From Maylandia zebra (lineage: Eukaryota > Chordata > Actinopteri > Cichliformes > Cichlidae): a DNA stretch of 64,000 nt. The position numbers and the translations under genes were made by a program. The notes below the pieces were generated by a model. The model had not been told where the DNA came from. It saw only the letters and a list, made by a program, of their open reading frames with translations, and searched no databases. Below, in pieces: positions 1-64,000 of this stretch. Positions within the stretch are counted from its first letter, which is position 1. Every line of letters starts with the position of its first letter. Where the stretch lies: NCBI RefSeq assembly GCF_041146795.1, contig NC_135183.1:9559340-9623339 (forward strand), written 5' to 3'.

Positions 1-1021
1 ATGTGTTAACACAAACTCATCGGCCAACACGGCTGCTTTTGACATTGATGTCACCTTCTGTTCATTTAAGAACATTATGAGTCTCTCAGGTAATGAATTT
101 TTAAAATCCTCCAGTAGCATTAACTCGCGCAGAGACTCATAATCATCCCCAACTCCGTTAGCAGCACATCATTTATCAAAAAGAGCCCCTTTTTCATGTG
201 CAAACTCCACATATGTTTGACTGCTGGTCTTCTTGTGGTTCCTAAATTTCTGCCTGTAGGCCTCAGGTACCAGTTCATAGGCACGTACAATTGTTTCCTT
301 CAACACTTCATATTTCATGCTCTGCTCTAGCGAAAGTGAAGCTACTACCTCCTGAGCTTTGCCCACTAATTTACACTGAAGTAAAATAGGCCATGTCTCT
401 TGGCCAGTTCAGAGCAGTAGCTACCTTTTCAAAAGCATTGAAATATGAATCTACCTCAGTCTCACGAAAGGTAGGTACCAGAGCAATATTTTTGCTCATA
501 TCAAAACTTTCTGGGGACACTTTTGGGATTTCTTTAGTGGCATGTGTTTTCTGCCCTGATGACACCTTCAGTGCTTCTACTTCAAGCTGCTTTAACCTGA
601 TTTCTTTTTCAGCTTCTATCGCAAGCCTACGGATCTCCAGCCGGAGATCATAATCTGCTTTACGCACCTTCAACTTCTCCTGTGCCTCCAACTGTAAACA
701 TAATAAGCGAACCTTAAGCTTTGCATCCCTGCTAGATGTTTGGGATTCTGGAGTGAAAGGCTTAAAGCGAGGCAGAGTTTGGGGAGCCACATCTGATTTA
801 ACTTGGGCAGCCGGAGGTGTAGCAAGTAGAGCTTGCTCTTCAGTTCTCTCTGGAGAAGCTGGATTAGCAGAGGGTCCAGGGGAAGCTAAGGGGTCCTGAG
901 AAGGTACCTCAGTTGTAGCAGGGCTAATTAAGATACCGGACGAGCCCCCACTTGTGTTACGTCCCCCCCACCATGGTGGAGGCAAAGGTAGGAAGGAGAC
1001 AGCAACACTGGACAACCACAA
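1..1021 (-). mobile_element. LTR retrotransposon 5' part with broken gag
   Basis: Read on the minus strand, this encodes a gag-like protein. A coiled-coil-rich N-terminal part (highly charged, about 720-560) is followed by a SCAN/gag-like helical region beginning VPTFRETEVDSYFNAF near 500 and continuing to the left edge (ADEFVLTH at about 5-30). The reading frame is broken twice: by a frameshift near 366-400, and by a TGA where the family usually has Trp, at 166-168 after residues FDK. No CCHC knuckle, protease or reverse transcriptase is visible because the element runs off the window. The family call (Ty3/gypsy-like, fish gag type) rests on general resemblance. The copy is a non-functional fossil, and downstream enzymes may lie outside the window. 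Confidence 0.75.
933..950 (-). other. Primer binding site, tRNA-Pro type
   Basis: On the minus strand the 18 bases TGGGGGCTCGTCCGGTAT differ at one position from the classic tRNA-Pro primer binding site. They lie two bases after CGTAACACA, a plausible LTR end in CA. This places the end of the 5' LTR at about 953 and the start of the internal region at about 950. It supports reading 1-950 as the internal 5' part of an LTR element. The outer end of the LTR, beyond 1021, was not found. Confidence 0.65.
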
Positions 1022-1117
1022 TCAATGAAGGAGGAAGACAACAGAACAGTTAAGAATCAGGCAGGATTTATTGGTTGCTTGCCTTGATAGTCAAACTTAA
1101 CAAAAGAAAAGAGGTGG

Positions 1118-1345
1118 TTGATAGTTATTGAGATGACAACCATTGACAATCCCCTCAGAGAGTGTAAGCCGCAGAAGGTCATTGCAGAAAAGCTGCCTGT
1201 TTACATAGTGCTGTATCAAAGCATACCAAATAAACTGAAATGGAAAAATATGGTGGGAAAAAGTACACAAGCATCAGGGATCATTGCAGTCTGGAGAGAA
1301 TGGTCAAGAAAAATCCATCCTTCTTTTGATATAGGATAAATTTGA
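1118..1345 (+). mobile_element. Tc1/mariner transposase fossil fragment
   Basis: The translation (CKPQKVIAEKLP, then a stretch corresponding to LERMVKKNPS in another frame) matches a better fragment at 35755-36110. Both resemble the helix-turn-helix region of Tc1 transposases of the type that reads LxRIVRKN. Frames are broken, so this is a degenerate piece. Its right half (1276 on) is repeated at 23670 as part of the segmental duplication. Confidence 0.5.
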
Positions 1346-1522
1346 ATAAAAATGAACTAATGCCTATACGTGTGAGTAACTCCTCATGGCTAAAAAAACC
1401 TCCCGTTTAGTATAAAGAGGTATTCAGGTTACAAAGTGCTATTCCTCTCTATTATTAAATTCTAACTTCTCTCCCTTAATATCTGAGCTTCAGTCAAGTA
1501 TACAGTTTTGGAACATGCACAT

Positions 1523-3171
1523 CAGGGCCGTGCAGAGAGGTTTAAAGGGGCGGGTGCTCAAAGTTAAAAAGGGGCACATTGAACCAGGTTGAATAACAAC
1601 AACACACATTCATCAAGAATCTAATATGGGAAGGGCAGGGCTGTGTTGATCTGAGACTGTAGACATTAAAAAGTCCATAGGAGAGATGGTAGCTGATTAA
1701 ACAAGTGTCATGAGATAATAACAAAATGCAAAGATTGGTGACAGCGCTTGGAACCATAAGGCAACAAAAAACTGTGAGAAATAATTTAGGCTCTGCCTGT
1801 GAATCACTCTTTGCTTCTCTTCTTCCTTCCATCCCATCATTTCATATATCACTCTCCACTTGCTGTCTATCTGAGAACAAGGCACAACTTGTTATTGCAA
1901 TAAACTATAATCTAATTATCCACACCTAACAACTCTTGCACTTAATCTAAAATAAAATGATGACAGAAAAATGTTATAGCACTGCCTTTAGTAGCCTCAC
2001 ACAGCTCCTGCTGTTTCCTCCTCATGTCCTTACCAGGCATGTCTGGACAATGTTATATCATGAGTAATAATTTTTAAAAAATCTATATACATAAAACACA
2101 CACATGCACGCGCACACAGTGACATTTTAGACCTTCTTCAGAATACTGTATATACTATGGGCATCACGGTGCTGATCCAGAATCCTTACATTATTATTTA
2201 TTACTAGAGCTACAATAATAAAGCAATGGGGAGGGGGGAGTAATAAATATGAAATAATGTATTTATGATGATTCCATTTGTTTCACTATCCACTCTGTGC
2301 AGGGGCAAAGCTTATTACATTTTTAAACTGTAGAGATACAATCATTTTACTGCTGTAAAATCCAAATTTTGGCTTATTTAAAATATAAATCTAATATAAT
2401 CTGCTTCTTAATGTATGTTCTTTAAAATACAGTGTGTGTTTTTTAATATATTATAATTACAATAATGCATAATTATGTGGACATGCATATTAGATCGTTT
2501 TTTAGTGAAATATAATCCCTCCAGAAAGGCAGGAAAAGCCCTGTAACTTGCTTTAAAACTAAATATGTTCCCTAAAACGGTGACAGAGCTACAGACCCAT
2601 GACAGCCTTACACAGGTAGCCAGCAGCTATGACCAGCACTACTTGTGCAGTTAATAAAAGGACAGGTAATGTTTGTCACGCTGTTGCACACACAGCACGC
2701 TCGTTTGTTTCAGTTCGTCAGTTGCAACAAGACAGCTTGCCAACGTGTACGTAATAAGCTAATACTCCTGTGTGCTACACACTACAGTGTACGCTGTACA
2801 CCTACTTACTGGTTTTGTCGCATCAGTCTGTGTCTCTGAGTTAACTTGTGTTTCTCCTACAGCTCCGGACCGCTAAAAATGCGCGTGCTCTTTGTGAGCT
2901 CGTTCTCGTCTCGTAACCAGCGCGTTCTGCCGTCAAGGGCGATCATTGGTTAAATGTGATCATGTGACTGATGCAAGCCAGATCCTTTTATTTAGCAAAA
3001 CTGTGATTAATAGTTAAATATTATTGTTGAGGGGCACAGACAAGACTCCACACGCACACACACATAAAAAAAAATAATAATTTTTTTTTAAAAGTTGCCT
3101 TATCAAAAGGGCACTTTGGGCACCCATCAGGGAAGGGGCGGGTGCTCAAGCCCCACCTCTGCACGTGCCTG
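1523..3171. mobile_element. hAT-like non-autonomous DNA transposon
   Basis: The ends form a terminal inverted repeat: CAGGGCCGTGCAGAG at the left, and the complement of CTCTGCACGTGCCTG at the right. They are flanked by a perfect 8-bp target duplication ATGCACAT at 1515-1522 and 3172-3179, the hallmark length of hAT elements. The 1649-bp interior has no long transposase reading frame, so it depends on an element elsewhere. The exact target duplication suggests a fairly young insertion. It lies inside the copy-A-specific block. Confidence 0.85.
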
Positions 3172-3239
3172 ATGCACATTGGTAGAGTTTATGCTATAAA
3201 GATGATAATTTTGCCTAAGTGGTTATATTTATTTCAAAA

Positions 3240-3662
3240 TCTCCCTGTGTTTCTTCCTAAATCATCCATTGCGTGTTTCGGTCTGTGTGTTTCCTGTTTT
3301 ATTTTGATAGTTCCTTGTCCCATGTTCAGTGTTTTCAGTTTTCCTTCTTCCCTGTCTTGTTATGTGTGATTACTCCCAGCTGTGCTCTCCTCTTGTCTCA
3401 TTCCCTCGTTCCTCCTCTGTATTTAGGGCCTTTGTTTTTCTCCGTCTGCTGTTGCGTCGTTACCCCACATTGCTTGTTTTTCCTCCGTGCTTCTGGTAAT
3501 TTCTAGTTCTCTGTTCCTGGCATAGTTTCCTAGTTTGAGTTATGTGTTTCTATTTTTTTTAGTTTTATGTTTAGATATTTTGATACTGCAGTAAGGATGT
3601 CTCCCTTGGTTCATTCCTTTGTTTGGGACCAATCCCTCCTGCCATACCGCGCTACATGACAA
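3240..3662 (+). repeat. LTR-like dispersed repeat
   Basis: A T-rich, gene-free stretch ends in CATGACA. It shares its style and several phrases (TGTTTTATTTTGATAGT, then a TTACTCCCAGCTGTG-like segment) with the reverse complement of 36813-37331, which has TATA and polyadenylation signals like an LTR. I read it as a decayed copy of the same family; boundaries are approximate. The rest of the A-specific sequence (3662-4529) shows no gene. Confidence 0.4.
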
Positions 3663-5789
3663 ACTGGTTTGAAGGAAATGGTCACCTTGCGATTAAAGGT
3701 AATAACATAACATATAAAAAGACTCGAGTATAATTAAAGGCCCTTCATTCAAAGCATTACTGAAGGTAATATGTATGATTAACATAAGGTAAATGAACAA
3801 CAAAAAACAGAAATTGCCTTGTTTAAGTATATTTCTGATTCATAGTACATTAATTTACATGTCTTCTAATGTATATACTGCTGAGTTGTTTAATCTATTA
3901 TTTTGCATCGTAATTGTAATCTATAACATCAATTGTGCATGGTAAATGTAGTGTGGAAAAATATCATTTATGCCACTGAGGTGTGGTGTTGTTGAAGTAC
4001 ATGCACATAATTTTCATCAATCAAATTTGTGTTTAAATAGAGGTCACTATAATTTGCTACTAAATAATGTGAATAAACATGCTGGACTGTAACGCTTTCT
4101 GATCTCTTAAGATTCATTTTGATGGCAACTGCAAGTTGATTAGGTGGCGCTTGGACCTGCATTGCTGTGTTGATGGCTTCAGCCAAACTATTATATACTT
4201 ACTTGAAAGACTAAACTCAGAGTTGTATGAAGACACATAAATATTTTTAACTTTTTGGATTCACTGAATGAGCTACATTATAGATTATACATTATGTTTA
4301 TTTGACAAGGAACTTGACTGAGGCAGGCGAATTTGGAAATATTAAAACCTTGACAAGTTAATGCGCAATTTCAGGCAGCAATACACAGTAAGGAAAAGTA
4401 TGGTCATGCATTTTTATTTTTCCAAGCGAGACTAAGACAAAAGAGAAACACGAAAAACTCATACAGCATAATGTGTTCATACTCTGTCAGACCTGGAAGT
4501 GTTACGTAATGCAATAATGAAAGGTCACTGGCAACCTAATGCAGTTAACAAACGTGTCGCCAAGAGGGAAACTACTGTAGAAAAGCAGTCATCTCCTCTA
4601 TGAATAACTCAATGGAGCGTGCTGGGAAAAAGTCAGTAGGTGGCACCATAGTTGCTCTTGTTGCAAAGGCCAATATCTTCCGTAATTTGGAAAGTCCTTC
4701 TTATTCTGCAAAACAGAAAATGAAAACAATATGCTTTAAGGTATCTTTATATTATCTCACTTGGCCTAAATAAATTGCCAATGTGTCATGTCTGAGTTGT
4801 TTTCCTGAATGGACACAAAATGCAGACACGATGTCTAAGTTCATTGTGTTTATTTATAGTGAATGATTTGCAAATAAAGACAATTGAAACTTCAGAACGT
4901 TAGTGGTAGCAGGCAACTCCAAGACGTCTGATCCTCAACCTCCCAGTTACAAAAGATACCCGTCAACACAATTGCTTCTTCCTTTCACTTTAGTAACTCA
5001 TGCGTTTCATCTTTCAACAGTCTCAAGGAACTATGTAAAAATGTTATTACAACTGAGAGGATACTTAAGGGGCAATGGAAGCTGTGGAGTCACCGTTATA
5101 CAAGTATGTTATGTAATATAAAAATTTCAGAAATGTGTTTATTGTAAACTAAATTGCCAATTACTTTCTGCATCCTGGAAAAAAAATCTCTCCAGAAGGT
5201 AACAACCATCTGCTCAGCAGCTCTTCTGTTGCTAGATGAGATAGATGAAAAGATCATCCACCTAAATCAACATCTTCCTCATTTTTGCCTAATTTACCTG
5301 AGAATTGTATACAGATCATCAAGTTGTGATCATAAGATATCCTTTGGAGACATGCAAGGCTTCCTTCTGCACAGCAGCGTCTTTTATATTAAATTTGCAC
5401 TGCTGTTTTTTTTTTGCTAATTTTGCTCCGGCAGTATCTGTTGAACTTGCACTTTTTCTGCACTAAAAACTGAAAATAAAACACAAAATTAAATACATCA
5501 ACCACGTAATCATGTTACAGAATTTGAGAAACCGGTCATGGATAACCAGTTAATGCAATTTATGTGTCATACTCATCACAGAGGTTTAAAGCCAAAGTTT
5601 TATGTTGATTTGACATTTCTGGAAAGCTATAATCAAACTCAAATTCTGTGGGTTTGCTGCTCACATGTGACTCTCCAAGCTCACAATAATAGCTTGATTA
5701 AAATGCTTATCATCTGAAGAACTGCCAGAAAGAGATGCCATTAGAGTTAAATATGAAGAGTAATCTTCATCATTAACACTCATGGTTAA

Positions 5790-6709
5790 CCCTTTAAGAC
5801 CTACCATAGAACCAAGTCCGCCAGAGCTTATATTATATTTTTACATGGTGTGGTGCCATTTTTGGGAGCATTTGAAGTTGCTATACATCAATACAACAAT
5901 TATAGCCCAGATTTTAATAATATGTATTCATTAAGTGCATAGTAATTACATAAATTGCAAAAAAGTGCAATAAACTACAAAAAAACTGAAAATCGTTTTT
6001 GCTTTTTTAACATATATTTCTAGTTAGAGAAATTTAAGAGGCTTATCCCTCAAAACTGTAAATACAAGAAAGTTGCACAAAATAGTTTCCTACCACAGGA
6101 AATTTATTTTGAGTGTCTTCATAGTTCTATTTTTGAAATATACCAATTTTTATATACTGCAGGAAAAACGAAAATAAATATTATACTGCAAATTTGCAAA
6201 AAAAGCAGCATATGCATCAAAATAAACTATTTCTAGCAGTGCAATATGAGTCCTAAGCATCCCAGAAACGACACAGAAAGTCATAAAGTCAAAGATAACT
6301 CTTAAAAAGACCAGTATAGGCCCTCAGGCCCTGATGGTAAAACGAACTACATTTCCGCGAAAATGATGTCACTTCCGGTTTCGGGCAGGTAATGGCGGAC
6401 ATGCAAAAGTTCGCGCTGACGTCTATTCCAACGTAGGAAGTGTTATGAACAGCTGATCGGATCGGCAAAGCGTGTTTCTGGAATATTATGTTTTTGTTGC
6501 TGCAAGTGCTTTTTATGCAGTTTATGCAAAGCTTTAAGTGGAAGGAAACCGTGACCGAGGACAAGCTGATGGCATAAGATGTAAGTACAACTCCTCCGGT
6601 TTCATATGCAAAAGAAATTATTGCGCTAGCTTACGTGGTTGCAGAGCTACCGGGATTTAAAAATAGTTACGCAAAACAGAGCGTGCCCGCTCCGACCGGC
6701 TCTAAAGGG
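5790..6709. mobile_element. piggyBac-like MITE flanked by TTAA
   Basis: The element starts CCCTTTAAGACC and ends GGCTCTAAAGGG, an inverted terminal repeat of about 12 bp. TTAA flanks both sides (5786-5789 and 6710-6713), the typical piggyBac target. The 920-bp interior is AT-rich without a transposase. The corresponding site in copy B (about 26870) lacks both this element and the adjoining SINE. Confidence 0.7.
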
Positions 6710-6713
6710 TTAA

Positions 6714-6915
6714 AGGGCAGGGATAGCTCAGTAGGTAGAGTGGTGGCCCCATGATCGAAAGGTCAGGGTTTCGACTCCACTGAACGGCTACCCTGAGGTA
6801 CCCCTGAGCAAGGTACCGTCCCTACACACTGCTCCTCGGGCGCTGCACTGGTGGTTGCCCACTGCTTCACTGGGTGAATGGGTTAAATGCAGAGAAACTA
6901 TTTCACTATGGGGAC
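6714..6915 (+). mobile_element. tRNA-derived SINE
   Basis: The head contains a perfect RNA polymerase III A box (TAGCTCAGTAGG at 6724-6735) and a B-box-like GGTTTCGACTCC at about 6767. A tRNA-unrelated body and the tail phrase GTGAATGGGTTAAATGCAGAG follow. The tail phrase recurs at 19513, and the head recurs inverted at 45445-45486. It is not a functional tRNA gene: the acceptor and anticodon arms do not fold conventionally. Confidence 0.75.
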
Positions 6916-7635
6916 TAACACATAACACATACACACATGGTAGGGATGTAATCACTTCTTGCCATGTAGGCTTGATCACAAATGCTGCTCCCATCACTTC
7001 CTTGCTTTGCTCTTCACCTTTTACCAACACTCCTGGCAATCCACTTGTTGCCAGTATCATTTTATTCATCACTGCTTGTGCCAGGGTCGTCACCTTTAAC
7101 GTGACTTCTTCTGTTCAGTGTATCACAGACCTTAAAACGCTACTGGTGTATTTCATGTTTTAAATAATAATGATTTATATCTTTGGCTTCTTCATTTTGT
7201 AACACTCATTACACGAATACACACAGTATCAATAAACAATAGTATTTTGCTTGACATCCTCTCAAATGGGTTTAGCAAAGCTATCTTTGATGTGTTTCAC
7301 GACAGTTTGGTTGTCCCAGGTCTTATGGAATTCAAAAGCACTGAGGATGTGCCCATGTTTGTGTAACCATGATTTTGAACCTTGTTTGCACACTACTTCC
7401 CATGATTGATTTGGAAATAGTGTTGTAAGTAAGCATTCTTGTTGAAATGGTCATGCTGCTGTTCCCTAGTTCTGAAATATAACTATTAGATATCATAAAC
7501 AACACCAAGTGTCAACTAATAATGCTGAAATGCAGACAGCAGAACACTATCCAACCCTCTGCATGCAACACTTCCATAGACCAAATTGTTAGTTAGGTAA
7601 ACAGAAGGGGTCATTTATGTATATAATTAAAAAAA

Positions 7636-7896
7636 GATTCCTCCCACAGTCCAAAGACATGCACTTTGTGGGGATAGGTTAATTGAACAATCTAAATTGC
7701 CCATAGGTGTGAATGCGGGAGTGAATGTGAGTGCGAATGGTTGTCTGTCTCTGTGTGTTAGCCCTGCGACAGACTGCCGACCTGTCCAGGGTGTACCCCG
7801 CCTCTCGCCCTATGACAGCTGAGATAGGCTCCAGCGCCCCCCGCGACCCTGAAAAGGATAAGCGGAACCAAATGGATGGATGGATGGATGGATGGA
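7636..7896 (+). mobile_element. LINE 3' tail ending in (GGAT)n
   Basis: A common fish LINE 3' end. It runs from TCCTCCCACAGTCCAAAGAC through GGGTGTACCCCGCCTCTCGC and ends in GGATAAGCGG plus a short GGAT repeat at 7874-7896. No reverse transcriptase remains, so it is a strongly 5'-truncated insertion. RTE-type or a SINE that borrowed an RTE tail are both possible. Confidence 0.6.
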
Positions 7897-8168
7897 AGAT
7901 ATATTCCCCTCTTACCCCTGCGGGCAGTCTATCCTTCAGGCTCAGGTCCTCTATCAGAGGCCTGGGAGCTTGAGCGTCCTGCACACTATCTTTACTGTTC
8001 CTAGGACTGCACTTTTCTGGACTGACAGCTCAGATGTTGTTTCCGGGATGTGCTGCAGCTACTTGCCTAGCTTGGGAGTCACTCCACCTAGTGCTCCAAT
8101 TCATGTAACCTGTTCTGCTGGGGCTACTTGCCTAGTAGCATTCCAACAGCACCCTATTTTCGTCCCTT

Positions 8169-8742
8169 TGTCACAGCCCGTGGCTCGGCATCCAGGGAGC
8201 CGTGGGAGGCTGCGGTGGCCACACCCTTGGGCTGGGCCGCCTCCTAACCACCTGCGTCTCATCTGAGGCAATCACCGGAGGACTACTTCAGCCAGCTCTG
8301 ACGGCTTCTCCTCGCCAGTCCGTAAGTCTCCTCCCAGTGTGACCAGCATTCGGCGTGGAAGCCTGTGGCCTGCCTGTCCTCCTGCCTGACTGCCTCCCTC
8401 CCTAGGATTCCCTTCACGGGCGCCTCTCCCCTCCAAGCTCCACGGTCCTGCTCTACCTGTAAGCCTCGGCAACTTATGAAGTCTAGCTGTTCATTTCTTG
8501 ACAACCTGCGTGCTGTTAACTGTGTCTCCCCTTTCTGTTGCAGTTTCCCCACAGTCCCGATTACGGCGCTCCTGGGCTCCACGCTCCTCGTTTACCCCCG
8601 TGGCATGAGCCTTAGTTTTTCATTTCCTTAGCTATGTTAAAAATATTCCTCAGTTAAATAAAACTTGTACATAGTTCTGAGCTGCGGTGTGCTGAGTCCG
8701 CTTTTGGGGTCCTGTTACCTGAACACTCCGTGTTCTGTGACA
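8169..8742 (+). mobile_element. Probable solo LTR
   Basis: A GC-richer 574-bp block begins TGTCACAG and ends CTGTGACA, a short inverted terminal repeat with the TG...CA ends expected of an LTR. It has an AATAAA signal near 8657. It lies exactly at the right border of copy-A-specific DNA: sequence shared with copy B resumes at 8743. No clear target duplication was found, so the exact element type is uncertain. Confidence 0.5.
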
Positions 8743-9060
8743 CTCTTCCCCATCTTGTTCCAGTAGTCCACTTCTCATCAGGGTGCCTTGGTTCCTCAAC
8801 ACCTGACATGAACCTTGTTAATCCGGGTGACGTCCGAGCCAGTATGGCTTCTTATTTATTTTAACATATTTACTATATGATGTAACCATGACATACAGTC
8901 TATTACTTGAATTGTTGCGGCAAGCGGATCAGACTCAGGCACAGACTAGAATCACAAGTTAAAAGTTCTTTTATTTACACAAAAACACCAGGTGCAGAAC
9001 ATAGGTGGGGGAAAGCCAGGGGTTCCAGTGGTCCACAGGAAAGATTCGAGGAAGAGAAAC

Positions 9061-9985
9061 CGATCCTTCTCACTCGTTCGCTCTGTTTGAGAGATCCCAC
9101 ACATGCCACTTCAAACTGCCCAAATCCACGCTTAAGGTTCCAAGGTTCGGGGAGTCTAAGCACAGAGTCATGAATAGGTACACACATGAACATACTAGAA
9201 TTCACCAAGCTGGATTTACACTAACGTATCAAAACTCAAAGTCCAGCTCAGAGCCAGTGCCTTAAGAAGTTGCCCGAGAACATGATGTATCACCGGTGTG
9301 TGATTATGAGCAGGAGCATGGGCCAAAGAAGCAGAAGATAACAGTGAGCACCACCCAGGCAGAGCAATGAGAGAGAGAGAGCAAAACCAAAACAAAACAT
9401 GTAGCCTTGCAGAGCCACCCGGGTAGACACGGGGGCCATGACATAAAACATATGTTTACTTTTTCTTTACCGTCAACACATGTTCCACCATTTTGATTTC
9501 AGCCTATAAATCTACACTGTATCCTAAATATTAATATATGTTCTAACATGAATTATCAGTCCAATTTATTATTTACTTACAGTAAATTAATAAAATGAGT
9601 ATTAGAAAAACAAGTTTAGAAACATTCATATAATTTGAGAAATAAGCACACCAGTTCACCAACTTTGTTTCAACTTCACATCGTGGATCAAACGCGAGTT
9701 TGATAAGACTGTAGTTGTCCCTGTCTGACCTTTCTCATCATAGCTGAGAGCCTTATGTGAATAAAAATGATCAAAGTGTTAAAACAGAGATTTTCCCTAT
9801 TTTCCAATAATAAAGCATTTTTATTCTTAATGAAACGTGTATGTGTAACTGAAGTAAGAGTATTTAAACTAAATGAAACATGTAGTAAATTATTATCACG
9901 TCTGACCAAATGTTTAAATGTGGTGGAATTTTCTCTCTGTTATAGAAAAGATGCAACTTTAAAAAGTGAAGTGATTTTAAAGTTC
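9061..9985. other. Copy-A-specific stretch without a gene
   Basis: These 925 bases are missing at the matching junction in copy B (27588/27590). No supported coding region, RNA gene or clear transposon ends were seen; the middle is AT-rich. It could be an old insertion in A or a deletion in B. Confidence 0.4.
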
Positions 9986-10009
9986 AAGGTTTAAACTCTG
10001 TTTTAAATT

Positions 10010-10145
10010 TAATTTTATTTATTGAATTTTATTGTTTTATTTATATTTTGATATTGCTAGGGATGATGCAATGATCGGGGACCATTCTTAATTTCGTTGT
10101 TCTCATGACAATGACAATAAAGTTTCTGATTCTGATTCTGATTCT
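10010..10145 (+). mobile_element. Short L2-type LINE tail
   Basis: A 5'-truncated insertion of about 135 bp ends in AATGACAATAAAG followed by three or four copies of TTCTGA. In copy B the same site reads straight through (GTTTTAAATCACG near 27604), so B gives the empty site. The short TTAAAT at both edges is the likely target duplication. Confidence 0.7.
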
Positions 10146-11414
10146 TTAAATCACGTATGTGGAAAAAAGCTTTCTCTTCCCTTTTGTCTTCTGTGAAATC
10201 AGCAGTTCTGAAGCTTGGACTCAAGACATTGAAGGTTCCAGAGACACTAGACGGACTGACCCAGCCTGACCTTTGAACCTGCAAATTGGTTGCATGTTTT
10301 TCATTGTCCTCTCTGCTCATTTTTGCCATGTTAGATGGGGTTAACTCAGAAAGATTTACATTGTACTTTCACTGAATGCCCAGGGGATGCTGCTTTCCTG
10401 TTCTGTGATTGTAATCAACACAGTACATGGGGATAAGTGCATCTTCTGATCCAGTTGTGGTCATCCTTCCTCCGACCTCTCCTTACCAAAGATGAGAACA
10501 AAATCAGCATTAACTCAGAGTAGGTTAGTTAGATAAGTATAATTGAGGTGATTTGATCATTGTTTGTAGTTGAAGAGTCTGGGTGCTAAACTGGTTCACC
10601 AACTGAACACACTTGGCACATCACGGAATGAATGTAGCTATAAATAAAAGAAAACAGATAGAATTAACAAAGTTGATTGTAACAAACTTTCTATTTGATT
10701 AAAAGTCATTATGAAAGGAAAAATCCCAGCACACAATGAAAAACCTGTTTGACTGCCACACGAATAGCTTTAGTTGCTAACTGCAATGGCATTTTAGTTG
10801 GCTGACAGCACTAACACATTAACCCAGTTGTGCTTTCAAAATTCTGGGTTTAGGAATTAGCTTTAGCTGCGTACTTTCAGTTTCATTTTATACCCACCCA
10901 CCAGCAGTAAGGTCAAAATAAAACAACTAATTTGACTGCATGTACACAAACTGTTGGGATTTCTTAAATCTAATCTACAATTCACAATTTATATTCTATG
11001 TTTTGTGTTACTAATTGTGTCTTTGTTAAATTCAAATACAACCCTTTGCCTATGACTCATAAACACTAAGTGATGTACTCCTACAGAGTGCTTCCATTCA
11101 TAGCCTACAATAAGAATGAGAATTTTACTTAATAAGATCATGAAGACGCTACAAATCAGACACTACCAGATACGGCAAACTAAGTTAAACTTGTAGAGAT
11201 TGTAGTGACATTTACTGTTGAAACTGGACTGCCACCCTGTGATGCTGCAAGGCCTATAGTGTAAGTGTGTGATAATATTAATAAATAATTAAAAAGTAAA
11301 AATGAATTTGTCCTACATTACACAGATATGTATTTTCCCGTGCACATACCTATTGTTTTCGGTTTCTATGAACGTTGTCTCTGTCACAAATCCTTAAACA
11401 TTCCTTTGAATAGT

Positions 11415-11506
11415 GGAGGGAGGAGCATTTCATGATCTAAGTACAATGCACAATCAGACATAAAAACAGTCTGTGCTGAGAGCAGTGAGAAGTAACTACA
11501 ACCATC
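11415..11506 (+). promoter_or_regulatory. Conserved proximal promoter and 5' UTR of mucin gene 1
   Basis: The stretch before the start codon is shared with gene 2 (28861-28952) and recognisably with gene 4 (51008-51115). It contains a GGAGGGAGGAGCA box, ATGATCTAAGTA, then an AT-rich TATA-like ATAAAAACAG at 11460-11469 and a CTGAGAGCAGTGA segment. Conservation across paralogues whose repeat exons differ suggests regulatory function. No transcription start can be proven from sequence. Confidence 0.5.
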
Positions 11507-13168
11507 ATGGAAAGAAAAATTATTTGCTGGATAATACTGCTTGGACATTTTCATGCAGCACAGAGTAAGTAGTTATTACAAGTCATATCTGTATCATTGT
11601 TTGTGGGATAGTAAGAACTAAATTATATTTATTTTAAAGTAAATAAATGTTCCAGGATAACTGCATGCTTTCAGTGCATCCTCAAAAAATAATTAATATT
11701 CTCATAAAAACAAAATGTCAACTGTCCAGACGACTTCCATATTTATTCCATATTTCCACAAATAAGCTCAAACCTGGACTGAATTGTTGTTTAGCTGTTA
11801 GCCATTTCAAAGTACTGAGTAACGACAGGGTAAGTACATGCACTAGAGCTAGAAGAAAGTATCATTCCCAATGCACATTTAGGTTACATGTATAAAATAA
11901 TACAGTACCTTAGTAAATTGGGTCGGAGATGGATGGATCAACAGCTCTAGATTGCATTCTGGATAATACATTTTGGACAATATCCATGGAGACGAAAGGG
12001 AAGTGCAAAGAAAACCAAAAGATTCCATATAAATGAAATGGTAAAAAGACTGATCAGCATTGTTTAATATGACTGGTAGACAATTCTTGTGGCATTTATA
12101 CATTAAAATAAAATAAAGGAAGTAGTTAAAATTATACATGGAGCAAACATATCAAATTATAATATAGAGGGTATTATTAACCCTTTCACGCATAGTGGTC
12201 ACTACCGTGAACAGCTATTCAAAGACTGTTTCCTTGTATTTGTGTTAGTGTTGAATGTATACATGCACATAAACTACTACATTGGACACTCATGTGTCAC
12301 TCTATACCCTGCCACCCACTGGTCTTTCAACGTTATTTTCATTGCAATTATTGTTATTTAACCCTGTCATGGATGAATTATGACAACCTCCAGTAGCGGG
12401 TTGGCAGGGGATTTACTGGCTGGCTGGAGCAGCATCTAATAACCAACTCGCAAAATAAAACAAAATAAAAACAAACCAACAAACACGAAAACACCAGACA
12501 TTATGATACAGACTTATAATTTGCACCGATGTTTTTTCGAAACTCTACAAAGTGAGCGCGAGAGCCCTCGGTGCGCCTGCTTGCTGCTGTGCTGAAGTCA
12601 AAGTAAACTTTATTGTCATCTCCGCTATAAACAGTACAGTATAAAGAGAGACAAGACGACGAGGCTCCAGTTATAACAGTGCGAGTAAATGTCACACAGT
12701 GGAAATCTGTGTTTTTATGTTTTATCAATCTGTGTACTGGTACATAGTGTTGATTTCATTTGCATGATTTGATTGTGATATTTATATTGCATGGTTTTAT
12801 CCTCATATTTATATTATGTATTTTAGTGTTGTTGCACAATATTCTTCTAATCCACTGTGGACTAAGCAGACAATTGTAGGCACCTGTGAGGTGGGGGCGT
12901 TCCCCGAGGTGGCCTATCAGCCGCCAGGCTTACCTGTTAAAGGGGATAGTGAGTGCAGAGACAAAAGAACGACGCACAAAAGGTGAGCAGGAGAAAAAGA
13001 AACGTGTGTAAGCCCACACCTCACAGGTGCCTACAATTGTCTGCTTAGTCCACAGTTGGAGGAACTGCTGCCTGACTGTGGGGTGCAACGAGCCTTCGGT
13101 GATCCAGTCCCAGCGGCATACTATGCATACTCTCTCTCTTCATATGAATTTTGTGTATCGTTGCACCC

Positions 13169-13212
<44 letters not shown>

Positions 13213-14938
13213 GGGTGCAACGATACACAAAATTCACGGTTTGGTTCGGTTCGATACTTTGGTGTCACGGTTCGATATTTTTTCGATACAAAATAAAATG
13301 TTCATGCCTTTTTAATTTGTCATTTATTAAAATTATAAATATATATTTTAGCTCAAAAGTACAGTTTTTAAATTTAACCCTAACCCTTGTGCGTGTTTTT
13401 TATTTTGACAGCGAATGCGCACCTGCGGACCACTTATGTGCACCCCTGGTTATTTAGCTCATCATATCGCAGCCACAGAAATTCTTTTGTCCATGAAACC
13501 ATAAAGCTGCACTTTCTTTTTGCCTTATAGTCTGATTTGTCATAACTTTTCCGTTTTGTGGTAAGCTTTTCTTTGGCTGTCACTTCTTCACCCTGACCTG
13601 TCTTATTTGGCTCAGCAGAACTGAAATATATATCCTGCTGCTTTTACACACGCACTCACATAAGCTCAGCGATTCTCTGCGCGATCAACCTCTCACATGT
13701 TTAAGCTTGCTGCGGGAGATTTCACTTGTCATATTTGCATAGTAAGCTAACGATTAATAAGATGATGTCAGAGGAATTGGTGCACAAATTATCATCACTT
13801 ACCAATCAGTGCTGTCGCTCTCTATACACAGTTCACGCGATTGCAAAGTGAAAGCAAAAAAACAAGTGCAAATTCAAACGCGATTTCTATATGTCACATA
13901 TTGACAGTGGCTCACCGATGCCAATGACATAATTACCCAGCTGCATTTCTGAAAGAATGCAAAAGCATTGACATATATTTTTCCTTCCTACAATAGCCCG
14001 ACGGGCAGGGCAGAGATAGATTTTGGTACCCGACTGGAAAAAATCGCTAGCCCCTGGACGTCGGGCTAGCGATATTGCGAGCCCTGTATCTGATTGAGGA
14101 ATCACTCATCTTTGGAAAAGAGAGTTTATTACAGAGAAATGGCTCTTTCTAAAATAAAAGCTATACTATCCGCTTCTTCTGGGCTATATTCTCAGCAGCA
14201 TATTAAACATATCAGGTCCCCATAAGGAGAATCATGTGCTAACGGCTGTCTAAATGACTCGGGTAAAGTTTGTAGCATGCTTGCTTGTTGTTTTTGTCTT
14301 TGCACTAGGATGATGTCGGCGTAAATGTGCAGTCATATTCGTTGTGTTCTCACTAGTGCTTTCAGGTTCACCTCGTTAAAATGACCTTAACGCCACAACA
14401 CGGCAAATCTCCGTTAACGAGCTACCCCTGATAGCCCCGTGCATGGGGCTAGACGGCCAACACGTTAACGAGCTAACTGCGCTAACACACTAGCTCCCAC
14501 CCATGTAATTGAGCATTGCGTGGCACATCCAACATACTGTTTTACTTTAGTCCATGACGCGCTTACCTTCAGGGTCATACGTCACATGAAAACCAAAATA
14601 ATTCCAAACGCCACATCTGAATGAGGGTGGGGGAGGTTCAATTTGCCATGTTGCAAGGAGAGCTTAACTTCTGTCTCGCTAGCTTGCCCTGCGCTCTTCC
14701 TTCTGACTATGCTGTCTGTGTGGAGCGCTCAGTGGATCTGCGCTCGACAGTGCAGCCTAGGCGGAGTAGTCGAATGCAGATTCACTGAGCGCTCCACACA
14801 GACAGCATCGTCAGAAGGAAAGTTGATAAAATAAATTACAAATGTTGTATTGTTCGATACATATGCGTACCGAACCGAAAGCACTGTATCGAACGGTTCA
14901 ATATCGATACGAATATCGTTGCACCCGTAATATATATG

Positions 14939-14971
<33 letters not shown>

Positions 14972-17900
14972 ATTTATGTTTATCTAGTTAAATTCAGTAT
15001 GGTTCCAACCAAGGTTTTTACAGTAAAATATATTTTATATGTATGTGCAATCCTTAATATACATATATGGAGGTTGTCAGAATTAATGCATGAAAGGGAT
15101 AATTAGTAAAGCGGTTCCATTGCTTTAGTCTACTATAATACGCACAGTACAACATGAAAACTGTAGTGATGAAGTAAAAGTTTGTGTTAGGGCTGGGAAG
15201 TCAAACTAATTTATGGCGCTCTTCAAAACTATTTAAAAAATAAGAATAAACTTTTGCATCAACAGTCATGACGACAGCACAAAGCACAACGCCAGCAACC
15301 ACCACTACAACAGGAGCAACAAACACCACAACGGCACTACCAACAACTGCAAGTGGACATCCGACATCCACAACAACAACACCTCCAACTATGACAACAG
15401 AACTACCAACCACTACAACAGCATCGCCGACCACCACAACAACACCACCAACCACTACAACAGAACCTTCGACGACCACAACCACACCACAAACCACCAC
15501 AACAGCCCCACAAACCACCACAACAGCACCACCAACCACTACATCAGCACCACCAACCACTACAACCAAAGCACCAACTACCACAACAGGACCTATGACC
15601 AGTACAACAACACCACCAACCACTACAACGGCACCTGCGACTACCACAGCGGCACCACAAATAACCATAATAACACCTCTGACAACCACAATGACAACCC
15701 CAACCACTACAACTGTACCTCCAACCACTACAACAGCACCTCTGACCATTACAACAGCACCACAGACAACCACATTCACAACACCAACCACTACAACAAC
15801 AGCTCCAACCGCCACGACACCACCACCAACTACAACAGCACCTCCGACCACCACAACAGCTCCACCAACCACAACAACAGCACCACTGACAACCACACTC
15901 ACAACACCAAACACTACAACAGCAGTTCCGGCCACCACAACAGCACCACCAACAAGCACTACAACAGCACCACCGACCACCACAACCACAGCACAAACTA
16001 CCACAACAGCACCTTTGACCAGCACAACAGCACCAATAACCACTACAACAGCACCTCCGACTACCACAGTGGCACCACAAACCACCACAACAACAACCAC
16101 AACAACTGTACCTCCAACCACTACTACAGTACCTCCAGCCACTACAACAGCACTACCAACCACTACAACAGCACCACCGACAACGACAACAGCTCCACCA
16201 ACCACTGCAACAGCATCTCCAACCACCACAACAGCACCTCCGACCACTACAACAGCACCACCAACAACCACACTCACAACACCAACCACTACAACAGCAC
16301 CTCCAACCACCACAAAAGCACCAACAAGCACTACAACAGCATCACCGACCACGACAACGGCAGAACCAACTACAAACACAGAGCCTCTGACCACAACAAC
16401 AGCACCACCAACCACTACATCAGCACCACCAACCACTACAACCAAAGCACCAACTACCACAACAGGACCTATGACCAGCACAACAACACCACCAACCACT
16501 ACAACGGCACCTGCGACTACCACAGCGGCACCACAAATAACCATAACAGTACCTCTGACAACCACAATGACTACCCCAACCACTACAACTGTACCTCCAA
16601 CCACTACAACAGCACCTCTGACCATTACAACAGCACCACAGACAACCACATTCACAACACCAACCACTACAACAACAGCTCCAACCGCCACGACACCACC
16701 ACCAACTACAACAGCACCTCCGACCACCACAACAGCTCCACCAACCACAACAACAGCACCACTGACAACCACACTCACAACACCAAACACTACAACAGCA
16801 GTTCCGGCCACCACTACAGCACCACCAACAAGCACTACAACAGCACCACCGACCACCACAACCACAGCACAAACTACCACAACAGCACCTTTGACCAGCA
16901 CAACAGCACCAATAACCACTACAACAGCACCTCCGACTACCACAGTGGCACCACAAACCACCACAACAACAACCACAACAACTGTACCTCCAACCACTAC
17001 TACAGTACCTCCAGCCACTACAACAGCACTACCAACCACTACAACAGCACCACCGACAACGACAACAGCTCCACCAACCACTGCAACAGAATCTCCAACC
17101 ACCACAACAGCACCTCCGACCACTACAACAGCACCACCAACAACCACACTCACAACACCAACCACTACAACAGCACCTTTGACCAGCACAAAAGCACCTC
17201 TGACTACCATAGTGGCACCACAAACCACCACAACAACAACCCCAACCACAACAACTGTACCTTCAACCACTACTACAGTACCTCCGGCCACTACAACAGC
17301 ACTACCAACCACTACAACAGCACCACCGACAATGACAATAGCTCCACCAACCACTGCAACAGCATCTCCAACCACTACAACAGCACCTTTGACCACGACA
17401 ACGACATCACTAACCATTACAACAGCACCCCCAATCACCACTACAACAGCACCTCCAGCCACAACAACAACACCAACACCAACAACCATTACAACAACAC
17501 CAACAACCACTACAACATTACCTCCAACAACCACTACAACCACCACTACAACAGCACCTCCAACCACCACTACAACAACACCACCAACAACCACTACCAC
17601 CACCACTACAACAACAACACCAACCACTACAACAACACCAACCACTACAACATTACCAACCACCACTATAACAACACCACCAACTACTACAACAACACCA
17701 ACCACCGCTACAACAACACCACCAACCACTAGAACACCACCAACCACTACAACAGCACCTTCGACAACAACACCAACAACACTAACATCTACAACAGCAC
17801 CTCCAGCCACAACACCACCACCAACCACCACAACAACACCAACAACAACTACAACAACACCTTCAACCACCACTACAACAACACCACCAACCACTAGAAC

Positions 17901-20900
17901 ACCACCAACCACTACAACAGCACCTTCGACAACAACACCGACAACACTAACATCTACAACAGCACCTCCAGCCACAACACCACCACCAACCACTACAACA
18001 ACACCAACCACAGTTACAACAACACCAACAACAACTACAACAACACCTTCAACCACCACAACAACCACCACTACAACAACACTAACCACCACTACAACAA
18101 CACCTACCCTTACAACATTACCAACTACCGTTACAACAACACCAACAACCACTACAACAGCAACTCCAACCACCACTACAACACCACCACCAAGCACTAC
18201 AACAACACCACCAACCGCTACACCACCACCGACCACTACAACAGAACTTCCAACCATGACAATGACAACACCACCCACTGCAACAGCACCTTTGATGACA
18301 ACACAAACCACTACCATAACACCTCTGACCACTACAACAGCACCCCCAGCCACATCAACACCCCCAACCACTACAACATTACCAACCACCACTATAACAA
18401 CACCAACAACCAATAGAACAGCACCTCCAGCCACAACAACACCACCAACCACTACAACAACACCAACCACCATTACAACAACCAAGACAACAGCTCCACC
18501 AACCGCTACAACAACACCACCAACTACTACAAAATTACCAACCACCACTATAACAACACCACCAACCACAACAACAGCACCTCCAACCACCATTACAAGA
18601 ACACCACCAACCACTACAACACCACCAACAACCACTACAACAGCACGTCCAACCACCACTACAACACAACCACCAACCGCTACAACAACACCAACAACCA
18701 CTACAACAGCACCTCCAACCACCACTACAACAACACCCCCAACCACAACACCTGTACCACCAACCACTACAACAGCTCCTTCGACCACAACAACAACAAC
18801 ACAAACCATTATAACAGTACCTCCAACCACAACAAAACCACCAACCACTACAACACCACCACCAACCACCACTATAACAACACCACCAACCACTACAACA
18901 CCACCACCAACCACTACAACAACACCAACCACCATTACAACAACTCCAACAACCACTACGACAACATCACCAACCACTACACCAGCACCTCCAACCACCA
19001 CTATAACAACACCACCAACCATTACGACAACACCACCAACCACTACAACAGCACCTCCGACCCCGACAACAACAACACCAACAACTACAACAGCACGTCC
19101 AACCACCACTACAACAACACCACCAACCAATAGAACACCACCACCAACCACCACTATAACACCACCACCAACCGCTACAACAGCACCTCCGACCACGACA
19201 ACAACACCAACCACTACAACAACACCAACCACCAATACAACAACTCCAACAACCGCTACAACAGCACCTCCGACCACGACAACAACAACACCAACCACTA
19301 CAACAGCACCTCCAACCACCGCTACAACAACACCACCAAGCACTACAACAGCACCATCAACCATTACAACAGCGAAAGGTGAGTCTAATTTCTTGGAAAA
19401 ATATATAGCATATGATAATACACTGAGACTTAAACAGATACCATATGGCTGAATAGATCCTAATGTGTGTTAACACCATGCTTGTTAAATAAATGTCTAA
19501 CATACCACACAGAGTGAATGGGTTAAATGCAGAGAGGAATTTCCCCACGGGGATCAATAAAGTATACATTATTATCATTATTAGAATTTCGATCCATAAT
19601 CAAAGGAGCTTGCAAAGAAAAGCATCTGGACTTCTTTAAGTTACTTGAAGACGTTTCACCTCTTATCCTAGAAGCTTCTTCAGTTCTAAGGTCAAATGGT
19701 GGAGAGTCCCAGATATAAACCTAGTGGGAGTATCCCCCCACAGAGGGACAAAAGGACCCCCTGATGATCCTCTAATCGCCTGAGCCAAGGTGTGAAACTG
19801 GGTGTGGGTCCCAATCAGCCAGAGTTTCGGGTGAGTTCATTGTGAAACCTGGCCCCACCTTATCATGCGAATTCCTGAGATCAGATGGCCCAGGATGTGA
19901 GTGGGCGTTCAGGCGTCTGGGAAGGGAACTCAAAACTGGATTATAGATGGCAGAGAGTTGGTGTCGTAAACCACCGCCTCTGTTCAAAGATGGTCGCTCA
20001 CAGCGGACATAGATGGCTTCTTTCACTCCTCTTTCAAACCATCTGTCCTCTCTGTCCAAAATGTGAACATTGGCATCCTCGAAAGAGTGTCCTTTATCCT
20101 TAAGATGCAGATGGACAGCTGAGTCTTGTCCTGTGGAGGTGGCTCTTCTTCTATGTTGTGCCATGCGCTTGTGAAGTGCCTGTTTGGTCTCTCCAATGTA
20201 GAGGTCTGGGCATTCCTCGCTGCACTGTACAGCATACACCACATTGTTAAGTCTGTGTTTTGGCGTTTTGTCTTTTGGGTGAACCAGTTTTTGTCTGAGC
20301 GTGTTGCTGGGTCTGAAATGCACAGGGATGTCATGCTTGGAGAAAACCCTCCTGAGTTTTTCTGATACACCGGCTACATAGGGGATGACAATGTTGTTGC
20401 GTCTGTCCTTCTTATCCTCCCTCGCTGGTGTCTGATCTTCTTTTCTGTGCCTCTTTGCTGACTTTAAGAACGCCCATTTAGGATAGCCGCAAGTTTTGAG
20501 TGCTTCCTTTACATGTGTGTGTTCCTTCTTTTTTTCCTTCAGGCTTAGAGGGAACATGTTCTGCCCGGTGGTGTAGGGTCCTAATTACTCCAAGTTTGTG
20601 TTCCAGAGGGTGATGGGAGTCAAACAGGAGGTACTGGTCCGTGTGTGTGGGCTTCCGGTAAACTTCGATGTTGAGGTTGCCATTCTCTTCAATGTGCACG
20701 GCGCAGTCCAGGAAAGGCAAACAGTTGTCCTTTGTGTCTTCCCTGGTGAACTTGATGTTTTTATCCACAGCGTTAATGTGCGCAATGAAGGATTCCACTT
20801 CTTGCGTCTTGATTTTGACCCAGGTGTCGTCTACATATCTGTACCAGTGGCTGGGTACTCTTCCTTTGAAAGAGCCAAGAGCCTTCCTGTCCACCACCTC

Positions 20901-22986
20901 CATGTAAAGGTTGGCTACAATAGGTGACACGGGGGAGTCCATGGCACAGCCATGTTTTTGTCTGTAAAAGCCTTCATTGTCTCCCTGGATTTTGAGGGGG
21001 ACTGAGAAACATGGAGAAGCACTGCTTACTTCACATGTCCAAAGAAAGCTGTTAGTTGCAGCCTACCTCAATCTATAGCTACCACACTCGTGTCAGAGGC
21101 AGACCACTTTCAGACTGCCGTAACTGAAAGTCACTATGAAGTGGCAGCTGTAGTGGTAAGGGCATTAATGTGTTTACTTCATGTTCGCTGCTATAAAGTA
21201 ATCAGTAACTAATTACTGATTACTTATTTTCAAAAGTAATTAATTACTTAGTTAGTTACTTTTTAAAAACACGATTTACAACCTGAAGAGGTGATAAAGT
21301 GGTAGATCTTTCAGCCCAATTCTACTTTTTCTGCATAATCCATTATACAAAATGTAACCAAATGGAAAAGCATCTTTTTTTAACTTGTTTTATCAGTTTT
21401 AATCTTTTAACTTTATGCATCAAGCAAAAATTAAATTATATGCACCATTCTTTGACTTGAATAAATTAGTTTAACATTTAAACCTATTTTCTGCACATTC
21501 CAGCCCATAAAATAAAATATTTTTTGTGTTTTCACTCAGTCTTTCAAATAGATGCAAGTATAACACAGCAGAAAATAAATAAAGTCAAAGACTAACGGTC
21601 CTTTTGCTCTATTTTCACTTGTAAAGCAGGAGTGGGGTAGGCGGAGGTTTACCCTGGTGCAGGTGTGCTGCAGCGGTCAGTGGAAGAATCCGCGAGTTTC
21701 TCTGTGAATTTCCCATTACGGCGTAGCGCACGCGGTGCTTGTTTAGGGGGTTTTTTTTCGCTGTAAAAATAAGTTTTCTTCCCACGCACAACGAACATTA
21801 ATGTTTTTGTCACTTTTTATGGAATCAAACTCAAAGTAAGGTCAGTACTTCCACACTTTAAACGCTGCACGCTTATACTCTCTCCCGCACTGATATATTA
21901 TCCATTGTTGATCTGCACACAGCTGATCAACAATGGATCACGAACGTTGCACTCGCTTACGTCACTGTCATGAGACATTCTCGCAAAAAAGTCACGGTTT
22001 TAGTAACGCAGTAACGCAGCGTTCCTATGGGAAAGTAACAGTAATCTAATTACCGTTGTTGCAATAGTAATCCCTTACTTTACTCGTTACTTGAAAAAAG
22101 TAATCAGATTACAGTAACAAGTAACGCATTACTGCCCATCTCTGGTGACTATAATGCAGCTGCTGGTCTATTTTTCTGTTGTATTACTGTTATATTGGTA
22201 ACCAGGCTTACAGTACACAAGCTACTTAAGGTGTGTTGTTCTGCTAAGGTCGTTCCACTCACCAGCTAGTTAGAATTGGTGGAATGAGACAAATGTTTGT
22301 GAGGAAAACACAGGGAGGTGCATCCCATAGTGAGACGTCTCACTTATGCTACTCTGAGAACTGAGGTTATGCAAGTAACATAAAGTTTTTACCGGTTTCA
22401 GCAACAGATTGAATGAGATTTTTAAAATGAAATTGTTACAAAAAAATACTTTATCTTTACATTGTCCTTTTGCCAATGGCAACACATTTGTTTCTTAAAA
22501 TACAAAAATATATATGGGTTTCAGCTGTAAATTAAATCAGTACTTTCAGGTTATTAATTAATCATATTGTCCTAAAAGAACCAGAAGTGTGTCACAAAGT
22601 GAGACTGAATTGCATTTTAAAAATGTATATTCTTTATATTATTTTATTATTGACTTCTAAATGCAATGTTTTCAAACTCTAAAGCCCTGCAAGCACTGGC
22701 ACATATGAAGATGAGGATAACTACCTACGGAGAGGTCAGCAATGCAACCATCATTAAACTTATTGAAGAGGTATGCCTATAAAATTATATTATTATATTC
22801 ATATAATATATTTAAAATTTGTTTTCTTTGTGGATTATTTAAACTTGCTTTTGAAACTGAAGTAAATATTTAGATGTTTAGTCTTTGTGTTTTCTCTCTT
22901 TTTAGTTTTTTAGCAACCAGATCCTGAATGGAACAGCCCACAGTCTCTCTGTGACAAATATTCAACAAGTGAGAGTTGGCCCATAA
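11507..22986 (+). CDS. Secreted mucin-like protein 1 (four exons, about 1445 aa)
   Basis: Exons: 11507-11564, 15266-19378, 22685-22770 and 22906-22986, all with GT-AG borders and matching phases (1, 1, 0). The first encodes a signal peptide, MERKIICWIILLGHFHAAQ. The second is a 1371-residue Thr/Pro/Ala domain, almost entirely TTAPPTT-like, expected to be densely O-glycosylated. The last two encode a conserved module starting ALQALAHMKMRITTYGEV and ending VTNIQQVRVGP, with N-glycosylation sites NAT and NGT. There is no transmembrane segment, von Willebrand or cysteine-knot domain, so it is probably a secreted monomeric mucin of mucus or egg/skin surfaces (inferred). A polyadenylation signal lies at 23020-23025. 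Intron 1 is swollen by transposons and intron 2 by a Penelope element. The family is not recognised by name. Confidence 0.8.
12855..13055. repeat. 39-bp perfect inverted repeat
   Basis: Arms at 12855-12893 (CTGTGGACTAAGCAGACAAT...) and 13017-13055 are exact reverse complements over 39 bases, separated by 123 bases. The RNA or single strand would form a strong hairpin. There are no coding signs. It may be the terminal or subterminal structure of a small DNA element. Confidence 0.9.
13146..13235. repeat. 90-bp perfect palindrome around (TA)18
   Basis: GAATTTTGTGTATCGTTGCA plus CCCCTAA is followed by 36 bases of TA repeat and then the exact reverse complement, giving a 90-bp perfect palindrome. 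The right arm is also the left terminal repeat of the element at 13211-14930. The palindrome therefore looks like two transposon ends abutting head to head through the TA microsatellite. Confidence 0.9.
13211..14930. mobile_element. DNA transposon with GGGTGCAACGATA ends
   Basis: The left end reads AGGGGTGCAACGATACAC followed by GGTTCGGTTCGATA. The right end is the near complement (CGAATATCGTTGCACCCGTAA at about 14912-14932, preceded by CCGAACCGAAAGC). The interior is 1.7 kb with no long transposase reading frame, so it is a non-autonomous copy. It contains a second hairpin (14699-14818). TA-rich flanks at both ends suggest insertion into TA repeats. Superfamily not determined. Confidence 0.6.
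14699..14818. repeat. 43-bp imperfect inverted repeat
   Basis: Arms 14699-14741 and 14776-14818 are reverse complements with two mismatches. The 34-base loop includes GCCTAGGCGGAGTAGTCG. It lies near the right end of the 13211-14930 element and would extrude as a long hairpin. Confidence 0.85.
15266..19378 (+). repeat. Mucin repeat exon of gene 1 with 876-bp higher-order repeat
   Basis: The 4.1-kb exon consists of degenerate ACN/CCN/GCN codons. Two large units align at an offset of 876 bases (292 residues): 15535-16410 and 16411 to about 17165. Both contain the marker phrases KAPTTTTGPMTS and TTAVPATTTAPPTSTTTAPP. A partial third unit follows at 17170-17455. From about 17460 the composition shifts to TTTPTTTT with few alanines. 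Small differences between the two units (for example IITP versus ITVP) show they are separate copies rather than an assembly echo. Confidence 0.9.
19509..19582 (+). mobile_element. SINE 3' tail fragment
   Basis: GTGAATGGGTTAAATGCAGAG followed by CGGGGATCAATAAAG repeats the tail of the SINE at 6714-6915. Only the 3' part is present, next to a Penelope-like element in intron 2 of mucin gene 1. Confidence 0.6.
19590..21000 (-). mobile_element. Penelope-like retroelement, 5'-truncated
   Basis: On the minus strand the first part (20990-20478) encodes the end of a reverse transcriptase: MDSPVSPIVANLYMEVVDRK, the catalytic YVDDTW, and a thumb-like segment to about residue 154. A second frame (20557-19772) carries a basic linker and a GIY-YIG endonuclease: VVYAVQCSEECPDLYIGET and KRMAQHRR. 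The two frames overlap at 20478-20557, indicating a frameshift. Order RT then GIY-YIG defines canonical Penelope elements (Neptune/Poseidon type in fish). The untranslated end at 19590-19760 (GACGTTTCACCTCTTATCC and GAAGCTTCTTCAGTTC) is typical of the family. It lies antisense in intron 2 of mucin gene 1. Inactive. Confidence 0.85.
21190..22146. mobile_element. hAT-like MITE with AGTAAC/GTTACT-rich ends
   Basis: Both ends are dense in alternating GTAAC and GTTAC motifs, and the right end is ATTACTGCCCATCTCTG. About 270 bases of the right part (21880-22146) recur at 49113-49385, including CTCTCCCGCACT, GATCCATTGTTGATCTGC and TCGCAAAAAA. No transposase is visible. It lies in intron 2 of mucin gene 1. 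Confidence 0.6.
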
Positions 22987-23667
22987 AAGCTTTGCATGGA
23001 CAGAAGTCAAAAGTGACTGAATAAAGACAACAATTCAAGGATGTATTTGGTTTAACATAATGTGAAGCAGCAGTATGACTGAACTGTCATACTGCCTCTT
23101 CACATGTCTTGAAATAAAGCAAGCCATCAATTTACAATTCAAGAAAAGAATTTCTGAGTAAAAAAGAAGATTAAATTACAACCAGCTTTGTAATTCCACA
23201 CCTTTGCCTGTATTTTACATAAATATGAGAATTGGAAATGTGCTCTTGGTGTGAGTGTCAACTTGAAAAGTATAATAGAAATCTCAAACCAGGAAATTTG
23301 ATCTGTCACAGATTTGTAAGAGGCGTTATCAGTTCTTCAGCTCGAGAAGCAGAGGTCACTCTGACAAGCCTGGTAACCAAAAACTGTAAAGCTGGCTTCT
23401 TGCTTATATAGACAAAGAAAAGTGAGTGAAGCATACCAAGTGCATGAATACTGTCCCTCAAATCGGGAAAATCAATTGTCTGTCAGATATTACTGGCAGA
23501 ACTTGTTATTATGAGTGATTCTGTTGTACTCAAGGTCACCTTTCCAGTTCATTGGCAAGACAGAATTTGAAAGCATTCCTTTGTATTTTACTTTAAAGAA
23601 TAACTAAAATTTGGAGGATGTACAACATACTGTGTGTTCAGAGAAACTCTGAGAAAGTTTCTGTCAC
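22987..23667 (+). repeat. 3' flank unit shared downstream of every mucin copy
   Basis: Sequence after the stop codon of gene 1 (AATAAA at 23020 and 23113; then a CAGATTTGTAAGAGGCG...CTTCAGCTCGAGAAGC...GTGAGTGAAGC block) recurs after gene 2 (33670-34010, displaced by a LINE), gene 3 (44738-45430) and gene 4 (more diverged, to about 57380), and as a relic at 47064-47830. It marks the extent of the ancestral duplicated unit. No coding capacity. Confidence 0.8.
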
Positions 23668-24722
23668 AAGCATCAGGGATCACTGCAGTCTGGAGAGAAT
23701 GGTCAAGAAAAATCCATCCTTCTTTTGATATAGGATAAATTTGAATAAAAATGAACTAATGCCTATACGTGTGAGTAACTCCTCTTAGCTACAAAACCTC
23801 ACGTTTAGTATAACTTATGAGAGGTTCACTCTGGGTATTCAGGATACAAAGTGCTGGCAACCTAATGCAGTTAACAAACGTGTCGCCAAGAGGGAAACTA
23901 CTCGCTTGGCGACACAAAGCAGTCATCTCCTCTGTGAATAACTCAATGGAGCGTGCTGGGAAAAAGTCAGTAGGTGGCACCATAGTTGCTCTTGTTGCAA
24001 AGGCCAATATCTTCTGTAATTTGGAAAGTCCTTCTTATTCTGCAAAACAGAAAATGAAAACAATATGCTTTAAGGTATCTTTATATTATCTCATTTGGCC
24101 TAAATAAATTGCCAATGTGTCATGTCTGAGTTGTTTTCCTGAATGGACACAAAATGCAGACACGATGTCTAAGTTCATTGTGTTTATTTATAGTGAATGA
24201 TTTGCAAATAAAGACAATTGAAACTTCAGAACGTTAGTGGTAGCAGGCAACTCCAAGACGTCTGATCCTCAACCTCTCAGTTACAAAAGATACCCGTCAA
24301 CACAATTGCTTCTTCCTTTCACTTTAGTAACTCATGCGTTTCATCTTTCAACAGTCTCAAGGAACTATGTAAAAATGTTATTACAACTGAGAGGATACTT
24401 AAGGAGCAATGGAAGCTGTGTAGTCACTGTTATACAAGTATGTTATGTAATATAAAAAATTCAGAAATGTGTTTATTGTAAACTAAATTGCCAATTACTT
24501 TCTGCATCTTGGAAAAAAAATCTCTCCAGAAGGTAACAACCATCTGCTCAGCAGCTCTTCTGTTGCTAGATGAGATAGATGAAAAGATCATCCACCTAAA
24601 TCAACATCTTCCTCATTTTTGCCTAATTTACCTGAGAATTGTATACAGATCATCAAGTTGTGATCATAAGATATCCTTTGGAGACATGCAAGGCTTCCTT
24701 CTGCACAGCAGCGTGTTTTATA

Positions 24723-25250
24723 CAGGGAGTGCAGAATTATTAGGCAAGTTGTATTTTTGAGGAATAATTTTATTATTGAACAACAACCATGTTCTCAATG
24801 AACCCAAAAAACTCATTAATATCAAAGCTGAATGTTTTTGGAAGTAGTTTTTAGTTTGTTTTTAGTTTTAGCTATTTTAGGGGGATATCTGTGTGTGCAG
24901 GTGACTATTACTCTGCATAATTATTAGGCAACTTAACAAAAAACAAATATATACCCATTTCAATTATTTATTTTTACCAGTGACACCAATATAACATCTC
25001 CACATTCACAAATATACATTTCTGACATTCAAAAATAAAACAAATCAGCGACCAATATAGCCACCTTTCTTTGCAAGGACACTCAAAAGCCTGCCATCCA
25101 TGGATTCTGTCAGTGATCACCATCTGTCAGTGAACGATGGTGATCGTTGACCACCTTTAACGTGACTTGACCTCCTTTTATTGTGGTTACATGAATATGC
25201 ATAGGGTCATTAACATATAACATCTTACATAGGTATACATGTGAACAAAG

Positions 25251-25297
<47 letters not shown>

Positions 25298-26481
25298 GGG
25301 GGTCAGAGTGTGGCCCCATAAACGACTTCCCTTAACCTGCTGGTCTGGAAAATCCAACAGTTCATCTATATGTAAAAAGGCGCTTAGACTAAAACTGACA
25401 TAGCTACGTTAATCCTACCGTAAAACAATAAAACAAGGTACGACCTTTTCCCATGCTCCCAGGGTGTAGGTGTGCATTCCAGAGTGGAATGCACACAAAG
25501 TTTGCAGACTATTAAGGATCAAACCTCTACCAATCTAAAACTAATTATAAAACTCTAAGCATATATAAGTAGATATTTCTAAGCATAAATGACAATCGAC
25601 AATACAAAACCTAACAGAAGGTGTCTTCCAGAAACTGGCAGTAGGACTGGGAGTTGAACTTGACTCCATCCTCAACCCGAAAAGGCCCAACAAGCTCATC
25701 TTTGATGATACCAGCCCAAACCAGTACTCCACCTCCACCTTGCTGGCGTCTGAGTCGGACTGGAGCTCTCTGCCTTTACCAATCCAGCCACGGGCCCATC
25801 CATCTGGCCCATCAAGACTCACTCTCATTTCATCAGTCCATAAAACCTTAGAAAAACCAGTCTTGAGATATTTCTTGGCCCAGTCTTGACGTTTCAGCTT
25901 GTGTGTCTTGTTCAGTGGTGGTCGTCTTTCAGCCTTTCTTACCTTGGCCATGTCTCTGAGTATTGCACACCTTGTGCTTTTGGGCACTCCAGTGATGTTG
26001 CAGCTCTGAAATATGGCCAAACTGGTGGCAAGTGGCATCTTGGCAGCTGCACGCTTGACTTTTCTCAGTTCATGGGCAGTTATTTTGCACCTTGGTTTTT
26101 CCACACGCTTCCTGCGACCCTGTTGACTATTTTGAATGAAACGCTTGATTGTTCGATGATCACGCTTCAGAAGCTTTGCAATTTTGAGACTGCTGCATCC
26201 CTCTGCAAGATATCTCACTATTTTTGACTTTTCTGTGCCTGTCAAGTCCTTCTTTTGACCCATTTTGCCAAGGGAAAGGAAGTTGCCTAAAAATTATGCA
26301 CACCTGATATAGGGTGTTGATGTCATTAGACCACACCCCTTCTCATTACAGAGATGCACATCACCTAATATGCTTAATTGGTAGTAGGCTTTCGAGCCTA
26401 TACAGCTTGGAGTAAGACAACATGCATGAAGAGGATGATGTGGACAAAATACTCATTTGCCTAATAATTCTGCACTTCCTG
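24723..26481 (-). mobile_element. Tc1/mariner (Tc3-like) transposon, defective
   Basis: Inverted ends CAGGGAGTGCAGAATTATTA and TAATAATTCTGCACTTCCTG are flanked by TA. Copy A keeps the empty site (near 5387), proving a TA target duplication. On the minus strand a transposase starts at 26263: MGQKKDLTGTEKSK, paired helix-turn-helix segments (CSSLKIAKLLKRDHRTIKRF; PKSTRCAILRDM), then the first catalytic Asp in KVLWTDEMRVSL. After that the frame breaks, and the region expected to hold the second Asp and the Glu is replaced by unrelated sequence with a GT/G microsatellite (25255-25302). It cannot be active. Confidence 0.85.
25255..25302 (+). repeat. (TG)n followed by a G homopolymer
   Basis: About 13 TG units run directly into some 22 G residues inside the defective Tc1-type element. 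Such tracts are prone to length error in sequencing. Confidence 0.9.
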
Positions 26482-28860
26482 TATTAAATTTGCACTGCTG
26501 TTTTTTTGCTAATTTTGCTCCAGCAGTATCTGTTGAACTTGCACTTTTTCTGCACTAAAACCTGAAAATAAAACACAAAATTAAATACATCAACCACGTA
26601 ATCATGTTACAGAATTTGAGAAACCGGTCATGGATAACCAGTTAATGCAATTTATGTGTCATACTCATCACAGAGGTTTAAAGCCAAAGTTTTATGTTGA
26701 TTTGACATTTCTGGAAAGCTATAATCAAACTCAAATTCTGTGGGTTTGCTGCTCACATGTGACTCTCCAAGCTCACAATAATAGCTTGATTAAAATGCTT
26801 ATCATCTGAAGAACTGCCAGAAAGAGATGCCATTAGAGTTAAATATGAAGAGTAATCTTCATCATTAACACACATGGTAGGGATGTAATCACTTCTTGCT
26901 ATGTAGGCTTGATCACAAATGCTGCTCCCATCACTTCCTTGCTTTGCTCTTCACCTTTTACCAACACTCCTGGCAATCCACTTGTTGCCAGTATCATTTT
27001 ATTCATCACTGCTTGTGCCAGGGTCGTCACCTTTAACGTGACTTCTTCTGTTCAGTGTATCACAGACCTTAAAACGCTACTGGTGTATTTCATGTTTTAA
27101 ATAATAATGATTTATATCTTTGGCTTCTTCATTTTGTAACACTCATTACACGAATACACACAGTATCAATAAACAATAGTATTTTGCTTGACATCCTCTG
27201 GAATGGGTTCAGCAAAGCTATCCTTGATGTGTTTCACGACAGTTTGATTGTTCCAGGTCTTCTGGAATTCTTCCCCATCTTGTTCCAGTAGTCCACTTCT
27301 AATCAGGGTGCCTTGGTTCCTCAACACCTGACGTGGACCTTGTTAATCCAGGTGACGTCCAAGCCAGTATGGCTTCTTATTTATTTTAACATATTTACAA
27401 TATGATGTAACCATGACATACAGTCTATTACTTGAATTGTTATGGCAAGTGGATCAGACTCAGGCACAGACTAGAATCACAAGTTAAAAGTCCTTTTATT
27501 TACACAAAAACACCAGGTGCAGAACATAGGTGGGGGAAAGCCAGGGGTTCCAGTGGTCCACAGGAAAGATTCAAGGAAGAGAAGAGTTCAAGGTTTAAAC
27601 TCTGTTTTAAATCACGTATGTGGAAAAAAGCTTTCTCTTCCCTTTTGTCTTCTGTGAAATCAGCAGTTCTGAAGCTTGGACTCAAGACATTGAAGGTTCC
27701 AGAGACACTAGATGGACTGACCCAGCCTGACCTGTGAACCTGCAAATTGGTTGCATGTTTTTCATTGTCCTCCCTGCTCATTTTTGCCATGTTAGATGGG
27801 GTTAACTCAGAAAGATTTACATTGTACTTTCACTGAATGCCCAGGGGATGCTGCTTTCCTGTTCTGTGATTGTAATCAACACAGTACATGGGGATAAGTG
27901 CATCTTCTGATCCAGTTGTGGTCATCCTTCCTCCGACCTCTCCTTACCAAAGATGAGAACAAAATCAGCATTAACTCAGAGTAGGTTAGTTAGATAAGTA
28001 TAATTGAGGTGATTTGATCATTGTTTGTAGTTGAAGAGTCTGGGTGCTAAACTGGTTCACCAACTGAACACACTTGGCACATCACGGAATGAATGTAGCT
28101 ATAAATAAAAGAAAACAGATAGAATTAACAAAGTTGATTGTAACAAACTTTCTATTTGAGTAAAAATTATTATGAAGGGAGAAACTTCAGCACACAATGA
28201 AAAACCTGTTTGACTGCCACACGAATAGCTTTAGTTGCTAACTGCAATGGCATTTTAGTTGGCTGACAGCACTAGCACATCAACCCAGTTGTGCTTTCAA
28301 AATTCTGGGTTTAGGAATTAGCTTTAGCTGCATACTTTCAGTTTCATTTTATACCCACCCACCAGCAGTAAGGTCAAAATAAAACAACTAATTTGACTGT
28401 ATGTACACAAACTGTTGGGATTTCTTAAATCTAATCTACAATTCACAATTTATATTCTATGTTTTGTGTTACTAATTGTGTCTTTGTTAAATTCAAATAC
28501 AACCCTTTTCCTATGACTCATAAACACTAAGTGATGCACTCCTACAGAGTGCTTCCATTCATAGCCTGCAATGAGAATAAGAATTTTACTTATTAAGATC
28601 ACAAAGACATTACAAATCAGACACTACCAGATACGCTAAACTAAGTTAAACTTGTAGAGAGTGTAGTGATATTAACTGTTAAAAGTGAAAGGATGCCAAT
28701 GTTTCTAAAGTGTGATGCATTTTACTATTAATAACAAAAAACAAAAAATTATTTGTTGTACATTACAAATACATGTATTTTCCCGTGCACATGCTTAGTT
28801 GTTTCAATCTAAATGAAACTGGTCTCTGATAATAATTGTTTAACTCTCCCTTTGAATAGT

Positions 28861-28952
28861 GGAGGGTGGAGCATTTCATGATCTAAGTACAATGCACAGT
28901 CACACCTAAAAACAGTCTGCGCTGAGAGCAGTGACAAGTAACTACAACCACC
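28861..28952 (+). promoter_or_regulatory. Conserved proximal promoter of mucin gene 2
   Basis: Nearly identical to 11415-11506 (GGAGGGTGGAGCATTTCATG, GTACAATGCACAGTCACACC, CTAAAAACAGTCTG, CTGAGAGCAGTGA). The TATA-like stretch reads CCTAAAAACAG here instead of CATAAAAACAG, one possible weakening. Function inferred from conservation only. Confidence 0.45.
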
Positions 28953-29160
28953 ATGGAAAGAAAAATGATTTGCTGGATAATACTGCTTGGACATTTTCAT
29001 GCAGCACAGAGTAAGTATTTATTACAATGTGGGATTAATAATGAGCAAGAATAAATATTCAAAAGATAAAAAACACAGCTCTTTCAAATTGAACTGCGCT
29101 TTAGTTTCCTTTTTAGATACTGCTATCTTTTAAAAGATTATTTTACGTTCCATACAACAG

Positions 29161-29246
29161 CAGTTCCGACCACCACAAGTGCAATAACTATACCAACCAC
29201 AATCAACATGACCTTTGCTACAAACATTATAGGAGAAAATATTTAA
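29161..29246 (+). pseudogene. Decayed extra mucin mini-exon in gene 2 intron 1
   Basis: Directly after an acceptor-like CATACAACAG, a phase-1-compatible frame reads VPTTTSAITIPTTINMT and ends in TAA at 29244-29246 without a donor site. It looks like a remnant of an additional or older repeat exon. It may equally be the start of a duplicated mucin exon that lost its repeats. Confidence 0.4.
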
Positions 29247-29619
29247 CACTGTTATATACTAACAAAATGCATATTTACAGTACAAGAGAAACTTGTAGGC
29301 AAAGTGAGAATGATACAATAAATAATCATGTAAGGGTTGGAAAGTCAAACTGCTTAATAGTTATCTTCAAAACTGTATCAACAGTCATGACAACAGCACA
29401 AAGCACAAGTGGAGCATCAACCACCACAACTGCACCTCCAACAACAACTAATGCAGCTGCGACTACCACATCAGCAGCACCAACAATAGCTACAGCAACA
29501 CCAAATAACGTGACCGCAGCACCAACCACCAAAACTGCAGTACCATTTATTACAACAACACCTCCGTCCATCACAACAGCAGCTCCAACCATCACAACTG
29601 CAGCTCCAACCACCACAAC

Positions 29620-30079
29620 TGCTTTTTAACTTTATTGACAAACAACAGTATCAGCGCAACGGAGGCTAGACCGTCCCATTACACAAGCCTCGCACTTCCG
29701 GCCTTAGCGGTCTTTGAGTACGCGGCCCTTGAGGATCGTTGAGGCTGTGTACTTTAAGGCTGCAGACCCTGAATTGGGATACAGCCTCTGTGTTTCATGT
29801 AGTCTGTGTTGCGTCGTCTGTGTTCCTACCCTCCATGTCCATCTCCCGGTCAGTCTGTACATCATCGTCATGGTTTTCTGAGTCTCCTTAGTTTATCAGT
29901 ATCTGTTTCCCAGTTTAGTTTAGGTTCAGTTTAGTCACGGTGTTTCTGCTTTGTGTTGAGACCTGTCATCAGCCACAATAAAGGCTCGCTTTCAGTTTAA
30001 GTTTACTCCGGTCTACTCCCTTGTGTTCGCAGCTGGGTCCACCACACACACCCCCACAAGGTCTGTCCCCTCAGATCGT
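29620..30079. mobile_element. Composite insertion inside mucin gene 2 exon
   Basis: The flanks on both sides are ACC-ACC-ACA-ACT-GCA mucin repeats, while the interior is not. The left part reads, on the minus strand, as a retroposon tail ending GTCAATAAAGTTAAAAA. The right part resembles an LTR, with CAATAAAGGCTCGC near 29978 and an end in CAGATCGTGACA. No target duplication can be told apart from the host repeats. It introduces an in-frame stop. Confidence 0.55.
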
Positions 30080-31289
30080 GACACCTCCGACCACCACAAC
30101 TGCAGCACCAACCAATACAACTGCAATAACACTCATTACAGCATCAACTTCAGTTATCACAACTTCAGCACCACCAACAAAAACAACAGCCACAGAAGGT
30201 GATTCCAATATATTTGAAAAAACTATAGAGAGCATATTTATATATTAATATACATATTAATTAGAAAATTACTAGCAGCAGCCAGTAGTACGCCTCAGCC
30301 TAGCAGATGCAACTATGACATTAATTTCAAAATCCTACATTTTCTTGTTCTCGCGTTAATGGATTGACAAGGTTTTTAGAAAACTTGACCTCTGAACTCT
30401 AACCTTGAGGTTGAGGTAACTGAGATTTATACTCATGAGACTTTTAGTAGACACACCTGTGGCAATTTGCATCTCCTACATCCTACAAAATGGATGGAGG
30501 CACATCCCATAGTGAGACATCTCAGGCATGTTACTCTGAGAACTGGGGTTACGTAGGTAACCTAAACTTTGCATTTGTGTTAGCAATTGGTTGAATGAGG
30601 ATTTTTAAAATGAAATTTTTACAAAAACATTTTTATCTTTAAGTTGTCCTATTGCCACTAGCAACAAGTTTGTTCTTGAAAATCAAAAGAAATATTCATC
30701 AGTTTCAGTTGCAAACTGAAAAATAACCATAAGTATGTGACAAAGGGAGACTAAATTGCATTTACAATATATTATATAGATAATTTGGCCACATGTTGTT
30801 GTAGTTTTTAAAGTGCAGGGCTCAAATACAAAGGCAAACCTCAAATTGATAGAAGTTTTCACTCGTAGATTTTGTTGTCTTTTCATATGTGAAAAGGGTT
30901 ACATATCAATTAAAAGTTCCACAATTATATGTTCTTTTATTCACTCCTAATTGTAGTGTTTTAAATCCTAAAGCCCTGCAAGCACTAGCACATATGAAGA
31001 TGAGGATAACTTCCTATGGAGAGGTCAGCAATGCAACAATCATTAAACTTCTTGAAAAGGTATAACTATATAGAATTATCTCTTATTTACAATGAGTTTG
31101 GTTTCTGGATTCTTTAAACTTACTTTTAAGATAAAAAATTATTTGTATTTTCTTTCTCTTCAGTTTTTTAGCAACCAGATCCTGCATGGAACAGCCCACA
31201 GTCTCTCTGTGACAAACATTCAACAAGTGAGAGTTGGCCCATAAATGCCTTGCATGGATCAAAGTCCATATGAAGACATAACATGTTTA

Positions 31290-33655
31290 GCTGCATGTTC
31301 CATAGCACGTTTAGCTGACCTTTCTTACTAAATTGTTGGCTGTCTGAGTGGAGTCCAAAGAACAATGTGGGCTTTATAGATGCTTGGTAAACTTTCTGGG
31401 GGAAAATGGGTCTTGTTAAAAGAGATGGTATCCATCTCACTTTGCATGGAGCAGCTCTCATTTCTATAAATCTGGCAAAATTTAATAAACCCTCAAAACG
31501 TGACTATCCAGAGTTGGGACCAGAAAGCAGAGTTGCAGTCTTACACACCTCATTGCAGCTTCTCTCCTCCCATTATTCCCCCAAAACCATAGCCTCTTAG
31601 AAACTATGCCAGCTCCCAAATAGACAAAAATAAAGTAAAAATCTGCAAAAAATGACTTAAACATAAAAGAATCACAAAGAAAGAACATCACAGTATCCAC
31701 ATCTGCACCAAATAGTAAAACAGCAAAATGTAGATTATTAAACTTTAGGTCTCTGTCTTATAAGTCCCAGTTAGTACATGAATTAATAATTCAACAAACT
31801 GCTTTACTCTACAGGAAACCTACAAATACCTGATAACAGCAGGATAATTATATTAGTGTAAATGAATCAACACCTCAAAATACAAAATCCCCGAAGTACA
31901 GGCCGAGGGTGTGTGTGCTAACAATCGTCTCACTAATCTAGAAGATCATCATTTACCTTGGAAAAATAGTTTGCTGCTTTATGAAAATAAGGCCTTTGGT
32001 GAAGCTAGAACATCTTACTATTTATTCATGAATTTCTTCACAAATAAAATTTTAACTATTAGAGCAACAATTACTCATAAACAGGCGTAACATTATGTTC
32101 AGTTACTTTCAGTAACATTAATATTCCAACTGATATTTCTGACTTACTAATTACTTCCTCCAAACCATCAACGTGTCTTTTAGACCCCATTCCTACAAAA
32201 CTGCACAAAGAAGTCCTGCCATTAATTAATGCTTCAGTTGTAAATGTTATCAACCTATCTCTAATAATCGGCTATGTACCACAGGCCTTCAAGCTGGCTG
32301 TAGTTAAACCTTTACTAAAGCCATCTCTACACCCAGTGGTCTTAGCTAATTATAGGCCAGTCTCCAACATTCCTTTCATATCAAAAATGTGGACTCATCT
32401 CATCTCTGTGTTTATCCTGCTAGACCTCAGTGCAGCGTTCGATACTGTTGACCATTATATTATACTATTAGAATGATTAGAACATGCTTTAGTTATTACA
32501 GGTACTGCACTGCAGTGATTTGAATCGTATCTATCCTAGAGATTCCAATTTGTTCATGTAAATGGAGAGTCCTCTTCACACTCTAAGGCTTATTATGATG
32601 TTCCACTGAAAAGCCATCAGCTGATCCAAAATGCTGCAGCTACAGTACTGTCAGAGACTAGAAAGAGAAAGCATATTTCTCCCATACTGGTTTCCCTTCA
32701 TTAGCTCAATCCAGAATCGCATTTAAAATACTGGTCCTCACATACAAGGTCTTTAATAATCAGGGCCATCTTATCTACCGTATCACTCCATTACAATACT
32801 CTCAGACTGCTGGCTTAATTATGGTTTGCAGAGTATAAAAGTAGAATGGGAGGCAGAGCCTTCAGTTTGGATTCGGGAGACAGACACCCTCTCTGCTTCT
32901 AAGATTAGGCTTAAAACTTTCCTTTTTGAGTAAGCATACAGTTAGGACTCAATCAGGTGACCCTTAGTTATGCTGCAATAGCCCGAGGCTACTTGGGGAT
33001 TCCCATGATGCATTGAGTGTTTCTTTTTCAGTCACCTTTTCTTTTGTTTCTTTTTTCTTTTTGTTGCGTGTCCCGTTTGGCTCTTTTGCCATCAGAATTA
33101 TTGTCTAAAGGCGAAGAAAGATGCCCAACGGATTTACTTTACCAAATGGATCATCCCAGCCTTGCCATAATGGTCTATTTGATTCACCATTTATTTTTTA
33201 TTGTATTTTATTTTCACTTGCTAAATACGGGACAGACTTGACTGGGGAAAAGAAAGGGGAGAAAGAAAGAGGGAAAGAAAAACAGCGGAGAAGAGGGACA
33301 GGGATAAGGGGCAAAAAACAAAAACCAACAAAATAAGCAGACAAAAAATACATATATCAATCACCTGGATCACCTGTTGAGAAAGAAAAAAAGAGAAAAC
33401 AAGCAGAAGAAAAAGAGAGCAATATAATAAACAACATCACGATGATCTATGGAAATATAACAGTAAATACTAAATATTAAACATTCAGTCACCTTTTCCA
33501 CTCACATTTTTTGTTTGGTAACATATGTGTTCATACACCTCTCTGCATTTTATTATTAGTTATTACCTTTACCTTACCTAACAATTTAAAACGCTTTGAG
33601 ACATCTTTTGTTGTGATTTTTTGCTAAATAAATAAAATAAATACATAAATAAAAT
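31290..33655 (+). mobile_element. Rex1-type LINE fossil
   Basis: Degenerate translation shows successive LINE landmarks. There is an endonuclease-end-like GIHLTLHGAALIS near 31415-31455. Reverse-transcriptase segments follow: KPLLKPSLHPVV then LANYRPVSNIPF at about 32310-32385, and LLDLSAAFDTVDH at about 32418-32456. A 3' end with CGCTTTGAGACATC and TTTGTTGTGATTT, ending in AAATAAATAAAA, is typical of Rex1. There are many stops and internal deletions. It separates gene 2's stop codon from its 3' flank unit, which resumes at about 33670. Confidence 0.7.
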
Positions 33656-34079
33656 GTGCTTTTTGGTTTGGTTTTGGATCTAAGACCAGGAAATTAGATC
33701 TGTCACAGATTTGTAAAAAGGTGTTTTTGGTTCTTCAGCTCGAGAAAAGCATGCTTCTTGCTCCCTCTTCTTTTTGTATAAACATGGAAATCACAGTGAG
33801 TGAAGTGTACCAACTGCATGAATATTGTCCCTCAAATTGGGGAAAACAATTGTCTGTAAGGTATCACTGACAAAACCTGTTATTATGAGTGATTCTGTTG
33901 TACTCATTAGCAAGACATTACTTTAAAGTACATGTATAACTAAAATTTGGATGAGGTCCAACACACTGTGTGTGCAGAAGAACTTGGAGGAAGTTTCTGT
34001 CATGATTGTTTAAACATCCTTTTTCAAACTTGCCTATCTTGCTATTCAAATATCAATTACATATTTATGTTGGGAAAAC

Positions 34080-35053
34080 AGCTCCCTCTGCAGCTGGATC
34101 CTTAGCTTCCTGTCTGACAGACGCCAGGTGGTCAGACTGGGCAGCATCACCTCATCCCCCATCACACTGAACACTGGTGCTCCACAGGGGTGTGTACTGA
34201 GCCCTCTCCTGTACTCACTCTACACCTACGACTGCACAGCCACTAACAGCTCCAACATCATTGTGAAGTTTGCGGACGACACTACAGTGGTGGGTCTTAT
34301 CACCAACGGTGATGAGACGGCTTACAGGGAGGAGGTCAGCGCCCTGACCCACTGGTGTCAAGACAACCATCTCACCCTAAACGTCGCAAAGACAAAGTGG
34401 ACTTCCGGAGGTGCAGAGAAGTACACACCCCCATCACCATCAACGGCGCTGCTGTGGAGAGAGTGAGCAGCTTCCGGTTCCTTGGAATACATCTGGCTGA
34501 GGATCTTACGTGGTCAGTACACACAAACAAAACAGTGAAGAAGGCGCAGCAGCGCCTCTTCTTTCTCAGGAGACTGAAAAGATTCGGCATGAGCCCTCGC
34601 ATCCTCAGGACCTTCTATCGCTGTGCCATTGAGAGCATCCTCACTGGATGCATCACCACCTGGTATGGCAACAGCACCGCCTACAACTGCAAAGCTCTCC
34701 AGAGAGTAGTGCGGTGCTCTGAACGGATAATTGGAGGTGAGCTTCCCTCCCTCCAAGACATCTACAGGAAGCGCTGCCTGAGGAAAGCGGGGAGGATCAT
34801 CAAGGACTCCAGTCACCCCAGCCATAAACTGTTCAGACTGCTTCCATCAGGAAGGAGGTTCTGCAGCATCCGGTCCCGTACCAGCAGACTGAGAGACAGC
34901 TTTTTCCATCAGGCCATCAGACTGCTGAACACGTCATAGACACCTCAGCTTCACTACTGGAACTTCAACATTATGCACTCCACACTGTATATAAATGCCA
35001 CTTGTTTTGCACATATTCAACTCTGTATATTTTATATATTTTATTATTATTAT

Positions 35054-35089
<36 letters not shown>

Positions 35090-35109
35090 ATTTAATTTGT
35101 AAAAATGTG

Positions 35110-35156
<47 letters not shown>

Positions 35157-35395
35157 AGGAAAATATTTAGTATACACATCCAGAAATGCATACACTATTA
35201 TATATTGTACATATATTTATTAGTTTCAGGTTGGCCATTCTTGTATTTTGCTCGTTTGTGTTGTTGTGTTTGCACATCTCTGTTGCTTGTGGGGCTCGCA
35301 CACAAGAATTTCACTCGCATGTGCTGTGCCAGTGTGCCTGCACATGTGATGTGACAATAAAAGTGATTTGATTTGATTTGATTTGTTGTTCTTCT
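34080..35395 (+). mobile_element. L2-type LINE, 5'-truncated
   Basis: Frames 34128-34400 and 34390-34939 together give the second half of an L2-like reverse transcriptase: [19 protein letters not shown], catalytic [10 protein letters not shown], then RFLGIHLAEDLTW, FYRCAIESILTGCITTWYGN and a Cys/Arg-rich end to RLLNTS. One frameshift lies near 34400. The 3' UTR carries poly-T (35054-35088) and (CA)n (35112-35153) tracts and ends in GTGACAATAAAAGTGATTTG repeats. The lack of the upstream part and the frameshift make it inactive. Confidence 0.85.
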
Positions 35396-35754
35396 TGTTT
35401 TATAGCTATAAGCCTATGCAATGTATATATTTTCTATTTAACCAAATTACTTTTATTCCTAATAATTTATGGAAGAAGATTTTATGGTTTAGTGTAAGTA
35501 ACCCAAAACTGTCTTTAACATGTTCCCAAGTAATGTTTTACTGTAATCACATTACACTTTTCAGTAACATGGTCATACAATGTGTTACTGTGCTAAATTC
35601 AATAATCACAGTTACAATTGTGCCATTATTTGTGCTGCAAAGGTTCTTCCATTGTCTGCTTGAAGGACATATAAATAGAAAGCATCAAACATGGCTTTTT
35701 CTTCCTGTGCACTTGCACTGCCGTCACCTGATGTCAGTTAATGTGGCTGAAGGT
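35396..35754. other. Intergenic stretch, nothing recognised
   Basis: AT-rich sequence between the L2 LINE and the Tc1 fossil. A short ATG frame near 35694 (MAFSSCALALPS) superficially resembles a signal peptide, but it has no donor site and no similarity to the mucin signal exons. Confidence 0.4.
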
Positions 35755-36110
35755 ATAATGAGATGACAGCCACTGACATCTCCTCAAAGAGAGTAAGCCA
35801 CAGAAGGTCATTTTTAGGAAAGATGCCTGTTCACAGAGTGCTGTATCAAAGAATATGGAACCTTGACATCAACAATGGCTGCAGTCTGGAGAGGATTGTC
35901 AAGAAAAATCCATTCAAGAAGTGGATCTGAGGCCCACCCATGTCAGTGCCACTGAACATAGATGCCACCAGGAAAGGACCTACAACTGTCACAATCCTAA
36001 GACCAAGCAACTCCTGAACCAGAGACAACACCTCAGCCCACATAAAAAATTAATATTCTGCAGAAAAATGTTCTCTCTAAGTGTTAAATGGATTAAGGTC
36101 GAGCTCATTT
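35755..36110 (+). mobile_element. Tc1 transposase fossil
   Basis: Conceptual translation in shifting frames gives CSLERIVKKNPFKKW and KQLLNQRQ, matching the order in one Tc1 lineage (LxRIVRKN, then PLLNQRQRQKRL, then WxKVLFSDES). At least three frame breaks are present and no catalytic residues can be assigned. The first part is homologous to 1118-1345. Confidence 0.6.
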
Positions 36111-36221
36111 TAATACTTTCTATTCTGTTTAATTGGAGTAATATCTGTGTCCCTGAAATCACCTCATATCAGTTCAGTTGGCCTAGATTTATTTAGTTAA
36201 ATTTATAGAGCAGCTGATTTA

Positions 36222-36812
36222 AAGTTTCAAGTTTTATTGTCATGTACAGATAAACAGTGTAGCCACATTTTAATTCTTTGGCTCGTGCTCCTCAGTTTTA
36301 CATGAGCATACTGAAAGTGTGAAGATATATTAAGAAGAAAATAGCAGTAATAATAATGATAAAAGAGAAAAATAAATAAATATTTAGAGAATTTAAGACA
36401 AGTTGTGCAAGACGTGTGCAATGAGCACTTAAGTGGCATCTGTTGAGTGAGTCCTGTAATTGTAATGAGTGTGTAATAGTGTGTATGGAATGTCAGCAAT
36501 TCAAAAGCCTGATGGCTTGTGGGTAAAAACTGTCTCTGTGTCTGGTAGTGCAGGGTTTAATGCTCCTGAACTGCCTGCCAGATGGCAGGAGTGTGAAAAG
36601 TCTGTGGCTGGGATCAAAGAGGATCCGCTGCGTCTTTCTCACACAGTGCTGTCTGTAGAGATCCTGCATGGCTGGTAGTTCGGTCCTGGTGACACGCTGT
36701 TCTGATCTCCCCACCCTCTGAAGAGCTTTGCGGTCCAGAACATTACAGCTGCTGTACCAGGTGGTAATGCAGCCAGTCAGAATACTCTCAATGGTGCATC
36801 GATAGAAGTTTC
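36222..36812 (-). mobile_element. L2-type LINE 3' end
   Basis: Minus-strand reading 36714-36493 gives MQDLYRQHCVRKTQRILFD and RRHRDSFYPQAIRLLN-like segments (actual TTRHRDSFYPQAIRLLNC), preceded at 36812-36770 by FYRCTIESILTGC-type sequence. The tail on the minus strand ends TGACAATAAAACTTGAAACT. It is a 5'-truncated copy whose break lies next to the LTR-like repeat at 36813. Confidence 0.75.
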
Positions 36813-37331
36813 AAAATGGGACTGGAACTCAAAACACAGCTTTATTGCTGGCAAAACTTTTTCACAAAAGCAAAACTCAGAACAGAGGTGCTGGAAGACT
36901 GGACATAACAAACACACAGCATGTTGAGGATACAACACAACAGAGGGTAAAGGCAAACACAGGGCTTATATACACAGGGGAGTAATCAGGGAATGGGAAA
37001 CAGGAGGGAGACACAGCTGGGAGAGATTAGGACTAACGAGACAGGGGCAGGTAAAACTGAATACACTGACATAGGACTAGGACTATCAAAATAAAACAGG
37101 AAATAAGAAACAAATCACAAAAATGCAAACTCGACACTGAGAGACAGACAGAAAGAATATAACACATAAAACAGAGAAGACAGTGACTTAACGTAAAGAG
37201 AACAAAACCAAGAATAACCCTTAATACAAAATCAAAACAGCACAACTCAAACCCCAAACAAATCATAATTTAGAAAAACACCAAAACAGAAACAGAAAAA
37301 GCTGGGTCAAGATGAGCCAGAACCGTGACAG
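36813..37331 (-). mobile_element. LTR-like repeat with TATA and polyA signals
   Basis: On the minus strand it starts TGTCACGGTTCTGGCTCATC, has a GTGTATATAAGCCCTGTG TATA region at about 36962-36979 and AATAAAGCTGTG at about 36838-36849. This is the order of an LTR (promoter, then polyadenylation signal). No internal coding region is attached, so it is a solo LTR or a related retroposon. A decayed relative lies at 3240-3662. Confidence 0.5.
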
Positions 37332-37462
37332 CCAGATGGAAATGAAGGAATATAGTGTATAATCTGAGTTTGTTGTGAACTACATGTTTGAAAAACTGTT
37401 TGGCGACTTCACTAAGTGGCTTTCTGTTAAAGGCTTTTTACTAGGTACCATGACCTTTAAGC

Positions 37463-40400
37463 AGTGTTGGGACTGACGCGTTATTAAGTACAGTAACTAC
37501 GTTATTATTATGGTAACGATCACGGTAACTAGTTATTATGCGAAAACCAGGAACGCGTTACTCGTTACTGGGATTTACATTGTTATTCGTTACTTTGTGT
37601 GGTGGCTATCGCGGAGCTTCCACAGATTCAATAACATTAGCAAGTGGTGGAGGCCAGCAGGTGGATGAGGGAAAGGGGAGGCAGGAGGGGGAGAGACCCG
37701 AGGCGGCCGCAGGTCCAAGTGTCAGGTGAACTGAACTTCAGGTAATAAGTTATGACCTGCAGTCTATCTGGGTCAGTTATAAACCAAGTTTAGGTGGAGT
37801 TTATTTTCGTTGTTCTGACTTTTTCGTACTGCGTACTAGCTAGCATAACGGAGTTTCTATACAGTTGGGTGGGTGCTATGTTACTGATGTTGAACTTTAT
37901 TTTGTTCATAAGGTTAATTATTAGTGTTGCCAACCGTCCCGTAAAAAACGGAATCGTCTCGTATTCAAAGAAAATATTTCGCTTTTCGTATTGAGGTGAA
38001 AAGGAACACAGTTTGTTCAGCTACAATGAAAAAGACACAAAGCTGGAGTTATTCTGTGTTCACGCTGCACAGCTGCCTCTTCTCCTCTCATTCTCTCCCC
38101 CTCTCTCTCCTGTTTCTACTTCAATCATTAAACTGATCAATGATCAGCTGATCGGCTTTTCTCTCTTGTTTGTTTATCGCCCACTTTGCGCCAGAAAGAG
38201 GAAACCAGTCGCGCTAAACAACAGCAGCATGTTTAAGCTTGATCAGCTGTTGTTAGAATTTATTTAATATTAATTTCTAGTATCAGCTGATGTTTGCTGG
38301 AGCCACAGCTGTAAACCTGCTGGTCTTGATGTCGGTTTGGATATGTGGTGAGAGGGAAACATGAAGATGAAACCAGGAGACGTCCTTACTGAATCATCAG
38401 AGCTGAACAGTTGATGGAGAAACAGGTTTACCTTTTAGGTGACATGAATGAGTTGAAGGGAAGTTATGAACTGTTTCTGAGAGACAAATAACACCAGGAT
38501 CCTTTTCTAAGTAGCTGACAGCTGGTAACTGTGCAGGGGTGGATCTAGGAAAGTTTTGCCAGGGGGGCAGGTAGGGCATTAACAGGGAAAGGTGGGGCAC
38601 AAAGACATACTTTTCTTTCTTATTCTCATTTAAAATATCTAGCTTTTATTAAATAATTATCTAAATCTTACAACCAAAGTTTTTATCTGACGTAAAATGT
38701 ATAGAAATCATACATATACCAACAAGACTGTGTACATATGGAAAAGATATATATAAATCTTATAAAGTTTGTATCTGTCTTGTGTGAAACTTGTATGAAA
38801 AGCATACAAGAGTAAAAACAGATATAAGATCCCTTGGAAAAATTATATAATGAAACTTGTATGTTTTGGATACTTACTAAAACAATATATCCCCTCGACT
38901 ACAATTCGGACCTTTCCCAATCAAAAACCTTGGGTTGACTCTACTGTCAGGAGAGCTCTCAAAGCACGGACCACGGCCTACAATATGGGGCTCACATCGG
39001 GCGATATGACCAACTATAAAGCAGCTTCTTATGGTTTAAGGAAGACTGTGAAAGCGGCTAAAAGGCGTTACAAGGACAAGGTGGAGTCGCATTTCCAATA
39101 TGGCGACTCCCGACATATATGGGACGGGCTACGAACAATCACAGATTATAAACCCAGCACTGTGAGATGTACGAAACCGGAATTAGCTGACGAACTCAAT
39201 GCTTTTTTTGCGCGTTTTGAGGCGCCTCAGTTTCAATCTCAGAGCCCTGCACCCGCCCCCGCTGCTGAACCAGCACCACTGATACTCTCTGAGCATGATG
39301 TGAGGAAAGCTCTGAGGGCAACCAACTGCAGGAAGGCAGCGGGACCAGATAGCATACCGGGACGTGTGCTAAGAGTATGTGCAGATCAGCTAACTACAGT
39401 TTTCACTAACATCTTCAATGCCTCCCTGGCCCAGCAGGTAGTCCCCACCTGCTTTAAAACATCAGTGATTGTTCCGATCCCTAAGAACACCCGCCCAGCC
39501 AGCCTAAATGATTATCGCCCAGTGGCCCTAACATCTGTAGTGATGAAATGTTTTGAGAGGCTCATGAAACCCTTTATTAGTTCTTTCCTCCCTCCCGACT
39601 TGGACTCATTGCAGTTTGCATACCGGACAAATAGATCCACTGGAGATGCTGTAGCACAGGTCCTGCACACCACACTGAGCCATCTAGATGAGGGACGTGG
39701 GAACTATGTGAGAATGCTGTTTATAGACTACAGCTCAGCGTTCAACACCATAGTGCCCCACATCCTTACGGATAAGCTCCGGGATCTGGGATTCAGCACA
39801 TCCTTGTGCAGGTGGATTCACAGCTTTTTGACTGCGAGACCACAGTCGGTGAGAATAGGGGATGTGTACTCTCATACCCTTTCACTGAACATAGGGGCCC
39901 CCCAGGGATGTGTGCTTAGCCCTCTTCTTTATTCCCTCTACACCGCGGACTGCACGGCCAGATACCCCACTAACTCCATTGTGAAGTTCGCTGACGACAC
40001 AGTGGTGGTAGGACTCATCTCCGGGAATGACGAGAGGGCCTACCGAAGCGAGGTGGACGGATTAGCAAAGTGGTGTGTGGCAAACCACCTCTCCATGAAT
40101 ATCAGCAAAACAAAGGAGATGGTGATTGATTTTAGGAGACAGAGAGGCGAGAAAACTCACACCCCAATTCAGATCAATGGAAACCCTGTGGAGAAAGTCT
40201 CTAATTTTAAATACCTCGGTGTTTATATCAACGAGGACCTTATTTGGAACACACATACGGACTTCCTCATCAGCAAAGGCAGACAGCGCCTCTATCATCT
40301 GAGGCGTTTAAAGAGGTTTAAGATCTCCAAGAACATCCAGAGGAGATTCTACACCGGGGTCATTGAGAGCATCCTGTGTAATAACATCACGGTGTGGTAC

Positions 40401-42748
40401 GGGAACTGCACAGTACAGCAACAGAAAGCCCTGCAGAGGGTCGTGCGCACAGCTGAACGCACTATGGGAACATCTTTACCAACACTGCAGGACATCTACG
40501 CTGAAAGGTGCAGATCCCGGGCCATCAGGATCACTAACGACTCCAGCCATCCCGCTTACAAACTGTTCAGGCCACTGAGGTCAGGGAAACGCCTCTGTAG
40601 CCTGAAAACAAGAACTGAAAGGTTCAGGAGGAGTTTTTACCCACAAACAGTGAGACTCCTCAATCAAAACACAAATCGGACAACATGATGGACAATTCCA
40701 TACACAGTATATAATTTTCCTTTGAGTTTTATCCTTATTTTTATTTGTATTTTATCATATACATCTGTATTTATGTAAATACGTACACTATAGCTCTTAA
40801 CTATTACAGCGTAATATTTTGCACGATATTATACATTTTTATACTTTTATATAGATATTTTTTATTATAAGTTTAGTAAGATGCACAGTCGGGGGGGGGA
40901 GTACTTTTTAGCCGGAAAAAACATTTCACTGTGTGTTGTACTAGTTATAACTACATGTGACAAATAAATAAAGAATTGAATTGAATTGAATATATGAAAG
41001 TAATGAGAAAGTGGCCACTTTCATGAGTAAATCATATAAGTTTTTACTATTTCTTTTCCATATGGGCACTGTCACAACAGCATTTGTTTTCATTCAAAGG
41101 CTTTATGGCTTTAATACCTGGTGGGCCGGTCTGTAGTCAAAATGCCCGATTTTCTGTCCCAGTCCAGCCCTGCAGGTTAATACTGGCAGTGTCACCATGC
41201 CAGCTGACTGTATTTCATCATCAGCCAGTGTTGTTCTTTATCAATATTACCAAAGTTTACCATAAGTCAGCATAGAAAGTATTTACTTGCTTTCAGGTTT
41301 TATTCAAATGTTAGTCTTTTCAGTTGTTTCCCCACTTTTTTCCTGTTTCAAAATCAAACACCAGTTTGTGAGAAGATTATCTTCTTTTTTTAACAGGCAG
41401 ATAAAGTTTTACATTGGAACTGGCTAATTTGTCAATTGTTTGTTACAAATGTTCGTATTTTAATATTCAAAAATGCTTTTGCCCAAAACATATGTGCACT
41501 ATATGTCAGTAAAAATACTATGCAAATATTGCTGTCCTTGAATGCTGAGAAAACACTGACAAAGCACTGATTGTATCTCTTGTACTTTATCAACGCAGTA
41601 TCTAAAAACTTTGCACCGTAGCGGTTAAAATCTCATTCTAATAAGAGTTAAAAGCGCATTCGGTTATTAGGTTTATAGGATTATTGAATTATGGTTAACG
41701 GTTGGTAGAATTTTTTTTTAAACATTATCTGCCAATTACATCTGCCACCCTTCTCCAAATCTGTGCCCCTACCTGGCCCCCCCAACAAAGATTTTCTAGA
41801 CACGCCACTGCTGGTGAGAGGGAAACATGAAGATGAAACCAGGAGATGTCCTTACTGAATCATCAGAGCTGAACAGGTGATGGAGAAACAGGTTTACCTT
41901 TTAGGTGACATGAATGAGTTGAAGGGAAGTTATGAACTGTTTCTGAGAGACAAATAACCCCAGGATCCTTTTTTAGGTAGCTGACAGCTGGTAACTGTGC
42001 AGGGGCGGGTCTAGCAAAGTGTTGCCAGGGGGCAGGTAGGTCATTAACAGGGAAAGGGGGGCACAAAGAAATACTTTTCTTTCTTATTCTCATTTAAAAT
42101 GTCTAGCTTTTAAAAAATAATTATCTGAATCTTACAACAAACGATTGATAGATTGATGCATATATACCATCAAAACAGTGTACATCACTGTCACAACAGT
42201 GTTTATTTTCATTCAAAGGCTTTATGATTTTTCCTATAATGGTGGGCCGGTCTCTAGTCAAAATGCCCGGGACGATTTTTCATCCCAGTCCAGCCCTGTA
42301 TGCAGCTCATCTGCAGTCTGGTGTTGCCTACATCTTCCTATTCAAAAGGCAGAATTTCCGAGTTCTGAGTACAATCGAAAGCACCACGACTGCAGTTTTT
42401 GTGTTGGATGTAAAAGGCACACATGACGCTGTGACGTAGGCTAGAATCATGGCAGCAGTCAATGACGGTCCAGGCGTAGGATTTCTCTCGTGAAAATATG
42501 CACATTATCTTTTCCTTTCTATTGGTAGGTGGCACAGTGCACTTGTGGCAAGTAAGCAAGCTAGAAGACTGGCAAAGTTATGGAAGAAACACATTAACAA
42601 GAGAATTCTGAGTAAAACCAAAGTTACTTTCCCTAGTAACTAGTTACTTTGAAAGTAACGAGTAACTTGAAGTAACTGAGTTACTTTTGAGAGAAGTAAC
42701 TAGTAATGTAACTAAGTTACTATTTTAAAGTAACTAACCCAACACTGT
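37463..42748. mobile_element. Composite transposon region bounded by CAGTGTTGGG ends
   Basis: CAGTGTTGGG at 37463 and CCCAACACTG at 42739-42748 are perfect complements. Each is followed inward by sequence rich in GTAACTAGTTAC-like motifs, as in fish hAT-type elements. Inside, a unit is present twice: 38336-38680 with 41808-42130, and a smaller one 41060-41170 with 42185-42300. The interior also hosts the LINE at 38891-40988. No transposase is recognised. It may be one 5.3-kb element with internal duplication or two related elements. The right end touches the mucin exon of gene 3. Confidence 0.55.
38891..40988 (+). mobile_element. L2/CR1-group LINE with intact RT-half ORF
   Basis: One uninterrupted frame runs through the element to the stop at 40688. 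From the N side: RKAAGPDSIPGRVL (finger region), PIPKNTRPASLNDYRPVALT, motif A FIDYSSAFNTIVP, motif [15 protein letters not shown], catalytic KFADDTVVVG, then YLGVYINEDL and the C-terminal RRL, SSHPAYKLF and RLLNQ segments. The endonuclease domain is missing. The first codons of the frame before 38891 belong to host sequence, so the apparent start at 38850 is accidental. The 3' end is TGACAAATAAATAAAG plus TTGAA repeats. AATATAT at 38884-38890 and 40989-40995 is the likely target duplication. Clean ORF implies recent insertion. Confidence 0.85.
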
Positions 42749-44737
42749 TGGTACCATAACGAGCGGCCCAACCTGTTCTATAGCCCCAACTACCGCAGCA
42801 CCAACCACAACTACCGCAGCACCAACCACAACTACCGCAGCACCAACCACAACAACTGCAGCACCAACCACAACTACTGCAGCACCAACCACAACAACTG
42901 CAGCACCAACCACAACTACTGCAGCACCAACCACAACAACTGCAGCACCAATCACAACAACTGCAGCACCAACCACAACTACCGCAGCACCAACCACAAC
43001 TACTGCAGCACCAACCACAACAACTGCAGCACCAACCACAACTACCGCAGCACCAACCACAACTACTGCAGCACCAACCACAACTACTGCAGGACCAACC
43101 ACAACTACTGCAGCACCAACCACAACAACTGCAGCACCAACCACAACTACTGCAGCACCAACCACAACTACTGCAGCACCAATCACAACTACTGCAGCAC
43201 CAACCACAACTACTGCAGCACCAACCACAACTACCGCAGCACCAACCACAACTACTGCAGCACCAACCACAACAACTGCAGCACCAACCACAACTACCGC
43301 AGCACCAACCACAACTACTGCAGGACCAACCACAACAACTGCAGCACCAATCACAATAACTGCAGCACCAACCACAACAACAGCAGTTCCAACCGCTATA
43401 ACAACAACAACAACCACAGAAGGTGATTATAAATTATTTGAAAAACATATAGCTAATGATTAACTACAGAGACTTAAAAAGATGCCTTAAATCTGAATAG
43501 ATTCTTCGGTGGGTCAACACAAGTAAATCTAAAATTCACCCGGAGTCAGAAATCTTTTAAATAGTAGAAACTGGTGCTGCAGCTGACTGTGTAAAATAAA
43601 AATGAATAAAAGATTCTGTCATGGGTGTTGTTTAATCCAAAATTACACCAATTACTTTGCTTTTTCTTATATTTATCGACCCCCTGTGTATTCCTTAGAA
43701 GCAGTTTGTACTACTATGCAGTCATTATTCACACACCTCGTCTCACTTGGGGGCATTTCTCAGCCAGATATGGCTAGCTAGTCCAACTGTCCACTGGCAG
43801 GAGTGTTTAGCTAAGCTCTGTTGTCGGACACTACATGCTTTTTCTCATCTGAGCCTGAGTCTTCATCATAGATTGATGCATTGTACCATTAACCCTCCAG
43901 TAAGGTTTTTTTATTTGTACAGTTTAGGAGTTCATGTAGCACTTCCCTGTGGTCACTCCGGCAACCAAACTGACCTGTTGGGAACAGTTCTGCCCTCTGT
44001 TCCTCTTTCACCTCTTGTCCCAATGTGCTGCTCCAGTAGGGGAGGAGTAAACCAATGATGATCTCAGGCTGTGTTTCTCAGCCTCCCCTGGCACTGTCAC
44101 CTGAACACAATGCACCACCTCCTCTGTAGCTGACCCACAAACCGCATACTCCTACTGCTTGACTAGCGAAGGCAAAGGGCCATTCCAACCTGATCTGAAA
44201 AAAGCAGCAGTGGTCCTCTGGAACAAGCCAAAGTTGGCCCCTCGCTGCCACCAGAAGGCTCAGCGCCTCTCCAAATAGAAGTAGCAGCCGCATATAAAAA
44301 TATTGGAGAGCTCAAATGCAAACTTCTGTAGTTTTGAAAGACATGTAACACTTTTCACATGGAAGACTAACAACAAAATTCAGTTTTAAAATCTTATGCT
44401 CTTTTATTCACTTCTGATTGTAATGTTTTTAAAATCTAAAGCCCTGCAAGCACTAGCCCACATAGAGATGAGGATAACTACCTATGGAGAGGTCATCAAT
44501 GCAACCATCATCAAAGTTCTTGAAAAGGTATGCCTATATAAAATTATATCTCATTTAAAATAAGTTTGCTTTGTGGATTCTTTAAACTTACTTTGAATAA
44601 TAAGAAAGTGAGATAAACATTTAGATGTTTAGTCTTTGTGTTTTCTCTCTGTTTAGTTTTTTAGGAACCAGATCATGAATGGAACAGCCCACAGTCTCTC
44701 TGTGACAAACATTCAACGAAAGAGAGTTGGCCCATAA
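42749..44737 (+). pseudogene. Mucin-like gene 3, signal exon not found
   Basis: Coding exons seen: repeat exon from a point at or after 42749 to 43422, then 44442-44527 and 44657-44737, with the same phases as genes 1 and 2. The repeat exon is about 28 copies of a 21-bp unit ([28 protein letters not shown]), very regular and ending TTTTTEG. The C-terminal module reads ALQALAHIEMRITTYGEV ... SVTNIQRKRVGP. No ATG or signal-peptide exon resembling MERK/MDKR was found between 31244 and 42748. A transposon end lies against the exon's left border. The copy may be N-terminally truncated, or may use a diverged distant first exon. The intact downstream frame hints at recent loss or continued use. Confidence 0.65.
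42784..43395 (+). repeat. 21-bp mucin tandem repeat of gene 3
   Basis: About 28 copies of the AAPTTTT unit vary mostly at the third base of two codons (ACC/ACT, ACA/ACT), plus GGA and ATC variants. The GPTTTT variant occurs at about 43091 and 43322, a spacing of 231 bases (11 units), suggesting larger internal duplications. The tract is far more homogeneous than in genes 1 and 4. Confidence 0.9.
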
Positions 44738-45430
44738 AAGCTCCACGTGGACAGAAGTCAAAAGTGTCTGAATGAAGACAACAATTCAAGGATGTCTTTG
44801 TTTTAACATAATGTGAAGCAGCAGTATGCCTCAGCTGTTTTATCAAATCTTGAAACAAGACAGTTGTAGACACCGGCTGTTTCCACAAGCCATCAGATTT
44901 ACAAGTCAAGACAGTAATTTCTGAATGAAAAGAAATAACAAACAGTTTTGTAATTACAGACTTTTGGTTGTATTTTACATAAATGTGAGAACTGGAAATG
45001 TGCTTTGATCTGTCAGAGATTTGTAAGAGGCGTTTTTTTTTTTTCAGTTCTCCAGCTTGAGAAGCAGAGGTCCCTCTGACAACCCTGGTAACCAGAAAAC
45101 GTTAAAGTTGGCTTCTTGCTTCCTCCTCCTTTCTATATTAAAAATAAGTAAAATTACAGTGAGTGAAGCATGCCAAGTGAACGAATACTGAACCTCAAAA
45201 TGGGAAAATCAATTGTCTGTTAGGTATTACTGTTATTGTGACTGATTCTGTTATACTCAAGGTCACCTTTCCAGTTCATTGGCAAGAAAGAATTTGAAAT
45301 CACCCCTTGTTTGCTGAAGGTTGTGTATTTTTACTTTAAAGTATAAATAAAATTTGGAGGAAGTCCAAAACATTGTGTGTGCAGAAGAAGTCTCAGGAAG
45401 CGTCTCTTGCTATTGAAATGTCAGGTAGAT
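44738..45430 (+). repeat. 3' flank unit after mucin gene 3
   Basis: Homologous to 22987-23667 (CAGAAGTCAAAAGTGTCTGA, AATGTGAAGCAGCAGTATG, GTAAGAGGCG, GAGTGAAGC). The spacing is largely kept, making this the cleanest flank match to gene 1. Confidence 0.8.
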
Positions 45431-45444
45431 ATTAACTATAAGTC

Positions 45445-45486
45445 TCATGGGACCACCACTCTACCTACTGAGCTATCCCTGCCCCC
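45445..45486 (-). mobile_element. tRNA-SINE head fragment
   Basis: Reverse complement reads GGGCAGGGATAGCTCAGTAG then GTAGAGTGGTGGTCCCATGA, the promoter head of the SINE at 6714. Only about 42 bases remain. Confidence 0.65.
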
Positions 45487-45817
45487 AAAACTAAATACCA
45501 AACGAAATTTGTTTCTAAATATTTTTGCACTTTGTGGTGTAATATATACTGTATAATATAATGTATAATGCACTTTTGTATAACAATTTTGGGATTATAG
45601 TAGCAACATTCACTAAAAATGTCCTCTTCAACATGTCATTTGGGCCACTGTGGCCAGCCCACCTGGGCCCGACTGGGCAAGCCTCACATGTGCTTTTATT
45701 TGAGCCACCAAGTGGCTACTTTCGGCTACTTTCTTTTTCACATGGGATCACACCACAGTTGATGTGGTGACACCAAATGCCCTTCTTCACACAACCCACG
45801 ATAGATTTATGTTTTAT

Positions 45818-46065
45818 GGGGCGATCGTGGCTCAAGAGATGGGAGTTTGCCTTGTAATCGGAAGGTTGCCGGTTCGAGCCCCGGCTTGGACAGTCTCGGT
45901 CGTTGTGTCCTTGGGCAAGACACTTCACCCGTTGCCTACTGGTGGTGGTCAGAGGGCCCGGTGGCACCAGTGTCCGGCAGCCTCGCCTCTGTCAGTGCGC
46001 CCCAGGGTGGCTGTGGCTACAATGTAGCTTGCCATCACCAGTGTGTAACTGTGTGTGGAGTCGTG
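45818..46065 (+). mobile_element. Second tRNA-derived SINE
   Basis: The A-box-like TGGCTCAAGAGATGG (45830) and B box GGTTCGAGCCC (45871) are well spaced. The body carries CTTGGGCAAGACACTTCACC, which is common in fish SINEs. Its head differs from the 6714 family. It runs without a clear A-tail into BED-finger-like coding sequence at about 46066. Confidence 0.65.
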
Positions 46066-46250
46066 TGTGGAGGTATTTCACCTCCACAAACACCCAAGAC
46101 ATGGTTTGCGATACATGTGGCAAGACAGTGAGGTGTTGTGGCAACACCACTAACCTCGTCAAAAACCTCAGAGTAAGTCATATCACAGAATATGACGAGC
46201 GTATGTTGAGGCGAACTGAAGAGGAGGAGAGGGACAGGTGCTGCTAGGGG
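46066..46250 (+). mobile_element. BED-type zinc finger fragment of a hAT transposase
   Basis: The frame starting VWRYFTSTNTQDMVCDTCGK continues NTTNLVKNLRVSH, then TEYDERMLR. This is the C-x2-C and H spacing of a BED finger at the N terminus of many hAT transposases. The frame stops at about 46247, and no transposase core follows. The upstream border with the SINE is blurred. Confidence 0.6.
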
Positions 46251-46299
46251 GAGAGAGACGTCTCTTGCAGAGTCCTTCAGTGCGGCAGGCAACATGCTT

Positions 46300-47063
46300 C
46301 AACTTCAGGAGTTTTTATTCTATATGATTATTCTGCATTATTAAGCAATAAGAACAAGTCGTCTGATGTCCTGTAATCATTATGAAGCTATATTATTATA
46401 TTATTATGACAATTACATAATACAATTATATATTGTATTATTTTGGTATCGATCTGATACCAAGTAAATACAGGAACAGTAATGACAATGCCAATACTTT
46501 TATGTAATAAATTTATGTAGGGAAGAGCCGTGTATCATGACTCATGAGATTAATTATTAATTTACAAATTTCTAACACAATAACTAAATCACTGTTAATT
46601 AAACAAAACACACCTTTCAGCTTTTCGCGTAATTTGAAACTGGCTTTTTTGAAGACCTGGAAAATAAATGTGTCTGTCTCTGAAGCTCTTTTGGTCAGCT
46701 CCTGTTCTTTTAATATGTTATAAATAACATTGATGTGACAGTCAACACAAAAAGCTGACAAAAAGATTTTTCATTGTGCATGTTTGAGGTTCAAAAAAGT
46801 GATTCAACACAATTCAATATTGAACGTAGAAGAGAGAAACAAAGTATCAACCCTATTGTGCTAGTATAATGTCGATATCATTGATATTTGGATCGATTTG
46901 CTCAGCTTAAGCCAGGGCTCAAAGTCCAGTAAAGTGTCGGAATTGTAGATCAGAATTAATAATCACAAAATATATTAATAAATAAATGCAAAATACTAAA
47001 ACACACTAGAAGTGACAACATGTTACAAGCATACATAAAATAATATTTACAATAACTATAATT
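46300..47063. other. AT-rich intergenic stretch
   Basis: No gene, transposon end or RNA gene recognised. The sequence is AT-rich with short repeats of TATTATTA near 46390-46420. Confidence 0.4.
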
Positions 47064-47830
47064 GTTGGTCCATAAAACCTCATGTGCACAGAAGACTAAA
47101 GTAAAAGTATGAAAGCAACAATTCATGAGTGTGTTGGTGGATTTGTTTTAGCAAATGCAGAGCACCCGCTCACTTTATCACATCATGACATATATGTTTC
47201 ATGTTGTGGCAATACAAGACATCAGCTGTGTTGCAGGGATCACAAAGTAACATCCACAACACACCAGATTGGTAGACTTAGTTTCCAAGTGTAAGAAAGT
47301 ATTCCGACTACACAAACATTAGATGATCTGATAAGTTTTATGATCATTTTGTGAAATTAACTTATGTTGGCTTATTATGGTTGTTTGTCATTTAAGTGTC
47401 AGCTTGCACAGTACATCAAGGATATTAAACCAGACAATCTGATCAAAGACCATTTGAAAGAGGTGTCATTAATACCATTGTTTTACTGCTGTAAACGCAC
47501 ATCTCACTCTGAGAAGCCTGTCGACTAGGAAAATAAACTTCTCACTCACTCCTCGTCTAAACAAGGAAATTGACGGCTGTAATTTTAGTGTGGGGAGCAT
47601 ACCAAGTGTTTGAGTGTTGTATCTTGTACCTGTTGTACGACAAAAGGCCTCTGGAAATTTCATCCTGAACTATTATTCTACTATTCATCTTTCCAGTTCA
47701 CTTGATGAACTTTAAAGCTCTCCCTGTTTGTTATTGTGTACTGTTTGTATTGTGCTTTGAAACACTATAACTAAATTTAGAGCTGGTCCAAGACATTGTG
47801 TGTGCAGGGGAACCTTTTATTATGCATCAT
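47064..47830 (+). pseudogene. Relic 3' end and flank of a fifth mucin-like copy
   Basis: GTTGGTCCATAAAACCTC at 47064 aligns with the last codons and stop of the other copies (GTTGGCCCATAAAAGCTC). It is followed in order by diverged versions of the shared 3' flank: GCACAGAAGACTAAAG, GACATCAGCTGTG (also after gene 4), GAAAGAGGTGTCATTA, CTCTGAGAAGCCTG, GGAGCATACCAAGTG and CATTGTGTGTGCAGGGGAAC. The upstream C-terminal, mucin and signal exons are not found. It shows that the array once had at least five members. Confidence 0.65.
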
Positions 47831-49070
47831 TAGTTATAATTATAATTCTTATTTACATTTGTAGATACACTGGCACAGATATCCATATGACAATTTAAAT
47901 CTGGCACACAAAAAACAAACACACAAAAAATAAAGAAAAATGCAAGTATAGCATTTTTCACACTTTGAAGTTATTGTTGAAATATTTATTCATGTTTCAA
48001 AGTTCCCTAGTTTTATAGTATAAATTATTTTAATTGTTCTGGCATAGAGCAAAATAAAAAAATGTCATGCAGTTTGGGAAAATGGAGCAACAATTGCATA
48101 TTTTTAGGAAAGTCGATGAGAATTTGTGATTTTTGTCCACAATTTGATACATGAGTAAATAAATCTTAATCTTTACCACAGTTGTCACATGACTGTAGGA
48201 ACAGTAATGACAAAGCACAAGAGCAATGAATCCAGTCCAGGTGTGTATCCTTCTCAATGCTGCCACCTCCTGATGGAGCTGAGGAGGCGCAGGCTGAAGC
48301 CCTGGAAGGTTTCTTTGGACAGAGGCTCCAAAAAAAAAAAACACGACAGATGGAGCTGACAGCAGAGACTGCACACAGGACCAGGAGCAAAACCATTTAC
48401 AGAACAATGACTAAATAAAAATAAACTAAAATTATATTTTTGTCAAACATCAACAAGTTTTTTTTAACTTTTCAAAAGCTAAATTAATAACTAACACAAA
48501 CTCCTATGTTTAATGTTTTTTATTATTATTATTTCATTCATTTAGCAGCAGACTGGGTGCATTTCTGCTTTATTCAGTGCATGCTCATACTAAAAGACTA
48601 CATTTGTCTAGTAATTACACTTTCATAACAAATACATTTTCATCGCTGCTTGCTTTTGTACTTTTCTCAATTAAACTATTAAAAGCTCTTTTAATCAAAG
48701 GTGGGTGCCTTAACATGACTAAACATTTTAGCCAAGATATCTGTGCCTGTGTTACTCACTCTCACAGTTTACTGGTGCATTTTGCTAAGCAGGCTAACTA
48801 ACATTAGAAAGAACTGAACTTGCATCACTTGAATACAGAGTTGTTACTCAAACTTTTTGGTGATAAGACTTAGATGAGGCATCATAGCAGAGCAAAGTTT
48901 AACGATGGTAGGAAGCTCATAATAACAGATGACGCACATGAACGCTTATAGACACGGATCTTTGAAGCCTACATGATAACATTATTCCAGCAACAATGTG
49001 GAGATCAACTTGTTTTTAGATCCAATTAAAATAAATTAACTCAAAAAGATCCTCTAGAACAGTGGTTCCC
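47831..49070. other. Intergenic stretch without a supported gene
   Basis: A short minus-strand segment near 48330-48240 (SKETFQGFSLRLLSSIRRW) looks protein-like but has no splice context and ends in a stop. Otherwise AT-rich sequence. Confidence 0.35.
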
Positions 49071-49099
49071 AAACTTTTTTGCTGGGCCCCCTTTGTTTT

Positions 49100-49385
49100 A
49101 AAGAAAAATGTTCGCTGCACGCTCATACTCTCTCCCGCACTCGATATGTGATCCATTGTTGATCTGCACACAGCTGTTGTCATGAACGTCGCACTTGCTT
49201 ACGTCACTGTCGTGAGACATTCTCGCAAAAAAAATCACGGTTTTAGTAACGCAGTAACGCAGCGTTCCTACAGGAAAGTAATGGTAATCTAATTACTGTT
49301 TTTGCAATAGTAATCCCTTACTTTACTCGTTACTTGAAAAAAGTAATCGGATTACAGTAACGCGTTAATGCCCATCTCTGGTGGT
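49100..49385. mobile_element. Fragment of the hAT-like MITE seen at 21190-22146
   Basis: About 270 bases match the right portion of the first copy (CTCATACTCTCTCCCGCACT, GTTTTAGTAACGCAGTAACG) and end in the same GCCCATCTCTG terminus. The left part is missing. Confidence 0.7.
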
Positions 49386-51000
49386 GATGATGGTGAATTG
49401 GAGTCATGGCAGACATCCTGGCAGCTTTATGAGACCATAGATTGACATGCTTGATCTTTTCCAGATTGCCTGGTAGAGAACCATTGGTCATATCATCCCG
49501 TAAAAGTGCTGACATGGTAAGGAAAGTCTTCTGATGTTGTCCTGTTGGGATGCCAGCTTCGCCTTCATCATACTGTGTCTGACATGCCCTGTTATATGGA
49601 ACTTGGCCTTTAATTTTGGAATAGAACTTGAGTCTTATTCCTTAATATCGCTGCAACTTGATTTTGTAGAACACCAGCTTGAAGATGTTCTATGCCATCT
49701 GTCAAATGTGGCACGCTTGGTGCAGACACCAACTGACAGCTGTAGCAGGGTCCATGCTTACAGATGCTGCTAATCAGACAACAGTCAGGCACCTGATTAT
49801 CAGCACCTGGCGTACCAGAAACTCAGCACAAGTCAATAGCACATACTTCACATGCAATTCAAGTAAATAAATTTGAGACTGGCACTATGCATAAATTTAG
49901 TCAATAAATACATACAAGTGGCAGCCCCTACAAACAAACAAATATGTCAAGCGATATATATGAAGTTTATTATACCAAGTGATAAGCAGCACACAGGAAA
50001 ACTTAAATAAGAGTGTAAGATTGCCATACATCTCATAGGAAGAGTAATAGCATTTTAATATAATTACAAATGCTTTGAACCTGGCAACTGCTCTGCCAGG
50101 AAAAACAAAGTGACTGAATGAATTAAACTGTAAAGTGTTCAGTAATTACAGAGATTAGTGGTGGCTAAGGTGAAAAGCAGGATGACCAGAATAAAAGGTG
50201 AGCTACATTTTATGAAAAACTGGTTTGCCAACTTCTGTGACGATTTCCAGTAAGTCATACTATGACATAGGTTGACGTTTTTTAGTTTAGGTGAACTCAC
50301 ATGGCTGAAAGCACTGTACTTCCCTCTTGACCTCGGAAAGTTGCTTTTATATCCACTGTGTTGTTTGTGTGTGCTGTTTTTCTACAATTGTTAAACAATA
50401 AAAAGAAAGTGCAAGCTACACCTGTTGAAAACAAATGAATGGCAAGTACTGAGTAAATATATATAAATATCTTTTTGAAAACCCAATGTATTTCAGTTAA
50501 TTCCACAGGAAGGAAAATAAGTTCATACTGAGCAGTTAACCATCAGGGTGCAATCAAGGATCTGGCTATTTGTTCTATTATGATGATTTGTAGTTCCTTT
50601 GAAGCTTTAAAGTGTTAGTCCTTACATACTGCATCAGTATTGTCATAACTCAGTCACTCAGATTTGGAGATTGGCAAAGCTGAAGAGAATTTCACAGCAA
50701 ATCTATAGTAGAATATTAAAAAAAAGAATACTTCAGTTCTCAAGCACTTCCAATATTAACTTGAAGTAAAACTAATTTCATCTATGCTTCCCCTGTTACT
50801 ACACTTAACATACTTTTAATGAGGAAAAGCTCTCAGTATATGTACCAGTACTCCTATCATGCAATTAAACATTTAGTGACATTTACTCATTTTGAACTTT
50901 GTGGAGCATTTTTACTATTTAACTTGACCTGCATTATATAAAGATGTAAGTTTCAGTGCACATACCTTTGGTTTGTGGTTTTTCAGGTCATGTGACACTC
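49386..51000. other. Upstream region of mucin gene 4, no gene seen
   Basis: Several short open stretches, none with splice or family support. Sequence is AT-rich. Traces similar to the block upstream of genes 1 and 2 appear only close to the promoter (from about 50960: GTGCACATACCTTTGGTTTG). Confidence 0.4.
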
Positions 51001-51007
51001 TTTAATA

Positions 51008-51115
51008 TTGGAGGGAGGAGCAAATCATGTCATCTAAGTAAAGTGTGCAGACACAGAAAACAAACAGTCAGAGTCTGAGACAATCTGGGAGTAGTGAGTA
51101 GTAGCAGAGTTCATC
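51008..51115 (+). promoter_or_regulatory. Proximal promoter of mucin gene 4
   Basis: A diverged version of the gene 1/2 promoter: GGAGGGAGGAGCAAATCATG, CATCTAAGTAAAGTG, then AGAAAACAAACAGTC in place of the ATAAAAACAGTC box, and an AGTAGTGAGTAGTAGCAG leader. The GGAGGGAGGAGCA box is the best-kept part across all three. Confidence 0.45.
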
Positions 51116-54100
51116 ATGGATAAAAGAATACTTTGCTGGATATGTCTGCTGGCATATTTTCAGACATCTTTGGCACAAAGTAAGTGTTTATTGCAAGTTA
51201 TAGCATTGTTTGCACTTTTTATATTAGACAGCTTTAGAGTGATTCAACTACAACAAATGTAGTACAATACTAAAACAAAATGATAATAGCACAGACTCCA
51301 CAAAATATTAATAATCAGCTTTTTTTAAACTGTAGTACTGTGAGCAAAATTTTGGTTACCTCCAAGAACATACATCCTGGGATCACTGGAATGCACAAAC
51401 TCCTGGAGAATGAAGACTTCAGTGATCCCATGTAACAATATGACTAGAGCATCCAATGTGCTCTAGTCATATTGTTACAATTTAATAAACACAAATAAGT
51501 TGGGGAATTTGTGTTTATTAAATTGTAACAATATGACTAGAGCACCTTGGATGAGTAGGTTTAATGACAGTTTATTAAACTGTAACATTGGATTGGGTGT
51601 ATGATATATGTAATGATATGGCATATAAAACCCATTTTCAGTTCATGTTTCAAATTTTCTGTCTACAGATGGCTTCTTTGAAACTAAGTGAAGTTGAATA
51701 TTTTCATGCTCTGCTGACCACACAGCACATATTCAAGATAAAGCTTAACATGTTCAATAAAGCTTACCTTAAGTTAGTGCTTCTAAGCTTATACAGTGGG
51801 TCAAAAAAGTATTTAGTCAGCCACCGATTGTGCAAGTTCCCCCACCTAAAATGATGACAGAAGTCAGTAATTTGCACCAGAGGTACACTTCAACTGTGAG
51901 AGACAGAATGTGAAAAAAAAAATCCATGAATCCACATGGTAGGATTTGTAAAGAATTTATTCGTAAATCAGGGTGGAAAATAAGTATTTGGTCAATAACA
52001 AAAATACAACTCAGTACTTTGTAACATAACCTTTGTTGGCAATAACAGAGGTCAAACGTTTACTATAGGTCTTTACCAGGTTTGCACACACAGTAGCTGG
52101 TATTTTGGCCCATTCCTCCATGCAGATCTTCTCGAGAGCAGTGATGTTTTGGGGCTGTCGCCGAGCAACACGGACTTTCAACTCCCGCCACAGATTTTCT
52201 ATGGGGTTGAGGTCTGGAGACTGGCTAGGCCACTCCAGGACTTTCAAATGCTTCTTACGGAGCCACTCCTTTGTTGCCCGGGCGGTGTGTTTTGGATCAT
52301 TGTCATGTTGGAAGAGGGTGCATGGGAGTTTGCCCAACCAGTCTACATGTGTTTTGTGGACTTGGAGAAGGCATTCGACCGTGTCCCTCGGGGTGTCCTG
52401 TGGGAGGTGTTGCGGGAATATGGGGTGTCTGGCCCATTGCTACGGGCCATTCGATCCCTATACAACCGTTGCAAGAGCTTGGTTCGCATTGCCGGCAATA
52501 AGTCGGACTCGTTCCCGGTGGGTGATGGGCTTCGCCAGGGCTGCCCTTTGTCTCCGGTTCTGTTCATAATTTTTATGGACAGGATTTCTAGGCGCAGCCA
52601 AGTGGCGGAGGGCTTTCGCTTTGGTGGCCTCAGAATCTCATCTCTGATTTTTGCAGATGATGTGGTTCTGTTGGCTTCATCGGGTGAAGGCCTCCAGCTC
52701 GCACTGGAACGGTTCGCAGCCGAGTGTGAAGCAGCGGGAATGAGGATCAGCACCTCCAAATCTGAGGCCATGGTTCTCAGCCGGAAAAGGGTGGAGTGGC
52801 CACTTCGGGTCGGGGATGAGTTCCTGCCCCAAGTGGAGGAGTTCAAGTATCTCGGGGTCTTGTTCGCGAGTGATGGGAGAAGGGAGCCGGAGATCGACAG
52901 ACGGATTGGGGCTGCAGCTGCAGTAATGCAGACGCTGCACCGGTCCGTCGTGGTGAAGAGGGAGCTGAGTGTAAAAGCGAAGCTCTCAATTTACTGGTCG
53001 ATCTACGTCCCTACCCTCACCTATGGCCACGAGCTGTGGGTAGTGACCGAAAGAACGAGATCGCGGATACAAGCGGCAGAAATGAGCTTCCTCCGAAGGG
53101 TGGCTGGCCTCTCCCTTAGAGATAGGGTGAGAGGTTCGGCCATCCGGGAGGGGCTCAGAGTAGAGCAGCTGCTGCTCCACATCGAAAGGAGCCAGCTGAG
53201 GTGGTTCGGGCATCTGACAAGGATGCCCCCTGGGCGCCTCCTGGGTGAGGTGTTCCAGGCATGTCCCACCGGGAGGAGGCCCCGGGGCAGACCCAGGACA
53301 CGCTGGAGAGATTATATCTCTCGGCTGGCCTGGGAACGCCTTGGTATTCCCCCGGACAAGCTGGAGGAGGTGGCTGGGGAGAGGGAGGTCTGGGCCTCTT
53401 TGCTTAGGCTGCTGCCCCCGCGACCCGGCCCCGGACAAAGCGGAAGAAGATGGATGGATGGTCATGTTGGAAGACCCAGCCTCGTTTCATCTTCAGTTCT
53501 CACTGATGGTAGGAGGTTTTGGCTCAAAATCTCACGATACATGGCCCCATTCATTCTGTCCTTAACACGGATCAGTCGTCCTGTCCCCTTGGCAGAAAAA
53601 CAGCCCCATAGCATGATGTTTCCACCCCCATGCTTCACAGTAGGTATGGTGTTCTTGGGATGCAACTCAGTATTCTTTTTCCTCCAAACACGACGAGTTG
53701 AGTTTATACCAAAAAGTTCTACTTTGGTTTCATCTGACCACATGACATTCTCCCAATCCTCTGCTGTATCATCCATGTGCTCTCTGGCAAACTTCAGACG
53801 GGCCTGGACATGCACTGGCTTCAGCAGCGGAACACATCTGGCACTGCGGGATTTGATTCCCTGCCGTTGTAGTGTGTTACTGATGGTGACCTTTGTTACT
53901 TTGGTCCCAGCTCTCTGCAGGTCATTCACCAGGTCCCCCCCTGTGGTTCTGGGATCTTTGCTCACCGTTCTCATGATCATTTTGACCCCACGGGATGAGA
54001 TCTTGCGTGGAGCCCCAGACCGAGGGAGATTATCAGTGGTCTTGTATGTCTTCCATTTTCTGATGATTGCTCCCACAGTTGATTTTTTTCACACCAAGCT

Positions 54101-56477
54101 GCTTGCCTATTGTAGATTCACTCTTCCCAGTCTGGTGCAGGTCTACAATACTTTTCCTGGTGTCCTTCGAAAGCTCTTTGGTCTTGGCCATGGCGGAGTT
54201 TGGAGTCCGACTGTTTGAGGCTGTGGACAGGTGTCTTTTATACAGATGATGAGTTCAAACAGGTGCCATTCATACAGGTAACGAGTGGGGGACAGAAAAG
54301 CTTCTTACAGAAGACGTTACAGGTCTGTGAGAGCCAGAGATTTTCCTTGTTTGAGGTGACCAAATACTTATTTTCCACCCTAATTTACGAATAAATTCTT
54401 TACAAATCCTACCATGTGAATTCATGGATTTTTTTTTCACATTCTGTCTCTCACAGTTGAAGTGTACCTCTGGTGCAAATTACTGACCTCTGTCATCATT
54501 TTAGGTGGGGGAACTTGCACAATCGGTGGCTGACTAAATACTTTTTTGCCCCACTGTACTTGAAACTCCTGTCAATATCAAATGATTGCATGGAATGACT
54601 TTGAGTTGCTACTAAGATTAGTAGACAGATTATTTTCTGTCGAGTTATTTGGAGAGGGGCCAGCAGTCTGTGGCTGTTACTGAAATTATGAATGAAAGTT
54701 TCATCGTGTTAAGTCATTCTAATCTGCGCTTAACTCACTGTCTTTAAGCAACCACAACTGCAGCACCAACCACAACAACTACAACTGCAGCACCAGCAAC
54801 CATAACTGCAGCGCCAACCACTACAACTGCACCAACAACCACTACAACTGCAACGCTAACCGCAACTGCAGCACCAACCACACCTGCGTCACCAACAACC
54901 ACTGCAGCACCAACAACCACTACAACTGCAGCACCAGCAACTATAACTGCAGCGCCAACCACTACAACTGCACCAACAACCACTACAACTGCAACGCTAA
55001 CCGCAACTGCAGCACCAACCACACCTGCGTCACCAACAACCACTGCAGCACCAACAACCACTACAACTGCAGCACCAGCAACCATAACTGCAGCACCAAC
55101 CACTACAACTGCACCAACAACCACTACAACTGCAACACTAACCGCAACTGCAGCACCAACCACACCTGCATCACCAACAACCACTGCAGCACCAACAACC
55201 ACTACAACTGCAGCACCAGCAACCATAACTGCAGCGCCATTCACTACAACTGCACCACCAACAACAACCACTACAGCTGCAGCACCGGCAACCATAACTG
55301 CAACAGTAACCACAACTACTGCACCAACAACCACAACACTAACCACCACTACAACTGCAGCACCAACCACCACTACAACTATAACACCAACCACAACTGC
55401 AGCACCGGCAACCACAACTGCAGCACCAACGAATACAACTACAGCAACAACCACAACTGCACTACCAACCACCACTACAACTACAGCACCAACCAACACA
55501 ACTACAACACCAACCATAACTGCAGCACAAACCACTACAACTACAGCACCAACAACCACAACTGCAGCGCCAACTACTACAACTACAACTAAAACTGCAG
55601 CACAAAGCACCACAACCCCTACAGAAGGGTCAACCACCATTCAAAGTATGTGATTTAAATTAAAAGTACTTAATGTGTGCAACAGTTTCTCTTCCTACCT
55701 TCTGTTGTCCTTCCAACATTCACACTCTAATACTAGGGTGGGAAACTCCAGGCCTCAAGGGTTGAAGTCCTGCAGGTTTTAGATCTCACCCTGGGTCAAC
55801 ACACTGGAATCAAATGATTAGTTCATTACCAGGCCACTGCAGAATTTCAAGACATGGTGAGGAGGTAATTTAGCCATTTAAATTAGCTGCGGTGGTTCTA
55901 AAACCCGCAGGACACCAGCACTTGAGGCCTGGAGTTCCCCCACCCAGGGTTGGACTGGGACAAAAAAACGGCCTAAGCATTTTGACTAGAGATCAGCCCA
56001 CAAAGTACTATAGGAAAAGCCATAAAGCCTCAAATGCTGTTGTGACTCCTGGTTTCATCTAAAAATCTAAAAATGTTATAGTGTAATTGTTTCAGTATTG
56101 AGGGAAATGTGCCTTATAGCAATAATCAAATGCATTTTATGATGTATAATTACTTTACACTTACCAATTATACTTTTATAATTCTTTTTTTCAGTTCCAA
56201 CAGGCCCACAAGCACTTGCACATCTAAAGATAAAGATGACTACATACGGGCAGGTTAGCAATGCAACCATCATTGCCCTTCTTGAACAGGTATAGCTATA
56301 TCTTAAAGTTTGCTTCGTACATTCTTGACTTATCAGTAATTTCACACACACAAATCATGTCTTAAAAATTCAAATGTTTAATCTCTGTGTTTTCTTTCCA
56401 TTTAGTTTAACACCAAGGTCCTGAATGGAATACCCCACATTCTCTCTGTGACAAACATTAAAAAAGTTGAAGCATAA
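51116..56477 (+). CDS. Secreted mucin-like protein 4 (four exons, about 375 aa)
   Basis: Exons: 51116-51179, 54749-55645, 56195-56289 and 56406-56477, with GT-AG borders, phases 1, 1, 0 and total length divisible by three. The signal peptide is [20 protein letters not shown]. The mucin domain of about 299 residues is rich in AAPTTTT and ATITAAP units. The third exon is 9 bases longer than in other copies (adds IPTG) and has a strong polypyrimidine acceptor. The C-terminal module reads [17 protein letters not shown] ... [10 protein letters not shown], keeping the NATII core and the phase-0 intron but with a short, acidic end. AATAAA lies at 56503-56508. Most diverged paralogue, intact. Intron 1 holds a Tc1 element carrying a LINE. 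Secretion and O-glycosylation are inferred from composition. Confidence 0.8.
51431..51544. repeat. Triple alternating inverted repeat
   Basis: Arms 51459-51496 and 51507-51544 are perfect 38-base reverse complements around a 10-base loop. A third arm at 51431-51451 repeats 21 bases (TGTAACAATATGACTAGAGC plus A) in the orientation of the last arm. The unit could fold into either of two competing hairpins. It lies in intron 1 of mucin gene 4. Confidence 0.9.
51794..54556 (-). mobile_element. Tc1-like transposon with about 200-bp inverted repeats
   Basis: The ends (CAGTGGGTCAAAAAAGTATT at left, complement of CAGTGGGGCAAAAAAGTATT at right) continue as nearly identical inverted repeats of about 200 bp and are flanked by TA. 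The minus-strand transposase starts at about 54191 ([20 protein letters not shown]), has a frameshift near 54090, and continues [22 protein letters not shown] and first catalytic Asp [11 protein letters not shown]. The LINE at 52316-53461 splits it. The end carries [12 protein letters not shown] (second Asp) and [11 protein letters not shown] (Glu), finishing at 52011. This is a DD34E enzyme with all three acidic residues recognisable, disabled by the frameshift and the insertion. Confidence 0.9.
52316..53461 (+). mobile_element. Rex3/RTE-type LINE, 5'-truncated, inside Tc1
   Basis: An open frame from [19 protein letters not shown] gives motif A, then [19 protein letters not shown] (motif B) and the catalytic FADDVVLL. 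A long C-terminal part follows: [45 protein letters not shown] and [14 protein letters not shown]. The 3' end is GCGGAAGAAGATGGATGGATGG. A 13-base target duplication TCATGTTGGAAGA lies at 52303-52315 and 53462-53474. The frame is clean, and the duplication perfect, so the insertion is young. The Rex3 assignment relies on sequence style and the GATG tail. Confidence 0.85.
54749..55645 (+). repeat. Mucin repeat exon of gene 4 with 141-bp higher-order repeat
   Basis: The phrase CACCAGCAACCATAACTGCA recurs at 54791, 54932 (one change), 55073 and 55214, exactly 141 bases apart (47 codons). The unit contains [24 protein letters not shown] sequence. After about 55260 the order breaks into irregular TTTTAAPTT units. 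Confidence 0.9.
55734..55946. mobile_element. Short MITE with long inverted ends
   Basis: GGGTGGGAAACTCCAGGCCT at the left and the complement of AGGCCTGGAGTTCCCCCACCC at the right begin roughly 50-bp imperfect inverted repeats (CTCAAG, GTCCTGC, GGTTTTA continue in both). No coding sequence. Lies in intron 2 of mucin gene 4. Confidence 0.7.
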
Positions 56478-57480
56478 AAATTGAATGTGGACACAAGTCA
56501 AAAATAAAAATATAAAGGCAAGAATTTAACAGTGAGTTAGTAGATTTGTTTCAACATGATCCGGAGCGGCAGTTTGCCTCAGTCGCTTCATCATATCCTG
56601 AATGATTAGTACGTTGGTGTGAGAAGGAGACATCAGCTGTGCTGCAGTGGTCGACAGCCAGATGGGCTTGGATTGCTCTGTGAATGTATGAAACCTAAAC
56701 CTGGGTGAAAGCAGATCATATTTAAATATCAATCCCCTTACATGATCATTTCTGAAATTAAATCAAACTGCAGAAACACAATGCTGTAGTTCCCATGAAT
56801 TACAAATGCGCTTTTGGTTTATCATCTTGAAAAGTACAATAGGCATCTCAAACCAGGCAGCTGGCTAATAATGTCAATACTTACTCACTCTGACAAAATG
56901 GTGACTAGGAAATCAAATAATTTATATGCTTTGAAACAAAAAAAATATTTTATTTATTGGTTACGTGTTTTAGTAATATCACTTTTGAGTCATTTAAAAG
57001 TACAGATCCGGAAAAGCATTAGTTGTACTGCACACACAGCTAGGCCTCTGAGAAAGTGGGTGACACTCAGTGGGTGAGAATTCCACAGGTGTTAGCTTAC
57101 TGCTCACCGTGTCAATAGATTTTAATTAAATTTCCGTAACAGATTCTTGTTAACTCGGCTTTTCCACATGGAAAACAAGGAAAATTATTACTGTTGGTGC
57201 ATAAATACTGCACCCTAATGAAGAAAATAAATCAGTTTTCAGATATTACTGACCAACAACACACTTTTTCCCCCTTTGTGGTATTAGAATCAAATCTGTT
57301 TTTCAGAATTTGTTTTTGTATGTCTGCTGATTTGTACTGTACTTTAAACTGTGACTAAATTTTACAAACTTGTCACTCCTGCTACTAAAGTCTCATATAC
57401 ACAGAAATATATCTGATTCTGATTATTCTGAATAAAGAGATAACCATTTGTAATGGCCATTCTTTGTATCATTTATTCTT
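56478..57480 (+). repeat. 3' flank unit after mucin gene 4
   Basis: Diverged version of the shared flank: GGACACAAGTCAAAAATA, GAGACATCAGCTGTGCTGCA (as in the relic at 47064), ATCTCAAACCAGGCAGC and a TTTAAACTGTGACTAAATTT end. It marks the right border of the array. Nothing coding seen. Confidence 0.6.
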
Positions 57481-57489
57481 TCAGAATTC

Positions 57490-58019
57490 TTTTTAAATGA
57501 AACTTTATTCAACTTGTGAATTTAAAGCAGATTTATACCCATATACAGAATATCAAGAACAACAGCTGTTAGAAAATACAAGAGAAAGTGAAAACATAGA
57601 TTGCTATTCAATGTTAAATGTGCTCTTCGTGCCATTTTAATAATTAATGAAAGAAAACACACACCTTATCTGCATCAACAAATAAACTCAACATGGATCC
57701 ATCAACTCTGACTTGGCCCTGCCAAAAACATCTAAGACCTTGTGTGTTGAGTACCATTCCTTCCCGTTCTTTTAAAATACATGATTCTACTTATCAAAAA
57801 ATGCGCACAGGTTCTATTATAAACACTACACGGTTTAAAACCATCAGACTGAGGTCTTTACAAAATACAAACACTGGTCTAATCTACAGCATCGTGTCAC
57901 CAGCACCAAAGTGCACACAGAGCAAATTGCGTCCTTTTAGTCATGTTGTTAACATCACACAGAAACGTTTAATCTCCAGTGAGAGGGAATTCTCTTCATA
58001 ATCTCATCATCACTTCTCT
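57490..58019 (-). other. Likely 3' UTR of the HECT-domain gene
   Basis: On the minus strand the stop at 58022-58020 is followed by about 510 bases and an AATAAA signal at 57509-57504. No other gene seen. The array's 3' flank ends close by, so the two transcription units converge with little space. Confidence 0.55.
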
Positions 58020-58179
58020 TCAGTTGTCCTCTCCGTCTCGCAGCACCTTGTGCACAGCTCTGTTTAACAGGGCCAGCAGGTCCACAGCCCCAGCCACTCC
58101 CCTTGGCAGGTAGAGCTCCAGAGAAGAGGAGGCGGCATGAGGCAGGCGCAAATCTTGCATGCTGGCATCCTGAGAGGGG

Positions 58180-58213
<34 letters not shown>

Positions 58214-61074
58214 AATAGTGAGGGAAATGTGACAAAGATTCATCTCTTGACAAAGGAAAAGGAGCTATATTTTATCACCTTGGATAGTTGATGCTGGTGG
58301 TGATTCTTGTGAATTTGAATCACAATTAAAGGCAGGATTTTAAGGATTTTTATGTTAAACACCAACCTGAGAGTAAAAACACAGAGAAATGAATCTGGGG
58401 AAGCCAAGAGGAGGCAAACGGTCAGCTCCTGTGATGAAGGTGAGGAGGTCTTCAAAGGAAAACTCTGCCTTGCCGTCTGATTGTGCAAACAGAGACATAT
58501 TTTATCTAACCTGAAACACTAGAAGCATCTTTATTCTTTCCACCACACCCTCCAACCTTACCACGCACTAAAGTGAGGATTGTTTCCCAGTGTCCAGCTG
58601 TGGCCTCCTCATCTGCCCTCAGTTGGGCATCTGAAGTGCTAAAGCTGATGGTAAAAAGCTGCTTGAACTCTTCCAGACTCAGAGGCTGCTGCGGTGCACT
58701 CGTCATAACTGGGGCAAAAATTTCCCAGTGGGACTGAACCATGTCCCACAGCCCACCACAGCTATTCAGCCCCTCAGTAAACTGGGAGATCATTTTAGTC
58801 ACCCTGAAGGACAGCAAGTGGATTAAATTTAACTTTTGTATTTAGAAAGGGCAACATTTGCATGTAGCTCAAGTTGAAACTGTCGACACCATGTGTATGA
58901 CGTATGCTTCTGTGTGTGCACTACCTGTCGTAGATGTAGTGTTTTACCAGGCGACTATAAATGGCTGGCATTTCATCAGAGTTGGCTGAACAGATCTCAG
59001 GGATCCCACAGCGTGACACCCAGTCGCACAGACTGGGAGACAGCAGCTTTACATCAGTACAACTATGTAGCTGTGAGAGCAGAGGAACATCATTTGTGTG
59101 CGGCACACAGAAGGCAATTATGTACACAGGACTGAGGGTTTAATACAGAGAAGAGTTTAAAGGTGAGGGGGGAAAAACTGCCATACAAACAGTTCATCAT
59201 TCTACAGCTGAAGGCAGAAACAAGATGATGTTATTCAGCACTGTAATTATGCTACAGTCACATTAGGAAACCACTACAATTGCCATGGTATATGCAGTGA
59301 TCTCACAATCTCATCGAAATGGTTACTTAAGACAGGGACCAGGTCTGTGACCTGTGTTCAAAGGGACTATCACACATCAGGAGGGTGATTGAATGGCAGT
59401 AAGATGCAGTCTGCTATCAGACTGTATTGAATAGGGTCATTTGGCAGTTACAAAGTCTTTTGTCATCCGTTGCTTTCTCTACTACACAGAAACTCACAGT
59501 TCCCAGTTATTTTTAGTGTCCAAGCAGAACCTCACAAATATGAAAAAGAAATTCCTTCACAAGTTGTTGCACAACCAACTTCTGGGCAACCAGTGGGTTG
59601 GTGCAGCTATGAGGTTACCATCCTATTTTTACTCCAGTGTGACCGATCCATCAATAAAATAACTGGTTTATATTAAGATCACCGTTATCCAAACTAACCA
59701 TGTATAATAACACAGGTACAGCAGTATATCAAGTTTTTAAATATGTTACAATTAGAGTTGTGAGTTTTCTTCTTGTGTGCTACCTCTTTCAGTTGGATTT
59801 GGACTTCGGTATCAATAATGTCCCGCCAGTTGAAGTCTTCTAATGTTATACTGTGGCAACACATCACCTGTGACAGTAAAATAAGCCATACAGACAAAGA
59901 TTGTGCTGGTAATACCTGACACAGCTACAGGGCATCAGAAAAAGTAATCTAATATCACATTCGCAAAGAATAGGCAATACTGTATGACAAATTCTTGTAG
60001 TGCCTACACTAGCACACATTCAGTTAAGGACTCTACCTGATACAATGCAGGGTGAAGGCAACAAAGTCCAGGCCCACCCTGAGCCAGCGACCAGCCAATG
60101 AGAACCCCAGCTTCATAGTACTTCCTCTCCTCAAGAGCTGTGAAGTTGCAGGTCATGAACAGACTTCCTGGAAGACCCTCAAACACACAGCTGTGCTGCA
60201 GCTCCAGCAGCATCAGCCTGCATGAGAAGAAATGTAGACATGAATTAACAAATGACACCTTTATGCTTTGGTGTTTTGGCAGAAACCTCTTTCAGAAGAA
60301 CTGAACATTTCTCTCAGAATGGTGGAGCACCAAAACAAACAAAACAAAACAAAACGAAAACGAAACCTAGATGCCATTATTATGTCATTCATCAAAGAAA
60401 AAAAGAAAAATCAGCTGCTACCTTTCCATTTTGTATTGCTGTAAATACCATCTGTTCACATATTTGGGGTTTTGGACGGTTGATCAAACAACACAATCAG
60501 TTTTATTACCACACCGTCTTCTGGGATCCTGAACTATCATGATGAGCATTTGACACAATTTTCACATTGTTTACTGCAGCCCCAAAATGTATAGAATATG
60601 ATCCTATTATAGACTACATGCTACCATGTGGAAATCTTTTTGTGAGCCAGTTTTCCAATTACAAAAAAAAGTGAATATTAAATCTTGATGAAATTCATAC
60701 AGTCATGTTGGATCAGAGTTTGAATAAATTAGCTTCAGTATAGAAAACCATACAACTTATTTTATGCCTGAAGCCATCAGCTCCAGCAATAATTTCAGGG
60801 AAATGATGAGGACCTGAAAAACTCCCTGACAGGGGCCTCGTGGCTGTCGGGCTCTTCTCCACTGAAGGAGATAACAGGCGTCGCCCTGAAGCAGAAGTCG
60901 GGCCTCCTCACCACCTCCAGAGCGCCGTGGAGTAGATCTGTCCGCCTCACCTGGATGTGAGTTTTCAATCCTGGATCTACGTTCTCCTGTCTGAACGCTC
61001 TCAGGATGGTGTCCAGGTCAACAGTGGACTGCGCACAAAAGATGCAAGTTTAACAGGAGACAAAGATGATGATG

Positions 61075-61123
<49 letters not shown>

Positions 61124-63581
61124 AACAAACTGAATTTAGGATTGACTTTTTTTATCTTTTATCCTCCAAACTCACCTTCTTTGTATCCCTGCAGATGCTA
61201 GGCTTGATTATTAGCTCACTTTTACCATCTTGGCAGCTGTCTGTGCTGCTCCCCCCCCCCAAAAAAAAAAAAAAAAAAAAAAAAAAACCCACACAAATTC
61301 AGATAATGCAGCTATTTAGTTTGTCACTAATCATTTCTAAATGTGTATTCACAGGAAATGTTTTCTTGCCTTTTTACCACAAGTGTCTCACTTGCTGACC
61401 CTTCAGATTCTGTCTGTAAGGAGAAGAGAACTTTATAAACTACAGACAAAATGGAGGCAGACTGAGCAAAGCTAAAGCAGATTGGAGAAATAAACGAAAT
61501 AATTAAAGATCCCGTGTTCCCCGGTTCACAGGAACAAGGCGTCCAGGGGTCCATGAGCCATTTTAAACACTTGCTGTCGTTTCTGTTTTTTCACAGAAGC
61601 CAAATTATCTTTAAACTGAATCTTAACACACAAAGTTGTCTTTATGGCTTTTGAAATATAAAAAATGTATCAGATCCAAGTCCTACTTTTATAATGATCA
61701 CATCAGGGTATTAGTAATGAAGCAGCAGTAGTTACCTCTGAGTAGTCGTGGTGGCTCAGGATATATAAAGCACCATGTTCAGAGATCCTGAGGACTTGCT
61801 CTCCAGTCCAGCCCTCTGAAGGGGTGTCAGGGACAAACAGCACTCTGGAGCTCTGCACACACTGGAAACAACCACCACATTCAGCAATGTTCTGTGTACT
61901 AAAATGAACAGACTTTAAGACACCTCAGGCAGAACACATCTCACACCCACCTGCAGATATGTAAATGAAAACTTTTGTCCTGCCTGTTTTACAAAGTGCC
62001 CCTGAAAGAGCATCGCCAGTCGACCCTTCACCTGAGTGGCTGACCAGCTGCGGTCAATGGTGATGCGAGCAGTCATCATCATGGCTTCCAGAGCTGCTTG
62101 GTCTTTATTCTTTGGAACTATTTGTCTGGAAGAACAGAAAATAACATTTACTTCACTGAAAAATGTTATGAACAGTAGAGTAGATTCAAACAGAGCTATG
62201 TAAACACCTTTTATTGCCACAATCATCACTTTAGAAACAGTGGGAGCTACTCAAACATTCACTGACCTAAAATGGCATTTTGAATAAGATTTTATGGTAT
62301 TCTTTCCTACATAAACACTCACCTGTCCAGCTGTGACATAGAGTGTCCTCTGGGTAAACAGACCACGTCTTTAACCACCAGGCTTTTCTTCTGAGGAATC
62401 AGTCTCTTCCATTTGAGATGACCAGCTTTGTTAGAATATGGCTGAAATACACAGAATAAACCCTCAGTGTTACATGTTGGATTCACGAACAGGAGAATAT
62501 CCTAAAGTTACAATGGGGCAAAACTGTGCAGGAAATGGGAAATATGGTTTCCATTTTGGCAGAAAATAAAGTTTGAAAAAACTGATTGAACTTTGATTAA
62601 AAAGCTTAAATCGTTGATGATAAATAATGTGCTGGAGACTGAAGTCAACATTTTTCTGACACTGTGGAAGAAAGATGATCAGATTCATCAATATTAAGGT
62701 CAAGCCTACAATAAAAATATAAAGTAGTAGTAGTAATGTAGAAAGAAAAAGTTCTTTTTTAATACACTTGAAAGTGTGAATTGTGAATATTTTCTGAAGG
62801 AAATTTTATTTAAATCTTATGATGTCTAATTCATTTTTCATTTTTTATTGTCCGCCTGGTTTGGGATGAAGAACCAATTTCATATAATACACACGTTAAC
62901 CAATGTTAGGGAGGCAATTTAAGCTCCTTGAGGCGACTGTTGTTCTGATTTGGTATGAACTGATTTGAATTAACATTGCTGTGCTTTGTTCTAATTCCAG
63001 TAGGGGAACTGGACCACTGCACCATATAGTTATATACTGTTTGCACTGCTCTCACTGTTTGTATGCAGCATCCCTGCTCTAGAGTCCAGGCTGCAAATCA
63101 AATGCCTGAGTCGGTGATATGTTATGAAGAGTCATGACATATCAGTAATGAATAAAGGATTCCCTGACTTTACCATTGCTGGATGACTCTTTGACTTTCT
63201 GATAGAAGGAATCACCTACAGGAAGGAAAAACAAGAAGGGTGAATAAAAACAAGAAATGTGAACTAAAAAAAAAGGAATACAAATAAGATGAAGCAATAA
63301 AGTAAAGTAAAAACCCATTCCTGGAGGTCCTGACCAGCTATTTAGCATGGGATGTCTTTTTTTCTACTACAAATTTCTTACTTTCTTACCAAGTGGTTTA
63401 TAACTTCTGCCTTATTACTAACCTCCAGCTCTATCTCTACTTCTTGTTTGCACACCACAGCAGAGCAGTGAGGTTCTTCCTGGTCTGGGGAATCTGTTTC
63501 AGCCTGGTGTCTGGGTTGAGTTTGGACCTGCTGCTCAGGGGCTTCCTCGGAGTTGGAGAACAGAGGACTCGCCATGTATCG
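58020..63581 (-). CDS. HECT-domain protein, G2E3-like (about 14 exons, about 615 aa)
   Basis: Minus-strand exons with GT-AG borders and mostly compatible phases: 63423-63581 (ATG at 63575), 63174-63215, 62323-62441, 61951-62125, 61736-61861, 61378-61413, about 61176-61245, 60814-61028, 60037-60217, 59784-59867, 58925-59070, 58562-58803, 58367-58476 and 58020-58169. An acidic N-terminus precedes a module with LKWKRLIPQKKSLVVKDVVC. The HECT N-lobe starts at VDLDTILRAF, continues VISFSGEEPDSHEAPVREFF, then EAGVLIGWSLAQGGPGLC, and EEFKQLFTISFS. The C-lobe has LLTFITGADRLPPLGFP and ends LPHAASSSLELYLP. In active HECT ligases this last motif has Cys (LPxAxTC); here it is Ser. The exon at 61176 borders a C9A26 tract, and its frame does not join the previous exon cleanly. 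The family resembles fish G2/M-specific E3-like proteins; ligase activity is doubtful. Confidence 0.75.
58180..58211 (+). repeat. Poly-A tract at a splice acceptor
   Basis: An A homopolymer of about 31 bases forms, on the minus strand, the pyrimidine (T) tract just before the acceptor of the last HECT exon at 58169. Its length may vary between individuals. Confidence 0.85.
61066..61122 (+). repeat. (ATA)n microsatellite
   Basis: About 17 ATA/ATT-type trinucleotide units in the intron between the seventh and eighth exons of the HECT gene. Confidence 0.9.
61251..61287 (+). repeat. C-run followed by A-run next to an exon
   Basis: About nine C and 26 A residues abut the uncertain seventh exon of the HECT gene. 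Homopolymer miscounting here would explain the frame mismatch. Confidence 0.85.
62895..63050. repeat. Possible retroposon fragment in HECT intron
   Basis: TTGAGGCGACTGTTGTTCTGATTTGG is reminiscent of the 3' end of Rex1 LINEs (compare GCTTTGAGACATCTTTTGTT at about 33592). No more of the element can be traced. Confidence 0.35.
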
Positions 63582-64000
63582 CTGTGGTACAAGAGGAGGA
63601 CAAGGAGCTGGCTTGTTATGTATGAGCACGCGAATGATGCAACAAAAGAATATGTGAGTCCACATCATTAACCATCAGGCAGCAAAACACCATTGTTGTT
63701 TTGAATACATGAGTTGTAGTTTCAACATTGTGGAGCCACTACAACATCAGAACAATTCTACTCACCGCAATGATGAGAGCTGATTAATCACAGTGTTTTG
63801 AAATTATGGCTTTGGCTCTGGTTCAGTTGTCCTTTTGCTTGATTGAACAGTTTCAGTGATGTATCTGAAGCAACACTGATTGTTGTTATTCCAACAATTA
63901 GATCTTGTTGTGGCTTGTAGTTTAACTTGGTGCTTTTTGCTTGACAGCAGATTGTTATTTAGCTGTACCAACAGAATTTCATCAATTTTATATCAGAAAT
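63582..64000. other. Upstream of the HECT start codon, no feature resolved
   Basis: The exon carrying the ATG begins six bases upstream after a good acceptor (TCTTGTACCACAG on the minus strand). A non-coding or further coding first exon should therefore lie here or beyond the edge. None is recognised. Confidence 0.4.

Follow-up and report, generated by a model that had tools for sequence, protein, structure and literature searches.

MUC7, a salivary mucin of placental mammals, is described as secreted, as not forming gels and as sharing no homology with other mucins (PMC4997351). By that description, rather than by comparison of sequences, it resembles the gene family reported here in its signal peptide, its in-frame subexonic tandem PTS repeats, its non-gel-forming character and its lack of similarity to other mucins (PMC4997351). 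Unlike the present family, MUC7 has, according to the same source, a histatin-like region and sits in the SCPP cluster (PMC4997351); the Pfam-named neighbours of our locus are instead HPS3 and a KH gene of the FXR type, and the tail here consists of another conserved module. By analogy, MUC7 would be the nearest working counterpart. The gel-forming mucins (MUC2, MUC5AC, MUC5B, MUC6 and MUC19) are likewise secreted and PTS-rich but carry the cysteine-rich vW-D, C8 and CK domains, as described in PMC3680472, whereas none of our three open gene models has a cysteine in its mature chain, which places all three outside that class. Membrane SEA mucins (MUC1, MUC13 and sea bream I-Muc) share with the family the order of a PTS region and then a small domain at the C terminus, but our models give no SEA match and stop at the module; inspected by eye, they show no transmembrane stretch. 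Stickleback spiggin is also a tandemly duplicated secreted fish mucin family; it derives from MUC19 according to PMC4989455, whereas the present family has no cysteine-rich domain.

Here we analyse a stretch of 64,000 nucleotides (C17:9559340-9623339, hereafter the window, to which position numbers of the family refer). We think it probable, although well short of certain, that the cluster it contains consists of tandem secreted non-gel-forming mucin genes, at one locus of the genome, that work like MUC7. If expressed, they would represent a further mucin that arose outside the known mucin gene families, cysteine-free and with a conserved tail that is unnamed in the libraries searched. Open, length-variable and broken copies adjoin in this one compact locus, and annotation that relies on known mucin domains alone would overlook such genes. 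Among the papers listed in literature searches, at the level of titles and abstract openings, we recognized none on this family.

Copies and gene models

A first-pass annotation of this DNA had proposed a tandem family with at least four copies of a C-terminal module, and four copies (g1–g4) are indeed found in the window (Table 1), each divided by a phase-0 intron and 50–56 residues long. A tblastn search of the window with the g1 module recovered g2 (E 5.8e-22), g3 (1.7e-20) and g4 (2.7e-10), all well beyond chance. Beyond what had been noticed before, there is a fifth, upstream copy (g0, 5.4 kb to the left of the window), an insertion in g2 and a lost 5′ part in g3. Protein searches of the whole genome place all five copies on contig C17 at 9.554-9.616 Mb, no more than 62 kb apart. 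A sixth was not found with two module protein queries against the 962-Mb genome (63 contigs, maximum E 10), a search that distant relatives could escape because the best candidates alone get scored. The first-pass annotation had called a lineage-specific mucus or gamete-coat family plausible; pattern matches in prokaryote genomes (112) and viral contigs (20) included no confirmed relative.

The copies differ in age and completeness. Around the module, g0 and g1 share 99.6% identity (over 1503 bp), and around exon 1 they share 97.8% (over 1435 bp), and their duplication is therefore recent; g4 is the most diverged copy, with 58% protein identity to g1. The intergenic DNA between g1 and g2 contains blocks that repeat DNA to the left of g1 at 87.5-98.5% identity, so the duplication unit takes in intergenic DNA. 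A genome search with the signal exon and the DNA preceding it, in which again the best candidates alone get scored, located four places, corresponding to g0, g1, g2 and g4. The proposal that at least four copies share this exon does not hold within the window, where g1, g2 and g4 have it and none was found for g3.

Table 1 Features of the cluster in the window (exons as predicted)
Feature	Position	Strand	Basis or remarks
g1 exon 1: start codon and predicted signal peptide MERKIICWIILLGHFHAAQ, phase 1 end	11507..11564	+	donor gtaagt; identical stretch in g0
g1 exon 2: open Thr/Pro repeat of 1370 complete codons	15266..19378	+	acceptor caacag, donor gtgagt
g1 exon 3: first half of module (whole module 22685-22986), LQALAHMKMRITTYGEVSNATIIKLIEE after split codon	22685..22770	+	acceptor aaag of weak type; phase-0 donor gtatgc
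g1 exon 4: second half of module FFSNQILNGTAHSLSVTNIQQVRVGP and stop	22906..22986	+	module comparison, gene model
g2 exon 1: predicted signal peptide	28953..29010	+	signal exon search, gene model
g2 repeat exon, interrupted, internal stops	29385..30198	+	frame reading
Transposable-element-like insertion inside g2 repeat exon	29623..30089	.	467 nt taken, boundaries approximate
g2 module, two exons	30974..31244 (30974-31059, 31164-31244)	+	module comparison
g3 repeat exon, 5′ end lost	~42785..43422	+	without upstream signal exon in searches
g3 module, two exons	44442..44737 (44442-44527, 44657-44737)	+	module comparison
g4 exon 1: predicted signal peptide, 21 residues, phase 1 end	51116..51179	+	signal exon, gene model
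g4 exon 2: Thr/Ala/Pro repeat, open	54749..55645	+	frame test, gene model
g4 exon 3: first half of module (whole module 56195-56477)	56195..56289	+	good acceptor ctttttttcag
g4 exon 4: second half of module and stop	56406..56477	+	module comparison, gene model

Three copies yield open models, of 2100 residues (g0, outside the window), 1445 residues (g1) and 375 residues (g4). The anatomy of these models is read directly from the DNA, with splicing inferred at the predicted junctions. The exon lengths are 58 + 6078 + 86 + 81 nt in g0, 58 + 4113 + 86 + 81 nt in g1 and 64 + 897 + 95 + 72 nt in g4; all three totals are divisible by 3, none of the models contains an inner stop and all three keep the phases 1, 1, 0 that had been reported as fixed. 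The acceptor of exon 3 is of a weak type ending in aaag in g0–g3, and only g4 has a good one. By eye, an AATAAA lies ~34 nt past the g1 stop and ~26 nt past that of g4, and the site at which the g1 signal peptide would be cleaved looks non-canonical. When the signal peptide is assumed to be cut after residue 19, the mature chains contain 62.4% (g0), 56.1% (g1) and 47.5% (g4) threonine, no cysteine in any of the three, and masses before sugars of ~207, ~142 and ~34 kDa, respectively. Each of the three models thus combines a signal peptide, recognized by eye, with a long Thr/Ser/Pro tandem repeat in the coding frame, two of the features that characterize mucins of the secreted, PTS-repeat class. 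The earlier characterization of the products as secreted and mucin-like agrees with these predictions, that is, with the signal exon, the 47-62% threonine and the cysteine-free mature chain.

The repeat exon ascribed to every copy is open in g1 and g4, but it is interrupted in g2 and lacks its 5′ end in g3; the open copies in the window are therefore two, not four. With the first 200 nt of the g2 insert as query, the best 40 of 1786 candidates gave 41 matches: the insert itself, 39 further places with 88-99% identity, most of which cover about 140-171 of the 200 nt, and one 41-nt piece. Matches so many and so close indicate a high-copy, probably recent element. In the same copy, use of the nearest AG upstream of exon 3 would bring in an in-phase stop, as judged by eye. 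For g3, tblastn over the window detected no signal exon, and blastn over 31300-42786 for its missing 5′ parts remained at chance level (best E 0.33 with exon-1 queries and 0.052 with 5′ ends of the repeat exon). Its array starts ~35 nt past the end of a high-copy repeat, which matches itself and 39 others at 96-99% among the best 40 of 1100 candidates.

Coding potential of the repeat arrays

Distinct offsets between exact 36-mer repeats are divisible by 3 without exception (318/318 in g0, 11/11 in g1, 21/21 in g3 and 3/3 in g4); offsets from the same array do not count as independent. The same is true of all 284 that remain when multiples of 21 are left out (273/273 in g0, 8/8 in g1 and 3/3 in g4), g3 having no offset outside multiples of its 21-nt unit. 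In sliding windows the exon frame scored best at every position (g0, 287/287; g1, 193/193; g4, 40/40). On the other side, gaps in wrap-around alignments were divisible by 3 in 73 of 99 cases in g0 and 12 of 25 in g4, but in 23 of 67 in g1, which is the chance level. Among the window modules g1–g4, dN is lower than dS in all six pairs (ratios about 0.27-0.78), but exon identity exceeds intron identity in four of the six (unadjusted p<0.05 in two). On balance, we judge that the arrays and the module are likely to be coding, and they point with moderate strength to selection on the module.

The C-terminal module

An alignment of the g1–g4 modules has 24 invariant columns of 58, namely QALAH, T, YG, V, NATII, E, F, G, H and LSVTNI. 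The conserved motifs reported before recur in all four as QALAH, T[TS]YG[EQ]V, NATII and LSVTNI, and the NAT N-glycosylation sequon is kept in all five copies, g0 included. A Pfam search of the four modules gave nothing over a cut-off and no convincing match: DUF3557 appeared below cut-off in two copies (E 0.011 and 0.036) and DUF1758 in one (E 0.16), and we take both for chance. Profile matches in the PDB were to annexin, for two sequences (best E 0.59), and NCBIfam gave a single match in one of the four copies (E 0.11); these we also attribute to chance. The module can thus still be called unnamed, as it was at first, in the sense that the searches made support its absence from the libraries searched.

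Hydrophobic moments were computed for three copies. They support the first strand in g1, g3 and g4 (peak at 180 degrees, 0.81-0.89). For g1 and g3 they also support a helix, with its peak at 100 degrees; in g4 the helix segment peaks at 160 degrees, which leaves the helix unclear there, and the second strand is less clear, with a peak at 140 degrees. The strand-helix-strand order predicted at the outset is accordingly retained for its first strand and, in two copies, its helix, with the remainder in doubt.

Alternative readings

SEA domains consist of two beta-alpha-beta halves, and the likeness first noted for the module was to one half of a SEA domain or of a ferredoxin-like fold. The module might be such a SEA half if the family goes back to a membrane mucin (I-Muc, MUC13 or MUC17 type) whose transmembrane tail and other SEA half were lost and whose product became secreted. 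The strand-helix-strand moment pattern of g1 and g3 would fit this origin, as would sea bream I-Muc, a membrane mucin with SEA and transmembrane regions that is described as lacking a clear mammalian ortholog (PMC3680472). With small SEA-half HMMs, built from nine N-half and five C-half sequences, shuffles reached the g3 score in 7/1000 (N-half) and 2/1000 (C-half) cases and the g1 score in 37/1000 and 5/1000; g2 (40/1000 and 104/1000) and g4 (85/1000 and 374/1000) were unremarkable. Since shuffling destroys the strand/helix pattern, any beta-alpha-beta peptide may score slightly above its shuffles. The helix segment of g4 also departs from the expected 100 degrees. No module matched the Pfam SEA profile (PF01390) at a maximum E of 10, in a search whose HMMER filters discard most weak matches, and hhalign gave probabilities of 0.3 and 0.5% against shallow SEA alignments (C-halves, comprising three from the genome and that of MUC1, and three whole domains). 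A search for a SEA half concealed in the introns or flanks found no convincing one among 6831 open stretches of a 195-kb region (best E 0.5), and the 14 Pfam SEA matches among 29 candidates scored across the genome include none on C17. By eye, the intron of the module is ~7 residues closer to the beginning of the helix than the intron in the genome's SEA genes. When the genome's own SEA domains were compared with the PDB, one found no SEA chain at all and another found a mouse chain at E 0.0023, which we take to be a MUC16 SEA domain. Overall, the comparisons with SEA came out weak or negative and do not support a half-SEA identity of the module; its likeness to a SEA or ferredoxin-like fold stays conjectural, and a half-SEA module descended from a membrane SEA mucin seems quite unlikely to us.

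It could also be supposed that no copy yields a working protein and that the arrays are minisatellites left by an older gene. The breaks in two of the five copies, the mobile-element-type domains in seven of the nine window frames tested and the weak exon-3 acceptor shared by g0–g3 all lean in this direction. Decay would not, however, account readily for a reading frame preserved across the 6.1-kb array of g0 and the 4.1-kb array of g1, for dN below dS in every module pair or for recent duplicates, g0 and g1, that are both open, and we consider it improbable. A different role is compatible with the anatomy that we favour: the products may be glycoproteins of a secreted matrix, such as an egg coat, a cupula or a nest glue, rather than epithelial mucus. 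Precedents are described for spiggin, a tandem mucin-derived family that forms stickleback nest glue (PMC4989455), and for zebrafish muc5AC, a cupula mucin with CysD domains (PMC11765562). Because their mature chains are free of cysteine, the three open models contain no cysteine-rich domain of the spiggin or muc5AC kinds, and we regard a matrix role as rather unlikely.

Proposed mechanism

Under the favoured reading, that of tandem secreted non-gel-forming mucins, exon 1 would supply a signal peptide for predicted export, and one long exon would supply the Thr/Pro(/Ala) domain, whose composition (47-62% threonine) predicts dense O-glycosylation. Two small exons would supply a cysteine-free tail of 50–56 residues with the NAT sequon. 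Because the mature chain lacks cysteines, it would be unable to form disulfide polymers of the gel-forming type, and the product would be a soluble, hydrated, sugar-bearing brush. We infer its glycosylation, fold and role, including that of the tail, which may aid folding or export or may mediate docking, either with a partner or of the product to itself. The length of the repeat exon shifts by whole codons. The cluster both expands and decays, and the sequence itself shows three open copies (one of them beyond the window), a copy interrupted by an insertion and another without its 5′ end, along with the preserved frame. In a more far-reaching version, which we hold to be very unlikely, the tail would be a self-pairing beta-alpha-beta domain not described before. 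Two such halves would complete one SEA- or ferredoxin-like unit and thereby link a cysteine-free mucin, with no need of disulfides, into dimers or networks, in a fish-lineage mucus with quickly changing repeat length and copy number.

Genomic neighbourhood

To the left, ~67-73 kb from the window, lies an FMR/FXR-type KH gene (Pfam PF00013, E 3.1e-6, over the cut-off; KH0, E 0.012, below it). To the right, ~11-23 kb from the window, lies HPS3 (PF14763, E 1.1e-28 and 9.4e-17; PF14761, E 1.3e-25). A gene between the two, without a Pfam name, is presumably TTC14. The mobile-element-type domains in the window are of reverse-transcriptase or transposase type, two of the seven frames falling below cut-off, and one element shows a weak match to a Sleeping Beauty HTH. 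These elements suggest a fish genome, in agreement with the first-pass annotation. Rfam returned no match at gathering scores over the whole window.

Intergenic and intronic DNA of the tandem copies

Duplicated DNA links window 1266-11581 with 23665-29027 in blocks of 87.5-98.5% identity, so the unit repeated in tandem with the mucin-like genes (g1-g4) takes in intergenic DNA. Within the genes, a block shared by g1 and g2 in intron 2, which precedes the first module exon, was looked for in intron 2 of g3 and g4 and not found.

Features between and within the gene copies
Feature	Window position	Strand	Location	Basis
Reverse-transcriptase frame	19772-21062	minus	g1 intron 2	RVT_1 match
Intron-2 block	22314-22531; 30496-30715		g1; g2	78% identity
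Open reverse-transcriptase frame, 629 codons	38799-40685		between g2 and g3	RVT_1 match
Tc1-type element	51792-54558		g4 intron 1	inverted ends, transposase domains

The 629-codon frame matches RVT_1 with an E value of 1.3e-28; the frame in g1, whose match to RVT_1 (E value 3.9e-6) falls short of the cut-off, looks Penelope-like by eye. The Tc1-type element, which lies between the signal and repeat exons of g4, has inverted ends of 203 nt (97.5% identity) and minus-strand transposase pieces (DDE_3 and HTH_Tnp_Tc3_2), with a plus-strand reverse-transcriptase frame between the two.

To the right of the window, some 32 kb beyond its last base, exactly 5000 consecutive N (C17:9655840-9660839) represent either an assembly gap or sequence that was withheld.
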